Assembly (NCBI GenBank): GCA_016858145.1
Contig: JAEHOE010000094.1
Coordinates: 434,001-498,000 of the forward strand
Direction of reading: 5' to 3'
Length of the DNA: 64,000 nucleotides
From: Edaphochlamys debaryana
Taxonomy: Eukaryota; Chlorophyta; Chlorophyceae; Chlamydomonadales
Positions 1-64,000 of this stretch are shown here, piece after piece; positions within the stretch are counted from its first letter, which is position 1; the number at the start of each line of letters is the position of its first letter. The position numbers and the translations under genes are program-made. The notes beneath the pieces were generated by a model, which made no database searches, was not told the origin of the DNA, and saw nothing but the letters and a program-made list of their open reading frames with translations.

Positions 1-422
1 TGGGTGTCAGTCATGCTGCAGTAGAGGTCCTCGAAGACCTCGCAAATCTCCGGCACCAGGGAGAGGCGGTCCTTCTCCACCAGCAGGTTCAGCCAGTTGA
101 TGGTGTATTGCTGGAAGCCCGCGTCCTTGGCGATCTTAGCCAGCACGGCCTTCTTCTTCTGGCCCTCCACAACGGGGTTCATGATCAGCTCGGCGAGCTT
201 CTTGTTCTCCTTCATCAGCGCGGCGACGGTGTCCACATCGGCGTGCACGGCCTCCAGCTTGCCCTTCTCGTCGGCAAGCTCCACCAGGGCCTTAGCATAC
301 GACTCGCTGACCTCGTTCTTGCGGGCCATCACCACGACGGCGCCGCGGCGGGCAGCCCTCGGCGCGGCGCGAGCCGACGCCTTGAAGGCGCGCTGGCCCA
401 CAACGGACTTGGCGGTCAGCAT
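1..422 (-). CDS. ATPD: Chloroplast ATP synthase delta subunit, 5' part (partial)
   Basis: Nucleus-encoded delta subunit of the chloroplast CF1Fo ATP synthase, part of the stalk that holds the catalytic head to the stator on the stromal side of the thylakoid. The ATG is the complement of 420-422. It opens an uninterrupted frame to the window edge, about 140 residues. Residues 1-31 are rich in Ala, Arg and Ser (start MLTAKSVVGQRAFKASARAA), as in an algal plastid transit peptide. The mature part begins near MARKNEVSESYAKALVEL and continues through NPVVEGQKKKAVLAKIAKDA and NWLNLLVEKDRL, the helical N-terminal domain of the OSCP/delta family. It resembles the Chlamydomonas protein closely from memory. 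The C-terminal domain lies outside the window. No intron is visible in this part. Confidence 0.93.
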   Translation of the reverse strand, partial: MLTAKSVVGQRAFKASARAAPRAARRGAVVVMARKNEVSESYAKALVELADEKGKLEAVHADVDTVAALMKENKKLAELIMNPVVEGQKKKAVLAKIAKDAGFQQYTINWLNLLVEKDRLSLVPEICEVFEDLYCSMTDT

Positions 423-3256
423 GGTTGCTAGGTAGGTGCTCGGCGCGTAAGGCGACCGAGGGCGGCAAGCGCGGGGTAGGGCAGGCGCAAGCAAAAGCAC
501 CGGTCTTCTCTTGGCCGGCCGGCTGAGACCCCCCCGCCGTACAGGATAGAATTGGCTTTGGCGTCTTTTGGGAGCACCCTCGCCCCTACCCAGCCCATTC
601 GCTAGCCTTAACAAACGCTTCTTTGAAGCGTAACAGCGATCAGACGCCTGCCCACACCGCCGAGTACCTGCGGCACCGCCGCTCGCGATTCCTGTTTTGC
701 GACGGCGGCCGAGCTTGCGACGCCCCTAGCGTGCCGCTTCTCCCCTCCTTGTTGGTTTGGTTGGAGCTAGAAAGCGACTGGGCCTGGAGGGCAGCAAAGC
801 GGCGCTGGCGGCTCCCTCGGCATGCGATGCGCCCTCGCGAGTTGGCCTACCCTTAAAGCCCCGCTGTGTTGCTGGATGTGAGGTCACCACTGCTATGCCC
901 CCTGGCCAGCGCATTCCATTCCCTCTGTGTCCCCCTGTGTGTGCCGGTCTCCCCGCTGCCCCCTGCCGTGCCCTTCCCGCACCTGCATGCCTGAACGCCG
1001 CACGGCCCCGCCTATGATTAGACTATAATCACACACACGTATACTATGGCATACCGTAAGGAATGCTGACCTATTTCTGCAAAAATGAGGCGACGGCTGA
1101 TGCACGCACCTGCGCATGTATGGGGGAAGGGGGCACTTCACAGATGAAGCCACCGCTGAGTGCAGGGCGCGTGCATTTGGGGAGAGGGCGCGGGCGGGAG
1201 GCCAGGCGAAGGGAGGTGCGCACGCAGGCCTGCGCTGCAGCACGGTACGGACGAGGGCGCAGGCGGGAGGGTGGTGCGCAGTGCGCACGCGAGCTGCGGG
1301 CCGCGGCTGGGGGCCGCGTTGGAGGCCTTGGAGATGTGGGCAAGGACCTACCCCCAACAAGGCGCCTCGCGCTACGTTGATGTCTTCTACCTACCCCCAG
1401 GTCGAGACACAGGCACACAGCGGGTGCCCCGTCTGCTTCCTGCCCTTGCCTGATTCCTGTACTATGTCACCGCGGGGCTTGGGACTGCAGTACGCTGGCT
1501 GTCAGTCACATCATACCAGAATTGCCTGATGCGCTGCTACGGTTGGTGCCCTGTGCATCCTCAAAGCCCTGCCCTGTTGCATTGGACCGGGCCCAGTCTG
1601 ACCGTAATGTAGCTATGGAGCCGCCCTCAGGGCCCGGATATGGCAACATGCTTGAGTGTGCGCATGACGTACACGCCAAGCGAGCGCACTGGGCTGTTGT
1701 GGCTGGCCGGTACGGCCTGCGCTGTGTCCCCTGGGGGCCAAGGGGGCGTGGGCCGGCGCATGCAGAACACAAAAGCTCGGCCGCTCAGCACGATGCCCGC
1801 GCCCCACGTGGCTTCTGAGCATGACGCGTCTGACCGTCAGCACCCACCGATCCACCAGGCCAGCACGTGGATCACGCGGCATGTCTGCCCCAGGCTGTGC
1901 AGGCGGTCAGGACGGGTCAAAGAAATGTGCAGCTAGCCGGGTCTGGCCCACCAGCCGGATGCGACGAGTCAGGACGGGTGACTGGCACCGCACGGTTCTA
2001 CCAGATGTTGCACAGAGCCACAGACCTGCACAGACCAACCAAGCGCGTCGCTTCGTTGATGTTCTTCTAACCTGCACTGACTCCTCCGGCTCCTGCCTTG
2101 GCTCTCCAGGGCACGCTGGGCTCCAGGCCCCCAGTCGCCGCGTGGGGCTAGCCTACATGTTCTATTGGGCCTCATGCCGGCCGCCACCGAGGGCCGCCAG
2201 CCCGCTACGCTCTCACGCTCCATGTCCAGCCTCCCCCTTGTAGCGCTCACGATCAGGGTGACTCGTGGCAATGGCTACTGATGCCCTCGTTCACATGCTG
2301 GCAGGCTGACAGGGTGCACGGTGGGCGAGTACTGGCACGCGGGCTGCTGGTGGCCCAGGGGTTAAGGCTTGCGGCGGCAAGCTCGGCGGGCAGCTGCACA
2401 GCAGGGGCTCTACTGTGGCCCTTTTGCTGTGGAGACTATGGTGCTCGCGTGCTTTCCGCCCCGGCCCCGTGAGACATGCCTGCTGAGTGGTCTCATGAAC
2501 GCCGACCTAGTCTCGGCTATCCAACGGGGCGTGGTGATACAAAGACGGCCAGAGACGCAGCATAACCGCACCATGAGACGTGGGACAAACCGAATCCGGG
2601 GTTCTTCTCTTACAGATCTAGCCCTCCTCTTCCCTCAGTTCACATCAAGTGTCGGTCGGCTGCCCCTCGGCAAACCGCCGCTGGGGAAAGCTGCAGGGCG
2701 GAGTCCTTCCCGCCGATGCCCCTAGCCGTGTGGCCCTCCAGCTAGCGACATACGATTGCGGGGATATACACATCCTCCTCGTCAGCACCGCCCGGCCTCG
2801 CGGCACCCCGACGTCACCAGTCGGCGCGGACGGCAGGCACACGCGCGCCCCAACAACCCCCTCAGCCGCTAGGTCTTCCTCTTCTCCGCAAAACTGCATG
2901 GTTGCACACTAACACACATACAGGACACGCCCTGGGGCCAGCCCTGCCATGCACCCAGGACGGCCCTCTCAACACCAGACGTGGACGGTTGCGCCGTTGA
3001 CACCCGAAGCCGCTACTCAGCAGCACCCACGCAGAGATGACATGCTACGGCAGCGACAGGGGAGCCAGACGGAGCGGCGTTCCCAGCCGCCGTCCCCGCG
3101 GGGGACCAGCGGCAAACCACGGCCAGAGATCCACCAAGCGAGAGCGGCGAGGCAGCCAGCGCCGGCGCGGTCCAGCTACGGAAGCAGCTGCACGCAGCAA
3201 CGACGCCAGAGGTCCCCGCCGCCTCCGCAGCTCCCTCAAAGACACCAAGCAGGCGC
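423..3256. other. Intergenic region between ATPD 5' end and LHCA3 3' end
   Basis: No gene is supported here. Bases 423-600 should hold the ATPD 5' UTR and promoter, but no clear TATA box was seen. Open frames are short and lack the third-position G/C bias of real exons. Two fragments belong to dispersed repeat families. One is around 1370-1395 and 2045-2070 (TTGATGT followed by TTCTA). The other is around 1912-1950 (TGTGCAGCTAGCCGGGTCTG). A TTACA (TGTAA on the minus strand) at 2610-2614 could be the LHCA3 poly(A) signal, about 640 bases past the stop. Confidence 0.5.
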
Positions 3257-5278
3257 TTACGAGCTGCCGAAGGCCTTGCCTGTAGGCGAGGGAACAGCGC
3301 ATGCACGCGTTAGCCGCTTGGACACGGACAAGATGGCACAGCAGCAGGAAGACTATTCCTGCAGAAATGATGCAGAAAGGACTCACTGAAGTTGGTCAGG
3401 ATGTTGTTGTTGACGGGGTCGGACAGGTGGTCCACCAGGTTCTGGAACGGGCCGACCTGGGTCAGGGTGGCCTGGGAGCCGTAGCCCCAGACGGCGAGCA
3501 TGGCCTGGAGGGCGGGAACAGGAGAGGGGTCAGAACGCGCTCGAGGACTGAGCAAAGCATCGCTAGTAGGAAGCACATTGGCTAGCTAAATTGCAGCTCG
3601 ACCCAACACCCACCAGGCGGCCGTTGCGGATCTCGTTGGTCTTGAGCTTCTTCATCTCAGCCTCGTCCTTGCCCAGGCTCAGCATGTTGAACCAGGGGCC
3701 GCCTGAACGGATCACGAGGGGAGGGCACCCGTCAGCAACCAAGCCCAGCTGCATACAAAACAGTCCGCACATACACGAAAGCCCACAGCGTCAACCAACG
3801 CGGCAGTCGAGCCCGGCAGGATCCCGCTCAGTGGCCTCCTCACCGGGGTAGGCGGGGTCGCCAGAGCCCTTGAAGGCAGCCTCCATGCCCAGGAAGTACT
3901 GCTGGCCCATGGAGCCGGGGTACTTGTAGTCCTGCAAACACCAGCAATCCGGCAACACTTAGTACGGTGCGAGTCCCTCAACGGCTGTGGCCCAGTGCCT
4001 AAGCCCCCTTAGGCTGGCCCTGCTCCCCGCCGTTCAATCCAGCTCCACCCTACCGACCACTCCATTCGCACCTGGAGACGGCGCAGCTCAGCGAAGTTCA
4101 TGAGCACAATCTCCACGTAGAACAGGGCGTAGGGGTCCATCCAGTACTCGTAGGTGCCGCCGGAGGGCACCACGCCGGTGCGGAACCAGGGCATGTTGGT
4201 GGCCGGGGGAATGGCGCCCATGGCACCCAGGATCTCGGGGCCAATCATGCCCACGGCGCCGAGCATGGCCCAGCGGCAGTGGAACACCTCGCTGTAGCGC
4301 AGCCACTCGGGGGTGATGAATCCGCCGCTGTTCACGGGGTCCAGCAGGCCGAGGGGGTCAAAGCCGAAGTCCTGTAGGGGTTAAATGATGGGGGGGGGGG
4401 CATGGGGACGGCCGTGTGAGCACACCATCAAGGCTGCATAGGCGTGCAGCTGACAGCACGTGATTCTTCATGTGTGTGCTGCGTCTTCATTGCGGGCTGC
4501 AGAAAGAAACCGCCGCGAGCGATGCCAATGATCGACGACGAGCTGCGCCGGCCAGACACCCCAGGCCCGGATGTGCGAGCCCGTACAACTATAGACTTAA
4601 TCAGAAACACAGGCATGCAGGTCCCAAACTGCTGTGTTGAGGCTGCTCGTCGTCGCAAGCGCTCCCGAGCTGCACCGTCACGCCGGTCGCCGACGCCGGC
4701 CCAGAATGCAGTGGCCTGCTCGTGACTTGTTGCATCGATTACGCCAAGGCTGCGTGATGGTGAGGCAAGTCGTAGTCCCCAGTCGCCCGCGATGCAAGGC
4801 CCGCACTCACGCCGGGCTTCGAGCCATCCAGGTAGGACAGCGAAGAGTTGGACGCACCGATGAACAGGTAGTCCTTCGAGCGGTCCACCTGCGTTGCGGA
4901 TAGCGTAGGTGGATCAGGCGACCCCCCTCGCCAACTCGCAATCATCACCGACGCGCGAGCCGTCCCAGCTGCTCGCCCCGCCACGATCTCGCACCTTGGC
5001 GACGGACTTCTCCTCGGCGCGGCACACGAGGCGCGACCGGTTGGCCTTGGCCGGCCGGGCGGCCTTGGCGCTGAAAGCGGCCTGCAAGCCAATGGGAACC
5101 GACCGACCGGTCAGCACGCGCTGCTCCTCGCATCAGCCAAGCGACCAGTAGCTATACACATGTCCAAAGCGACAGGCTGCTCAGCTGCTCTACTACTGGC
5201 GTTGCTCGCCCATGTTGCGGGCCCTATCAGAGCTGGGCGCTGCGCTAGGGCAGTCACCTGCTTCTGGAGGAGCATCAT
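3257..5278 (-). CDS. LHCA3: Photosystem I chlorophyll a/b-binding antenna protein Lhca3
   Basis: Light-harvesting protein of the LHCI belt of photosystem I, in the thylakoid membrane. Eight exons fit phase and GT-AG rules on the minus strand: 5258-5278, 4995-5120, 4811-4888, 4072-4371, 3844-3931, 3614-3702, 3387-3504 and 3257-3279, giving 280 residues. Exon 1 encodes MMLLQKQ and exon 2 the rest of a basic transit peptide ending near [13 protein letters not shown]. The Lhca3 signature follows: [20 protein letters not shown], then helix 1 with [20 protein letters not shown], the middle helix with [14 protein letters not shown] and [10 protein letters not shown], helix 3 with [19 protein letters not shown], and the end [11 protein letters not shown] followed by SKAFGSS and stop. 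The conserved pigment-binding ExxxxR/NGR motifs are present. ATG exon 1 was chosen because the GTG at 5117 and the ATG at 5133 give no in-frame methionine start. The last 23-base exon is inferred from phase and its acceptor. Confidence 0.9.
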
Positions 5279-5587
5279 GGTGCCGACGGTGACGTTTGGG
5301 GGGCACTGCAGGTGTCCACGCGAACGTGCGAGTGCTGGGGCTCACCGAACCAAAGTGGCAGTGCAAGCCGATCGTACGGCAATGCGGAGATCTCGCCCAT
5401 GTCTCTTCCCTCCTCTCTTGCGCGCTGGCTCGGCCGTCCCCGCTGACCGCAGCGGTGAACAGCACACAGAAGCACCGGCCTGACTCGGCTCCCCGAGGGC
5501 CCTCGGGCGCGGCGCGGACCGGGGCGAGACGGCGCATGCCGATTGCGCTGAGCCGCCTTCGACGCCCGCTCTGCGCCGTGCCGAAGA
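5279..5587 (-). promoter_or_regulatory. LHCA3 5' UTR and proximal promoter, duplicated at 7888-8190
   Basis: This is the sequence directly upstream of LHCA3 exon 1. Position gives its role; no TATA box or named element was identified. The whole stretch, together with exon 1 and part of intron 1 (5200-5278), recurs in direct orientation at 7803-8190 with only scattered substitutions and small indels, for example at 5223 and around 5497-5512. Confidence 0.5.
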
Positions 5588-5628
5588 CAGCTAACTCGCA
5601 CGCAGTAGCGCTCCAGTGCGAGTCAATT

Positions 5629-6420
5629 CGCTTGCCACTCGGTTGGGCCACTGAGCGCGACCGCCGACGCTACACGGTCCCGCGGGTCCAGCAAGCAGCG
5701 GGGAAGCCGGGCGGCCATAACCTGGCGTTGCTCCGGTCTTACAGGGGGACAGCGTCATGAAGAGGTGGAACATTTGTTGACGTCGGTAGGGGAGAGTGGG
5801 GCCCGCTGGAGCGTGAGGGGAGGGAGGGGCCCTGCGCATCCAAACAGCAGATGTTCCCTTCCCTGGCCACGCGTGTCCCTGGTACCTGTGCGGGGTACCT
5901 TGCGGGTGCTTCTCCCTCCGTACTCCACGCATCCTTGCTGGCAGCAAGCAGCTTCGGTAGCGGTGCAGACTGGTGGAACACGGATTGGAGGGCGTTTCGT
6001 GCAGCGGACGCAGGGGAGGCGGCTGGGGTGGCGGTTGTGCGGTACACAGTGCCCTGCTGGACCCCCCTGCCTGCCCAACCCGCTTGGAGGACCGAGCCCC
6101 GGTCCCGCCCTTTCCAGGCGGTCTGGTTCAGCCCTTTCGGCCTCATTCTTCGTCTTGCGTTTCTTGGGGCCAGCAGAAGCCTGCACACGGTACACTGCGC
6201 CGCCTTCTGCCTTCCTCTGACGATGCTAGGACGCATGCCTACGCACGTTCCGGCGGGCAGGCCTGCTGCCCTTCATCGGGACGCTTTGCTTCCCCCTTCT
6301 CGCCCCCTTTTGATGGGTTCTGGTGGCTAGGCAGCAACATCAGCTTGCGTCTGATAGTCTTACACGGGCAAGGGCATCCGCTGCATACGGGCCGAGGCCC
6401 TAAGGACGAAAGGGCCATCT
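5629..6420. repeat. LHCA3-upstream repeat B, copy 1
   Basis: This stretch matches the reverse complement of 8218-8830 at high identity by eye. Copy 1 carries about 180 extra bases (roughly 5850-6030) that are absent from copy 2. On its minus strand a frame beginning near 6195 contains ASAGPKKRKTKNEAERAEPD, and the same peptide is readable on the plus strand of copy 2. Whether that peptide is ever made is unknown. No transposase, reverse transcriptase or terminal inverted repeat was recognised. Confidence 0.75.
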
Positions 6421-6564
6421 CCACTTGCACGCCCTGCAGCTCTACCGAGAAACCGACTCAGCCGAAGGCCCCCTCGCCTCGCCCCACGTGCGGGCAAGCC
6501 GCGTTACCACAAGCGACCGTATGCATGGTCGTCTCCCAGAGGCCTGGGTTGGGGAGGAAGATCC

Positions 6565-6566
<2 letters not shown>

Positions 6567-6604
<38 letters not shown>
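6567..6604 (+). repeat. (GT)19 microsatellite
   Basis: Perfect dinucleotide run of 38 bases in the LHCA3-ubiquitin intergenic region. Confidence 0.97.
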
Positions 6605-6607
<3 letters not shown>

Positions 6608-7802
6608 GGAGGGGGGTTGTTCTCTGCACTGAGTGTATGCGCGAAGAAGTCCAGCCAGTCAATATTAGCCGGGCCTCACCATTGCCGTGCTCTCCGGGAC
6701 TAGGTACCAGACGTTGAGAGGGAGAGGGCGTTGGAGGGCGAGGGGCCGGACGGGCCGGAGCACAGGAGAGGCGGTTGAGGAAGGGGGGCACAGGCAGGGC
6801 GGCGAGGACGCGCGCCGCTTACCAGATGTCCGAGCCCTGCAAACCAATGAAACGATGCTGTGGTCCCGCCCTTACGGTAGGTGCTCCGTCACTGACGCCA
6901 GCCGTGGACCCTCCGTGGTGACGGTTATATCTCTGAGCGAAGTGGGAGCAAGACGCCCCCAAAGGAAGTTGTGGGCCAGCCCTCATTTCTGCCTGGAAGC
7001 ACACATCCCTTTGGCCCACGGCCCGCGCGCATCCGTAGCACGCAACTCCCGGTCTGCGGTGGAACCTTGAGCGGCCTCAGGCCAACCATTGGGTCAGTCA
7101 GTCCGCAGCGCTCAGGGTCCCGCCCGCCGTGTTGAGGCGATAGGTAGAGAGATCACACAACCTGGTGAGGCGAGCCGGTGATGGGGATTACGATTGAGAA
7201 GGCCCGCCAATCGTTGGGTCGGCCGCAGGGCTACCACGGGGGCCAGGCACGTTCACGCCCCCTTGCTTGTTGCTTACCTCGTTGCATCCGGCTGGTGGAC
7301 CAGACCCGGCTAGTTGCACGTTGCATTGGCCCCCTTGTGTAGGCGCTTGCTCCCATGCTGCCAAGTTGGCTCACCCCTGGCAGAGTGGGAGGCGACGGTC
7401 AAGCTGACACCGTCAGTCCCCGTCCCACCGGATAAAGCCGCGCCCCCGCAGGAACAGCCCCTCATGCACCGGCTGTGGCCCCGAAGTCCGCCTCCCGCCC
7501 TGAGGTGGGTCGTTTGGCCCCGGCGTGCAGCGCTGTGACCCCAAGGGGCTCGCTTCTCGCTACGGTGATGTCTTCTAACCCCAAGGGGCCGCTTCATTGT
7601 GAGCACCAAGGGATGGTGGCGGCGGTGCCTACCACCTCTTGGCTGCCGCACCCCCATGCCCCATCCACATCATGGGCCTTGCCTTGGGGCGGTGGAGGCC
7701 GGGGTCCGGAGGGGCATGTGCGGCATGCGTGTGGTCATGGGTTCACACATTTCAGTGGCACTAGTATTTGCGGTATTCGTGCGGCCCTAGTGATTGCGGT
7801 AC
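6605..7802. other. Intergenic stretch with a dispersed-repeat fragment
   Basis: No gene is supported. Around 7498-7545 the translated string EVGRLAPACSAVTP resembles EVGRLAPAFSAVTP, read on the minus strand around 36360-36425. This marks a dispersed repeat family and not a local gene. Near 7557-7575 the string GGTGATGTCTTCTAACC resembles repeats at about 1376 and 2052. Confidence 0.5.
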
Positions 7803-8190
7803 ACGTTGCCCATGTTGCGGGCGCTATCAGAGCTGGGCGCTGCGCTAGGGCAGTCACCTGCTTCTGGAGGAGCATCATGGTGCCGACGGTGACGTTTGGG
7901 GGGCACTGCAGGTGTCCACGCGAACGTGCGAGTGCTGGGGCTCACCGAACCAAAGTGGCAGTGCAAGCCGATCGTACGGCAATGCGGAGATCTCGCCCAT
8001 GTCTCTTCCCTCCTCTCTCGCGCGCTGGCTCGGCCGTCCCCGCTGACTGCAGCGGTGAACAGCACAAAGAAGCACCGGCCCGACTCGGCTCCCCGAGGGC
8101 GGCCCTCGGGCGCGCCGCGGACGGGGGCGAGACGGCGCATGCCGATTGCGCTGAGCCGCCTTCGACGCCCGCGCTGCGCCGTGCCGAAGA
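7803..8190 (-). pseudogene. Duplicated LHCA3 promoter, exon 1 and partial intron 1 (gene fragment)
   Basis: Direct copy of 5200-5587. It includes the ATGATG start, the seven-codon first exon (complement of about 7861-7881) and its GT donor, but no second exon or any other LHCA3 exon follows. It therefore cannot make an antenna protein. It could still work as a promoter firing leftwards, or simply be inert. Identity is high, so the duplication looks recent. Confidence 0.75.
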
Positions 8191-8217
8191 TGTCCGGCGT
8201 GGCGGCCGCTGGCGTGG

Positions 8218-8830
8218 ACATGGCCCTTTGGCCCTCGGCCCGTATGCAGCTGACGCGCTTGTCCGTGTAGACCAACAGACGAAAGCTGATGGTGCTGCCT
8301 AGCCACCAGAACCCATCAAAAGGGGGCGAGAAGGAGGAAGCAAAGCGTCCCGATGAAGGGCGGCAGGCCTGCCCGCGGGAACGTGCGCAGGCATGCGTCC
8401 TAGCATCGTCAGAGGAAGGCAGAAGGCGGCGCTGTGTACCGTGTGCAGGCTTCTGCTGGCCCCAAGAAACGCAAGACGAAGAATGAGGCCGAAAGGGCTG
8501 AACCCGATCGCCTGGAAAGGGCGGGGCCGGGGCTCGGTCCTCCAAGCGGGTTGGGCAGGCAGGGGGGTCCAGCAGGGCACTGTGTACTGGCCTACCGCAC
8601 AACCGCATCTGCTGTTGGGATGCCCAGGGACCCTCCCTCCCCTCACGCTCCAGCGGGCCCCACTCTCCCCTACCGACGTCAACAAGTGTCCCACCTCTTC
8701 ATGACGCTGTCCCCCTGTAAGACCGGAGCAACGCCAGGTTATGGCCGTCCGGCTTCCCCGCTGCTTGCGGGACCCGCGGGACCGTGCAGCGTCGGCGGTC
8801 GCGCTCAGTGGCCCAACCGAGTGGCAAGCG
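8218..8830. repeat. LHCA3-upstream repeat B, inverted copy 2
   Basis: Reverse complement of 5629-6420 lacking the roughly 180-base internal segment. It lies immediately beside the copied promoter, so the second locus has promoter copy and flank in opposite relative orientation to the original. The plus strand carries the same GPKKRKTKNEAERAEPDRLE reading as copy 1. Confidence 0.75.
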
Positions 8831-16431
<7,601 letters not shown>

Positions 16432-16499
16432 AGGCCGGGTGTGCTGGCTTGCCTGTTGATGTGGTTGGCGAATTGCTTGGACGCATCATCTCTGGGCTC

Positions 16500-16504
16500 T
16501 GTAA
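16500..16504 (+). terminator. Poly(A) signal TGTAA of polyubiquitin
   Basis: TGTAA, the usual volvocine algal polyadenylation signal, lies about 70 bases after the ubiquitin stop codon. Confidence 0.6.
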
Positions 16505-17026
16505 CATTACGCGCTATCAATCCGTGCCTGTGCCATCGACTCAGCTCGCTACAAAGAGTGATCCAGCTTGGGCTTGTGCTGTGTCGGGGCGGTCAGGGAC
16601 AGCCGGTGAGGGGGTGGCGGGCATGGCACCAACGTCTCAGCACCCAGCATGCTGTGCATACACCTGTCCATCAACATCATGCAACATCCGTGTCTGAAAG
16701 GAGGTGGTCTTACAACATTTGCTAGAGGCCTTGCTTTGAGGGGGACTCGACCTTACTTAGTGCTGTCATCCAGTTCCCTGCCACAGACGGGTTGCTCAGC
16801 TTGCGTGAGGGCGTAATGCGTATGGGACGGTGAGACCTAGCTCAGGAGGCCACGCTGGGCCACGCGGGAATGCAGAGGGGTGAGGGCCGAGCATGTGCTG
16901 CGTGGCGCTTTCGCTCCGTTGTTCTGACATACCTCAACTCCGTAACAATCAGACTCAAACAGCCGCTGCCCCAGCTAGTAAGCCACGCTGCAACCGCGAC
17001 GGATTACGACTGCCAAGCCAGTAAAC

Positions 17027-17598
17027 ATGGCTACGCTTGACCAGCTTCATGAGCTTGCGGGGAAGGGTCAGGAGCAGCTGCAAGAAGTAGTCGCAGTCGT
17101 GCGGCAGCTGTTCGCTGTGCTGGGCTTCGGAAAGGCCGGCGATGCATACTCGCTCCAGCGTCAGCTTGAGCTTCAGCAACAGTACATTACGGCCATGGCT
17201 TCTCTGAAGACCACGCTTACGGAGTGCTGCTCACTGGCTGCTGCCCAGGCGGCGAGCGATGCGCGCGCGGGTGAGCAGATCGCAAGGGCGTTCTCGTCAG
17301 TGCGCCGTTGTTGCAGGGCAGTGCTTCGCGGGTACTCGCTCGTCGTGTAGGAATGTCAGGGCGCCCAGGCGTTCCACGCCTGCCCACCACAGATACCCAG
17401 GTCAGCCCCATCGAGGCGCCCCAGGCCGCGGCGGAGGCGCTCACGGCCCGCGCAACGCAGCTGCAGACGGAGCTCGGCCTCCGCAACGAGGTGGTCAAGC
17501 AGCTCATTGACCAGCTGCGACAGATGCTGGAGTCGATGTGCATGTGGGAGTCCCACCGCCACGCGCTGGAGAAGCTCAAGCTGGCCGAGGGGCACTGA
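17027..17598 (+). CDS. MED30: Mediator complex subunit 30-like protein
   Basis: Two exons, 17027-17270 and 17393-17598, join in phase at a GT-AG intron of 122 bases to give 149 residues. The protein is almost all helical. An N-terminal segment (LHELAGKGQEQLQEVVAVVR) is followed by a second helix (LQRQLELQQQYITAMASLK), then a PIEA linker. The C-terminal helix reads LRNEVVKQLIDQLRQMLESM. The order and spacing match MED30, whose C-terminal helix has the same LKQIMDQLR-type core and whose middle also carries a Pro-Ile-Pro-type linker. MED30 belongs to the Mediator head and links transcription factors to RNA polymerase II. The identification rests on remembered family pattern, not a search; another small coiled-coil protein is possible. 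Confidence 0.65.
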
Positions 17599-17888
17599 GA
17601 TGCCCGCCGCCCAGCGTCAGCCGACGTCTCGGCCAGTTGTGATCAAGCACCTTGCATTCGCATGCCGCCAGCATGGGGTCTCTACGAGGCATGACGCGGA
17701 CGCCCTGGACGTCCGGCACCATCATGCTCGTGCGGCTGTGAGGGGCGCCCGGCCTCAATAGCCGACTTCCCTCAGCCGAGACGGGACGGTACACTGCTTG
17801 TGCAATGGCAGCTCGGTGGCCGTGGCCATGTGGGTCGGCGTGGGACGGCGAAGCCAAGTGCAGGGCCCCTGCGGCGGCCAGCTGCTGA

Positions 17889-18665
17889 GTGTCCACACCG
17901 GCCTCTGCCCGCACGCCGCCCCAGCCTCGACTTCCGCACTCCCGACACTGCTTCTGCCGTGGCGGCCCGACTCCCGTGGCCATGTGGGTCGGCCGCCTGC
18001 TGCCAAGGTGGCTACCGTGCCCCTCACGCCACCGCAGCGTCGGCCGCCGCCCCCGGCATCAACGGCGACAGCTCCGGACGCGACCCCCCGAAGGCTGCAG
18101 GCCCCCCGTCCGCACGCGTGGACACGCCCCGGCCCCGGCCCCCGCCCCTGACGCAGCCCAGAGCGCGCTTCAAACGCCACCCGCGGGGCCGGTGGCTGCA
18201 GGGCGGCGGGGCTGCAGCGCCGGCAGCCGCCGTCTGCACCGGTCTGTAGCGGACTGCGGCCCCGACGGCGGCGCCGCCTCTGGGCCCAAGCAGGGTGCCG
18301 GCAGGCGCGAGGCGCGGGGACACAGCGCAGCACTGCAGCCGAGCAGCCGTGGGGCGGGGAGCGGGGCGCAGGCCCCGCTGGGGCCCAACGGCCAACGGTC
18401 GGGGGCCTCCGTGCCTGGCTTGGCGGTCACGGGCGGGGAGAGCCGCCTGGGTCCAGCGCGGTCAGCCGCTGCCTCGCTCACCCAGGGCCTCGGCCTCGGC
18501 CCCTGCTGTGGCGCGCTTGGGCCGCTGCTGCGCCCGGGCACGGCCCCGGGTGCCTCGGCCCCGCACGGACGCATGGGAGGCCACCTCACGGCCCCCGGTC
18601 GAGGGGTGCTGCTTGGCGCTCAGCTGCGCTTCGGGGGCACGGGCGGTTGGGGACTGAGCGCTTAG
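17889..18665 (+). CDS. Possible low-complexity ORF, unknown
   Basis: Open frame of up to 258 codons ending at TAG 18665. From about 18258 onward the third codon positions are strongly G or C, and the product is rich in Gly, Ala, Ser and Pro. No domain is recognised. The stretch is extremely GC-rich, which alone can keep frames open, and two other frames are open in its first part. It may be an exon, a read-through of GC-rich DNA, or nothing. Confidence 0.22.
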   Translation: MSTPASARTPPQPRLPHSRHCFCRGGPTPVAMWVGRLLPRWLPCPSRHRSVGRRPRHQRRQLRTRPPEGCRPPVRTRGHAPAPAPAPDAAQSALQTPPAGPVAAGRRGCSAGSRRLHRSVADCGPDGGAASGPKQGAGRREARGHSAALQPSSRGAGSGAQAPLGPNGQRSGASVPGLAVTGGESRLGPARSAAASLTQGLGLGPCCGALGPLLRPGTAPGASAPHGRMGGHLTAPGRGVLLGAQLRFGGTGGWGLSA

Positions 18666-20864
18666 CGCCCCTCCCCCTGCGGCGTGGCAGGGGCTGCGCA
18701 TCAGGCCTGCCCAGTGCGCGAGCCTGAAAACGGTGGGGTGAGGTGCGTGGAGCGTCATGCTCCGTTGTTTGCAGCGGAGAGCGGATACCAAGGGCTGGGG
18801 CTTGGGTTTGGGGACTGGACAGAGGGCCTGGCTTGCGCCCGCCTCAGCCCAGAGGGCTCCGGCGGCGGCGCGCTCAGGCATGTTGGGGGGGAGGGGCGGT
18901 TGCTAACCGCTGACCGCCGGCGGGGGCAGATGCCCCTGCCGGCTGGATGCATGACGGCGGGGTGGGGGCAGTGCATGGGCGAGCAAGCGCCCGCGGGCAC
19001 CGGCTGGGGGGCTCTGACTGGTACCGCCTGGTGCGGCGGTGCGGTGGTGCGGCGGCGAGCGGGAGGAGGCCTGCTGACTGAGTGGACGCACGTGGTCCGC
19101 TTGCTGGCGGCCCAGGGCTGCCGGTGGTGTCAGGGCTGCCGGTGGTGTCATGGCTGCCCGGCGGCGCACGGCCAAATCAACTTTAGGTCCTACAGCCGCT
19201 GCGTGCAGGCGGCGGATCGGGATGGGGTGGGAGCGGGTTGGAGTACGCTGATGGGATGGGAGGTGCGCGGCAGCCGAGCGCCTGCTGTGTCGGGGCGGCA
19301 GCTGGCCTGCGCGGCGCCTCGCCCGTCATTCCGGTGATTCAGTGCAAGCTGAAGGGGCGGGCATGGACGGCCCGAGCTGACGTGGGCAAGCCAGAGCGGG
19401 ACGAGCTGAGCCGGCGTGGGACGAGCTGCACCCATTCCGGATGAGGTGAGGGCGGCCAGGCAGCGAGCGTGGACGGCACAGAGCGCGGGGAGCGTTGGTT
19501 CTTGTTGTTGTTACACGAACACGGGCTTAGTCGTAGGGCTTAGTTCCATACGGGCCGTGGGCCAGAGGGATGCAGTGACACCCGTTGGTCAAGGTAGCAG
19601 GCGCGGCTCGAGGGAGTCGTGCATGCGGCAGCGGCCCATTCGGCCACAGCAGGTACCGGCCCTGCCAACCTTCTCCCGGCCCTGTTGTTCCACGACCGCT
19701 GCCCCTGCACCGCCCTTCGCTGAGCTTGCGCTGCCGCTGTGCTGCCCCCCCCCTCCCCCCACCAGGTGACCCACTTCGGCCCTCCACCGCGCGTTCGCGG
19801 AGACGGCTAGCGGATGGGGCCAATGCTCGGACCCCTGCCTGTGTCCCCCTAGCCCTAGGGACAGTGCCGCGCTGGCCGGGTGCCCGCCCCGCCCCGCCGC
19901 GGTGCCTGGGCGGTGGCATGTGTCGAGTCGTGGGGAGGCTCGGCACCGCGGAGGGGGGCGGTGCTGACGGACCGCGGGTGGTGGCATGGATGCCCTTAGC
20001 ATTGCATTGCCGGCGTAGCGCCCAGACCGTGTGGATGCTCGGCACCGCGGAGTGTGCTTGGGAGTGCTGGAAGACCGCCCCAACCTGACGCTGCCGTGCG
20101 TGCGTGCGTGGAGCGGGATCCCCACGGGTTGTGCGCGGGCCGGTTCAGAGTCATACGGGTGGGGCAGCTGAGGAGGTTCCGCAACGTTCCGTCGCTGAGG
20201 TGTGACCAGTTTGAGCACAGGAGACGGCCCAAGCGCATGGCACTAGGCCGTACGCATATCCTTTGGCCGTGCACTGCAATGGTTGAAGCGCTGAAAGGAA
20301 TGAGCTGCGGCTCCCTGGAGGCTCCCGACGTTCACTCACGTGGCTGGTCCTGCATGCGAAGGACTTCGCTGTAACTTGTGGTTTCTGAGCCTGGTTCCTT
20401 CGCCGGAGCCTGGAGCGTCGGGCAGCAGCGGGCTGGGAAGGGAGGTTTGGTACTCACAGGGGCCGCCGCCGAGGGGAGATGGGCATAGTCGGGCCGAGCA
20501 CGAGCGTCACACCTCACAGCGGCCTTCGGGTTAGGCCCCGATTCGATACGCGACCGGCGACCGTGGGGTTTGGTGAGAAGGCCTTGGATGAGTGAGGGTG
20601 GCGGCGGGGGTTGACGAGATGGGTTATGAGCGTGCCATGTCGGGGGCCGGAGGGCCCCAGTTTGCCGCGCTCTCCGTCTTGTGAACTTAAACAACCCTTC
20701 ATAGCTTGCGCATACGAGAGCGGCCTCGCAACCTCGTCCTTGCCGCCACATTCCGCCACTTCAAGTAACCCAGCAGCCTCGCCCAGTATCAACAGTAGAG
20801 CGGTTATCTGTAGCTGATCTTGTTATCGAACACCCAGAAGCCGGTCGTTGCTCGCCAGGGCGCC
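18666..20864. other. Intergenic region before the aldo/keto reductase
   Basis: No gene is supported. A short tandem string (GGGCTGCCGGTGGTGTCA, twice, about 19114-19151) and several GC-rich open frames without consistent codon bias are present. The last few hundred bases should include the promoter of the downstream gene. Confidence 0.45.
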
Positions 20865-23800
20865 ATGCCGGCGCAGGCCATGTCGAACGGCAGCAGCTTG
20901 CGCCGCTCGCTGACTGGCCAGTGTACAGCCCAGCGACTGGTATCGCGCGGTCCGCAGGCGACATGTCGCCGGCCGCTCACCGTGCGGGCGCTCGACGACG
21001 TTGGCGGGAGCACGCCTTCAACCTCCGCGCCCCCGCACCCAGCGACCGCCCCTCCCCCAGCACCCCTCCTGGCCAGTATGAACCGGCGGGCCGTGGCCCT
21101 GTCCCTGGCATCGGCAGCTGCCGCAGTCGTCGACCCCCTTTCCACCCTGGCAGCCCGGGCTGCCGACGGTGACGGGGACGCCGGCTCCTCCGCCGCGGGG
21201 CCCAGCGGCAGTGGCGGCAGCCGCTTCTCGGCCCAGGCGGGGTCACAGGCGGGGCAGGAGCAGCGCGGGGGCCGCGGGGGGAAGAAGGGCGGCGCGGCGG
21301 GCGCGGAAGGAGCGCAGGAGGAGGGGGGCCAGAAGCGGAGGGAGCGGCGGCTGGTTCCCCCTGTGCCCCTGGTGGCCCTCACCCCAGGGCTGAAGGTGTC
21401 CAAGGTGGGGCTGGGGCCCTGGGGGTGGTTGAGATTACGGTTATGGTTTAGGGTTACGGTTCGGGTTAAGGTTACGCGGGGGAGAATGGCGTTAGGGCCA
21501 GGGGGTAAGGGACGTGGGGTCGGGCGACTGGGTAGGGGGCTGGTGGCAGGGGGGCGGTGCGGGCTGGTGCGCAGCTCTAGGGTAAGTCATGCGCCAGGGC
21601 AAGGGCAGGGGCAGGGCAGTGTGGAGCTAGGTAGCAAAGAGCAGGGGGGGGAGAGGGGGGCCCAGGGGGTTCCCGAGGAGGGGGGCCTGGACGGTGAGCT
21701 GCCGTCTACTGCTTACCCAGCCCCCTCCCCCTCTACCCTGGCCTTCGTCTTTGCACCCCTCCTTGACTTGCCTGACGAGGCCCCATCCGCACTGCCCCCT
21801 CCCCCACTCGCCCTCCCTGTCGCGCTCTGTACGGCAGATCATTCGGGGGTGTTGGCAACTGAGCGGGCGGCACGCGGGGGACCCGTACTCAGGTGGGTGT
21901 CTCACCGAAGGGAGGGGGTAGCATGGGGGGGGGGGATGGCAACCAATGGGGCTAGAGGGAGCCGGCAGCTGCTCTGGCCGCTGCCCGACTTTCCGAAACC
22001 CCAACCTCATGCCTCTCATGGCCCCGCTATCTGCCTGCCGCCCTCCACATGCCCACCTCGGCTCTCCCCTTCTCCATCTCTTTCCCCCACAGACCCACCC
22101 GCGGTGGTTGGGCGGTGGTGCACGTGGACCCCCCCCCCCCTTTCCCCCTCCAGCTTCAAACGCTCCCTTGCCCCTCCCTCCCCCCTTTCCCCCTCCTTCC
22201 CTCCCCCCTTTCCGTACAGACCGCACCCGGGGCGGCGAGGCGGTGGCCGACATGGCCCTGTTCCACAGAGCGGGGGTGACCAGCCTGGACGCAGCGGACT
22301 CGTACGGCCCCGCGGAGACGCTGGTGGGTTGGCGGTTGGCGGTTGGGCGGTTGGGTGGGCTGTTGGTGAGGTGGGGTGAGGAAGAGATGGAACGAAGAGT
22401 TGGAACGAGGGCGTGTGACGCTGAGGATCCCCTCCCCGTCGGTTGAGCGGGTGGGCGGTTGGTTGCTCGGCACATTCAGACCGCTGAGCGCCTTGAACGG
22501 TTCGTGGATTCCTGGTGGCAGGTTGCAGGAGCCGGGAAAAGCGACTCGCAAGAATGTTGACTCCTCCCTTCCCCCCCCCCCCCCATCCCACCTCCCTCCT
22601 CACCACTCCCACCCACCCCAACTCCGCCCCCAGATCGGCCAGTACCTGCGGCTTTACCCCTGGGACGCGCCCAGTACGACAGTGGCCACCAAGCTGTCGT
22701 ACATCAGTAACGAGGACATGAACGGCGTCAGCCGTCCGCTGGTGGAGTACGTGAGTGGGCACGGACGGGCGCATCACATGCACGTACCGCACCGTAGTCT
22801 GAGGTGTACTAGTCTTGCCGTACCAGATGTACGACCACACCGGCAACCATCGGCGACCTGTACGGCTTGATCCGTGGCTCTTCGGGCCCGTCCTGACGTA
22901 CCCTCACGCCACGCGCAGGGGGTCAAGGCCGCTGCTGTACGCATGGGCGTACAGCGGATCGATCTGATCCAGCTGCAGTGGGCGGATCCGGATCGCAACC
23001 GCCGGTGGCTGGACGTCCTGAAGTACCTGGCGGTGAGGAGAGGGTGCAAGGGAGCCCTGGCAAGGGGGGGGGTAGCTTGGGTCAGGCGAGGATGCACACG
23101 GAAGGCCACTGACCCAACGGTCCCAAACCCCATATCGTGGCCCCAGTCTCCGCTTCCCCCCACATCCCCCCCCCGTTCCCCCACATCCCCCCCCCGTCCC
23201 CCCACATCCCCCCCCCCCCCCCTGTGGCTTCTTCAACCCCTGTCAGGACCTGAGGGAGGAGGGCCTGGTGGGGGCCATAGGGCTCTGCAACTTCTCCGTG
23301 CCGCACCTGGCCAAGGTGCGCTCGTCGGGCCCACTCCAGGCCCCTTACGGGCGGGCCCCTCACGGGCGGGCCCCTCACGGGCGGGCCCCTCACGGGCGGG
23401 CCCCTCACGGGCCCCCGCCATGCCCCCGCCAGCCACTCCACGCCACCCCCTGGCGTGACGGCATGCCCTGCCGGCCTCCGCAGTGCGTAGCCTCAGCTCC
23501 GGTCCAGACCCCTGACCTAACCCCTTTCCCTCCAGGCCCTTGCCTCCCTACCTTGCTGTTGTTCTCCGCCCCAAAGTGCAGCGCACATGATGGAAAAGCG
23601 TGTGCGTCTGTCGCTGTGCCCTGCGACCGCCTTCCTTTTCTCACCCGCGTCCGGATCCTCCTGGAGGGGCCCTCACCCGGCCAGCGCACCAAGAGGTGCC
23701 AAGCCCCTCTCCCCAACCCCTTGCTGCCCCCCCTGCCGCCCCCCCCCCAACACAGGCGGTGGACTCGGGGGTGGGCATTGTGAGCAACCAGGTGAGGGGG

Positions 23801-26800
23801 GGGGGCAGGGGGGGGGGAAGGGGGAGGGAGAGAGGCTGGAGTGAGGCTGGGGTGAGGCAGGAGAAAGGCGTTTGGACGGACTGGCATGGTGCGTCCACCA
23901 CGGCCCACCACACCTCCTCCGTGGGCCCACCACACCGACCCCAGTACGTCCCCCGCTCAACCTCAACGCACCTTGCTGTCCCCCTGCCCCCGCCCCCGCC
24001 GCGCCCCTTCCCATCCCCCTTTGCCCTCCCCACCCTCAACCCCTTCCCATCCCCCTTTGCCTTCCGCCCCCCCCCCCCCCCCACGTCAGGTGTCGCTCTC
24101 CCTCATCGATCGGCGCCCCCTGCTCTTCATGAGCCAGGTGCGTGGGTGGGCTCGAGGGGAGGGGCGGTTGTTATTGGGGTGGTTCTCCTCGCCTTTGGGT
24201 GAGCCAGGGAAAACGGCGGCGAGGGGGGAGGCGGGTGCGGGTGCGGGTACCCTGCTCTTGATGAGCCGGGCCTAGCCGGGTGCGTGGGTGGGTGGGTGGG
24301 TGCGTGGGCTCGTGAGGAGGGCGGGCGGAGAAGTTCCAGGGTCGGCTTGGGTCAGCCCGGGAACACAGTGACGGGGGGGGGGCGGGGAGGGGTGCAGTAC
24401 AGGTCCCCTGCTCTTCATGAGCCAGATGCGTGGGGTCGTGGGGCATTGGGGGGGGGCACGGGTGCGGGTACGCGGGCCCCGCTGTGCGTAAGCCAGGTCC
24501 ATCCCGCCACGCCCGCCACAGGCCGCCGCGTCGTACAAGATCAAGCTGTTGGCGTACGGCACGGTGGCGGGCGGACTGCTGGCGGACCGCTACTTCGGCG
24601 CGCCGGCGGGCAAGTGAGTGAGATGTGAGAGTGAGAGTGAGAGCGAGGTGTGAGGGTGCTAGAAGGTGTGAGCGTGGGCATGCGGTCAAAGGCTTGGGAG
24701 GAGCAAAGGTACTGGGAAGGGAAGCGCGGGGGGGGAGAGGGGTGGACGAGCTTGGGAGCGCTGGGCGACGACGAGTGGGTGGGTGGGACAGAGAGCGAGG
24801 CATGGGGACTGGGGAGGCGAGGGGCCGGTGGCCGCCCCGAAGGCATGAGGAGGGGCTGTCTTGCGGAGGGGTGTTTAGGATGCGTAGGGTGGGCGCGTGA
24901 TACGTATAAGTGCAGTTGTGAGCAGACAGGCCGCGGGGAAGAAGCCCCAGGCAAACCCGAAACCCCGAAGCAACGGTCCCGACCCGGTCCCGACCCCTTG
25001 CGGAGGGGTGTGTGTGGGGGGGGATGGGTGAACGAGGGACTGCATGCGGACGAGGGACTGCAGAGGGCCCAGGGTGGAGAGCAGAAGATAAGCAGAAGTG
25101 CGTTGCGAGCCCGCCGCCCCAAAATTCGGCTGGCTGACTTCTCAGCGAACTGCTAGGTGCCACAGCACCCGTGACCCCTCCCCTTGTACGGCAGGGTACG
25201 GCTGGATACGGCATCCAAGCAGAAGTACGGCATGCTCCTGGCACAGGTGGGCGGTTGCCGGCATCGTGCGCTGGTAGATCGCCTCAGCGCGGTCTACAGG
25301 GGGCAGACGCGTCCGACGCGGGACGGACCCCCTTGCGAAACCTGTCGGAAACACCGGCCCTTCCAGCGCAACTAGTTTGTGCGGAGGTTGGGGACGCGGA
25401 GTTGCCGCACACCCCTCCCTGCCCGTCCCGCCCGCGCCCGCCCGTTTGCGACCAACCGCTTTGACCCCGTGGGCGAGCCGCGGGGGCGTGGGAGCGCGGG
25501 TGCGTGGGGATGCCTCGTGTGCGCCCCGCCGCCCCGCCCCTGGCTCATCCCTTCCCCCCCCCCCCTGTTCAGCCACAACCCCCCCCCTGTTCAGCAACCC
25601 CCCCCCCTTGTCGGCCCCTGTCAGGCGGGCGGAACCGGTGGCATCGGTGGCGGCGGCGGCAGCGGCTGGGCCTTTATGCAGGAGGTGGGGGGGGGGAGGT
25701 GGGGGAGAGGGGGGAGAGGGGGGGGAGGGGAAGGGGGTGATGGAGTCGAGGGGAGGGGAGTGGGGGGAGGGGGAGGGCCAAGCGCAGGGAGTACGCAATC
25801 GCGGAGGGCGCAGGGGCCATGGGGCGGGAAGGGGCGGCACCGGACTCCGGGAGCCGCAGGCCGGCAGCGGCTGGGCCCGTGTGCGGGACGTGCTTGTAAG
25901 GGGAGAGGGGGGCGGGGCTGAGCGGTTGCAACCAAGAAAGGGAGGGAGGGAGAGGTCTGACCACGCCCGTGCGTCCCTTTCGCGCGGTCCCCTCATCTGC
26001 ACGTCACGGAGCCTCCGCTCCCCCGTTCCCCCTTTCCCCCTTTCCCTCGGACCCACTGCCCCGTCCCTCAAAGATCACCCTCTTTCTACCCCCCCTCCCG
26101 AAGGTCCTGGAGGCCACCCGGAACGTGGCGGCGCGGCACGGGGTGTCGGCGGCCGCAGTGGCCACCGCCTGGGCCCTGCACCAGCCGCAGGTGTGTGTGT
26201 GTGGGGGGGAAACGGAAACTAGAGGGGTATAAGGGTCCACCGGGGCGCCCCAGGTTGGGGGGGGGGGCAGTGCAGTTTGGGAAACGGGGCACGGAAGGAG
26301 GTAGCTGCTGGGCAGCGATACTAGGGATTTAGGGGAGAGTGCCACAGGTGGTGGGGGGGGGGGAGGGTGCCAAGGATGAGCCCTTGCCATGAATTCCCCC
26401 CCCACCCTCCCCTCAACTGCCTCGTCGCGACAGGTGGCGGCTGCCATCGTGGGGGCGCGCAACGGCAGCCACGTGAGGGACCTGCAGGTGGGGGTGGGAT
26501 GCAGGGGGGGGGAGGGGGGGGGGAGCAGGGGGTATCGCAATGGGTGTACGGCGGGGGAGGATAGAGGCCACGTGGGGGACCTGCAGGTGCGGTTGAGGGT
26601 GGGAGGGTGTCGGAGGAGGGGGGCTGTGGGGGGCTAAGACTGCAGAAGGCTTGACAGGTGACGAAGGCAAGGGTGGGAGCTTTGCGCGGTTGTTTGTGGG
26701 GGGCTGCTGCGTCAAGACGGAGCCCAGTACGCCCAGCCCCATCTCACAGCCCGCCTCCACCCCCCGATTCCCCCTCCCCTTCCCCCTCCCCCCCCTTCCA

Positions 26801-27275
26801 GGTGGCTGCCTCCCTGGTCCTGGGCGATGAGGACATGCTGGAGCTGGACGCGGTAGGGGGGGGGACCTGTCAGGGGGGAAGGGGGGAGTGGGGGAGTGGG
26901 GGAGAGGGGGAGAGGGGGAGAGGGGGAGAGGGGGAGAGGGGGAGAAGGGGAGAAGGGGGAGAGGGGGAGAGGGGGAGAGGGGGAGAGGGGAGAGGGGGAG
27001 AGGGGGAGAGGGGGAACTGTCAGGGCTGCTGCAGATGGAGCCGCGCGGGATTGCTTACCGGCAAGCTGCAGGAGGGGGGGGGCACTGGTACGATGTTTGC
27101 CGATGTCGATGATTGTTTCGCCTCCCCTCTGCCCCCAAGCGCCGGCGCGATCCCGCTCAGCCATCATCACCCCCTCGCCCTTCCCCCTCCCCCTTTCCCC
27201 CTTAAGGTGTGGGAGGGTGTCCCCAACCCGCCCTCCAGCGATGTCTACGTGTGGGAGCGGGGGGGCTCCTGGTGA
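20865..27275 (+). CDS. Aldo/keto reductase family protein, probably plastid-targeted
   Basis: NAD(P)-dependent aldo/keto reductase fold protein. Exons after the first: 22220-22323, 22634-22750, 22919-23032, 23247-23315, 23756-23791, 24090-24137, 24522-24613, 25195-25246, 25625-25684, 26104-26190, 26434-26487, 26802-26852 and 27207-27275. Exon 1 runs from ATG 20865 to about 21504; that donor (GTAAGG) fits phase but leaves an odd insert, so it is the weakest joint. The model gives 530 residues. The first ~190 are an Ala/Ser/Arg-rich leader with a second hydrophobic Ala stretch, as in plastid or thylakoid targeting. The domain begins LKVSKVGLGPWGW, then SLDAADSYGPAETLIGQYLR (catalytic Asp and Tyr), VATKLSY (catalytic Lys), LIQLQWADPD, NQVSLSLIDRRP, KLLAYGTVAGGLLADRYFG and AAAIVGARNGSHV. 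The tetrad His, normally in a Q-x-H-W context, is Gln here (about residue 307), so ordinary reductase activity is doubtful. The substrate is unknown. Confidence 0.85.
21431..21476 (+). repeat. Degenerate telomere-like tract
   Basis: A G/T-rich run of imperfect 6-7 base units (GATTACG, GTTATGG, TTTAGGG, then TTACGG- and GGGTTAAGG-type units) inside or just after exon 1 of the aldo/keto reductase. It resembles plant/algal TTTAGGG-type telomere repeats that have decayed. In the exon model given for that gene it would be translated, which argues that the true donor may lie earlier. Confidence 0.5.
23341..23412 (+). repeat. 15-base minisatellite in an intron
   Basis: Unit CCCCTCACGGGCGGG repeated four times plus a partial fifth, the first copy with T for C at one site. 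It lies in the intron after exon 5 of the aldo/keto reductase. Confidence 0.92.
24250..24300 (+). repeat. Diverged copy of an exon tail and donor (reductase exon 7), first
   Basis: Resembles 24117-24154, the last bases of exon 7 plus its 5' splice site (CTGCTCTTCATGAGCCAG then GTGCGTGGG). It sits in the following intron and has lost a clean donor. Confidence 0.75.
24405..24438 (+). repeat. Diverged copy of an exon tail and donor (reductase exon 7), second
   Basis: Second intronic copy of 24117-24154. The exon part is intact but the donor GT reads AT, so it cannot splice as a normal 5' site. Confidence 0.8.
26566..26589 (+). repeat. Copy of exon tail and donor (reductase exon 12)
   Basis: Matches 26467-26490 (GCCACGTGAGGGACCTGCAG then GTG) with one or two changes, and retains a GT after the CAG. 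Confidence 0.8.
26878..27015 (+). repeat. Purine tract of GGGGGA / GGGAGA units
   Basis: About 140 bases of almost pure G and A on the sense strand at the start of the last long intron of the reductase gene. It has potential for G-quadruplex or triplex structure. The intron ends in C-rich sequence. Confidence 0.9.
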
Positions 27276-27958
27276 GGGGGGCGGGCGCAGAGGGGAGGGG
27301 CGGAGGCGGGAGGGGCGGAGGCGGGAGGGGCTGCAGATCAAGGGGGTGGGGGGGTGAAGATGCTCCGTGTGCCTCTGCCTGGCGTGCCCTGCCTCGGGTG
27401 AAGCGTTGTGAGCAGCGCCAGCCGCGTGTGGAGGCTGAGGCGCGTTCTGCGAAGCAGAGGTGCCGCATCGGCGTCCGCGGGCGATGGGGGGCCAGAGGAG
27501 CATTGGCACGCTGGTCCGGCTGGGGGCGGCTGGCGTGGGTCGGGTGGGGCATCTTGAGAGGGAAACAGGCAGGGTACATGAGCTTGCTGGTGGAAAGCAC
27601 GGAAGCCGTGCGTTTGTGGGTGCCTCGTGCTCAAAAGGTGTTCGATGGACGCCGACTTCCGCGCTTTGGAAGTGGCCCTGCCTGCGGGGCCTTGGTTTGA
27701 AGCAGTCGAGCCGGGCAGCTAGATGGAGTGTAGCGCCGGGTGGCCTAGGCGGATGTGGCGCCGGGGGCTTGGAGGATCAAGGAGGGGCTTCAGGGGGCGG
27801 TCCGGGGAGCGGTGGGGGCTGCGAGGTGGAAGCCGGGTTCGAGGCTGTAGCTGACACGCAGGACGAGGTAAAACGTGTACCTGAAAATCACATTGAGCTT
27901 CACGTTCGCCTCGTTATCTTGCTCTCGCTATGCACAGTATGATAAGCCGCATAGCGCA
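27276..27958. other. Short intergenic region
   Basis: Lies between the reductase stop codon and the ATG of the next gene. It presumably holds the reductase 3' UTR and the next promoter; no convincing TGTAA or TATA element was seen. Confidence 0.4.
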
Positions 27959-30900
27959 ATGTCTTCGCCCGCTTGGCAGGGCACACTCGTCGCAGCTTCT
28001 CACCTGACGCAGCTGCTGCTGCTAGCCGCGTTGCTGTATAAGGCCACTCTGATCGTTGAGAAACTCAATCAGCCAGCCCACGCAAGGCGAGAAACTAGCG
28101 ACCAGGCGCCTGGTCAGAGCTTGGCGGTTGCCGGACCGCGCGGCATCGCCCTTGTCGCCAGGCAAGCCCAACGCAACTGCCTAAGCATAGACGGAATACG
28201 CGTCGTTCTGACTCATTTGCAATTGCTCTTGGCAGGTCGTCAGGTGGCGACAGCTCGTTGCGCACCGTTGGACATGTGGGCGGCAGGAGCGGCGATGGCG
28301 GTGCAGAACCGGGGTATGCGGATGTGGCTGGGCGGGGGTACGGCAAGGGGGGAACCCTGGGGTCCGAACAAGATGGGCTTTAGCCGAGGAAGCCGAGGTA
28401 CAGAGGTACAGAAGCTGGAGTAGGGCCCTGTGGACGTGTGGGGGATCAGCGCGCCCTGACCAGACCAGACCTGGCGGCAAACCCCAACCCCTAGGCCAAC
28501 CCACATCCTCTTCTGTGCAGGCGGCACGGCGGCAGCGATGCTACAGCCGCGGGCCCCGCGCTGTCCGCTCTGTCCGGGGCGCAAGCCAAGGCGCAGCTGG
28601 GGCGGGGGAGGGTCCGCGGCTCCCCGACCCCTGCCTCCGCCTCTCCCGCCGCAGCGCATGGGTTGGGGCCCCAGCACGGTGGGACACAGGGCCTGACCGC
28701 ACAGTGGGGGCAAGAGGGGGCCGAGGAGCGGTCCCAAGACCAGGAGCGGTCCCAAGACCAGGAGCGGTCCCAAGACCAGGAGCGGTCCCAAGACCAGGAG
28801 CGGTCCCAAGACCAGGAGGAGCAGCAGACACTGGGGGCCTTCGTGGACGGGACTGCTGGAGGGTCAGATACCGGGATGGACGGCCAAGGCTTGGGCCTGG
28901 GCTCGGAGGCAGCCGCGGGGGGTGGAGAGGACTACTTCTCCGCGCCGCCTCCCGCGGAGGAGCAGGCCCAGGCCCAGGCCCAGGCCCAGGCCCAGGCCCA
29001 GGCCGCGGCTCGAGAGGCCTCTGCTGGCCAGGGGGGCGCGGCCGGCTCCGTCCGGGCTGCGGCGGACTCGGCTGTGGGTACAGCGGACTATGCTGGGGCT
29101 GCGGCGGACTATGGCGATGCTGGGGCTGGTGGCGAGGATGAGGGTGCGGGGGATGGCGACGAGGGCTATGACGCCCGGGACGAGGATGCGGAGGTGGGGT
29201 GGGGCTTGGGGAAGGGGAGGGCACGGGTCCGGGGGTCGATGGGGGAAAGGACGGATGCCATGGGGGGCACCCGACTTGGGGCCTCGGGGGACCTGCGAGT
29301 GGTGCTTGAGAGCGGTGGAGAGGGGTGACATGGACGATGGGATAGCGACGGAAAGGGCCCTCGCGCCCAGCTTCGCTCACCTTCCCTGCCTCCTCTTCCG
29401 CCCCTCTGCTCTCATGCCCGATTGCAGTTCGGGTCTGCCCGGCCCGCCGCAGGCGGGGGGCGGCACGCAGGTCAGGCGGGAGTACAGGCGCAGGAGGAGA
29501 CGGAAGCGGCGGGGGAGGGGGGGGCGGACGGGCGGCCAGGTGCATCCGGCCCGGGTGGCCCCGGCCCCGGCCCGGCGCAGCCGCGAGTGCTGGTGGTCAT
29601 TCTGGCGCAGACGCGGGCGCACGAGGTGAGCCGTGGGCTGGCCTTGAAATGCTGAATGAGCCAGGGGATGAATCGGGGATCGCCTTGTGGACCGCCCCCC
29701 ACCCTGCCAGTGTCGGGGAAGGGCCCATGCCACAGGGCCGGCCCGTGAGCGGTGCAGGCAAGATATGGCAGCATGGGGGCCTGATGGGAGGTCGTTGTTC
29801 GTCCGGGGCCGATGTGAGGACCCGGGGCCGAACGCTGCGGCTGGTGCAGTCCCGCTGTCTGGGAAGGGCCCGTTTGGGCCCACCTCGGGCCCAGGCCTGA
29901 CCGGTGGCAATTGGGCCCGGGGCCCGGGATGCAGGCATTAGGGCTAGGGGACTGGGCTGTCACCAAGTGCGAACGGGCGCTGGGGTGTGTGGGGTATACC
30001 AGCCCCGGGGGTCCCACCTTGACCCTGCATGTGTACGACGGTCTCCGCAACCCCAGTCCCCATCTCCCCCATCTTGCCCCGTGACGTACGGCAGCTGACG
30101 TGGCCCAAGTTCCAGGAGCACGTGCTGGGCGCCACGGGCGCGGATCTGGCGGTGTGCGTCAGCGATGAGACCGTGATCCGGGATCCAGCCACCAACGTGA
30201 CCACGTTAGTCATCGGGGGGGGGGGCTAGGGGAGATGAGGGATGAGGGGATAGGCCGAGGGGGCAGCGACCGAGTGGGTGGACGGGAAAATCAGGCGCTC
30301 GAGGGGCGGCTGCGCTGGGCTCGCTGGATGCAGAGCGCCCGCTCATCGCCCGCTCAGGGGTGCTGTGCATCGTGAACGTATGCGGGGAGGGGCGGTTCGC
30401 AATGGAGGTGCCTGCTTGCACGGGTTCCCATCGCGCAGGTACGCCGACCCCTTTTCCCAACACGCCAAGTACCGGTGAGCGCACCGTATTGCTGGGTGCC
30501 GGATGGAGCGTAGCCTTAGGCCTACCGGGCTCTTCTGGGGCGGGGGGGGGTGGGGTGCGGCACTGGAGCCAAGGGCGTGAGGCGGGGGGGTGGGGGTGCG
30601 GCACTGGAGCCAAGGGCGTCAGGCGGGGGGGGTGGGGGTGCGGCACTGGAGCCAAGGGCGTCAGGCAGGGGGGTGGGGGTGCGGCACTGGAGCCAAGGGT
30701 GTGAGGCGGGGGGGTGGGGGTGCGGCACTGGAGCCAAGGGCGTCAGGCGGGGGGGTGGTGGGGGTGCGGCACTGGAGCCAAGGGCGTGAGGCGGGGGGTG
30801 GGGGTGCGGCACTGGGAGCCAAGGGCGTCAGGCCTGCCTCTCGTCGTCTGCAATGGAAGCCTCGCCACCCTTGCCCCGTCGCCTCGCCACTCCTTGGCCC

Positions 30901-33900
30901 CTCCTTGCCCTTTCCCTTTCTGTCCCCTGCCCCCCCCCTGTCAGGTGGTTCTACCCTGAGCCCGTGGACTGGGCGGTGGCGTACGACTATGCGTGCGGCT
31001 GCAAGGGTGGGGCGGGGGAGGCGGGGAGGGGGGGGGCGGGAGGAGGGGCGGGAGGGGTTCGCTTCAGAAGTCGGGTAGGGAAGGGGCAAGTGGCGGGCGG
31101 GTACGGCAGCGGGTAGGCGTGAGCGTTAGGGCTGCGATGGCCTGAGGCCAGGACCGCCTTGATCGGGGAAGGGGATGAACGGGGGTCAGGGCATGCAGGG
31201 GGGTTGCGAGGGGGGCCCTCAAACCCGGCACCTACCGTTGCGCCTCGCACCCGTGCGCGGTTTTGAATGCCCCTTCCCCTCCCTTCACGGTCCTCCCCCC
31301 CCCTCCTTTTATCTCAACGGTGTAGACTGCTGGCGGGAGATACTGCATGTGAGGCGGGGCGGACGCGGTGGCCTGGGTGCAAGGGGCGGGGCGGGGCCTT
31401 GGGCGCAGGGGCGTGGGGCAGGGGGCTTGCTCGAAGGCGCAAGGGCACACGCGGCAGCACACGCTGGTCGCAAGACGAATCAAGAGGTCTGCGCTCGGGG
31501 GGCCGTACCTCGCCTTTGCCATAAGCACCGCCTCCTTCCTGCCCTGTGCCTCTGCCCCAAACTGGTGCTCGGAACCCGACTCATCGAAGATCAAACCCTC
31601 TCGCGCCCCCCCCCGCTTCTCCCCCGTCCTCCCCCCCTTTCCCCCCGCCTCCCCCCCGCCTCCCCCCTCCCAGGTCCGTGACCAGCTGTTTGGGGGCATC
31701 TACGACCCCGACCCGGAGCTGGAGCACGGGGGGTCGGCGGGCATACTCATATTCTACCGCTGGTGGGTGGCGGGTGGGGGCCAATGGCTGTCGGCGTGTG
31801 CCCATGTCCAACCGCTCGTGGGGCCATGCGTGGGGCTCGGAGGTCGAACCTCACCGACGCCCCCTAGCCAAAACCCCCCATCCCTTCCACCTCAACCTCC
31901 CCCGCCCCCCAAGGTTCATGCTCAAGATGTTGTACGAGTCGGGGGCGGCGGAGGAGTACGACTACTTCATCCAGACCAGGCGAGTGGGGGGGTGCGGGGT
32001 GGGGTGAGGTGGGGTGGGGTGGGGATAGGGGTTTCAGCGTTAGCGGTGAGGGGTAGGAGTGGGGCGAAGGGGTATGGTGGGGTGGGGTGAAGGGGCTCTG
32101 GTGATATCCGTGATGGCTTGGATCCGGAGATGCCGGATCTGGTGGGGCAAGTGACCGGGGGGCGAAAGGTCTCGGAAGGGAGGACGGAGAGACGGAGTCG
32201 GACGGAGAGGCTATCGGCTCACCACCATGTCTCGTGAGGCCACGTCACCCTCTTGACCACACAGATCCGGCGCCCAGCCTAAGGCCCTCACATGCTCCCC
32301 CCTCTCAGTGCACGCCCCGTCCCGCCCTTTCCCATCCCATTGGTCACCCCTCGCCTCCACACACACACACTCTATGTCTCCACGTTGCCTCCACCCCCCC
32401 CCCTTCTATGTATGCCCCCCTGTCAGGTCCGACTACCTCTACCTGGAGCCCCACCCTCGGCCCTCGCCCCTGCAGGACCCGCGCCACGTGTGGGTGCCGG
32501 CGGGGGAGGACTACGGTGGGGTCACGGACCGACACGCGGTGGTGCACCGCTCCAACCTCCGCAATGTGTGTTATGTCGGGGGGAGAGGGAGGGGGTGTAG
32601 GAGGAAAAGGGGTGCAAGAGGGAGGGGGGGTCACGGACCGACACGTGGTGGTGCACCGCTCCAACCTGAGGAACGTGGGTTGGGGGGGAGGGGGGGAGGA
32701 GGAGAGGGGAGAGGGGGGCGGGGGAAGGGTTGGGGTCACGGACCGACACGCCCACGCCGTGGTGCAAAGAGGGATCTGAGGACGTGGCAAAGGGGAGGTA
32801 AAGACTTGGGAGAGGGGCCGAAAGGGCTGCGCGGGGCCGCCACCCTCGGAGGAGCCGGAATGGAGGATGGCGGGGAGGGGCAGCGCGCGCTAGCAGGGGC
32901 GAGTACTGGCACGCCGACAGCCGCCCACCCCTTTCAAGCCTCTCCCCTCTTCACTTCACACACCCCTCCCCGCCCGCAGATGTTTTGCTGTCTGACCCCT
33001 TAAACGTACCACCCACGTCCCCTAGGTTCCCTAGCACCTTCCCTAGCACCTGCCCCCTTCACTTCCCCCCTCGGTCTCTTCCCCCCCCCCCTGCCCACCC
33101 ACCCCCCTGCCCCCAGGTGTTTGGCCTGATGGAGCCCATCTGTGCCGATGCGCACGCCTTCCGCGCCGCCATGGCCCAGCCCCGCCCCGACCGCCGGTGG
33201 AACCTGGAGCGATACATCCTGCGGCGGCTGCGGCAGACGGGGCTGCGCAAGCACCTGCGGAGGTTCCCCAGGGTGGGGTGTGGGGGTGGGGTGTGGGGAC
33301 AGGATGGGGGCAGGGGGGATGGGGGCAGGGGGGGCGGGGGCATGTCTTGCCAGTCTGGGCCCACCCAGGTGGTGGGGGGAGGGGGTGAGGGCGGTGTTGG
33401 ATTGATCTAGGGGAGGGGATGAATGCGGGGGCAAGACGGTGATGCGTTTGCGGGGGACCCCACCCGCCAAGTCGCCCCCCCTTCCTCCCCCCTCCCCCCC
33501 TGTCAGGTCATGTTTGCCGTGCGATCCGCCCACACGTGGACCCGCTGGTCTGAGGGGGAGCCCCTGAGCGACGCAGAGGCGCTGGCGGTGGGGGGGCAGG
33601 TGGGCGGGGAGGTGGGCGGGGAGTTTCCAGGGTTCGTGTCAAAGAGCGGCCGCACTGTCGCTGAGCGACGCAGAGGTGCTGGCGGTGGGGGGGCAGGTGG
33701 GTAGCGGGCGGACGCGGAGACGGGTGGGAGGGCCTCGCCGGGGGCAGTGCAGTCAAGGTCGAGACAAAGCAGACAAGGCGCAGTAGGGCTGGGACGGGTT
33801 GGCGTGCGCTTGCCGGGGGTTCGCTAGAGGGTGCAAGGGTGGGGGAGGGGGGCATGGTGCGACACAGGGGTGGCGCACCAAGCGCAGGGTTGGCCCCACG

Positions 33901-34254
33901 TGCGGCTCCGTGTCCTGCTATCCTCCCCTGCGCTCACCCGGCAGTCCTCCGTCCTTGTTTGCACCCAGCCACCCCCCGCTGCTTCGCAGTCCGCCCCCCA
34001 CGGCCCCCTTCCGCCTCCCCCATCACAAGCCCATCCACATTGCCCCAACCCCCCACCCCCTGCCCCCAAAGGGGTCAGAGTGTCAGGGTTTTCCGGCTGG
34101 GACCCTGGGATTGCGCTTTGCTTGCCTTGCGTTTCGCATTTCCTCGTCCCCCCTCGTCCCACCCCAGGTGGGCATGCGCGTCAAGTACCCCACAGAGTAC
34201 AACGACACCCTGGCCACACTCACCAGCTTCAGCAGGCTTCGGGAGCTGTACTGA
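27959..34254 (+). CDS. Predicted type II membrane protein with glycosyltransferase-like domain, family not recognised
   Basis: The proposed start at 27959 gives MSSPAWQGTLVAASHLTQLL and a Leu/Ala-rich membrane span within the first ~35 residues. This is the layout of Golgi enzymes with a short cytosolic tail and signal anchor. A stem exon (about 28521-29193) carries five RSQDQE-type repeats and a Gln-Ala run. The join from first exon to stem exon is not resolved. The core exons fit phase: 29428-29625, 30095-30204, 30439-30474, 30945-31006, 31326-31348, 31674-31762, 31914-31979, 32427-32565, 33117-33272, 33507-33599 and 34168-34254, 352 residues. Notable strings are RVLVVILAQTRAHE, HAKYRWFYPEPVDWAVAYDY, GSAGILIFYRWFMLKMLYES, YDYFIQTRSDYLYLEPHP and AGEDYGGVTDRHAVVHRS. 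The strand-loop with an acidic residue after TRS is reminiscent of nucleotide-sugar transferases. That function is inference; I cannot name the family. The intron after 31979 appears to use a GC donor. Confidence 0.6.
28726..28815 (+). repeat. 18-base coding repeat, five copies
   Basis: Five perfect tandem units encoding ERSQDQ in the stem exon of the type II membrane protein. Confidence 0.95.
28963..29004 (+). repeat. (CAGGCC)7 coding a Gln-Ala run
   Basis: Seven tandem hexamers in frame, giving alternating Gln and Ala in the same stem exon. Confidence 0.93.
30541..30836 (+). repeat. ~41-base intronic minisatellite, seven copies
   Basis: GCGGCACTGGAGCCAAGGGC recurs at spacings of 39-45 bases (starting near 30559, 30598, 30640, 30680, 30721, 30766 and 30807), separated by G runs. 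It fills the 5' part of the intron between 30474 and 30945. Confidence 0.92.
32627..32677 (+). repeat. Copy of exon tail plus donor (GT-like gene)
   Basis: Matches 32517-32568, the last ~48 bases of an exon and its GT, with a few substitutions. It keeps a GT donor but lies in another frame. A further partial copy is at 32732-32766. Confidence 0.9.
33661..33701 (+). repeat. Copy of exon tail plus donor (GT-like gene, next exon)
   Basis: Matches 33564-33604 with about two substitutions, including the CAG|GTGGG junction. Either donor could be used. Confidence 0.9.
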
Positions 34255-35254
34255 TGGTCTGCAGGGAGCAGACAGACACAGGACAGAGAGAGAGAACGAA
34301 GCATTGCACACAAGACTGCGCACACCGGCTGATGATTGTGGCTGATGAGGGGGTGCAATCAGCCAGGTGATGGGAGAATGCGAGGGATTGCACGGACGAG
34401 AGACACTGGGCTAGACGGCTGGTTGACGGTGATATCAGACGCTGTAGGTGACAGTTTGATGATCCGCTAGGTGCTGTGCGCGGGCGGTGTTCCAGAGGAG
34501 GTGCCCTGCGAGTTGGCCATAGGCACAGGCTCTCCTGTGCGTATGGCCTGGGCGTATGGCATGCTGGCAGGCTCGTGGAGAGAGGGCTGGATGGCCGCAC
34601 GTGTGAGACGCGTATGAAGTAGTTGCGGGGGAGGAAAGGTTCTACGGACGCACTGTCCATGTGGCGCTTCCATGTGACGCGGTCCCAGGGGGGCGGGGGG
34701 GGCGGGCCACCGGCGGGGGGCCGTGGCGGGACTTTACTAAACGATCGGGCGCGGACGTGCCGGCAACCTCCGATCAACGCCCTTTCGGGTACATCGCACA
34801 GAAACTCGGGGCAGGACATGGACGGCAAGGCGCGCAACACATCCCGGTCCCGACCATCATCGGTTTCGGTCCCGGATCGCGAGTTGACGCTGACCGCGGC
34901 GATTGAAGCTCCAGCCGCTATACATACTTCGAAGTACCTCGATGTAACCTTCCGACGCCATATTCAAGGCCGGCTGCCGCTGAAGCCGGCCGGCGACGGG
35001 CTAGATAGCCGCGGCAGGCACAACCACTGATGTTACAAGTTCTCTACTAGACACCTAGCTTCACTACGTGCTGTCTATACGTGCTGTCTCAGCTCAGCGT
35101 CCTCCAGTGCTGCCTCGGGCACTGTAGGGGCTTACACACGACCTTGTTGGCGCCCTTTCCAGCGTTTCAGGTTCCTTCTGACTTGATTTGGCGTCCTCGC
35201 GACCTGGTACAGCCGTCTGTGGAACGTGATGGCCTGTCGCCGAGTCGCGCACGG

Positions 35255-35668
35255 ATGGCAAGTCGGTTTCGGCGGCGACCAGGGCTGCAGCTCTGCAGAC
35301 TGGAACCGCTTCTAGCCCAGGTAAGCGGATGGCGGGGCGGCCCGGAGTTGTGAGGTATGGGGGGTCCCCCACCAAACGCGCACCCTACCCCCAGCGGGCG
35401 CCCATCGTAATCGCCGGCCCTACCGCTTTCCCCCGCCGTCCTTCAATCCCTCTATCTGGAGCAGGCCCACCTGGTCCGGCAATGGAGGGCTCGGCCGGCA
35501 TCGCTTCGTGGACGGCGTGGGGCGAAACAGCGCCCGCGGGCAGCGGCAGCGGCGGCTTTGGTCCACGGCGCCTGCATGCAGGCAGCTCGTGCCGCATTAG
35601 TGCCCTGGGGACCTCGCGGGCCCGGCCTTCTGCGGAGCGGGGCTCTGCCTGCGACAGAGCCGCTGTAA
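35255..35668 (+). CDS. Possible small two-exon gene, unknown
   Basis: ATG at 35255 opens 22 codons ending at a strong donor (CAG|GTAAGC at 35320). An acceptor with a pyrimidine-rich lead ends at 35464, and the frame continues 68 codons to TAA at 35666-35668, giving 89 residues. The product is basic and Arg/Ala-rich (MASRFRRRPGLQLCRLEPLL, later an Ala run), as in a mitochondrial leader or RNA-binding peptide. No family is recognised. The next frame over in the second exon (ATG 35482 to a GTAAGT at 35666) is also open with G/C-biased codons, so the reading is uncertain. Confidence 0.3.
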
Positions 35669-38600
35669 GTGCTGGACAATGCGGTGTTTGTTGGTGAGTT
35701 CGTGCTGCGGTGTCGGCCGGCGGGGGGCTTGTCTTGGCGGCGCAGTGCCCGAGCGAGCAGTTATGAGGTGCCGGGCTGCGTTCGGGGCGTTCATGTAGTA
35801 GGAGAGGACGGTCTTGGCTTGCGTGGGTTGGCCAATCTGGCTGGGTGACGTGACATGGGTCGCGGCGTGTGTTTGGATGCCCCCTGCAACTGCTACCGCC
35901 TGGCGCACTGAGCCCCTGACCCATTCCTGGCGGGCAGGAGGTGACTAAGGCAGACGACCCCCACATCCAGGAGGGGACAAATGAACCAACCCTCCTGGGG
36001 GCGCCGAGGCAGCCATGTGCAGCTATCCGGGTCTGCTGGCTCCGTCCCCTGAGGAGACGAGCTGCTGCAGCCGAGAGGGGGTGGGGGGTGAGCGGTGGGC
36101 GGGAGAGGCGCAAACGCATGACGCGAGGTACGGAGCTGTGCATGCATGCGCGGCGGCGGGTGGTGGGCCGTTGCGTGGTAGCCGGGTTGTGCTCGCTGGC
36201 CCAGGGTCACTGTGGTGTATGTGGAAGGGCACTACTGGTGTGCCTCAAACTGTTTAGAGGAGTGCACGGTGCCGGGTTTGGTTTGTTCGTACCGTGCCGT
36301 ATCGTGTTGTATGGATAAAGCCTGGCAGGCCTTTCCATGCCGAGCCAGTCCTCGGTGTTTACAATGAAGGACCCCCCTGGGGTCACAGCGCTGAACGCTG
36401 GGGCCAAGCGACCCACCTCACGGGCTTGCCCCCTGCAAGCCAGAACGCAAGTCCCTGTCATAACTTGCACTGACCACACTCAGGTCCCACCTTAGTCCTT
36501 GGCACGCAATGACCATGCTCAACGTGTATCGATGGCCCCTCCTCGGCCGCGCCTCCTACCAGTAACCATTCACCGTTCATCATGTGCTCACACTGTTGGC
36601 CGTACACCTCTCGATCCTGGCTCTCCCGACCCCACATTCACTCCCACTCTGCGGCTCCCTCCCGTTTGTTATGCGCCGCAGAGGACTATGTCCCCTTTCC
36701 GCAGCCGAGCCGAGCCGAGCCAGGGTGGAAGCATGCACGCATACAGGTGGCTTGGCGGTTGGCGCATTGCTTAACGCGTAACGGTATGCTCAAATGGAAT
36801 GGAGGCCACTGGCCCTCACGGGACCTTGCAGTGCGATTGCCTGGGACACGCGACGTGCACCCCCTGGGGGGGCATGTGAGCGAGACCAGAGCCCGCACCC
36901 ACGCACATGCTTGCGCACATCACACACATGGACCCATAGATGCGGCAAGCTTAATGCCCAACGAGCTTTTCTTGGCAAGTTGTCATGGGCACTTCGGGCG
37001 CTGTTGGGAAAGAGCGCTTTGTCGCAGATTGTGTGGCGGATCTGTGTGTGATGAGAGTGCAAGGCATGCGCTGGTAGTCAAGGATCCCGTGCTGAGGCGG
37101 TACTTCGTGGCCGCAACCTAATGTCTTGCTGAAGTGCTTATCCATCCGAGTAGGTGTGCGTGTCTCGTACGTGCTTCCCATGATGGGGCATGTGCTGACC
37201 CCGCCCGTTCGGGAACTGCTCATGAAACGCAACGATGTAAGTAGGCTGAAGAGCCGCGGCGTGTCTCGCTTGGCCCGTGGGATCCGTACAGGCAGTCCAG
37301 GCCGTGAATCAAGCAAAGCAGGGCAGAGATGTCTCTCTGCGCAGGGGATTCATTTGCGCCCTACATCTTCCATCAACCTGTAAATCCCTGTCTCTCTGCT
37401 GGAAGATGCTCACATCAGTCTGTCAGGCCGGGGTAGTCCCATCTGAGAGCGGGGCGGGGACGTCTCTCTGGGCTGGGTAGGCTGGGCATTCATTCGCGCT
37501 TTACATGCATGTCAGTCTGATGAGCAGGCACAGCTGCATGTGCTCCAGTCCTAGCACAGGGGGGGGGGGGTAAAAACATTAGTTCCATACACCACCCCAC
37601 AAAAGTTCCGACCCCCCCGACCCCCCCCCCCCCCTTGCCGTACACTGCACACACTGCCGTACATGGCCATAATGTAACCCATTTCCCTCGACTTTTGTGC
37701 CAATCGGCTGCGCTTCGTGTGCGCTACTGCCTTGCGCGTGAACCGGAAGCGTCGATGAGGCTTGGGTCCTGTCCATTGACCATCCCCGCGTCCATGGACC
37801 ACTCTCCGGTACCTTGCATCCGCGCTAGTCATGCCCTAGGCCTCCTATATGACGAGCTACGGTCATAATAGTACACCTGGACGCCTAGCAGCGGTGGCAG
37901 TGCCGGTCGTGACGTGACCCACGCGCGGACATGCCGACATGTGGCACCCGCAGCCACCCTTCGACCACCATCCCTATGGTCTGTGGTGCTCAGGCACACC
38001 CACGGTTCAGCCTCAGCTTGATACCACGCGTTAACGCAAGGAAAGGGCCCTTGGGCTGCGTCAGACCGCTGTGACAAAAGTTCGGACGGGAGCTGTACAA
38101 AAGTTCGGGACCCCCCTCCCCCCCCCTCCCCCCCCCGAACTTTGAGGGCTCATACCTTTTTTCTTACCCCCTCAATTTCTATTCTGAAAGCGGATTTGGG
38201 CTCCTCTTGTCGAGCTCTCCAAAGTTAAAGCGTGGTGTATATCTTTACACTTCCTGCCCCCCCCCCCTGCCTAGCATGCCGGTAAGTCATCCATCCAGGG
38301 ATCATGCACAAGCCCACACACGGCGGCCACTTTGCACGGCAGCACTCAAAGCCAGACACAGGCCAGACTTGGGCCGTTCATAAGTAAGGGGATGAAAAAG
38401 AGGGGGATGAACGCATAGGTGGGAAGCGTGAGAGGAACCTACCGTGAAACAACACTAACCCAAAGCCCAGGTGGGAGACTGACGAATTCGAGCCCACCAG
38501 CCCTCCTCCCTCCAGCAGCTTTTTGCCATCCGTAATTTGCGTTGCTGAATATAAGGTTACAGCACGGCAGTAGCTCATGGGCAGGTCTGTCCTGTTGTAC

Positions 38601-38978
38601 ACATAAGTCATTGGCCACCCCTGCCTGGTCAAGTTAGGAGACAAAGTGGGCAACCTTGCTAGCGTTCCATGCGGTGGCCTCCTTGCTCCTGCCCTCCCGT
38701 GTCCCTTTGCCTGTGCCACTGCATGCGTTGATGTCCAGGTCGCAATTGGTCAGACCATCACTGAGTCTCAGCCGCAATGTGCGGTAGGTTCTCGCTCAAA
38801 CCTGCCAAGATAAATAGTATCAGTCCAAACACCCACGCTGGGGCTTATGAATGAATGCCGAGAGCCCCCATCACACAGTTCTAGTGATTATGGTATGCCG
38901 AGGAATATGCATGAATGCTGAAACTAACTATGATGGGGATCACTTACCCGAAAGCACCTCCCGCCCATTCACAACACG
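35669..38978. other. Intergenic, repeat-bearing and less GC-rich region
   Basis: No gene is supported. It holds a minus-strand relative of the 7498-7545 repeat at about 36360-36425, and a copy of the GTGCAGCTATCCGGGTCTG string near 36014. The part 38160-38960 has lower GC than its surroundings and includes the 3' UTR of the downstream minus-strand gene. A TTACA near 38566 (TGTAA on the minus strand) is a candidate poly(A) signal. Confidence 0.45.
37561..38150. repeat. Candidate small element bounded by G/C homopolymers and ACAAAAGTTCGG strings
   Basis: ACAAAAGTTC(C/G)G occurs near 37603, 38075 and 38096, and the inverted string CCGAACTTTGAGGG near 38137, each next to runs of C or G. The arrangement suggests terminal or subterminal repeats of a short mobile element, but no coding capacity or target-site duplication was identified. 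Confidence 0.3.
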
Positions 38979-41900
38979 TCATGCCTTCTTGGCGCTCAGC
39001 TCAACCGACGGCAGGCCACCCGGCAGCAGCAGAGGCTCCATGACGGGCTGCCCGGCAGCCGCGCTATTGCTCCCAAGGCGGACCGTGCCCGTGTTTCCCG
39101 CCAGCGTCTGGCGTGACGCAAGCCCCGCGTCATCGCCCTCGCCAGAGCTCGTCGACGCGTTGGACCCACTGTGCAGCGACGCCCACTGCTTGACCAGCTC
39201 CGCCTGCCACTCGCGCACACGGTCCTCTGCGCCCTCAGGCTTCGCAGGGTCCGTGGGTCCCAGCTCGGGGCCCGTCAGGACCTGCCCCAGGTTGCCGCTC
39301 GTCTCCGCGAGCGACCTCGCGCCCGACACGTGGCGCCGCTCGCCTGGAGCCGAGCCTTCCTTGTCGGTGTGCGGCGGAGCAGCGGCCGCGAAGCCACCGC
39401 CCGGTCGCGGGCATGACCCCAGGCGGTGCGTCCTCCGGACCTCACTGCCGCTGCGCTGCTGCTGCTGCTGTTGTTGCTGCAGGACGCCCAAGGCCGCTGC
39501 CAGGGGCGAGGCGCGGGCGGCGCTGCTAACGCTCGAGTCGGTGCGGCTCGGCCCACTGCCGGCCCTCGTGGACCGCCCTGCCACGGCCTGCGCCAGCAGC
39601 CCCGGTAGGTCCATGAAGGAGCGCGGGGCGCCCTGGAAGAGCGAGGGCGAGCGCTGGTGCCGACCCATGGGCATGCCCGGACACGACCCATGATGCACCC
39701 CTGCCTCGGACGTTGGACCCGAGGTGACGTGCGCCATGGGCACGTGGGGCGCCTCGCCATCGCCTGCCGCCGTGCCATAGCGGCGGCCAAAGGGGCCGGG
39801 TGGAGGAGCAGGGCTTGTTTCAACAACGGGCTCCCGCAGGGACCAGTGCACGCCCATGCTCTTGCTGCCCCTGCCCAGCAGGCTGCGCTTGGGCTCCAGC
39901 CCGTCAGGCGAGCCCACAAAGGCCTCGACATCGTTGCTTGCGACGTCGACCCCCTGATCGTCCTTGTCGCCGTGCGGGAAGGGCGCTATCAGGTCGGCCA
40001 TGCTGGGCTCAGGCTTTGCAGTCTCTGGGACCTTCAGTGCGCGCCGGCTTGTGTGGCCCCCAGCTGTGCTGTGGGCCCGTGGACTGGACGTCCCATCGGC
40101 ACCCGAGGCGGGGGCCAACAGCTCCAAGGCCGCCACAAAAGGCGCTGCCCGGATGCGCTGGGAGCGCTCACCCCGGGGTGGCGGGTGGTACGCATTGCCA
40201 CTGCGGACTGAGACGTCCGGCGAGACGTTGGTGTCTGACATCCTGACTGCACTTCCTGCCGGCAGCTCAAGGTTTGCGTCGGTGTATGCACGCCGCCAGG
40301 GTGGCGGCCGATGAGAGGTATCTTCCATGCAAGGTGACCGCTGCAGCAGTCCATGCTCCGTCCGCTGAGCGTGGCTGTCCGAGGCATGCCAGGGCCCAGC
40401 CGGGTCCGACCGCTCCTCCTCTGGCGGCTCCACAATCAGGACCTGCGTCTGCACCCGCCGCAAGCGGTCCGGCGTGCCTGCAGTGCTGACGCGGCCTCCG
40501 CTGGTCCCGCCCAGCAGGCCCAGAGCCGCCGCAAAGGGTGCGGCCCGGATGTGTTGTGAGCGCTGAGTGCGGTCCAGTGCACCACCCTCGGTTCCCAGGG
40601 TGCCGCCATTGTGGGTGCCCGACGTACCCACTGCTCGCCCTGACTTCATGGAGCGCACACCCGGCCCTGCTATGCAGGCCAGCGGCTCAGAGTTGCCAGG
40701 GGCGGCGGCAGCCTGGCAGCTGCGGCCAGCGAGCGCTGCTCCGGTAGCTCCGTCCACGTCGAACAGCCCGGACTCCACCAGATGGATGGGATTGTGGTAC
40801 ACGGCAAAACCGTCCTGCCGATGGCTGCCGCTCTGGCTCTTGCCACCCGAGCCCTGCTGGGCCCTGCGTTCTCGCATGAACCTCTCCAGGCCTTGGTCGG
40901 CCGGGACGCCGTTGGTGAACGTGAGCGAGCGCCGGATGGAACGCAGGCTGCTCACGGCGTTACTCCGCTGCGGCTCGTCATCATCGGAAGAGTCTGGATG
41001 GGCTGGGGCACCGATGGCGCTTTGCTGCTGGCTTGCCCGCTTGCCTCCGAGCAAGCCCAGCGGCAACCACCGCCGCGCAGCTGACGCCGCCTGCGCCGCT
41101 GCTAGGGTCGCGGCCCCGCCGGTGGCGGCTGCCGCTGCCGCACCAGAAGGGGCGGTGGCCGCTGGCGGCGCCGCTGCATCGCCGTGCTCGGACCAGCCCT
41201 CCTTGATAGAGGCACCCCTGGCGCGAGACAGCATGCGCCGGGGGGCCTGGGCAGTAGGCAGGGCCCCTGACTTGCTGCGGGCCTGTGCGGCGCATTCCGC
41301 GGAGGACCCGGATGGTGGAGCCGGGCCCTCGCCCGACTGCGACCACAGTGCTGGGTCCGTGGAGAGCAGGGTGGTGCGGCCCGAGGCCCGGGAGAGGGGC
41401 GACGGGAACATGGGCGGCCCTCCTGCGCCAGAGCTCGACGCAGGGCAGGCCTGGAGGCTGAGGGGAATGGGGCCCGAGACGGGCCGGGGGTGGGAGCCCG
41501 GGGCCCCGGCGGCGGGGGCACCAGTGGGGAGGGGGCGACCCGGTGGGATGCCCGCACGTCCCGCGGCAGCAGAGGGCGACATGCCGCCGGGGGAGGGGCA
41601 TGGAGAGACATCCTGCTGCTGGCATGGGGACGGGGCGTCCACGCACAGCAGCGCGGAAGGTGCACCCTGCAGCGTGAGGAAGGGCATGGGAGCAGAGAGC
41701 CAGCTCAAAGACCAGCCGCCGCCCACCATGATGATCCCCGGATGACGATGATGTGTACAGTCGAGCCCACCACAATAATACCGATCAAGGCCTGTGGCTC
41801 AGCCCAGCACGCTTCCCCCGGCAGGACTCCCAAGCACGAGTCTGTGGTCCAGTACAGTAATGCCAGGCCGCTGAGCGAGCGAGGTGCCCCCACCGGACAG

Positions 41901-43560
41901 CCGTCCAAAGCACTGCCGTAGGCTGCCTCGCCATCCCCCGCCAGCACTCACCGTCTCCACCACGGCGCTCGGTTGGAGGTTGTGTGGCGCCACCTGGCTC
42001 CGCGCCACGGCCCGCTGCGGCCGCCGGACGCCGGGGCTGCTGCCACCGGCGGCGGCGGCCGGGCTCAGCGGCGCCGCAGCAGTCCCCAGCGCGCTGCTGC
42101 CGCCACCGGCCTGCCCTGGGGAGGCGCAGCTGGGGGCCCCTGAGGACGCGTCGGTGGAGGGAGGGGCGAGGGCGGTGCAGAAGGCCGACGACTGCTTCCT
42201 CAGCACAGCGTGTGAGGACCCGCTGCCGACCTGGGCGTGGGGCGGGACTGGACTGCCCATGCTGCTGCCCGTGCCGGCACCAAGTCCAGCAGACACTAGG
42301 CTGCAGGGCGCGGGGCCTGTCGGCGCACCGTTGCCGCTCTTGCGGCCCCCGCTAAGCGCCGCCGCTGCAGCAGCGGAGAAGGCCCCGCTGGTGCTCCGCT
42401 TCTGCCTGAGCCCGCCGGGCGACGGCAGGTCGACGGGGCTGGCGGCGCCGCTGCGGCCGCCGCCGCCGCTGCCGCTTAAAAGCGAGCGGAGTGACATAAC
42501 GAGCGTATCTGAAGGCGGAGCCAGCTGCGCCGCCGCCTGCGGACCCGACGCATGCAGTCCCGGGGGCCCGGGCACCGGCGAGGGGGCCACCTGGAGCTCA
42601 GACAGGTGCTCCGCAGCCGTCACGCCACCGCCGCCGCCACCACCACCGCCGCCGTAGTAGCATCCCGGGCCTTGCCCCGCCGCTGAGCTCCCCGGCGTGG
42701 GGGTATAGTCCGCCTCGCCGCTCCAAGTGCCGGTGCCGGTGCCCGTGCCGGCCCCTGCGGCGTCCGCTTGGCTGCCCTTGCTGTCGCCCCCCACACGCGC
42801 CCGCACTGAGACAGCGGCGGCGGCGGCGGGTCCGCAGAGGGGCGAGGGGCCCGATGACAGTGCGGCCAGGGGCTCTGGCGCAGATGCCCTCAGCACTGCC
42901 GGCGACGGCGAGTGCTTGTGGCCCCGGTTTGAGGTGTCGCCCGCCTGCGGATTGGTGAGGCCAAGGCCAAGGTTGTAAGCACGAACATGACCGTCAAGGC
43001 CTCGCCTAGCAATGCTTTGCATTTCTGAACTTGGACTACAACCCCCGCATCCATAGGGAGAGACGCGTACCCGGGACGAGTTGTGCACAGGGACAGGAGG
43101 CACTGCTGCCTCCGCCGCCTCCGCCGCGGCTGCCGGCTCCGCCCGGCTCCGTCGGGAGACCCGGCCGCTGGCAAAGAGGGCCGACAGGGCGGACCGCAAT
43201 GCCTTGAAGGGGGACGCGTGCTGCGGGGCAAAGGACAATCAGTGTTAGGCGCTAGCAGCTGCAGCCCTGCCGAGTATGGCAGACTGAAGCGGGATGTTGA
43301 AGCCCAGGGGCTGGCGCACGTGCGGGGTTGACGTACATCGATAGCGTGGTCCACGTGGGCGATGTGCGCTTGACGTACACGTGTTATCAACATCAACAAC
43401 ACGCACGCAGAGCACCCGTGCCGGCACGCACGCACCTTTTTCTTCCGCCCCCCCTCGTCATCGCCCTCCGCGTCCGAGCCGGCCAAGTCTGCGCTCCGGG
43501 TGGTGGACCGGGCGGCTCCCTGGGCGCGCCTCTCGGCCACGTTGGGCGCACGAGGCCGCT
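38979..43560 (-). CDS. Large low-complexity protein with repeated IRAAPFxAAL motifs, unknown
   Basis: Three exons join without phase change: 43436-43560 (start unresolved), 41952-43220 and 38979-41666, at least 1360 residues. The product is rich in Ala, Gly, Ser and Pro and mostly disordered, with a Gly run near 42630-42657 and a Gln run near 39454-39480. A short amphipathic motif recurs: RSQHIRAAPFAAALGLLGG (about 40510-40570), RSQRIRAAPFVAALELLAP (about 40109-40171), ARASPLAAALGVLQQ, ARRWLPLGLLGG, and HASPFKALRSALSALF at the start of exon 2. Other ordered islands are VYHNPIHLVESGLFDV and RSIRRSLTFTNG. No enzyme domain was recognised. The first exon begins at an acceptor (CGCAG) near 43560, so one or more upstream exons with the ATG must lie beyond; GTG at 43540 is not accepted as the start. 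Confidence 0.7.
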
Positions 43561-45527
43561 GCGCGGAAGCGGGGGTGGGGCCGGGAGCGGGTATGGGCGT
43601 GCGGGTCGGAAAGGAGTGGGGGGACGGGGTCTACTCGGGGTTTGGCACACGAGCCCGGGCCCTGATCCGCTATCGTATGCTTGCAAAGTCAGCGTCGCTT
43701 GGCAAGCATCAGCGCCAAGCGGGCCAAACGTTAGCCAAACGCGCGGCCAACGAGCGCATTGTCGGACACCCGCAACGGGGCCCGGTCGCCACGTCTTCCC
43801 GGCTACAGAGTTTAGTGGGTGCCAACAAGCCGCAAGATAGGGTGGAAACGCTGTGTCCTTGCGGGTCTTAGGGCTGAGCACGGGCAAACTCGCAGGCCGA
43901 CGACGTCGTCCGCAGCCACCTGCTGTTGCGTATACGCCTTTTGAAGGCGCTCAAGTCCTGGCTCACCATCTCCAGCGCGCGACGGGTCTCCGCTGAGGCG
44001 CGATTGCCGGTGACCGGGACCCGGGGCCGCCTTCCAAGGCAAGGCTTCCTAGGTCCTCGCTTAGTCTAGAGCGATACGTAGCCCTGCCGTCGTGCCCGAT
44101 TCTCGGTAGGGTGAGGGAAAGCGCGGCTCAACGACCTGTAGGTACGCCTCTGTTGCGCTCTTGAAGCGTCCGTGTTGCAGCACACAGTCCAAAGTACGCA
44201 ACTAGTCAGTTGCCTTTCAGTAGCGGCTAGGCTCGTGAAACAGGTGCGTGTACTGCCCGCCGTGACGCGCCTGAGGCTCCGTGCGTGTCAGCGGCGAACC
44301 CGCCGGCAGCCTTGCCCGCAGCCCCCGCCGTCCCCCGCAGCCCGGCCCCGACCCGCCACCCTGAGGTCTTCGCCACCCGGCCGCCATAAGCACGCCCAGC
44401 ATTCTAGCTATCCTTGGGTTTCGCTGTGTAGCCGATGCTGAGACGCAGCAGCTGAGAGTGAGGGCTGTGACTCGGCGGTGTCTCGGCATGAACCCGCCCC
44501 CAGGCCCCTGGGAGGGGACTCTAGGGGGGGCTTTCTACCTGGAAGCCACTTTCGGCGGAAGGGTCCCCCGTTCACAGGATCTGCGTCGTTCTGCGTCGGC
44601 CAAAATCATGCGACGCCAACACCGCGGGCACTACGCCCCGTTGTCTATAATAACCCCAGGCCCCCTTTCCCCCCGCCGCCACACGGCGCCATCCTTATCA
44701 CCCCGCCACTCCCAGCCTCTGCACATGTGCGACTAAGCCCTGCGTGCCTCTCGCTGTGGCCTCAACACCAATGGCTGCCAATGGCCTCCCGTAGAACCAG
44801 TAGGCAGGTCGTCGCAGGGCAAGGGCGGGTGTAGGCCCTCCCTTCGTACGTTACTCCACCCAACAAGTATGCATGGCTTCAGGGTGTGGCCTGCCACGTC
44901 GACGCTGGCTCGACGTTAACGGCCTCCCGCGACACTGCAGGTAGGTGGCGCCATCATCCAGACTGTTGCTTTGATGACGACAGCAGCGGCGAGACGTACC
45001 GCATCAAGGCCTTTGGTTACAAGGTCCACAGGGGCTCCGCGGCGCTCCAGGTCATCAAGCCACAGCCATGAGACCGCGGGGGAAGGGGGGTCTGGGCTCG
45101 GCGGGACGCGCCGCGTGCCCTTGCCGCGAAGACCATGGGTGTGCACCCATGCAGGTGCCTGGCGCAATTACATCGGGCCGGTTCTATATGTGATAGTCTT
45201 TGCTAAGTTTAGGGAGCCTGCGGCACTCCGCGCGACGAGTTCGCTCCCGGTTTCCGCTGCCCGACACACAGTAAAACGGGCCGACAAACCCGACGCACCC
45301 GTACCTGGCGGGCCGGAAACACATACTTTGCGCATTACACTGGGCTCTAGAAGCTAACACGAGCAACAACACCAGCGCACATTGAAAAAACAGTGACAGC
45401 CAGCGACGAGCTGCGCTACCTCGCTGGACCACCAGCCCAAGCCTGCGTCCCACACGTACATCTGTAGAGTCTCTCCTAAATTGTACGGCCCACGTCGCGC
45501 GCCGCAAGACCATACACGCGTCCGAGA
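43561..45527. other. Region between divergently placed genes
   Basis: It must contain the missing first exon(s) and promoter of the minus-strand gene and the promoter of the lectin gene. A minus-strand string ETRRALEMVSQDLSAFKRRI near 43930-44005 has coding-like codons and a donor at 43919, but its phase does not fit the next exon as modelled. A separate possible plus-strand exon is listed at 44844-45071. Confidence 0.4.
44844..45071 (+). CDS. Possible terminal exon or gene fragment, unknown
   Basis: An open plus-strand frame ends at TGA 45069-45071. From 44886 its codons end almost always in G or C (for example the stretch encoding DDDSSGETYRIKAFGYKVHR), unlike the other frames. No in-frame ATG is present, so if real it needs upstream exons. 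No family is recognised. Confidence 0.28.
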   Translation, partial: SYVTPPNKYAWLQGVACHVDAGSTLTASRDTAGRWRHHPDCCFDDDSSGETYRIKAFGYKVHRGSAALQVIKPQP

Positions 45528-48500
45528 ATGGCACACTTGGTTGTCGCGGTCCTCGCCGCCTGCCTCGCCTTGAGCGGGTACTCTGCCTTGGGTGAGCCAT
45601 ATGCAAAACGTTTAATGGGCCCAGCGCGAATGGTGATCGAGGCGAAGGGGGCCGCCGTTCTCGTCCATCAGTCGCCAGCATTGCCCAAAATTGCCGCGCT
45701 TCCTGCCCACCGCAGCTGAGGGCCCTGGCCAGCGGAAGCTCCTGGAGGACACGGGTACGTGACGGCTGTGTGCACAGCTATTCATCCAAGGGGTCTTGAA
45801 CTTGGGCCTGAAGAGGCACGCAGGGGCACGCGCTCCCACCCCTGCCCCCACCCCCGCCGAGCTAGCTCCTGCCTTACAGTGGCGCCCGGCATTCGTAGAT
45901 CCGCGTAACTCGTAACTCTTACCCTTCCAACGCCCGACGGCCGCAGCCTGTCCGGACGTTGCGGGTTACGTCAGCAAGGGGAGGTTCGCTCTGGGCTTCA
46001 AGCAGGGCGGCACCTTCCAGACGGGGGCGAAAGCTCAGGTGCGTGGGGTCGTCACCGGGTGCGTGAGGTCGTCGCCGGGTAGGTGTGTGGGGTCACCGGG
46101 TGCGCCCGGTGCTTTGAAGCCTATGGGGTCCGACCCCGGTGCTGAGAGCACGTGCTTGCAGCTACCATCCATCGACGACGGACCTTGGCATCTTGGGGAA
46201 TAGGACATCCATGACTTGAAGCCTCACGGGCGGGGCTGTGCCAGGGCAGGGCGAAGGCGGAGCAGCCAGCCGCCCTTCCCTCGCCTCCTCCCCGCTCCTT
46301 GTCCCCCATACCCCTGCACCCGCTGGACAGTAGATCTGCTGCGACGCTCCCGTTCTATCCACTTCCCCTCCATCCCTCCTTCTAAAACACCCTTCTTACT
46401 CCCCCTCCCAAAGGCCTACTGTGACGCCACCCCCGCCTGCACCGCTTGGTCCTCCGCGGGCGACTGGACCTCGGACCGCGAGGTCACGGGGGTCCCCAGC
46501 GAGGCCCCCGTGTGCCTCTACCTGCGGGACGCCTCCGCACCGGCCGGACCCGCACCCAAGTGGGTGTGGGTGGGGAAGGGGAAGGGCGGGCCCCCACGGG
46601 TGGGGCCCTGCCAAGCAGCCTGCAGCTACCTACTGCTTGGGGCTGGGGTGCGATGCAGCGTGTCGCTAGATAGCCGGGTCTGGCCTGGGGGTGGGGATGG
46701 GGATGGGGATGGTGCGGGCGTGTGAGTGCCTGGTCGTGCTGTGAGCAACGCGAGACCCCGGCCCATGCTTGGCGCCAGGTGGCCTGAGTCGTGCCGCGAA
46801 TCGGGGGTACACGCACATGCGGGGCCTCCTGGACGAACCAGAAGCTCCGGCCCCGTGCACCGGCCGAACGGTGTTGCGCGCGGCCTCGCGACGTTTCGCG
46901 TTGCGTCCCCCCACCCCGAAGTTTCGCATTTCGTCCCCCCCACCCCGTTTCGTCCCACCCCACCCCCCTGTTTGTGCAGGCGCCAGCGCAGCCCCTCTCG
47001 CTCGCCCTCGCCCACCCCCACCGCCGGGCCCAGCCCCAGCCCCAGCCCCAAGCCCAGCCCGAGCCCCAGCCCGAGCCCCTCGCCCAAGGGTGGCCGCAAG
47101 AAGAAGAGCCCCTCCCCCAAGCCCCTCCCGCAGCCCATCACCGAGCCCCTCCCGCAGCCCGTCACCGAGCCCCTCCCGCAGCCCGTCACCGAGCCCCTCG
47201 CCCAAGCCCTCGCCCAGCCCCTCCCCGAGCGGTCCGCGGTGGGTCGCTGCTGCTTCCCCCCCCGCAAAAACACCCTCCCCTGCGCACCCGCTAGCCCACG
47301 ACTCCGCGCATAACCCGAGCATATCAACACCCCACCGAACCAAACAGTCCCATCGTTAAACACAGACCATGGGGCACACCCCCATCTGCGCCCCCGACCC
47401 TGCTCCCACCCATTCATTTCCCTCCAGTCCGTGTGCACGTCTTACCACCGCTTGAGGCCCCTTGCTCGCACCCACCCCACCCCGTTGCCCCACCCTCTAC
47501 CACCCCTCGCGCAGCGCCGGCGGTCCCGAGCTCTCCCTCGCCGCTGGGGCCACCTGCCCCGCCGCCGCCGCCGCCTGCCCCGCCACCGGCACCCCTGCGT
47601 GTGGGCTCTACTCCAAGCCCTCGGGCGCGGGCTCGAGCTGGGCATGTGAGTGACTTCGCGGGCTGGTCGGGGCACGCATGGGGCTTGTAAGGACGGCGCC
47701 TTGGAGGGGGATCTGGAGGGTTGTAGTCGCGAGCTGGACCTAGCTAGGAGACTGCATGGCATCACCGAATGGAGGTGGGCCGTCTCCCCTAGCTAGGGCC
47801 TGCCCTTCCTGCCCCTAAGCCGGCCCCTGCCCCACCCCCCGCGCGCAGGCGACGGCCTTCCTTACCCTTGGCCTCCATCCCCCTGGCCTCCCCCTGATCC
47901 CCCTCGCTGGGGCCTGTTCTACCTGCCCTCCAACCGTCCCCGCCCACCCCCCGCCCACCCCCCACCCCACAGGCGACGGCCTGTCCTCCCCCAGCCGCGC
48001 CTTCCGCCTCACCTTGGACGCAAAGACCGGCGAGCTGGTGCGCGGCGGGCTGTGAGGGGTGTGAGGGGAAGTGGTTGCTTGGGGATAAGGTGAATGGAGA
48101 TTGGTATGCGCCGCGGGACGAGGGCAAAGGTTGGGTTGGGGTACATCACATCCCGCTCCCGGCCCGTGCCTCCGACAATGAACACAACCCCTCAACCCCC
48201 CAACACCCTACGCCCCGCTAGCCACCCCTGGGACCCACTCCCCGTGCCTCCAACCCAGACCCCAACCTCTCATCAATATCCCAGCGCCTAACCTCCCACG
48301 GCCCAACCCCGCTTATTGACAAACACCCCTGGGACCCACTCCCCAGGCCGTCATCCGTGCCTCCAACTCCCGCGCGGTGTGGCGCTCGGGGGTGGCGGCG
48401 GCGCCCTCGGATGCGCCCTTCGCCCTGCTGCTGTCGGCGGAGGGGGGGTGGCGCGTGAACCACACGGGGGGCGTTGAGGCGGGCACGGTGTATGAGGACG

Positions 48501-51500
48501 TGGCGCAGGTGGGTGGGGGCAGGGGCGGGGTGGGGTGGGGGTGGGGGGGTTAGAGGGGTAAGCGAGGGGGCGGGAGCGTTGAGGGAGGCACGGTGTATGG
48601 GGACGAGGCGCAGGTGGGCAGGTGCGTGGGGCGATGGGTGGTGAGGACAGGTAGGGGGGACTTTGGGTGGGGGGCAGGAGGTATGGGGCCGGGCCACGAG
48701 GGGAAGCCACGGGAACTGAGCGACGGGAACCCGTCTTACCCCCCCCCCCCCCACACACACACACGCAGTACGGCACGGGCCGCTTCCTCCCCTCCAACGG
48801 CGGCGCCGCCAAAGCCCCCTTCCGCCTGCAGCTGCGTAAGCGAGCCGGGGTTGGGGAGGAGGGACGTCGGGGGCGGCGGTGTCAGGTGCGTGGAGGATGA
48901 TTGCAGGGCGACCTCTGTTAACCTCTGTCGCGAATCTCCCGAAGGCGGAATGAGCCGCCCGTAGGAGGCAGATCCTACTATGTGTGCGACTGCTGATCAC
49001 AACCCCCTCCCCCCCTGCCCCCAGGCGACACGGGGGTACTGGTGCTGGAGAACGGCGGGGGCGACACCGTGTGGGCCAGCGCGGGGCCGCAGCTGGGTGA
49101 GGCGGCGGATGGGTGGGGGAAGCGGGGGTGGGGGCGGCGGAGTGTGTGCGTGGTGTTGGTGGTGGTCCTCCCACCATACCATCAACCCGAACCCGCAATG
49201 CCATTTCCTCCCACTCTCCCGCCTTTCCCCAATCAATATCCATCCGCGTACAACCCGCCCCTGCTCCACCTCCCAGTCCCGTCCAGTCCCCAGCACTGCC
49301 TACTGAGCCACGTAAGCCCTGCTGACTACCTGCCCGCACCCACTGCCCCTGCCTCCCGCAGTGCCCTGCACCGCCTACGAGCGGTTCCCCTTTGACGGCG
49401 ACTGGGGCGTGTCCTCCGCCTGCCGCTGCGCCTGCCCCGAGGGAGCCACCAACGTGGCCCACCCCCCCGCCGCCCGCTTCCTGGCGGCGCAGTGCCCGCG
49501 CCTAACCGCCAACGACCCCACGCGCTGCATGGGTGGGTGTGCCGTACATGGGTAGTTGTACGGTAGTTGTGTGGTACGGCAAGGGTGCAGATGGACGGGT
49601 ATGCCTGGCGGGCAGTGGTGTGTGGTCCTAGCGATTCGCTCGGACCTTCACTGCTCGGGGGAGCAATTTCCCTTCCCCCCATGCCCCCACTTACCCCCCA
49701 GCCCTGCCATCCCCCCTCAAGGCCCTCATCCTCATCACCCCCCCTCCCCCCTTTCCTTCCTCCCCCCCCAGCCCTGCCCTCCCCCCTCATCCTCATGACC
49801 CTCACCAGCCGCGAGGCCCCCGGGGCGCTGGCGCTGGGGGCCCCCGCCGCCGCCCGCATCGCCGCCGGCGCCCCCGTCACACAGGAGGTGGGGAAGGGGG
49901 GGGGTTTGGAGAGTGGAAATTAGAGGAGGTGAGGATGGGACGCGGGAAGGAGAGGCTCGGCGAGGGGGTCCGGAAGGCTACTCACCTACCCCGCCCCCTT
50001 CATTCCACCTCCAGGCTTTTGACCCCGCCTCCGTCAACCTGCAGTTCTCCCTCGTCCCCGCCGCACGTGACCTCGCGCGTAAGGGAGAGAGGAAGGGGGG
50101 GCCAGGGTTTGGGGACGGGGGAGGGGTGTGGGTGCTTAGACCTGGCTGTACTTACGTAGGTATGGTGGTGCGGGCTCGTGTCGATGTGTGATTTCCTCAA
50201 AGCCCAAACCGTCGCCCTCTCGCCCTTATCGTGTTTGCTCAACAAACCTCACCTTCTCCCCCCTGCCTTCTGCCTTCTGCCCTCTGCCCGCCCCCCTCGG
50301 CCCTCGGCGTGAGATATCCCTGATCCCCCCCTGCCTCTGCGCCCCCCCTCCGCCCCCACAGTGACGTCCACGGACCACTATTACTCGGTGAGGGGGGCTG
50401 GCGGTTGAAGGACGGGATTGGAGGTTGGGATTTGGGGGTTGGGATTTGGGGGCTGGGAAATGGGGGTTAGAGTTTGGGGGGTGGGAGCTGAGGGTTGAGG
50501 GACGGTCGGGAGGCGCTTCAACCTTCTCCCACAAGTTCAGCCCCGCCCCGGGCCCCACCCCACCCCCCAGGTCCAGCGCCACCTCCCCCGCCCCCCACCC
50601 GTCTCGACCGCTTGCCTTCCCTGGCCTCACCCCCCACCCCCACCCGCCACCCCACTATCCCCTCCCTGGCCCCCGCGTCTCCCCCCCTCCAGGTCCAGCG
50701 CCACCTCCTCAGGACCGCCTCCCCCTCCTCCGACCCCGCCGCCCCCGGTCTGTGCCTGGCGGCCGCGGGGCTGCGGGCGGGTGCGGCCGCGGCCTGGGCC
50801 CCGTGCGACCCCGCGGAGCCCCGCCAGGCCTTCGCGGTCACCGCCCTCAGCCAGCAGCTGTGAGGGAGGGCTTAGGGGGGACGGGGGGTGGGGGGTGGGG
50901 TGGGGGGATGGAAGGAGGGCGAAGGGGCAGTTATCGAGCGCGACGGGCGGGGGTGGGTGACCTGGGGAAAGCGAGGGTTGGCTCGGCGCCGCAAAGAGGC
51001 CGGTGGTCGGTGTCATACCCTGACGCACCCCTTTCCCTTCACCTGTGCCCCCTGCACTCCTCCCGTCCATGTCCACGTCGCCCCGCCGCTTGCAGCTTCT
51101 CCTTTGCCCTGTGAGTACGGATGGACTGCACTTGTGGGCGCGGTACTAAAGGGGGGGGACCAGGCATACCTAAGGAGCACCCAGAATGGATGAAAAAAGG
51201 CTGGGCGAACACTCCTCCGTCAGCGCTCCGTTCAAGCCTTCGACCGCCCGGTCCCACCCCATCCCTCCGTCCCTCCTATCCCCCCTCCTCCTCCCCCACC
51301 CCATAGGGCTGGCAACCTGTGCCTCTCCGTCCCCGGCGCCTCCGCCGCCCCCGGGGCCCCCCTGGCGCTGGCCGAGTGCGCACCGGACGCCAGCGGCGCG
51401 GGCTGGGCAGTGGCGCGGGATCAGTCGGTGAGGGGGGAGGGGTGGGGTGGGGGGAGGAGAGGGGGGGGAGGGGGGCTGAAGGGGACGCAAGAGGAGGTGC

Positions 51501-52335
51501 AGCAGGGAGGTGGCGGGCCAGGCAGGAGGGCCGGGGGCCGGACAGCGTGGGCCGTGGCCGGAGACCAGTCGGTGAGGGAGGGGTAGGGGGGGGGGGGGGG
51601 GAAGAGAGGAGCTGTGTGGACAAGAGTACAAGGGGGGGTGCAGCAGCAGAGAGGAAAGGGTAGGGGGATGGGGGGCGGGGGGGGGGGGGGGCTTACGGCA
51701 TGGCAGGATGGCGGGAGGGCGGGAGGGCGGGGGCCCGGGGGCCGCCAGGATGGCCGTGTGTGGGTGGGTTAGACGGGGGACTGCTGTGGAAGTGGGGAGA
51801 GCTACGGCCAGACCGCCTCTGCCCTCCAAGCGGGGAGGGGAGGGGAGAGCTTCCTGCTTAGGCCCAGGAGGGGTAGGGAGGCCTCAACTGCGTGAGGAGG
51901 AACGGGGGCGACATGATGAACCCCAGCACACCCCGGACGGCCGCCAGTGTCCTCCGGGCCCCCTTCATGACCTCCTGGCCCTTACCGTCCGCCCGACATC
52001 CCCCGCTCCCCCCCCTCCGACTCCGACCCTCAGTTCATGCTTGGAGCCGACAGCGGTGAGTGCGGACCGCAGAGCGGCAAGAGCCGGGGCATCAGTGTCA
52101 TGGATGGAGCCGGGACCGGGGCCGGGCTGGGTGCCGGGTGCATGCACAATCTCGACCGCTTGCAGGCTGGCTAGCCCGGACACTACAGTCTGCAGCTGTG
52201 TTTAGGGGGCGAAACTGCAGACTCACTATGTATTAGCCTCACTCCTCTGACTCCGTCCGCAGAGGTGCTCCTCTCGCCCCCCTCACATTGCCCCCCCTCC
52301 CCGCAGCTGAGATGGCTCGCCTCAACGCTCTGTGA
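45528..52335 (+). CDS. Secreted multi-domain lectin with Ser-Pro cell-wall module
   Basis: Exon 1 (45528-45591) encodes a signal peptide, MAHLVVAVLAACLALSGYSA. Further exons fit phase: 45716-45754, 45947-46038, 46414-46559, 46980-47238, 47515-47645, 47973-48037, 48347-48508, 48769-48835, 49025-49096, 49362-49532, 49772-49887, 50015-50078, 50362-50387, 50693-50859, 51096-51110, 51307-51427, 52034-52055 and 52307-52335. The joint 47238/47515 is off phase and unresolved. The N-terminal part has a Cys-containing PAN/apple-like segment (AYCDATPACTAWSS). Then comes a Ser-Pro and Pro-Gln region (SPSPKPSPSPSPSPSPK), a likely hydroxyproline-glycosylation site, and a second Cys-rich segment. A bulb-type lectin-like domain follows (AVIRASNSRAVWRSG, GVLVLENGGGDTVWAS). 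The C-terminal part has two ricin-B-like strings, GLCLAAAGLRAG and NLCLSVPGASAAPG. Likely a carbohydrate-binding wall or matrix glycoprotein; the ligand is unknown. Confidence 0.7.
47846..47858 (+). repeat. Upstream copy of an exon head (lectin)
   Basis: CAGGCGACGGCCT repeats the acceptor and first exon bases at 47970-47982, about 125 bases upstream in the same intron. Confidence 0.6.
48224..48253 (+). repeat. Upstream copy of intron end and exon head (lectin)
   Basis: CCCCTGGGACCCACTCCCC followed by GTGCCTCCAAC matches 48325-48367, except that the AG acceptor and about 13 exon bases are missing in the copy. Confidence 0.75.
48576..48618 (+). repeat. Copy of exon tail plus donor (lectin)
   Basis: Matches 48472-48514, the end of the exon at 48347-48508 and its donor, with about five substitutions. 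The CAG|GTGGG junction is kept. Confidence 0.88.
49692..49738 (+). repeat. Upstream copy of acceptor and exon head (lectin)
   Basis: CCCCCAGCCCTGCCATCCCC and the following CTCATCCTCATCACC match 49766-49806, with an extra AAGGCC-type insert. The AG acceptor is kept. Confidence 0.8.
50566..50587 (+). repeat. Upstream copy of acceptor and exon head (lectin)
   Basis: CAGGTCCAGCGCCACCTCC matches the acceptor and start of the exon at 50693, about 120 bases upstream. Confidence 0.8.
51552..51580 (+). repeat. Copy of exon tail plus donor (lectin)
   Basis: GACCAGTCGGTGAGGG and the bases before it resemble 51409-51437, the end of the exon at 51307-51427 with its donor. Confidence 0.7.
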
Positions 52336-53541
52336 GCACGAGCCAATGTGATGGATTGGGTCGCAAGTTAACGCCTCCGCATCCGGAGCCCGCATGAACG
52401 GACAGGATCACATCACGATGGGAGCACGACAGAAGAGCGCGATCCGTGGACGGCGTGGAGCGATCCGGACGGGCTTGGGGGAATCAATGGGGTTCAGCCC
52501 ACCGGCTCCCCAGGCCCTCACGCCTCACGTCAGGCGCGAGGCCCTGGGAGAAGGGCCAGCGAAGGAAGAGCCGCGGTAAGTGCCGCCGAGAGGCGGGGTC
52601 TTGGCGCGGGTGTCGACGGTGATGTCTGTGTGATGGTGGCGAGGTCGAACTCCCAGGCCGGAGCATTCCTCTTGACTCTTCTGGACTCTTCATATAGCAG
52701 TGTGCTTCATCCTTTGCTGCTAACCCTTTACTTCATGCTTTGATCTTGAACTCATCTCATGTCATAAACGTGCTTTCCTCCATCACATCCGTGTTCATGT
52801 TTTGGTGTGGGAGTGAGGGGGAGTGCGGAGGGCTTGCACGTTTGGGGGCCAGAAGGGGCTGCCGGCCTGCCCGGGCCAAAACCCCACGCCCTCGGCAGTT
52901 GCGCTAGTCAAAAACCTCGCAAGGAAAGCTCAGAGGCGCTGGCACAAGGTGCGGGCCGCCCCGCTAGCCCCGCAAGTAAGGGCCGGACCAATGCGGTCGG
53001 CTTCCGCACTCGCGGCGGCTTCGAATGTGGAGGGAAATGTCTGTTGTCTTCATCTCTCTCTTGCTACTGGCCCGCTTTGCAGAAGAAGCTCGCGTGTATT
53101 GCCGTGTCGGGCAGAGCGGGGGCGTGCTATTTCTGGTGGTCTGGGGCGAGGGGGGGAGAGGGGGTCGGGGCAGAGAAGGTGGCAAGGCGTGCCGACGGCA
53201 CGCGCCCGGGCCAGCCGGCTGAGTCGGATGCAGGAAGCGACTTTGGCTTCTTGCCGCAGACTCGACTATCCTTGTACTCACTCCAACGACGATCGATATC
53301 ATCGCGAGCCGGAACCTGCCCTCGACGGCGACTCTCCCAGCTGCCGGTGTCGGGCCAAGCCGCGCCTTGCATAACGAGCCTCGCGCCCGACACGAGAACA
53401 TCCAAACGCTGCGCAACCGCGATGTCGACACCTCTGGAATGACGTTGGCGTCGTAGCGCAGAGTTTCAGCTGTCCGCGCCTTACGCTGCCGCGACCGCTG
53501 TGGGCTTCTAGGCCTCCCATCGCCGTTGCTAATCCCTAGAT
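52336..53541. other. Intergenic region between lectin and LRR genes
   Basis: No gene is supported. A frame from 53025 (SVVFISLLLLARFAEEA) looks like a signal peptide by chance. TTTGCAG at 53074-53080 inside it also looks like a splice acceptor, so an upstream non-coding exon of the LRR gene is possible. Confidence 0.4.
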
Positions 53542-56500
53542 ATGGGCAACATATGTCTCAAGGGCAACAAGCGGGCGTCAGAGGAAGCGGCTCCGCAGGT
53601 AGGCCGTCGGCAACGCGCAATGCGGTTGGCCCCCCGCTTCTCCGCCCTCGCTTTTTGCACCGGGATACCTGCCAACGCGGCCCTTTTGCATACGTTGAGC
53701 GTACAGGCACCACAGGAGGTGTGTGGCCCGCCCCCGACGCTCTGGCGCCCGAACCCTAAGGAAGCGGCCATGCGCCCGCGCGAGACTCTCCAGGTGCGGT
53801 CGCGCTCCCCCCCGCGTCCTCACCCGGGGGCCCTGGGGGGAATTTCCGCGGCAATTGGGTCCCGGGAAGTTCCGCACGGCTTTGGTCGTCGACGCACGCT
53901 TGCACCCCCGTACCCGCCCTCTCGCCGGTCGCCGCCCTCAGGAGTCCCCACACCTCGATCCGCCCACAAATTTCTTCCTCCCTTTGCCACAATGCTTCGT
54001 GTCCATACAAGATCTTCATTGGCGGCCTGAGCGCCGGCTTCCGCGTGCCCGCCAGATCCGACCACCTAGCTCCACCGCAGCAAGCCTGCACGTCCCCTGC
54101 CTGCCTGTCGCCCCCCCGGGCCCCCCAACCACATGTTAACCGCCGCGGCGCCCCGTGCACTTATCCCCCCTCACTCTGCCCCCTTGCTCTGCCCTATTGT
54201 GTCCCCCGCTTCCCCGCAGGACCTGTGCATTGCTGCGGTGGTGGGGGCGTGGGACTCGCTGCCGCCCTCGGCCGTGGAGGCCCTCCCGTCGGACCTGGTG
54301 CAGGTGGGGGGCCCTTGGGGATGGGTTGGGTGGGGGCGGTGGTGGGGGCGAGGGGTGTGGGGTGGGTGGGATTTGGGGGTGAGGGTCCTTTCAGGACAGG
54401 GGGCAGGGGGCTGCCGTCACCCGTCACACCCGGTGCAGGTGCGGGTCGAGTGTTTTTTTTTGGGGGGGTTACTTGGGGGGTACTTTGGGGGGGCAACTGG
54501 AGGGGGCAGGGGGCCGGAGGCTCACGCGTCCAGCCTGGCGTGGGTGGGTTGAGCGGGGGTGAGGGTGGGGGGTGGGGATTCTGGGGGATCCGAAGCGGAG
54601 TCGGAGGCTTTCCCATCAGACCTGGTGCAGCGGCGCCCCCTCGCCCCCCCCCCTTCTGGCTGGTGGCCAGGGGCTGCTCTCATGCCGCCACCCTCGCCCC
54701 TTCCTTCCCTCAAGTGACCCTCCTTCACCCCTACATCTACACTTACCCCTCTTGCCCCTCCTCCCCATCACCCCCCTGACAGCGCATCTTTGATGAGCTG
54801 GTAGCCACGGGCCGGTTCGCTCTGTCGGATCTCACCCGCTTCAGGGAGCTGGATCTGGACAGCGTGGCATTAGTAAGAGGGGAGGGGGGCATTAGTAAGA
54901 GGGGAGGGGTAATTGAAAGGGCTAGGGGCCCGAGGGGCGGCAAGGGGGTTAGCAGGGGGTCAGCAGGGGGTCACCCACAATACCCTTGCCCCCCCCCCCA
55001 ACCCCCCTCTCAGGTCGGCCGCCCCGACGTGCGGGACGAGCGGCTCCGCTCTCTGGACCGCTGCTCGCGGCTGCGGTCCCTGGACCTGACGGGGTGCGCA
55101 CACGTGAGAGGGGGGGGCAGGGGGGGGGAGGGGGAGTGAGGGGGGGGGGCAAGGAGGGGGGAGGGGAGCTGGGCCTGACGGGGTGCGCACACGTGAGAGG
55201 GGGGGGCAGGGGGGGGAGGGAGGGGAAGGGGGGGGGGCAAGGAGGGGGGGGTGGGTAAGGAGGGGAGGAGGGGGGAGGGGGAAAAGAAGGGGGGCAAAGC
55301 ACCCCATTGTCCGCTCCCTCACTCCTGTTGTCCAGCGGCACTCCTACTGTCCAATGACTTCTTGTAGTGCTCCCCCCTTCCCCTTTCCCCTTGGCCCTAT
55401 TTCCTCATCCAACACTTCCCCTCCCGTCCCCCTCTCCCTTCCCCCCCCTCCCCTCTCCCCAGGTGGGCGACGGCGGTGTGGCCGCCATCAAGCGCCACAC
55501 GGGGCTGCGGCACCTGCGCCTGAGCCACTGCCTGGGCATCAGCGACTCGGCCATGCACCACCTGAGGGGTGAGGGGTAGGGGGGTAGGGGGGGGAGGATC
55601 TTGGGGACCTGAGGGGGCAGGGGGGAGGAGGGGTAAAGGGGAGGGGTAAAGGGAAGGGGAGGGGAGGATAGAAGAGGATGGCCTTTGAGGGAATCGCACG
55701 GCGAGTACGGGGGGGCGAAGGGGGCGTGGGAGGGGGAGAGGTGGGGTACAGGTGAGCCCGCACAAAGGGTAGGAGGGGCAGCCGTTGGCGGCCTCTGCTG
55801 ACGGCCAGCACCGATACCGGCTCTTGCGTCTCATCGCGGCACACAGCCGACGCCCGCGTACAGGGAAGAGAACTAGCCCTCTCTATACCTTTTTCCACTG
55901 CCCCCACATCTAGTATTGCCCAGTGCGTGGCGGGGAATCCCCCACACCCCTATCCATCCCCTATGCCCCCCCCCCTCCCCCCCTCCCCCCCCTGTCAGGT
56001 CTGCACGGTCTGCTGGAGCTGGAGCTGAGGGGCTGCGAGGGGCTGACGGGGGAGGGCCTCATGCACCTGGCGGGGCTGACTCAGCTGCGGCGGCTGGATC
56101 TGGATCAGTGTACGGCAGTCAAGGTGTGGTGTGGGGTTTGTCGTACAGGGGCTGGTCCAGGGGGCGGGGGTAGGGGGTGGGGGTGGCGGGGGCGGCCTTC
56201 CTCATCCTTTCCTCTCCACCTCTCCACTCGCGTGCTTCCGTCTCTCCGCTCAAAGTCGACCAGTGCCTTCCCTATCCGCCTGCCCCCTTCATCCCCGAAT
56301 CCCTCCCTCTGTCCTCCCCCCTCCTCATCCCTCCACCCCCCTCTCCCCCCTGTCAGGGCGGGCTCCAGCACCTGAGCGGCCTCCGCCACCTCACGGTGCT
56401 GCGCCTGGGCTGGTGCACCTTCCTGACCGACATGGAGGTGGGCTGGGATCCGGATCCAGAGCCAGAGCCAGAGCCGGATCTAATCCAATTCGGAACGGAT

Positions 56501-59500
56501 TGGATCTCGGGATTTGCCCTTTCAGAGCTATGTAGGGTAGGGTGATTGTTGTAGGGATATTGTACTTACGCGCCCCTGTCGGCCCTTCCTTCCCCCCCCC
56601 CCCCAGGTGGCCTGGCTACGGCCCCTGACTGCCCTTCAGGAGCTCGTCCTGGCCCACACACAGGCAAGGGGGGGGGGGGGGAGGGGACTGAAAGGGGGGG
56701 GGATAAAGAAAAGAAGGAAAGAGGGGAGGTGTGAGGGAAGGGGTCGATAGGGCACCGGAGCTGGTCCACAGCCACTCAGTACGGCTGGGCGGGGGGGGCG
56801 ATAGAGGGTTGGAGGGAGCGGAGCAGGAGCGGGCAGGGGCAGAGCCCCTTCCCGCACGCTCCCCCGCCCTCCACCCCCTCTCCAGCCCCTCTCCACCCCC
56901 TCTCCACCCCTCTTTCCCCCCCTGTCAGGTGGGCGACGAGGGCCTCTCCCACCTCTCCTCCCTCCGCCACCTCACCCACCTCGACCTCACCGGCTGCGCC
57001 CGACTCACGGACGGAGCCGCGGCCTCGCTGGCACGCTTCACGGCGCTGCAGGTGCGTGCGCTCTGGCCCCTGTGTATTATTATGATTATATGAAGCAAGC
57101 ATTAGAAACCCCTAGCATGCGACTGTCTAAAGTATCAGCATCAAGAAAACCTAGCATGCGACACGGATCACGGCGCTGCAGGTGCGTGCGCTTTGGCCCT
57201 AGCTTTTATAACGTCTAGGCCGGGATGTGTGGCGTTTTACGAGGATAATGGGTGTTTGTAGGCGGGAGTGTGAATGAACCCGCAGCTGCGGTCGGCCCTC
57301 GCTTCGCTGTGTCTTCCCGCATCCTCCCACACACCGTTCCCCTCCCCGCTTTGCCCCCCCGCCCTCACCCCTCACCGACCAGACCCTCTCCCTGGACCGT
57401 TGTGATCAGATCGGCAACACGGGTGGGTGGGTTTGGGGATGGTGGGCTTAGGGGTGGGGTGGGGTTGGGGATGGCAGGATGGGAAAGGTGGGGGGGCATC
57501 AAAGGGTCGTGGGTTGGAGAGGGGAGGGATCCATGCCGGGCACACGGCGGCAACACGGCCCTTACCCATGTCTCCTCACCATCCCTCCCCCCCAAACCCC
57601 CACAGGCGTCGACGCGCTCGCCTCCGCCTGCCTCCCCTCCCTGGCCTCCCTCTCCCTCGCCTACACCGCCGTCACCACGGGGGGCCTGAGCGGGCTGTCG
57701 GCGCTGACCGCCCTCTCCTGGCTGTCCCTGGACTCGTGCGGGGTGGGGGACGCGGCGTGCAGGGTGAGAGGGGGTGGGGAGGGCGGGGAGGGAGGGAGGG
57801 AGGGGGGCAGGGGAGCGAGGGACAGGCAAGGCGATGGTGACGGGGGGGGAGATGAGGAGTGTGGTTTGGAAGGGGGAGGAGGACGACGGTTGCAACCGGC
57901 GCGTCGTGTTGGTGGGAATGGCACGCACTTGGCACGCAGTCTGGATGCTGCCTGCCCTGCCCCTAACGCCTCTCGGTGATAAGCGCGGCCCATCTCTTAC
58001 CTCCCCCCCCCTTGCCTCCCCCCCCTGTCAGGTCCTCCGCCGCCTGCCCCGCCTCGCCTCCCTCAACCTGGCCGAGTCCCTGGTGGGGGACGGGGGGCTC
58101 GAGTCCCTCACACTGCCGCTGCCCTGCGCCGCCGCCTCGCCGGGGGCCATCAGCCTGGGTGAGGGAGGGGGGGAGGGGGTGGGGGTGTGGAGAGGGTTGA
58201 GAGGGTGTGTGTGTGTGTGTGGTGCAGTTGTGCTGAGGGTGTGCCCCGAGGGAACGGGGTTGTGTAGCCTGCCTGCGGCCCAGCCTGATGACCCATCCCT
58301 CACTCCTGACCCCCACCCAACCCCAACCCCAACTCTCACTATCCCCCCAGCGCCGGCCGCCTCCGCCCCCACCCCCTTCTCCCTCGCCGCCTCCCGCTCA
58401 ATGCCGCGGTCCGGCGCGGGCGCGGGGGGGGCGGGGCTGGCAGCGCGCCACAGGTGGGGCGGGGGGCGGGGAGGAGGGACCTGTGGGAAGGGGTGGGGTG
58501 AAGGGTTGGGTTTGGCAGGGAGGAGGGACCTGGTGGGGCGGTGAGGAGGGACCTGTTGGAAGGGGTACGTTGGGGGATACAGTTTAGGAGGGTGGGCCGG
58601 CAGAGATGGGAAGTGCAGTGGGTGCGCTCGGGAGGGGGGCGGGCAGGGGGTGATCCTTCACGAGATAGAGGTTGGGTAGCCCAGGGGGGCGGGCAGGGGG
58701 GGTGAGGGGCTGCAGAGGAAAGGCGACTGGGGACACCGCACAGCCTTCCCCGCCCCCAACTGTCCTGCCGCCCCCCCCTTGCCCTGCTCCTCCCCCCTCA
58801 GCACCGGCGGCAGTGGCGGGGGCATATACGGCAGATCGTACGGCAGCCATTCGGGGACTTACGGGTAAGCCAGGAGCGCCCAGGGCCTGGCATTGCTGTG
58901 GGGTTTAGACGGGGCTACAGCGGCTGCAACAACTCCCTAGGCGCGGCCGGCACCCCGGTGCCGTCCCCTCGCCTCTCCTCTCTCGCCCCCCCTCAATGTA
59001 AAAACCCTCTTTGCTCTTCCCCCCCCCCCCTCCCCATCGCCCCTTTCCCCTTGCCCCCCTTGCAGGGCCTACAGCCGCAACCTCTCCCTATGTGCGGCCG
59101 CCGGGGGGCCTGTGCCTGGGCCCGGCAGCAGCAGCGGCGCGGCGGGCCCAGGCGGGCCCAGCGGGGCCATGGCGGGCCCACCCTCCACCCTCACCCACCT
59201 CAACCTCACATACACCAAGGTACGGATAGGGGGGGGGGGAAGGGAAGTGCGTGGGTGTTTATGGGGGAGTGGGCCAGGGCGGAACGAGTTGGGGGTACCG
59301 GTGGAGGATGAGCAGCGGGCGCGACTGGCAAGCAAAGTTGCCGATGGCCGTGGTGGTGGGGAATGGAGATTGGGTGTGAGGAGGGAGGGTAGGGTAGGGG
59401 GGAGAGGGCTGGTGGAGAGACATCCTACAGTCATAGGTTATGACGCATACCCGACGATATCCTGGCACCGGCGCCACGGCACCCGTGACGAGGCCCCATC

Positions 59501-61004
59501 CTCCAGGAGGCGAGGAAGGGGGATGGCAGGGGCGAAACCGCTGTGTAGGATGGATGCGAGGAGGAGGCCAGCGCAGAGAGTGTGTGGCAGTCAGGCCGGC
59601 GGAGGGAGTGTGCCAGGTCCCCCCTTCTTCACCCCCGTGTCTCTCACCCCCCTTCCCCCCCCCTCCCCCCCCTGTCAGGTCACGGACGAGGGCCTCGCCC
59701 CCCTGGCGGTGCTGACGGGGCTGCAGTACCTCAATCTGGATTCGGGTGGGTTCTGACTAAGAGGGGGGAGGTAACGGCGGATGGGGGATGACTAAGAATG
59801 ACTTAGGGACGGGATGGCGGGCACCGAAGGCGCAAGCGGAAGGGGATTGGCTGTTGCCCTTGCCCTAACCACCCAACCCTTTCCTCCCTTCCCTTCCCTA
59901 AGCCCCCCCACCCTGCCCTTCTTCCCTATCTTTCCCGCCCCCCCTCCTTGGATCCTGGATCCAGGATCCATCACGGATGCGGCTCTGCGTCACATCACGG
60001 GCCTCTCCCGCCTGACGCAGCTGGACGTGTTTGGCTGCCGCATCAGCGACGCGGGGGCGGCGCTGCTCGGGGCCAGCCCGGGGCTGCGGGGGCTGCGGAG
60101 CCTCGAGTGCTGCGGCGGAGGCATCTCGGGTGAGGGCTGGGGGGGGGGGCTAACTAGTGTGAAGGGCTGGCTATGAAGGGTCCGGGGGGCCACGGAGGGT
60201 AGGAACGCTCCGAGGGGGAGAGGGGCGGGTGACGGTAAGTTGGGGGGGGGGGGCGGAAGGCTCCGAGAGGGAGAGGGGCGGGGTTCCAGCAGGGGCTTTG
60301 GAGGGGCAAGGTTTGGCGGCTCCCACCACACACCCGCTCCAGCCCCTCACTCCCAACCCTTTCCAACCAACCTCCACATCCCAACCTCCACATCCCAACT
60401 CCAAACTCCCGCCCCACACCCGTCAGACATCGGCGCCGCGCACCTGGCCCGCCTCGCCGCCCTCACCTGCCTCAACCTCAGCCAGAACCCGCGGCTGGGG
60501 GACGCGGGGGTGCGCAGCCTGGCAGCGCACCTGGCGGAACTGCAGGTAGCTGGGGGGGGGGGGGGGCACGGGGGGTGATGGAAGCTGATAAGCGGGAGAG
60601 CGTCGAATGGTTTGTGGGGGGGGGAGGCTATGTGTGGGGCCCTGTCAGGGGGAAAGGGAGCAGAGGGGAGGGGAAGACGGGGAAGGCGGGCGTCTATCCA
60701 TTCACTTCAACGCTTCACCCTCATCCCTAGATTGCGCGTGAAAAGAGCGCGCACCCTCACCCCCCATCCTCTCCCCCCCTCCCCCCTCCCATCTCCCCCC
60801 TGACAGGTCCTGTCCCTCAACCACACCGCCGTCACCTCGGCCGCCCTCCGCGACCTCCCCGCCCTCCGCTGGCTGCGCTCGCTCTCACTCTGCGGCGCGC
60901 GGGTGTCGGAGGCGGCGGTGGCGCGCCTCCGGGCCCGGGCGCACCCCGACCTCATCGTAAAGCACACGCCCGCGGCGCCGCCGCCGGGCAGCCGGCAGGC
61001 GTGA
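53542..61004 (+). CDS. Plant-type leucine-rich-repeat protein with N-terminal acylation signal
   Basis: Twenty exons join in phase to 694 residues: 53542-53598, 53716-53793, 54220-54303, 54783-54872, 55014-55103, 55463-55568, 55999-56123, 56357-56437, 56607-56663, 56929-57051, 57383-57422, 57606-57763, 58032-58158, 58351-58453, 58802-58864, 59066-59219, 59679-59745, 59965-60129, 60427-60545 and 60807-61004. It starts MGNICLKGN: Gly2 and Cys5 fit N-myristoylation plus palmitoylation, that is, membrane anchoring. Residues ~46-93 (DLCIAAVV, then ALPSDLVQRIFDELVATGRF) match the F-box-like entry of a land-plant LRR family typified by Arabidopsis At1g15740. About 14-15 Cys-containing-type LRRs follow (LRSLDLTGCAHV, LTHLDLTGCARLTDGAAASL), interrupted by a Gly/Ser/Ala linker (exons 14-16). 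The end (ECCGGGISDIGAAHLARL, LNLSQNPRLGDAG, HPDLIVKH) matches the plant family closely. The role is unknown; LRRs suggest protein binding. The exon 9 intron uses a GC donor. Confidence 0.9.
54603..54630 (+). repeat. Diverged copy of LRR exon 3 tail
   Basis: Resembles 54276-54303 (GAG GCC CTC CCG TCG GAC CTG GTG CAG) with changes mostly at third codon positions. No GT follows, so it cannot act as an exon end. Confidence 0.7.
54889..54909 (+). repeat. 22-base tandem copy of LRR exon 4 tail plus donor
   Basis: GCATTAGTAAGAGGGGAGGG occurs at 54867 and again at 54889, so two identical TTA|GTAAGA donors lie 22 bases apart. Confidence 0.92.
55168..55205 (+). repeat. Copy of LRR exon 5 tail plus donor
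   Basis: CTGACGGGGTGCGCACACGT and the flanking G-rich bases repeat 55080-55117 with one or two changes, keeping the CAC|GTGAGA donor. Confidence 0.92.
57169..57199 (+). repeat. Copy of LRR exon 10 tail plus donor
   Basis: CACGGCGCTGCAGGTGCGTG repeats 57039-57069. The spacer also contains a duplicated CTAGCATGCGAC string (about 57113 and 57150). Confidence 0.92.
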
Positions 61005-63250
61005 GGGAGGGGGGTGGGGGGGGGAGAGGGGAAGGAGGAGGGGAGGGCGGGAGGGGAAGAGGGGGCTTGGGGGGAAAGGGAAAGGAGGAGGAGACCCGGC
61101 AGCCGGCAGGCGTGAGGGGATGGCGGGTGGGGGGTGCGGTAGGGGAAGGCGAAGGGACCCGGCAGCCGGCAGGCGTGAGGGGGAGGGGAGCGAAAGGGGA
61201 GGGGGAAGAGGGGGCCGGGGGGGAGGCAGAACGCGAGGAAGGTTGGGGAAGGCTGGCGCGGGCGTTACCGGTAACGCAGGATGCGCTTGAAAAGGGAGCC
61301 CAGGGTGGGGGATGGGATTGTGGGTTCGGAGGGGTGTGGAGCGGTGGGTACGCGCTTTTCTGTCGTCTGGAGCTGGGGGGGAGGGGGAGGGGGGGCAGGG
61401 GGGGGGTCCATGAGCCACATTGGTGTGAGCTGTCTTCGGGGGAGGGGGGCGAGAATGGGGTGGGCAAGCCGGGAGGTTGGCGGGAAAGCTTTCCCAGCCG
61501 TTGGCCAGGCGCCACGCCGTCCACATGTACGGCACATGTACGGCACGGCTTACAGTTTTGTGGTTGGGGTTTGATAAGCGTTGCAGGGGTTGGAACCTGT
61601 CGGTTGGCGGTTGACAGCTGGTGTTGCGGGCGGGGGCCTGGCCTGTTGCAAGGTCGGCATGCGCCGGGGCCAAACGCGTTCCGCAATGGCCGCTTATTGC
61701 GCGGCGGAATGGTAGGGTCTGCAAGTGTGCGATGGTCGCTGCTATGTCCTGGGGCTAAGCCCTGTCCGGGATGCAGAGGGTCAAGGCAACGTGCAGCTAT
61801 CCGGGTGTGGCCTCCCAGGGATATGGAGGGTAGTGAGAACCGGGAGCGGTCCGTGTGTGGCCGCCAGCCCGCAGCATGCTGCAGGTGTGGGAGGGGACAC
61901 GGAGCGGTGCGTATAGCACCCAGGATGGTGGTGGTGGTGCGGCGGCTTGTACATGCTGTGCCCCGTCGTGGGGCGGAGGGGCGGGAGTGCCCCGCGCCTG
62001 CCGGCCCGGGGATTGAGGCTGGGGGCCGGGGGCTCCTGACTCGCTGTACCCTGGTAGGGGCTGGGGGAACGTGCACGTGATGATGACAGATGTGGATTCT
62101 TGGTTGGTAGGATGGGGCAGGCACGGGGCAAGGCGTATGGAATCCACCTGGATTCCACCTTGCCGGGTATGCATCCAGTCGATGGCCTTCACATGCATGC
62201 ATGGGCCCTGACCGGGGCTGACTTAAAATCGGTTGTTGCAGTTCGTGTTGTACGATTGTACAACCGAATGTTGTTTCTTCTTCCCTTGGGGCGGGCTGGC
62301 GGCACCGCAGCGCGGGCGTTGCCTTCATTGGAGGGCCGGTGACAGCATAGTTGCTTCAAAGCACGGGCTTGTCTTACGCATGTCCCCAGGACATGTAAAC
62401 CCGATGTATCCACTATTGTGCTTCTGCATGCGTGCATGACTGCCCCCTGTGTGTGAGCGGGGCCTGCTTGGCTCACATCAGGGGATGTATGGCCCTGGAA
62501 TTGCCCAAGCACGCTTGCTCGCACGCCGCCGCGACCGCGCCGGGCTTTGTAACATAACACCTCATTATCCTTACCTCTGACCCTCATGGCCTCATCACAC
62601 GGCAACAACGCAACGGGCTCCTAGCGTGTCCCAACAGCACGCCGGAGGCCGGACAGGGCCCTCTCAGCACTGCCCGAGTCTCTGCCGCTCCCTTGCCAAC
62701 CCCTCCGTCCCCACTGATCCGGGCTTATATCTTCAGTGCAGATCATTCCCCCTCCCGTGTCACGCAAGGGCTCGTCGAGGGCGTTTGCTCCCGGGTCCGG
62801 GCCTCCTTTGCCCCCCCACCGCCGCACCACGTACCCACCGATTTGTAAGCCGTGAGCACGAGACGATCAGGTTACGCACCACCGCCGGAACCCGTTGCCC
62901 AAACGTCCCCTCTTCCTGCCCTGGTCAGCATTGCTAAATGCTCCTCCGAAACCTTCCAGGGGATCTGTGTTCGCTGGGGCAGACCGCCGACGACGAGGGA
63001 TGCAGCTTCCGGGGGGAACGGGCGAGGCCTGCCCCCGCTTCCAGCCCTGGCAGATGCTCATCGACTGCAGCTTCACGAGGCTCCGAGCCCTCCGCTGTCC
63101 TAACACGTCCTCAACATAACTGCCAACCCGTACGTCGTGAGGCTGAGACGTTCGAGGGAAGCACCGCATGCCGTACGGTGCCGTACCGTGCCGGTCCGCG
63201 GTCTTGGGCAGAGAGAGCGACTCCTTGCTGTATCACTTTCAACAGCAGCC
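61005..63250. other. Intergenic region between LRR and EF-hand genes
   Basis: No gene is supported. The first 400 bases are G/A-rich and hold the copies of the LRR end. A fragment around 61775-61815 (AACGTGCAGCTATCCGGGTG) belongs to the same dispersed family as those near 1925 and 36014. TGTAA occurs at about 62395 and 62548, too far away to be confident LRR poly(A) signals. Confidence 0.45.
61096..61187 (+). repeat. Two copies of LRR final-exon end
   Basis: CGGCAGCCGGCAGGCGTGAG, which spans the stop codon in the gene (about 60985-61006), recurs at 61096-61120 and 61158-61187 in the 3' flank, separated by purine-rich filler. Confidence 0.88.
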
Positions 63251-63888
63251 ATGCCGTCCTTCAAGCTCTTCGGCAAGAAGTTTAGCCTGCCAGGGCTTCC
63301 TGGCTTTCCGCCAAACGGGGGGCTGAACTTCACCGCTTCCAACTTCTTCAAGGACCAAGCGCGTAAAGCCTTCGACGAGTGCGACATCGATAGAGATGGC
63401 CAGTGAGTTCTGGTCTCGGGACTCGCGATGATCAGGGCGAGCGAGGGAAGCGAGTCAGCGCGCCCACGCGACGCCGGCTCTGGCCCATTGTAGGCCCTTG
63501 ATCTGGGTGCCCCGCTCCGGCTCGCCCTGGCCTTTGACCGCTGGCCCTCACTGGGCATGCGTTTCGCGGAGCGATATCCCGAGCGCGCGACGCCCTGCTC
63601 GGCGTGCGCCCGCTTGTACAGCATCCACACATGCGCCAGAAGCAGTCGGCGGAACGGCTAGATGCCTCGCGAAGTCGAAGTCCGCGCGGCACCATGGCGC
63701 AACACCTCGGCGTTTTGACCTCGCGCTGGCTCGCACTCTTGCGCGTCGCGACCCGCGTTCAAGCTCACGCCACCGCCCTTCCCTCCACCAGGCTCGACAC
63801 TAAGGAGGTGTACGTCGGGCTGCTCAAGCTCTACGATCTCCTCAACCGCAAGCTGCCCTACCACATCAAGGTTCCCAAGATCGGCGAC
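63251..63888 (+). CDS. EF-hand calcium-binding protein, 5' part
   Basis: Two exons are visible, 63251-63402 and 63792-63888, joined in phase at a GT-AG intron, with a further donor at 63889; the rest lies outside the window. The first 83 residues contain one complete EF-hand: the helix FKDQARKAFDEC, then the 12-residue loop DIDRDGQLDTKE with Asp at positions 1, 3 and 5, Gly at 6, Leu at 8 and Glu at 12, then the exiting helix VYVGLLKLYDLLNRKLP. All Ca2+ ligands of the canonical loop are present, so binding is expected. The N-terminus (MPSFKLFGKKFSLPGLPGF) is short and basic and resembles no clear targeting signal. Family membership beyond EF-hand is unknown. Confidence 0.82.
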
Positions 63889-64000
63889 GTAAGGCCTCGG
63901 GCGAGCAGCCGGGGTTAGGGGGCCTGGGGGGGAGGGCCCGGGGCGGGAAACGGACGCTCAAGGGAGGCGTGGCGGGTGGCACGCCACGGGGACCGGGACC

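Follow-up and report, generated by a model that had tools for sequence, protein, structure and literature searches.

Copies of exon ends in Edaphochlamys debaryana introns are probably survivors of local duplication that is blind to splice junctions

Diverged copies of exon ends are present in the adjoining introns of the alga Edaphochlamys debaryana, and local copies are as frequent in intron interiors as at donor junctions. Duplication does not seem to single out splice junctions. We consider it highly probable that the copies stem from short local duplication that is blind to junctions, with survival set by what the protein tolerates. They were noticed in a window of 64,000 nucleotides (the whole stretch of DNA under analysis; contig JAEHOE010000094.1, positions 434,001 to 498,000), where the original prediction had attributed them to a recurring process acting at splice junctions.

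The intron set was taken from the window and 23 of 24 other stretches of the genome using a home-made, self-trained gene model, which gave 493 introns. Polyubiquitin introns and introns shorter than 80 bases were left out before counting (leaving 457), as were tiles overrunning an exon or intron edge. The model of the gene at 45.1 to 52.3 kb was checked against the deposited protein HYH03_013792, and that of the gene at 53.5 to 61.0 kb against a Volvox africanus relative; Pfam searches of raw open frames returned no family in 8 of 8. Because dinucleotide shuffling makes a poor null where introns are G-rich, the main test drew its null from the same relative position in introns of other genes. 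For the predicted junctions, a 36-mer across each was scored in its own intron against 150 such stretches, taking only the best copy of each junction. The tile test had a nominal chance rate of 1%. Implanted copies with 20% divergence were recovered in 88 to 97% of cases across 12 combinations of side and offset, showing that detection power was about equal at all positions tested. An ungapped self-comparison of 304 kb with local-composition scoring gave 89 pairs. Since G-rich low complexity yields many null hits (61 raw hits in reversed sequence at the lowest threshold, and 2 against 30 at score 40), this comparison was kept merely as a catalogue.

The own intron outscored all 150 others at 10 of 10 donors (24137, 26487, 32565, 33599, 48508, 51427, 54303, about 54872, 55103, and 57051) and at 4 of 4 acceptors (47972, 48346, 49771, and 50692). 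With tiles lying wholly in the exon, all 150 were still beaten at 9 of the 10 donors and 3 of the 4 acceptors. The exceptions were the donor at about 54872, where the exon part of the copy is just a few bases and 134 of 150 other introns did equally well, and the acceptor at 47972, where 7 of 150 did. At 24137 the copy scored was the one at 24405; the copy at 24250 is backed separately by a match to 24400 over 24 bases (88%). Identities to the source ranged from 79 to 97%, and offsets from 22 to 327 bases. All 16 predicted positions did hold a repeat and 15 of them are at a splice junction, but 61096 is not. It belongs to a 63-bp tandem repeat (61046..61186) over the stop codon (61002-61004) and the 3' UTR.

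All copies are on the plus strand. On the donor side, the tail of exon 24090-24137, in an aldo/keto reductase gene, has two diverged copies at 24244-24267 and 24405-24434. Copies of exon tail plus donor are found at 26567..26623 for the exon ending at 26487 (offset 99, 81% over 57 columns), at 33661..33719 for donor 33599 (offset 97, 87%), at 48572..48659 for donor 48508 (offset 105, 80%), at 51548..51609 for donor 51427 (offset 144, 84%), and at 57150..57199 for donor 57051 (offset 127, 86% over 50 columns). Donor 32565 is followed at 32624..32751 by two further units of exon tail, donor, and intron start (offset about 109, 79%; the third copy from about 32728), and an 89-bp unit of the same makeup is repeated in tandem at 55169..55255 after donor 55103 (91%). 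A 22-bp tandem copy at 54883..54909 holds the last exon bases and the GTAAGAG donor of the junction at about 54872, a donor backed by the Volvox alignment, and 28 bases of exon tail recur at 54603..54630, downstream of donor 54303 (offset 327, 86%). On the acceptor side, acceptor and exon head are copied at 49670..49719 (from 49771, 82%) and 50541..50586 (from 50692, 82%), and the region of acceptor 48346 at 48223..48266 (offset 101, 80%). The copy at 47840..47860 (from 47972), with the junction tile passing and the exon-only tile failing, is a common core of 13 bases recognized by eye. True donor plus offset places the copied donors at about 26586, 32674, 33696, 48613, 51571, 55192, and 57178, and the copied acceptors lie near 49700 and 50570. 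Not all copies carry their splice site. The one at 54603 stops at the edge of the exon and includes no donor, GT is gone from the one at 24405, and AG from the one at 48224, although at least two of the four predicted acceptor copies retain AG.

How far the homology fills the offset bears on the type of event. It spans all or nearly all of it at 55103 (0.99), 32565 (1.16), 48508 (0.84), and L032:4162 (1.01). Partial fills of 0.09 to 0.62 were found at 24137, 26487, 33599, 51427, 54303, and 57051, the lowest being 0.10 at 24137 and 0.09 at 54303. A non-tandem templated insertion, in which end-joining repair of the polymerase-theta type fills a break with sequence taken from a short stretch some distance away and so leaves isolated short copies, may explain a minority of the copies, for example, those at 54603 and 57150. 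Donors 57051 and 54303 share just 50 and 28 columns with their copies over offsets of 127 and 327 (a fill of 0.39 for the former). As a general account we find this rather improbable, as other copies are tandem units filling the whole offset, and an old tandem could come to appear partial through indel decay of a G-rich spacer. Exon overhang relative to offset averaged 0.39 to 0.42 at donors, weakly shorter than a uniform model predicts (Kolmogorov-Smirnov [KS] P = 0.075 to 0.089), and 0.35 at acceptors under a stricter cut (KS P = 0.024, n = 6).

Across the full sample, local copies were found for 33 of 439 donor junctions (7.5%) and 95 of 1,228 intron-interior tiles (7.7%; odds ratio [OR], 0.97; P = 0.92). 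The corresponding ratio of 0.97 had a locus bootstrap range of 0.64 to 1.25 over 24 loci with introns, and without the window it was 0.88 (0.56 to 1.25). Changing the tile length to 24, 36, 48, or 60 bases gave donor ORs of 1.01, 0.96, 0.90, and 0.89. When each exon tail was scored against 100 shuffles of its own intron, 11 of 86 within the window and 15 of 354 in the other stretches outscored every shuffle, where about 0.9 and 3.5 were expected; polyubiquitin introns were still included in this test. The previous intron gave 2 of 71 and 1 of 274, and the next intron 0 of 77 and 5 of 303. Exon tails match their own intron and not the previous or next one beyond chance. The recurring local duplication foreseen from the window is supported, also beyond it. 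Its placement at splice junctions is not: the donor rate equals the interior rate and the acceptor rate is lower, an outcome that the original prediction had itself named as its refutation.

A possible basis for such placement would be slippage, or repair linked for example to R-loops or G-quadruplexes, at the G-rich tracts after donors and the C-rich tracts before acceptors. Within the window, strong copies (score of at least 30) did favor donors (11 of 77 versus 16 of 287 interior tiles; OR, 2.82; P = 0.014). This excess was not repeated outside the window, either for strong copies (10 of 362 versus 24 of 941; OR, 1.09) or for all copies (20 of 362 versus 59 of 941; OR, 0.87). Full-sample leanings toward donors, with ORs of 1.3 to 1.9, were nonsignificant: 21 of 439 versus 40 of 1,228 for scores of at least 30 (OR, 1.49; P = 0.18), 11 of 334 versus 16 of 916 for the complex tiles among these (OR, 1.92; P = 0.12), and 27 of 231 versus 92 of 1,020 in introns of 200 or more bases (OR, 1.34; P = 0.22). 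Introns do grade from G-rich to C-rich. The G content of the first 100 intron bases was 0.49 with a donor copy (n = 29) and 0.42 without one (n = 280; P = 0.002), and the acceptor-side C content was 0.53 with an acceptor copy (n = 10) and 0.45 without one (n = 304; P = 0.016). This weakly favors the tract idea, but the repeats themselves may inflate the figures. Against it, acceptors show a deficit, and the exon overhangs of about 20 to 50 bases at 9 of 10 donors place the left breakpoints in the exon rather than in the tract. We regard targeting of junctions as improbable.

The prediction had also held that copies do not fall randomly in exons. In one sense this stands, as pieces from deep in an exon were rarely found in the adjoining intron (12 of 575). 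In another it does not, since repeats within the same exon (84 of 1,677 tiles) were about as frequent as repeats within introns (143 of 2,417; OR, 0.84; P = 0.24). A depletion of duplications in exon interiors was considered and rejected; the exon tiles had earlier been compared with the adjoining intron alone, and the direct within-exon test shows no clear deficit. The offsets within exons were mostly divisible by three (62 of 84, versus 36 of 143 within introns). Codon periodicity and amino acid repeats may account for part of the frame excess in exons.

In the reading we favor, small local duplications, often tandem and with units of about 20 to 330 bp, would arise all through genes irrespective of splice junctions, by polymerase slippage, template switching, or end-joining. 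They would persist where the protein tolerates them, with selection acting as the filter, and the survivors in exons would mostly be those that keep the frame. A duplication running from exon into intron would be tolerated because the original, upstream donor presumably continues to be used, leaving the extra exon tail and donor inside the intron. Such survivors would be seen as exon echoes just inside the intron, as frequent as purely intronic duplications.

Acceptors behaved differently. Acceptor-spanning copies were found in 15 of 445 cases versus 80 of 1,228 interior tiles (36-base tiles; OR, 0.50; P = 0.012), a ratio of 0.52 (locus bootstrap, 0.25 to 0.78) against 0.97 for donors, and the donor and acceptor rates differed (33 of 439 versus 15 of 445; P = 0.007). 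In the best-scoring introns outside the window, the counts were 2 of 210 for acceptors versus 40 of 533 for interiors. Copies retained GT in 18 of 24 cases and AG in 3 of 10 (P = 0.022). This deficit was picked post hoc, after the data had been seen, and it was absent with 24-base tiles (OR, 0.86; P = 0.67). Outside the window, tiles of 36, 48, and 60 bases gave acceptor ORs of 0.54, 0.51, and 0.54 (P = 0.115, 0.062, and 0.087). Strong acceptor copies numbered 5 of 445 versus 26 of 1,228 for interiors (P = 0.22), and the donor-acceptor difference had a P value of 0.038 outside the window and 0.11 with exon-only tiles in the full sample. We tentatively suggest, as a reading less likely than not, that surviving duplications record an asymmetry in which a second donor downstream is tolerated at the neutral rate, while a second acceptor upstream is purged to about half of that rate or survives only once its AG is gone, since splicing would otherwise go to whichever usable AG comes first.

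That selection keeps the duplicated donors as alternative splice sites is very unlikely. Many copied donors score like the original, and the GT retained by 18 of the 24 donor copies whose junction aligned, weak pairs included, could be taken as conservation. However, that number is about what 80 to 84% identity predicts, donor copies are no commoner than copies in intron interiors, and none of the copied pieces is in the deposited protein of the 45- to 52-kb gene (HYH03_013792). An assembly artefact can be practically dismissed, with copies diverging 3 to 21% from their source and nothing found in its favor. The published assembly is PacBio-based with Illumina error correction (PMC8226300, which also names the sequenced isolates NIES-2212 and WS7).

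Related phenomena are known. Intragenic duplications, sometimes including splice sites, are described as commonly observed (internal gene duplication; Gao and Lynch 2009, as cited in PMC4974935 and PMC3443670). In those accounts they are invoked for creating or multiplying introns, whereas the E. debaryana copies sit in existing introns. Likewise, in intron gain by tandem duplication (the Rogers model, with ATP2A1 and potato RdRp as cases), a second splice-site copy arises beside the first (excerpts of PMC4974935, PMC3443670, and PMC2891723), and the AGGT pair that results turns into a new intron; in E. debaryana an existing intron is merely lengthened. The potato RdRp gene, as summarized there, also has an 83-bp tandem duplication within its first intron that leaves gene structure unchanged, an event similar to ours. 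We saw no new intron formed from a duplicated segment: the copies lie within existing introns of the gene models, and for the 45- to 52-kb gene the deposited protein agrees. Introners, intron-generating elements whose copies are inserted into many genes (from the description in PMC9860276), would also alter intron content; they spread across genes, while our copies resemble the exon next to them, with exon tails not matching neighboring introns. Intronic minisatellites share tandem units of tens of bases, like the 41-bp array of seven units at 30539-30833, but exon echoes consist of two or three diverged units with one end exonic. Among the papers listed in our literature searches, none dealt with junction-spanning intronic duplicates in Chlamydomonas relatives or with tandem duplications newly arisen in mutation lines of Chlamydomonas.

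Taken together, no mechanism specific to junctions is needed for introns to echo exon ends, and the pattern tells where duplications may survive. As a rough figure, 6 to 8% of 36-base tiles in the introns of this alga show a detectable local duplication, against a nominal 1% by chance. Such duplications could supply cryptic splice sites and the material for introns to grow. If the asymmetry between donors and acceptors is true, local duplications would be a natural experiment that measures how selection opposes a second donor and a second acceptor, respectively.

The original prediction placed diverged copies of exon ends, splice sites included, in the neighboring introns of four genes, and these copies are real. 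Significant copies were found in their own introns for 10/10 donors and 4/4 acceptors, with the junction-spanning tile outscoring 150 of 150 other introns, and exon-only tiles gave a significant own-intron copy at 9/10 donors and 3/4 acceptors. Identity was mostly 79 to 93%; the copy at 24405, which belongs to the donor at 24137, reached 97% over 30 columns. What had been read as a splice-junction copy at 61096 is really a 63-bp tandem repeat covering the stop codon, which hints that junctions are not required for duplication.

The window is nuclear DNA from a unicellular green alga, Edaphochlamys debaryana. Its gene model at 45135-52335 shares 99% identity with HYH03_013792 of that species, and GC content was 67.5% in our 304-kb sample; the published E. 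debaryana assembly, as summarized in PMC8226300, is PacBio-based, with 142.14 Mb in 527 contigs and 67.1% GC. The first of the four genes encodes an aldo/keto reductase (PF00248 match). The second, at about 28-34 kb, is presumably glycosyltransferase-like; a Pfam search of its protein (P0001) gave no match, and PF25072 was precomputed for 3 of its 33 homologues. It carries a 41-bp minisatellite of about 7 copies inside an intron (30539-30833) and, in coding sequence, an in-frame 18-bp tandem repeat of 5.3 exact copies (28724-28818). The third gene (45-52 kb) is lectin-like, with a Ricin_B_lectin match below the cut-off, and the fourth (53-61 kb) is a leucine-rich-repeat gene (58% to a Volvox africanus relative whose protein matches LRR families).

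Junctions and intron interiors were compared across the window and 24 stretches of 10 kb, taken at fixed rather than random coordinates of the 24 largest contigs (304 kb of 141.9 Mb in total). Genes were called with a small self-written hidden-Markov model, seeded with visually identified exons and then trained again on this sample, which returned 54 gene models containing 493 introns with a median length of 194 bases. Stretch L031 (G000:C23:150001-160000) consists over nearly its whole 10 kb of a 278-bp satellite with adjacent copies 97 to 100% alike; it gave no gene model, and the introns come from 24 loci. The finder fused the first two window genes. Relative to the deposited protein, its 45-52 kb model gets the first exon wrong and contains two micro-exons, of 5 and 15 bases, that are spurious. 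Its 53-61 kb model, set against the Volvox relative, ends three exons prematurely, with donor ~54872 among them, leaving gaps of 3, 6, and 7 residues, and misses one early exon of about 30 residues. Such errors blur a junction-versus-interior difference but should not create one. Introns are G-rich near the donor and grade gradually into C-rich sequence near the acceptor, with GC skew running from +0.49 to -0.67 in 68 window introns and from +0.36 to -0.57 in 255 introns outside it; the 5' and 3' halves of an intron might base-pair.

Tiles of 36 bases were set at fixed distances from every donor and acceptor of the 457 introns that measured 80 bases or more, and each was scored against up to 350 bases of the neighboring intron, a match being called at less than 1% of a null drawn from the same positions in up to 150 other-gene introns. 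Implanted copies were recovered at rates of 99 to 100%, 88 to 97%, and 55 to 72% at 10, 20, and 30% divergence, respectively, across 12 side-offset combinations. Polyubiquitin was excluded; this gene (10982-16425) is a tandem array of about 14 units of 377 bp. In the models each unit holds ubiquitin sequence and an intron of its own, and units are 98 to 100% like the first over their full length.

On the donor side, copies were found at 33/439 junctions (7.5%), 30/418 exon tails (7.2%), and 95/1228 intron interiors (7.7%), and pieces from deep within exons had an intronic copy in 12/575 cases (2.1%). The proposed targeting to junctions thus failed at donors (junction versus interior OR, 0.97; p = 0.92), and at acceptors the junction fell below the interior (15/445, 3.4%, versus 80/1228, 6.5%; OR, 0.50; p = 0.012), with exon tails at 19/423 (4.5%) and deep exon pieces at 11/597 (1.8%). 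The donor result was stable across 24-, 36-, 48-, and 60-base tiles, survived a locus bootstrap (0.64 to 1.25), and was similar when only the best-scoring introns from the other stretches were counted (13/210 versus 44/533; OR, 0.73; p = 0.44). In line with the tile test, which gave no donor-junction excess over the interior, intron 30-mers at +60 to +90 had a copy further downstream in 8/47 window cases and 10/115 elsewhere, the corresponding counts for exon tails being 11/86 and 15/354.

A duplication process directed at splice junctions is therefore highly improbable, although several counts lean toward it. Strong copies (score of 30 or more) favored donors over interiors in the window (11/77 versus 16/287; OR, 2.82; p = 0.014) and, nonsignificantly, in the full sample (21/439 versus 40/1228; OR, 1.49; p = 0.18), as did strong copies of complex tiles (11/334 versus 16/916; OR, 1.92; p = 0.12) and introns of 200 or more bases (27/231 versus 92/1020; OR, 1.34; p = 0.22), but outside the window strong copies were nearly even (10/362 versus 24/941; OR, 1.09). 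Since the pattern was first noticed in the window, some excess there is expected; both donor copies (13/77 versus 20/362; p = 0.0017) and interior copies (36/287 versus 59/941; p = 0.0009) were commoner there than in the other stretches, and window introns are longer (median, 283 versus 195.5). Moreover, selection acts on the exon side and should keep a junction copy recognizable for longer than one within an intron, a bias toward junctions that could explain a modest donor excess among strong copies.

Acceptor-spanning copies occurred at about half the interior frequency (bootstrap, 0.25 to 0.78), and AG was kept in 3/10 acceptor copies versus GT in 18/24 donor copies, weak pairs included. 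Splicing favors the first AG that follows the branch point. A copied acceptor upstream of the real one would compete as that first AG, whereas a copied donor would sit downstream of the real donor. That upstream acceptor copies are purged or lose their AG while donor copies are tolerated is a tentative reading, rated low because it was found after looking, the deficit was absent with 24-base tiles, and significance outside the window was inconsistent (9/367 versus 53/941, p = 0.014, by position tiles; p = 0.06 to 0.86, nonsignificant, in tile-length reruns).

Because position tiles in exons were scored against introns only, a separate comparison looked for copies of each tile elsewhere in the exon (218 exons of at least 132 bases) or intron (387 introns) that contained it. 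Local copies were found for 84/1677 exon tiles (5.0%) and 143/2417 intron tiles (5.9%; OR, 0.84; p = 0.24); by these near-equal rates, local duplication is not restricted to noncoding sequence. Full head-to-tail units at donors 55103 (89 bp) and 32565 (about 109 bp, three copies) and at the copy L032:4162 (75 bp, in another stretch) point to tandem duplication. At donors 24137, 54303, and 57051, only a short stretch of the offset is matched, as a result of either decay or non-tandem copying. Duplication inside genes and the gain of introns through tandem duplication are both established processes (PMC4974935, PMC3443670, and PMC2891723, citing Gao and Lynch, 2009, and Hellsten, 2011), and the potato paper describes an 83-bp tandem duplication within an intron that left gene structure unaltered.

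Taken together, we think it very likely, if slightly less so given the nonsignificant donor leanings, that small local duplications are blind to junctions and that their survival is set by what the protein tolerates. When the two breakpoints of a duplication fall on either side of the junction, one exonic and the other intronic, the original exon end and donor would still come first, and with that donor still used, the protein would be unchanged; the copy rates are measured, and this argument about survival is inferred. Offsets divisible by three made up 62/84 within exons versus 36/143 within introns of the 304-kb sample. The exon excess may partly reflect codon periodicity and amino-acid repeats; the duplications that survive in exons mostly preserve the reading frame.
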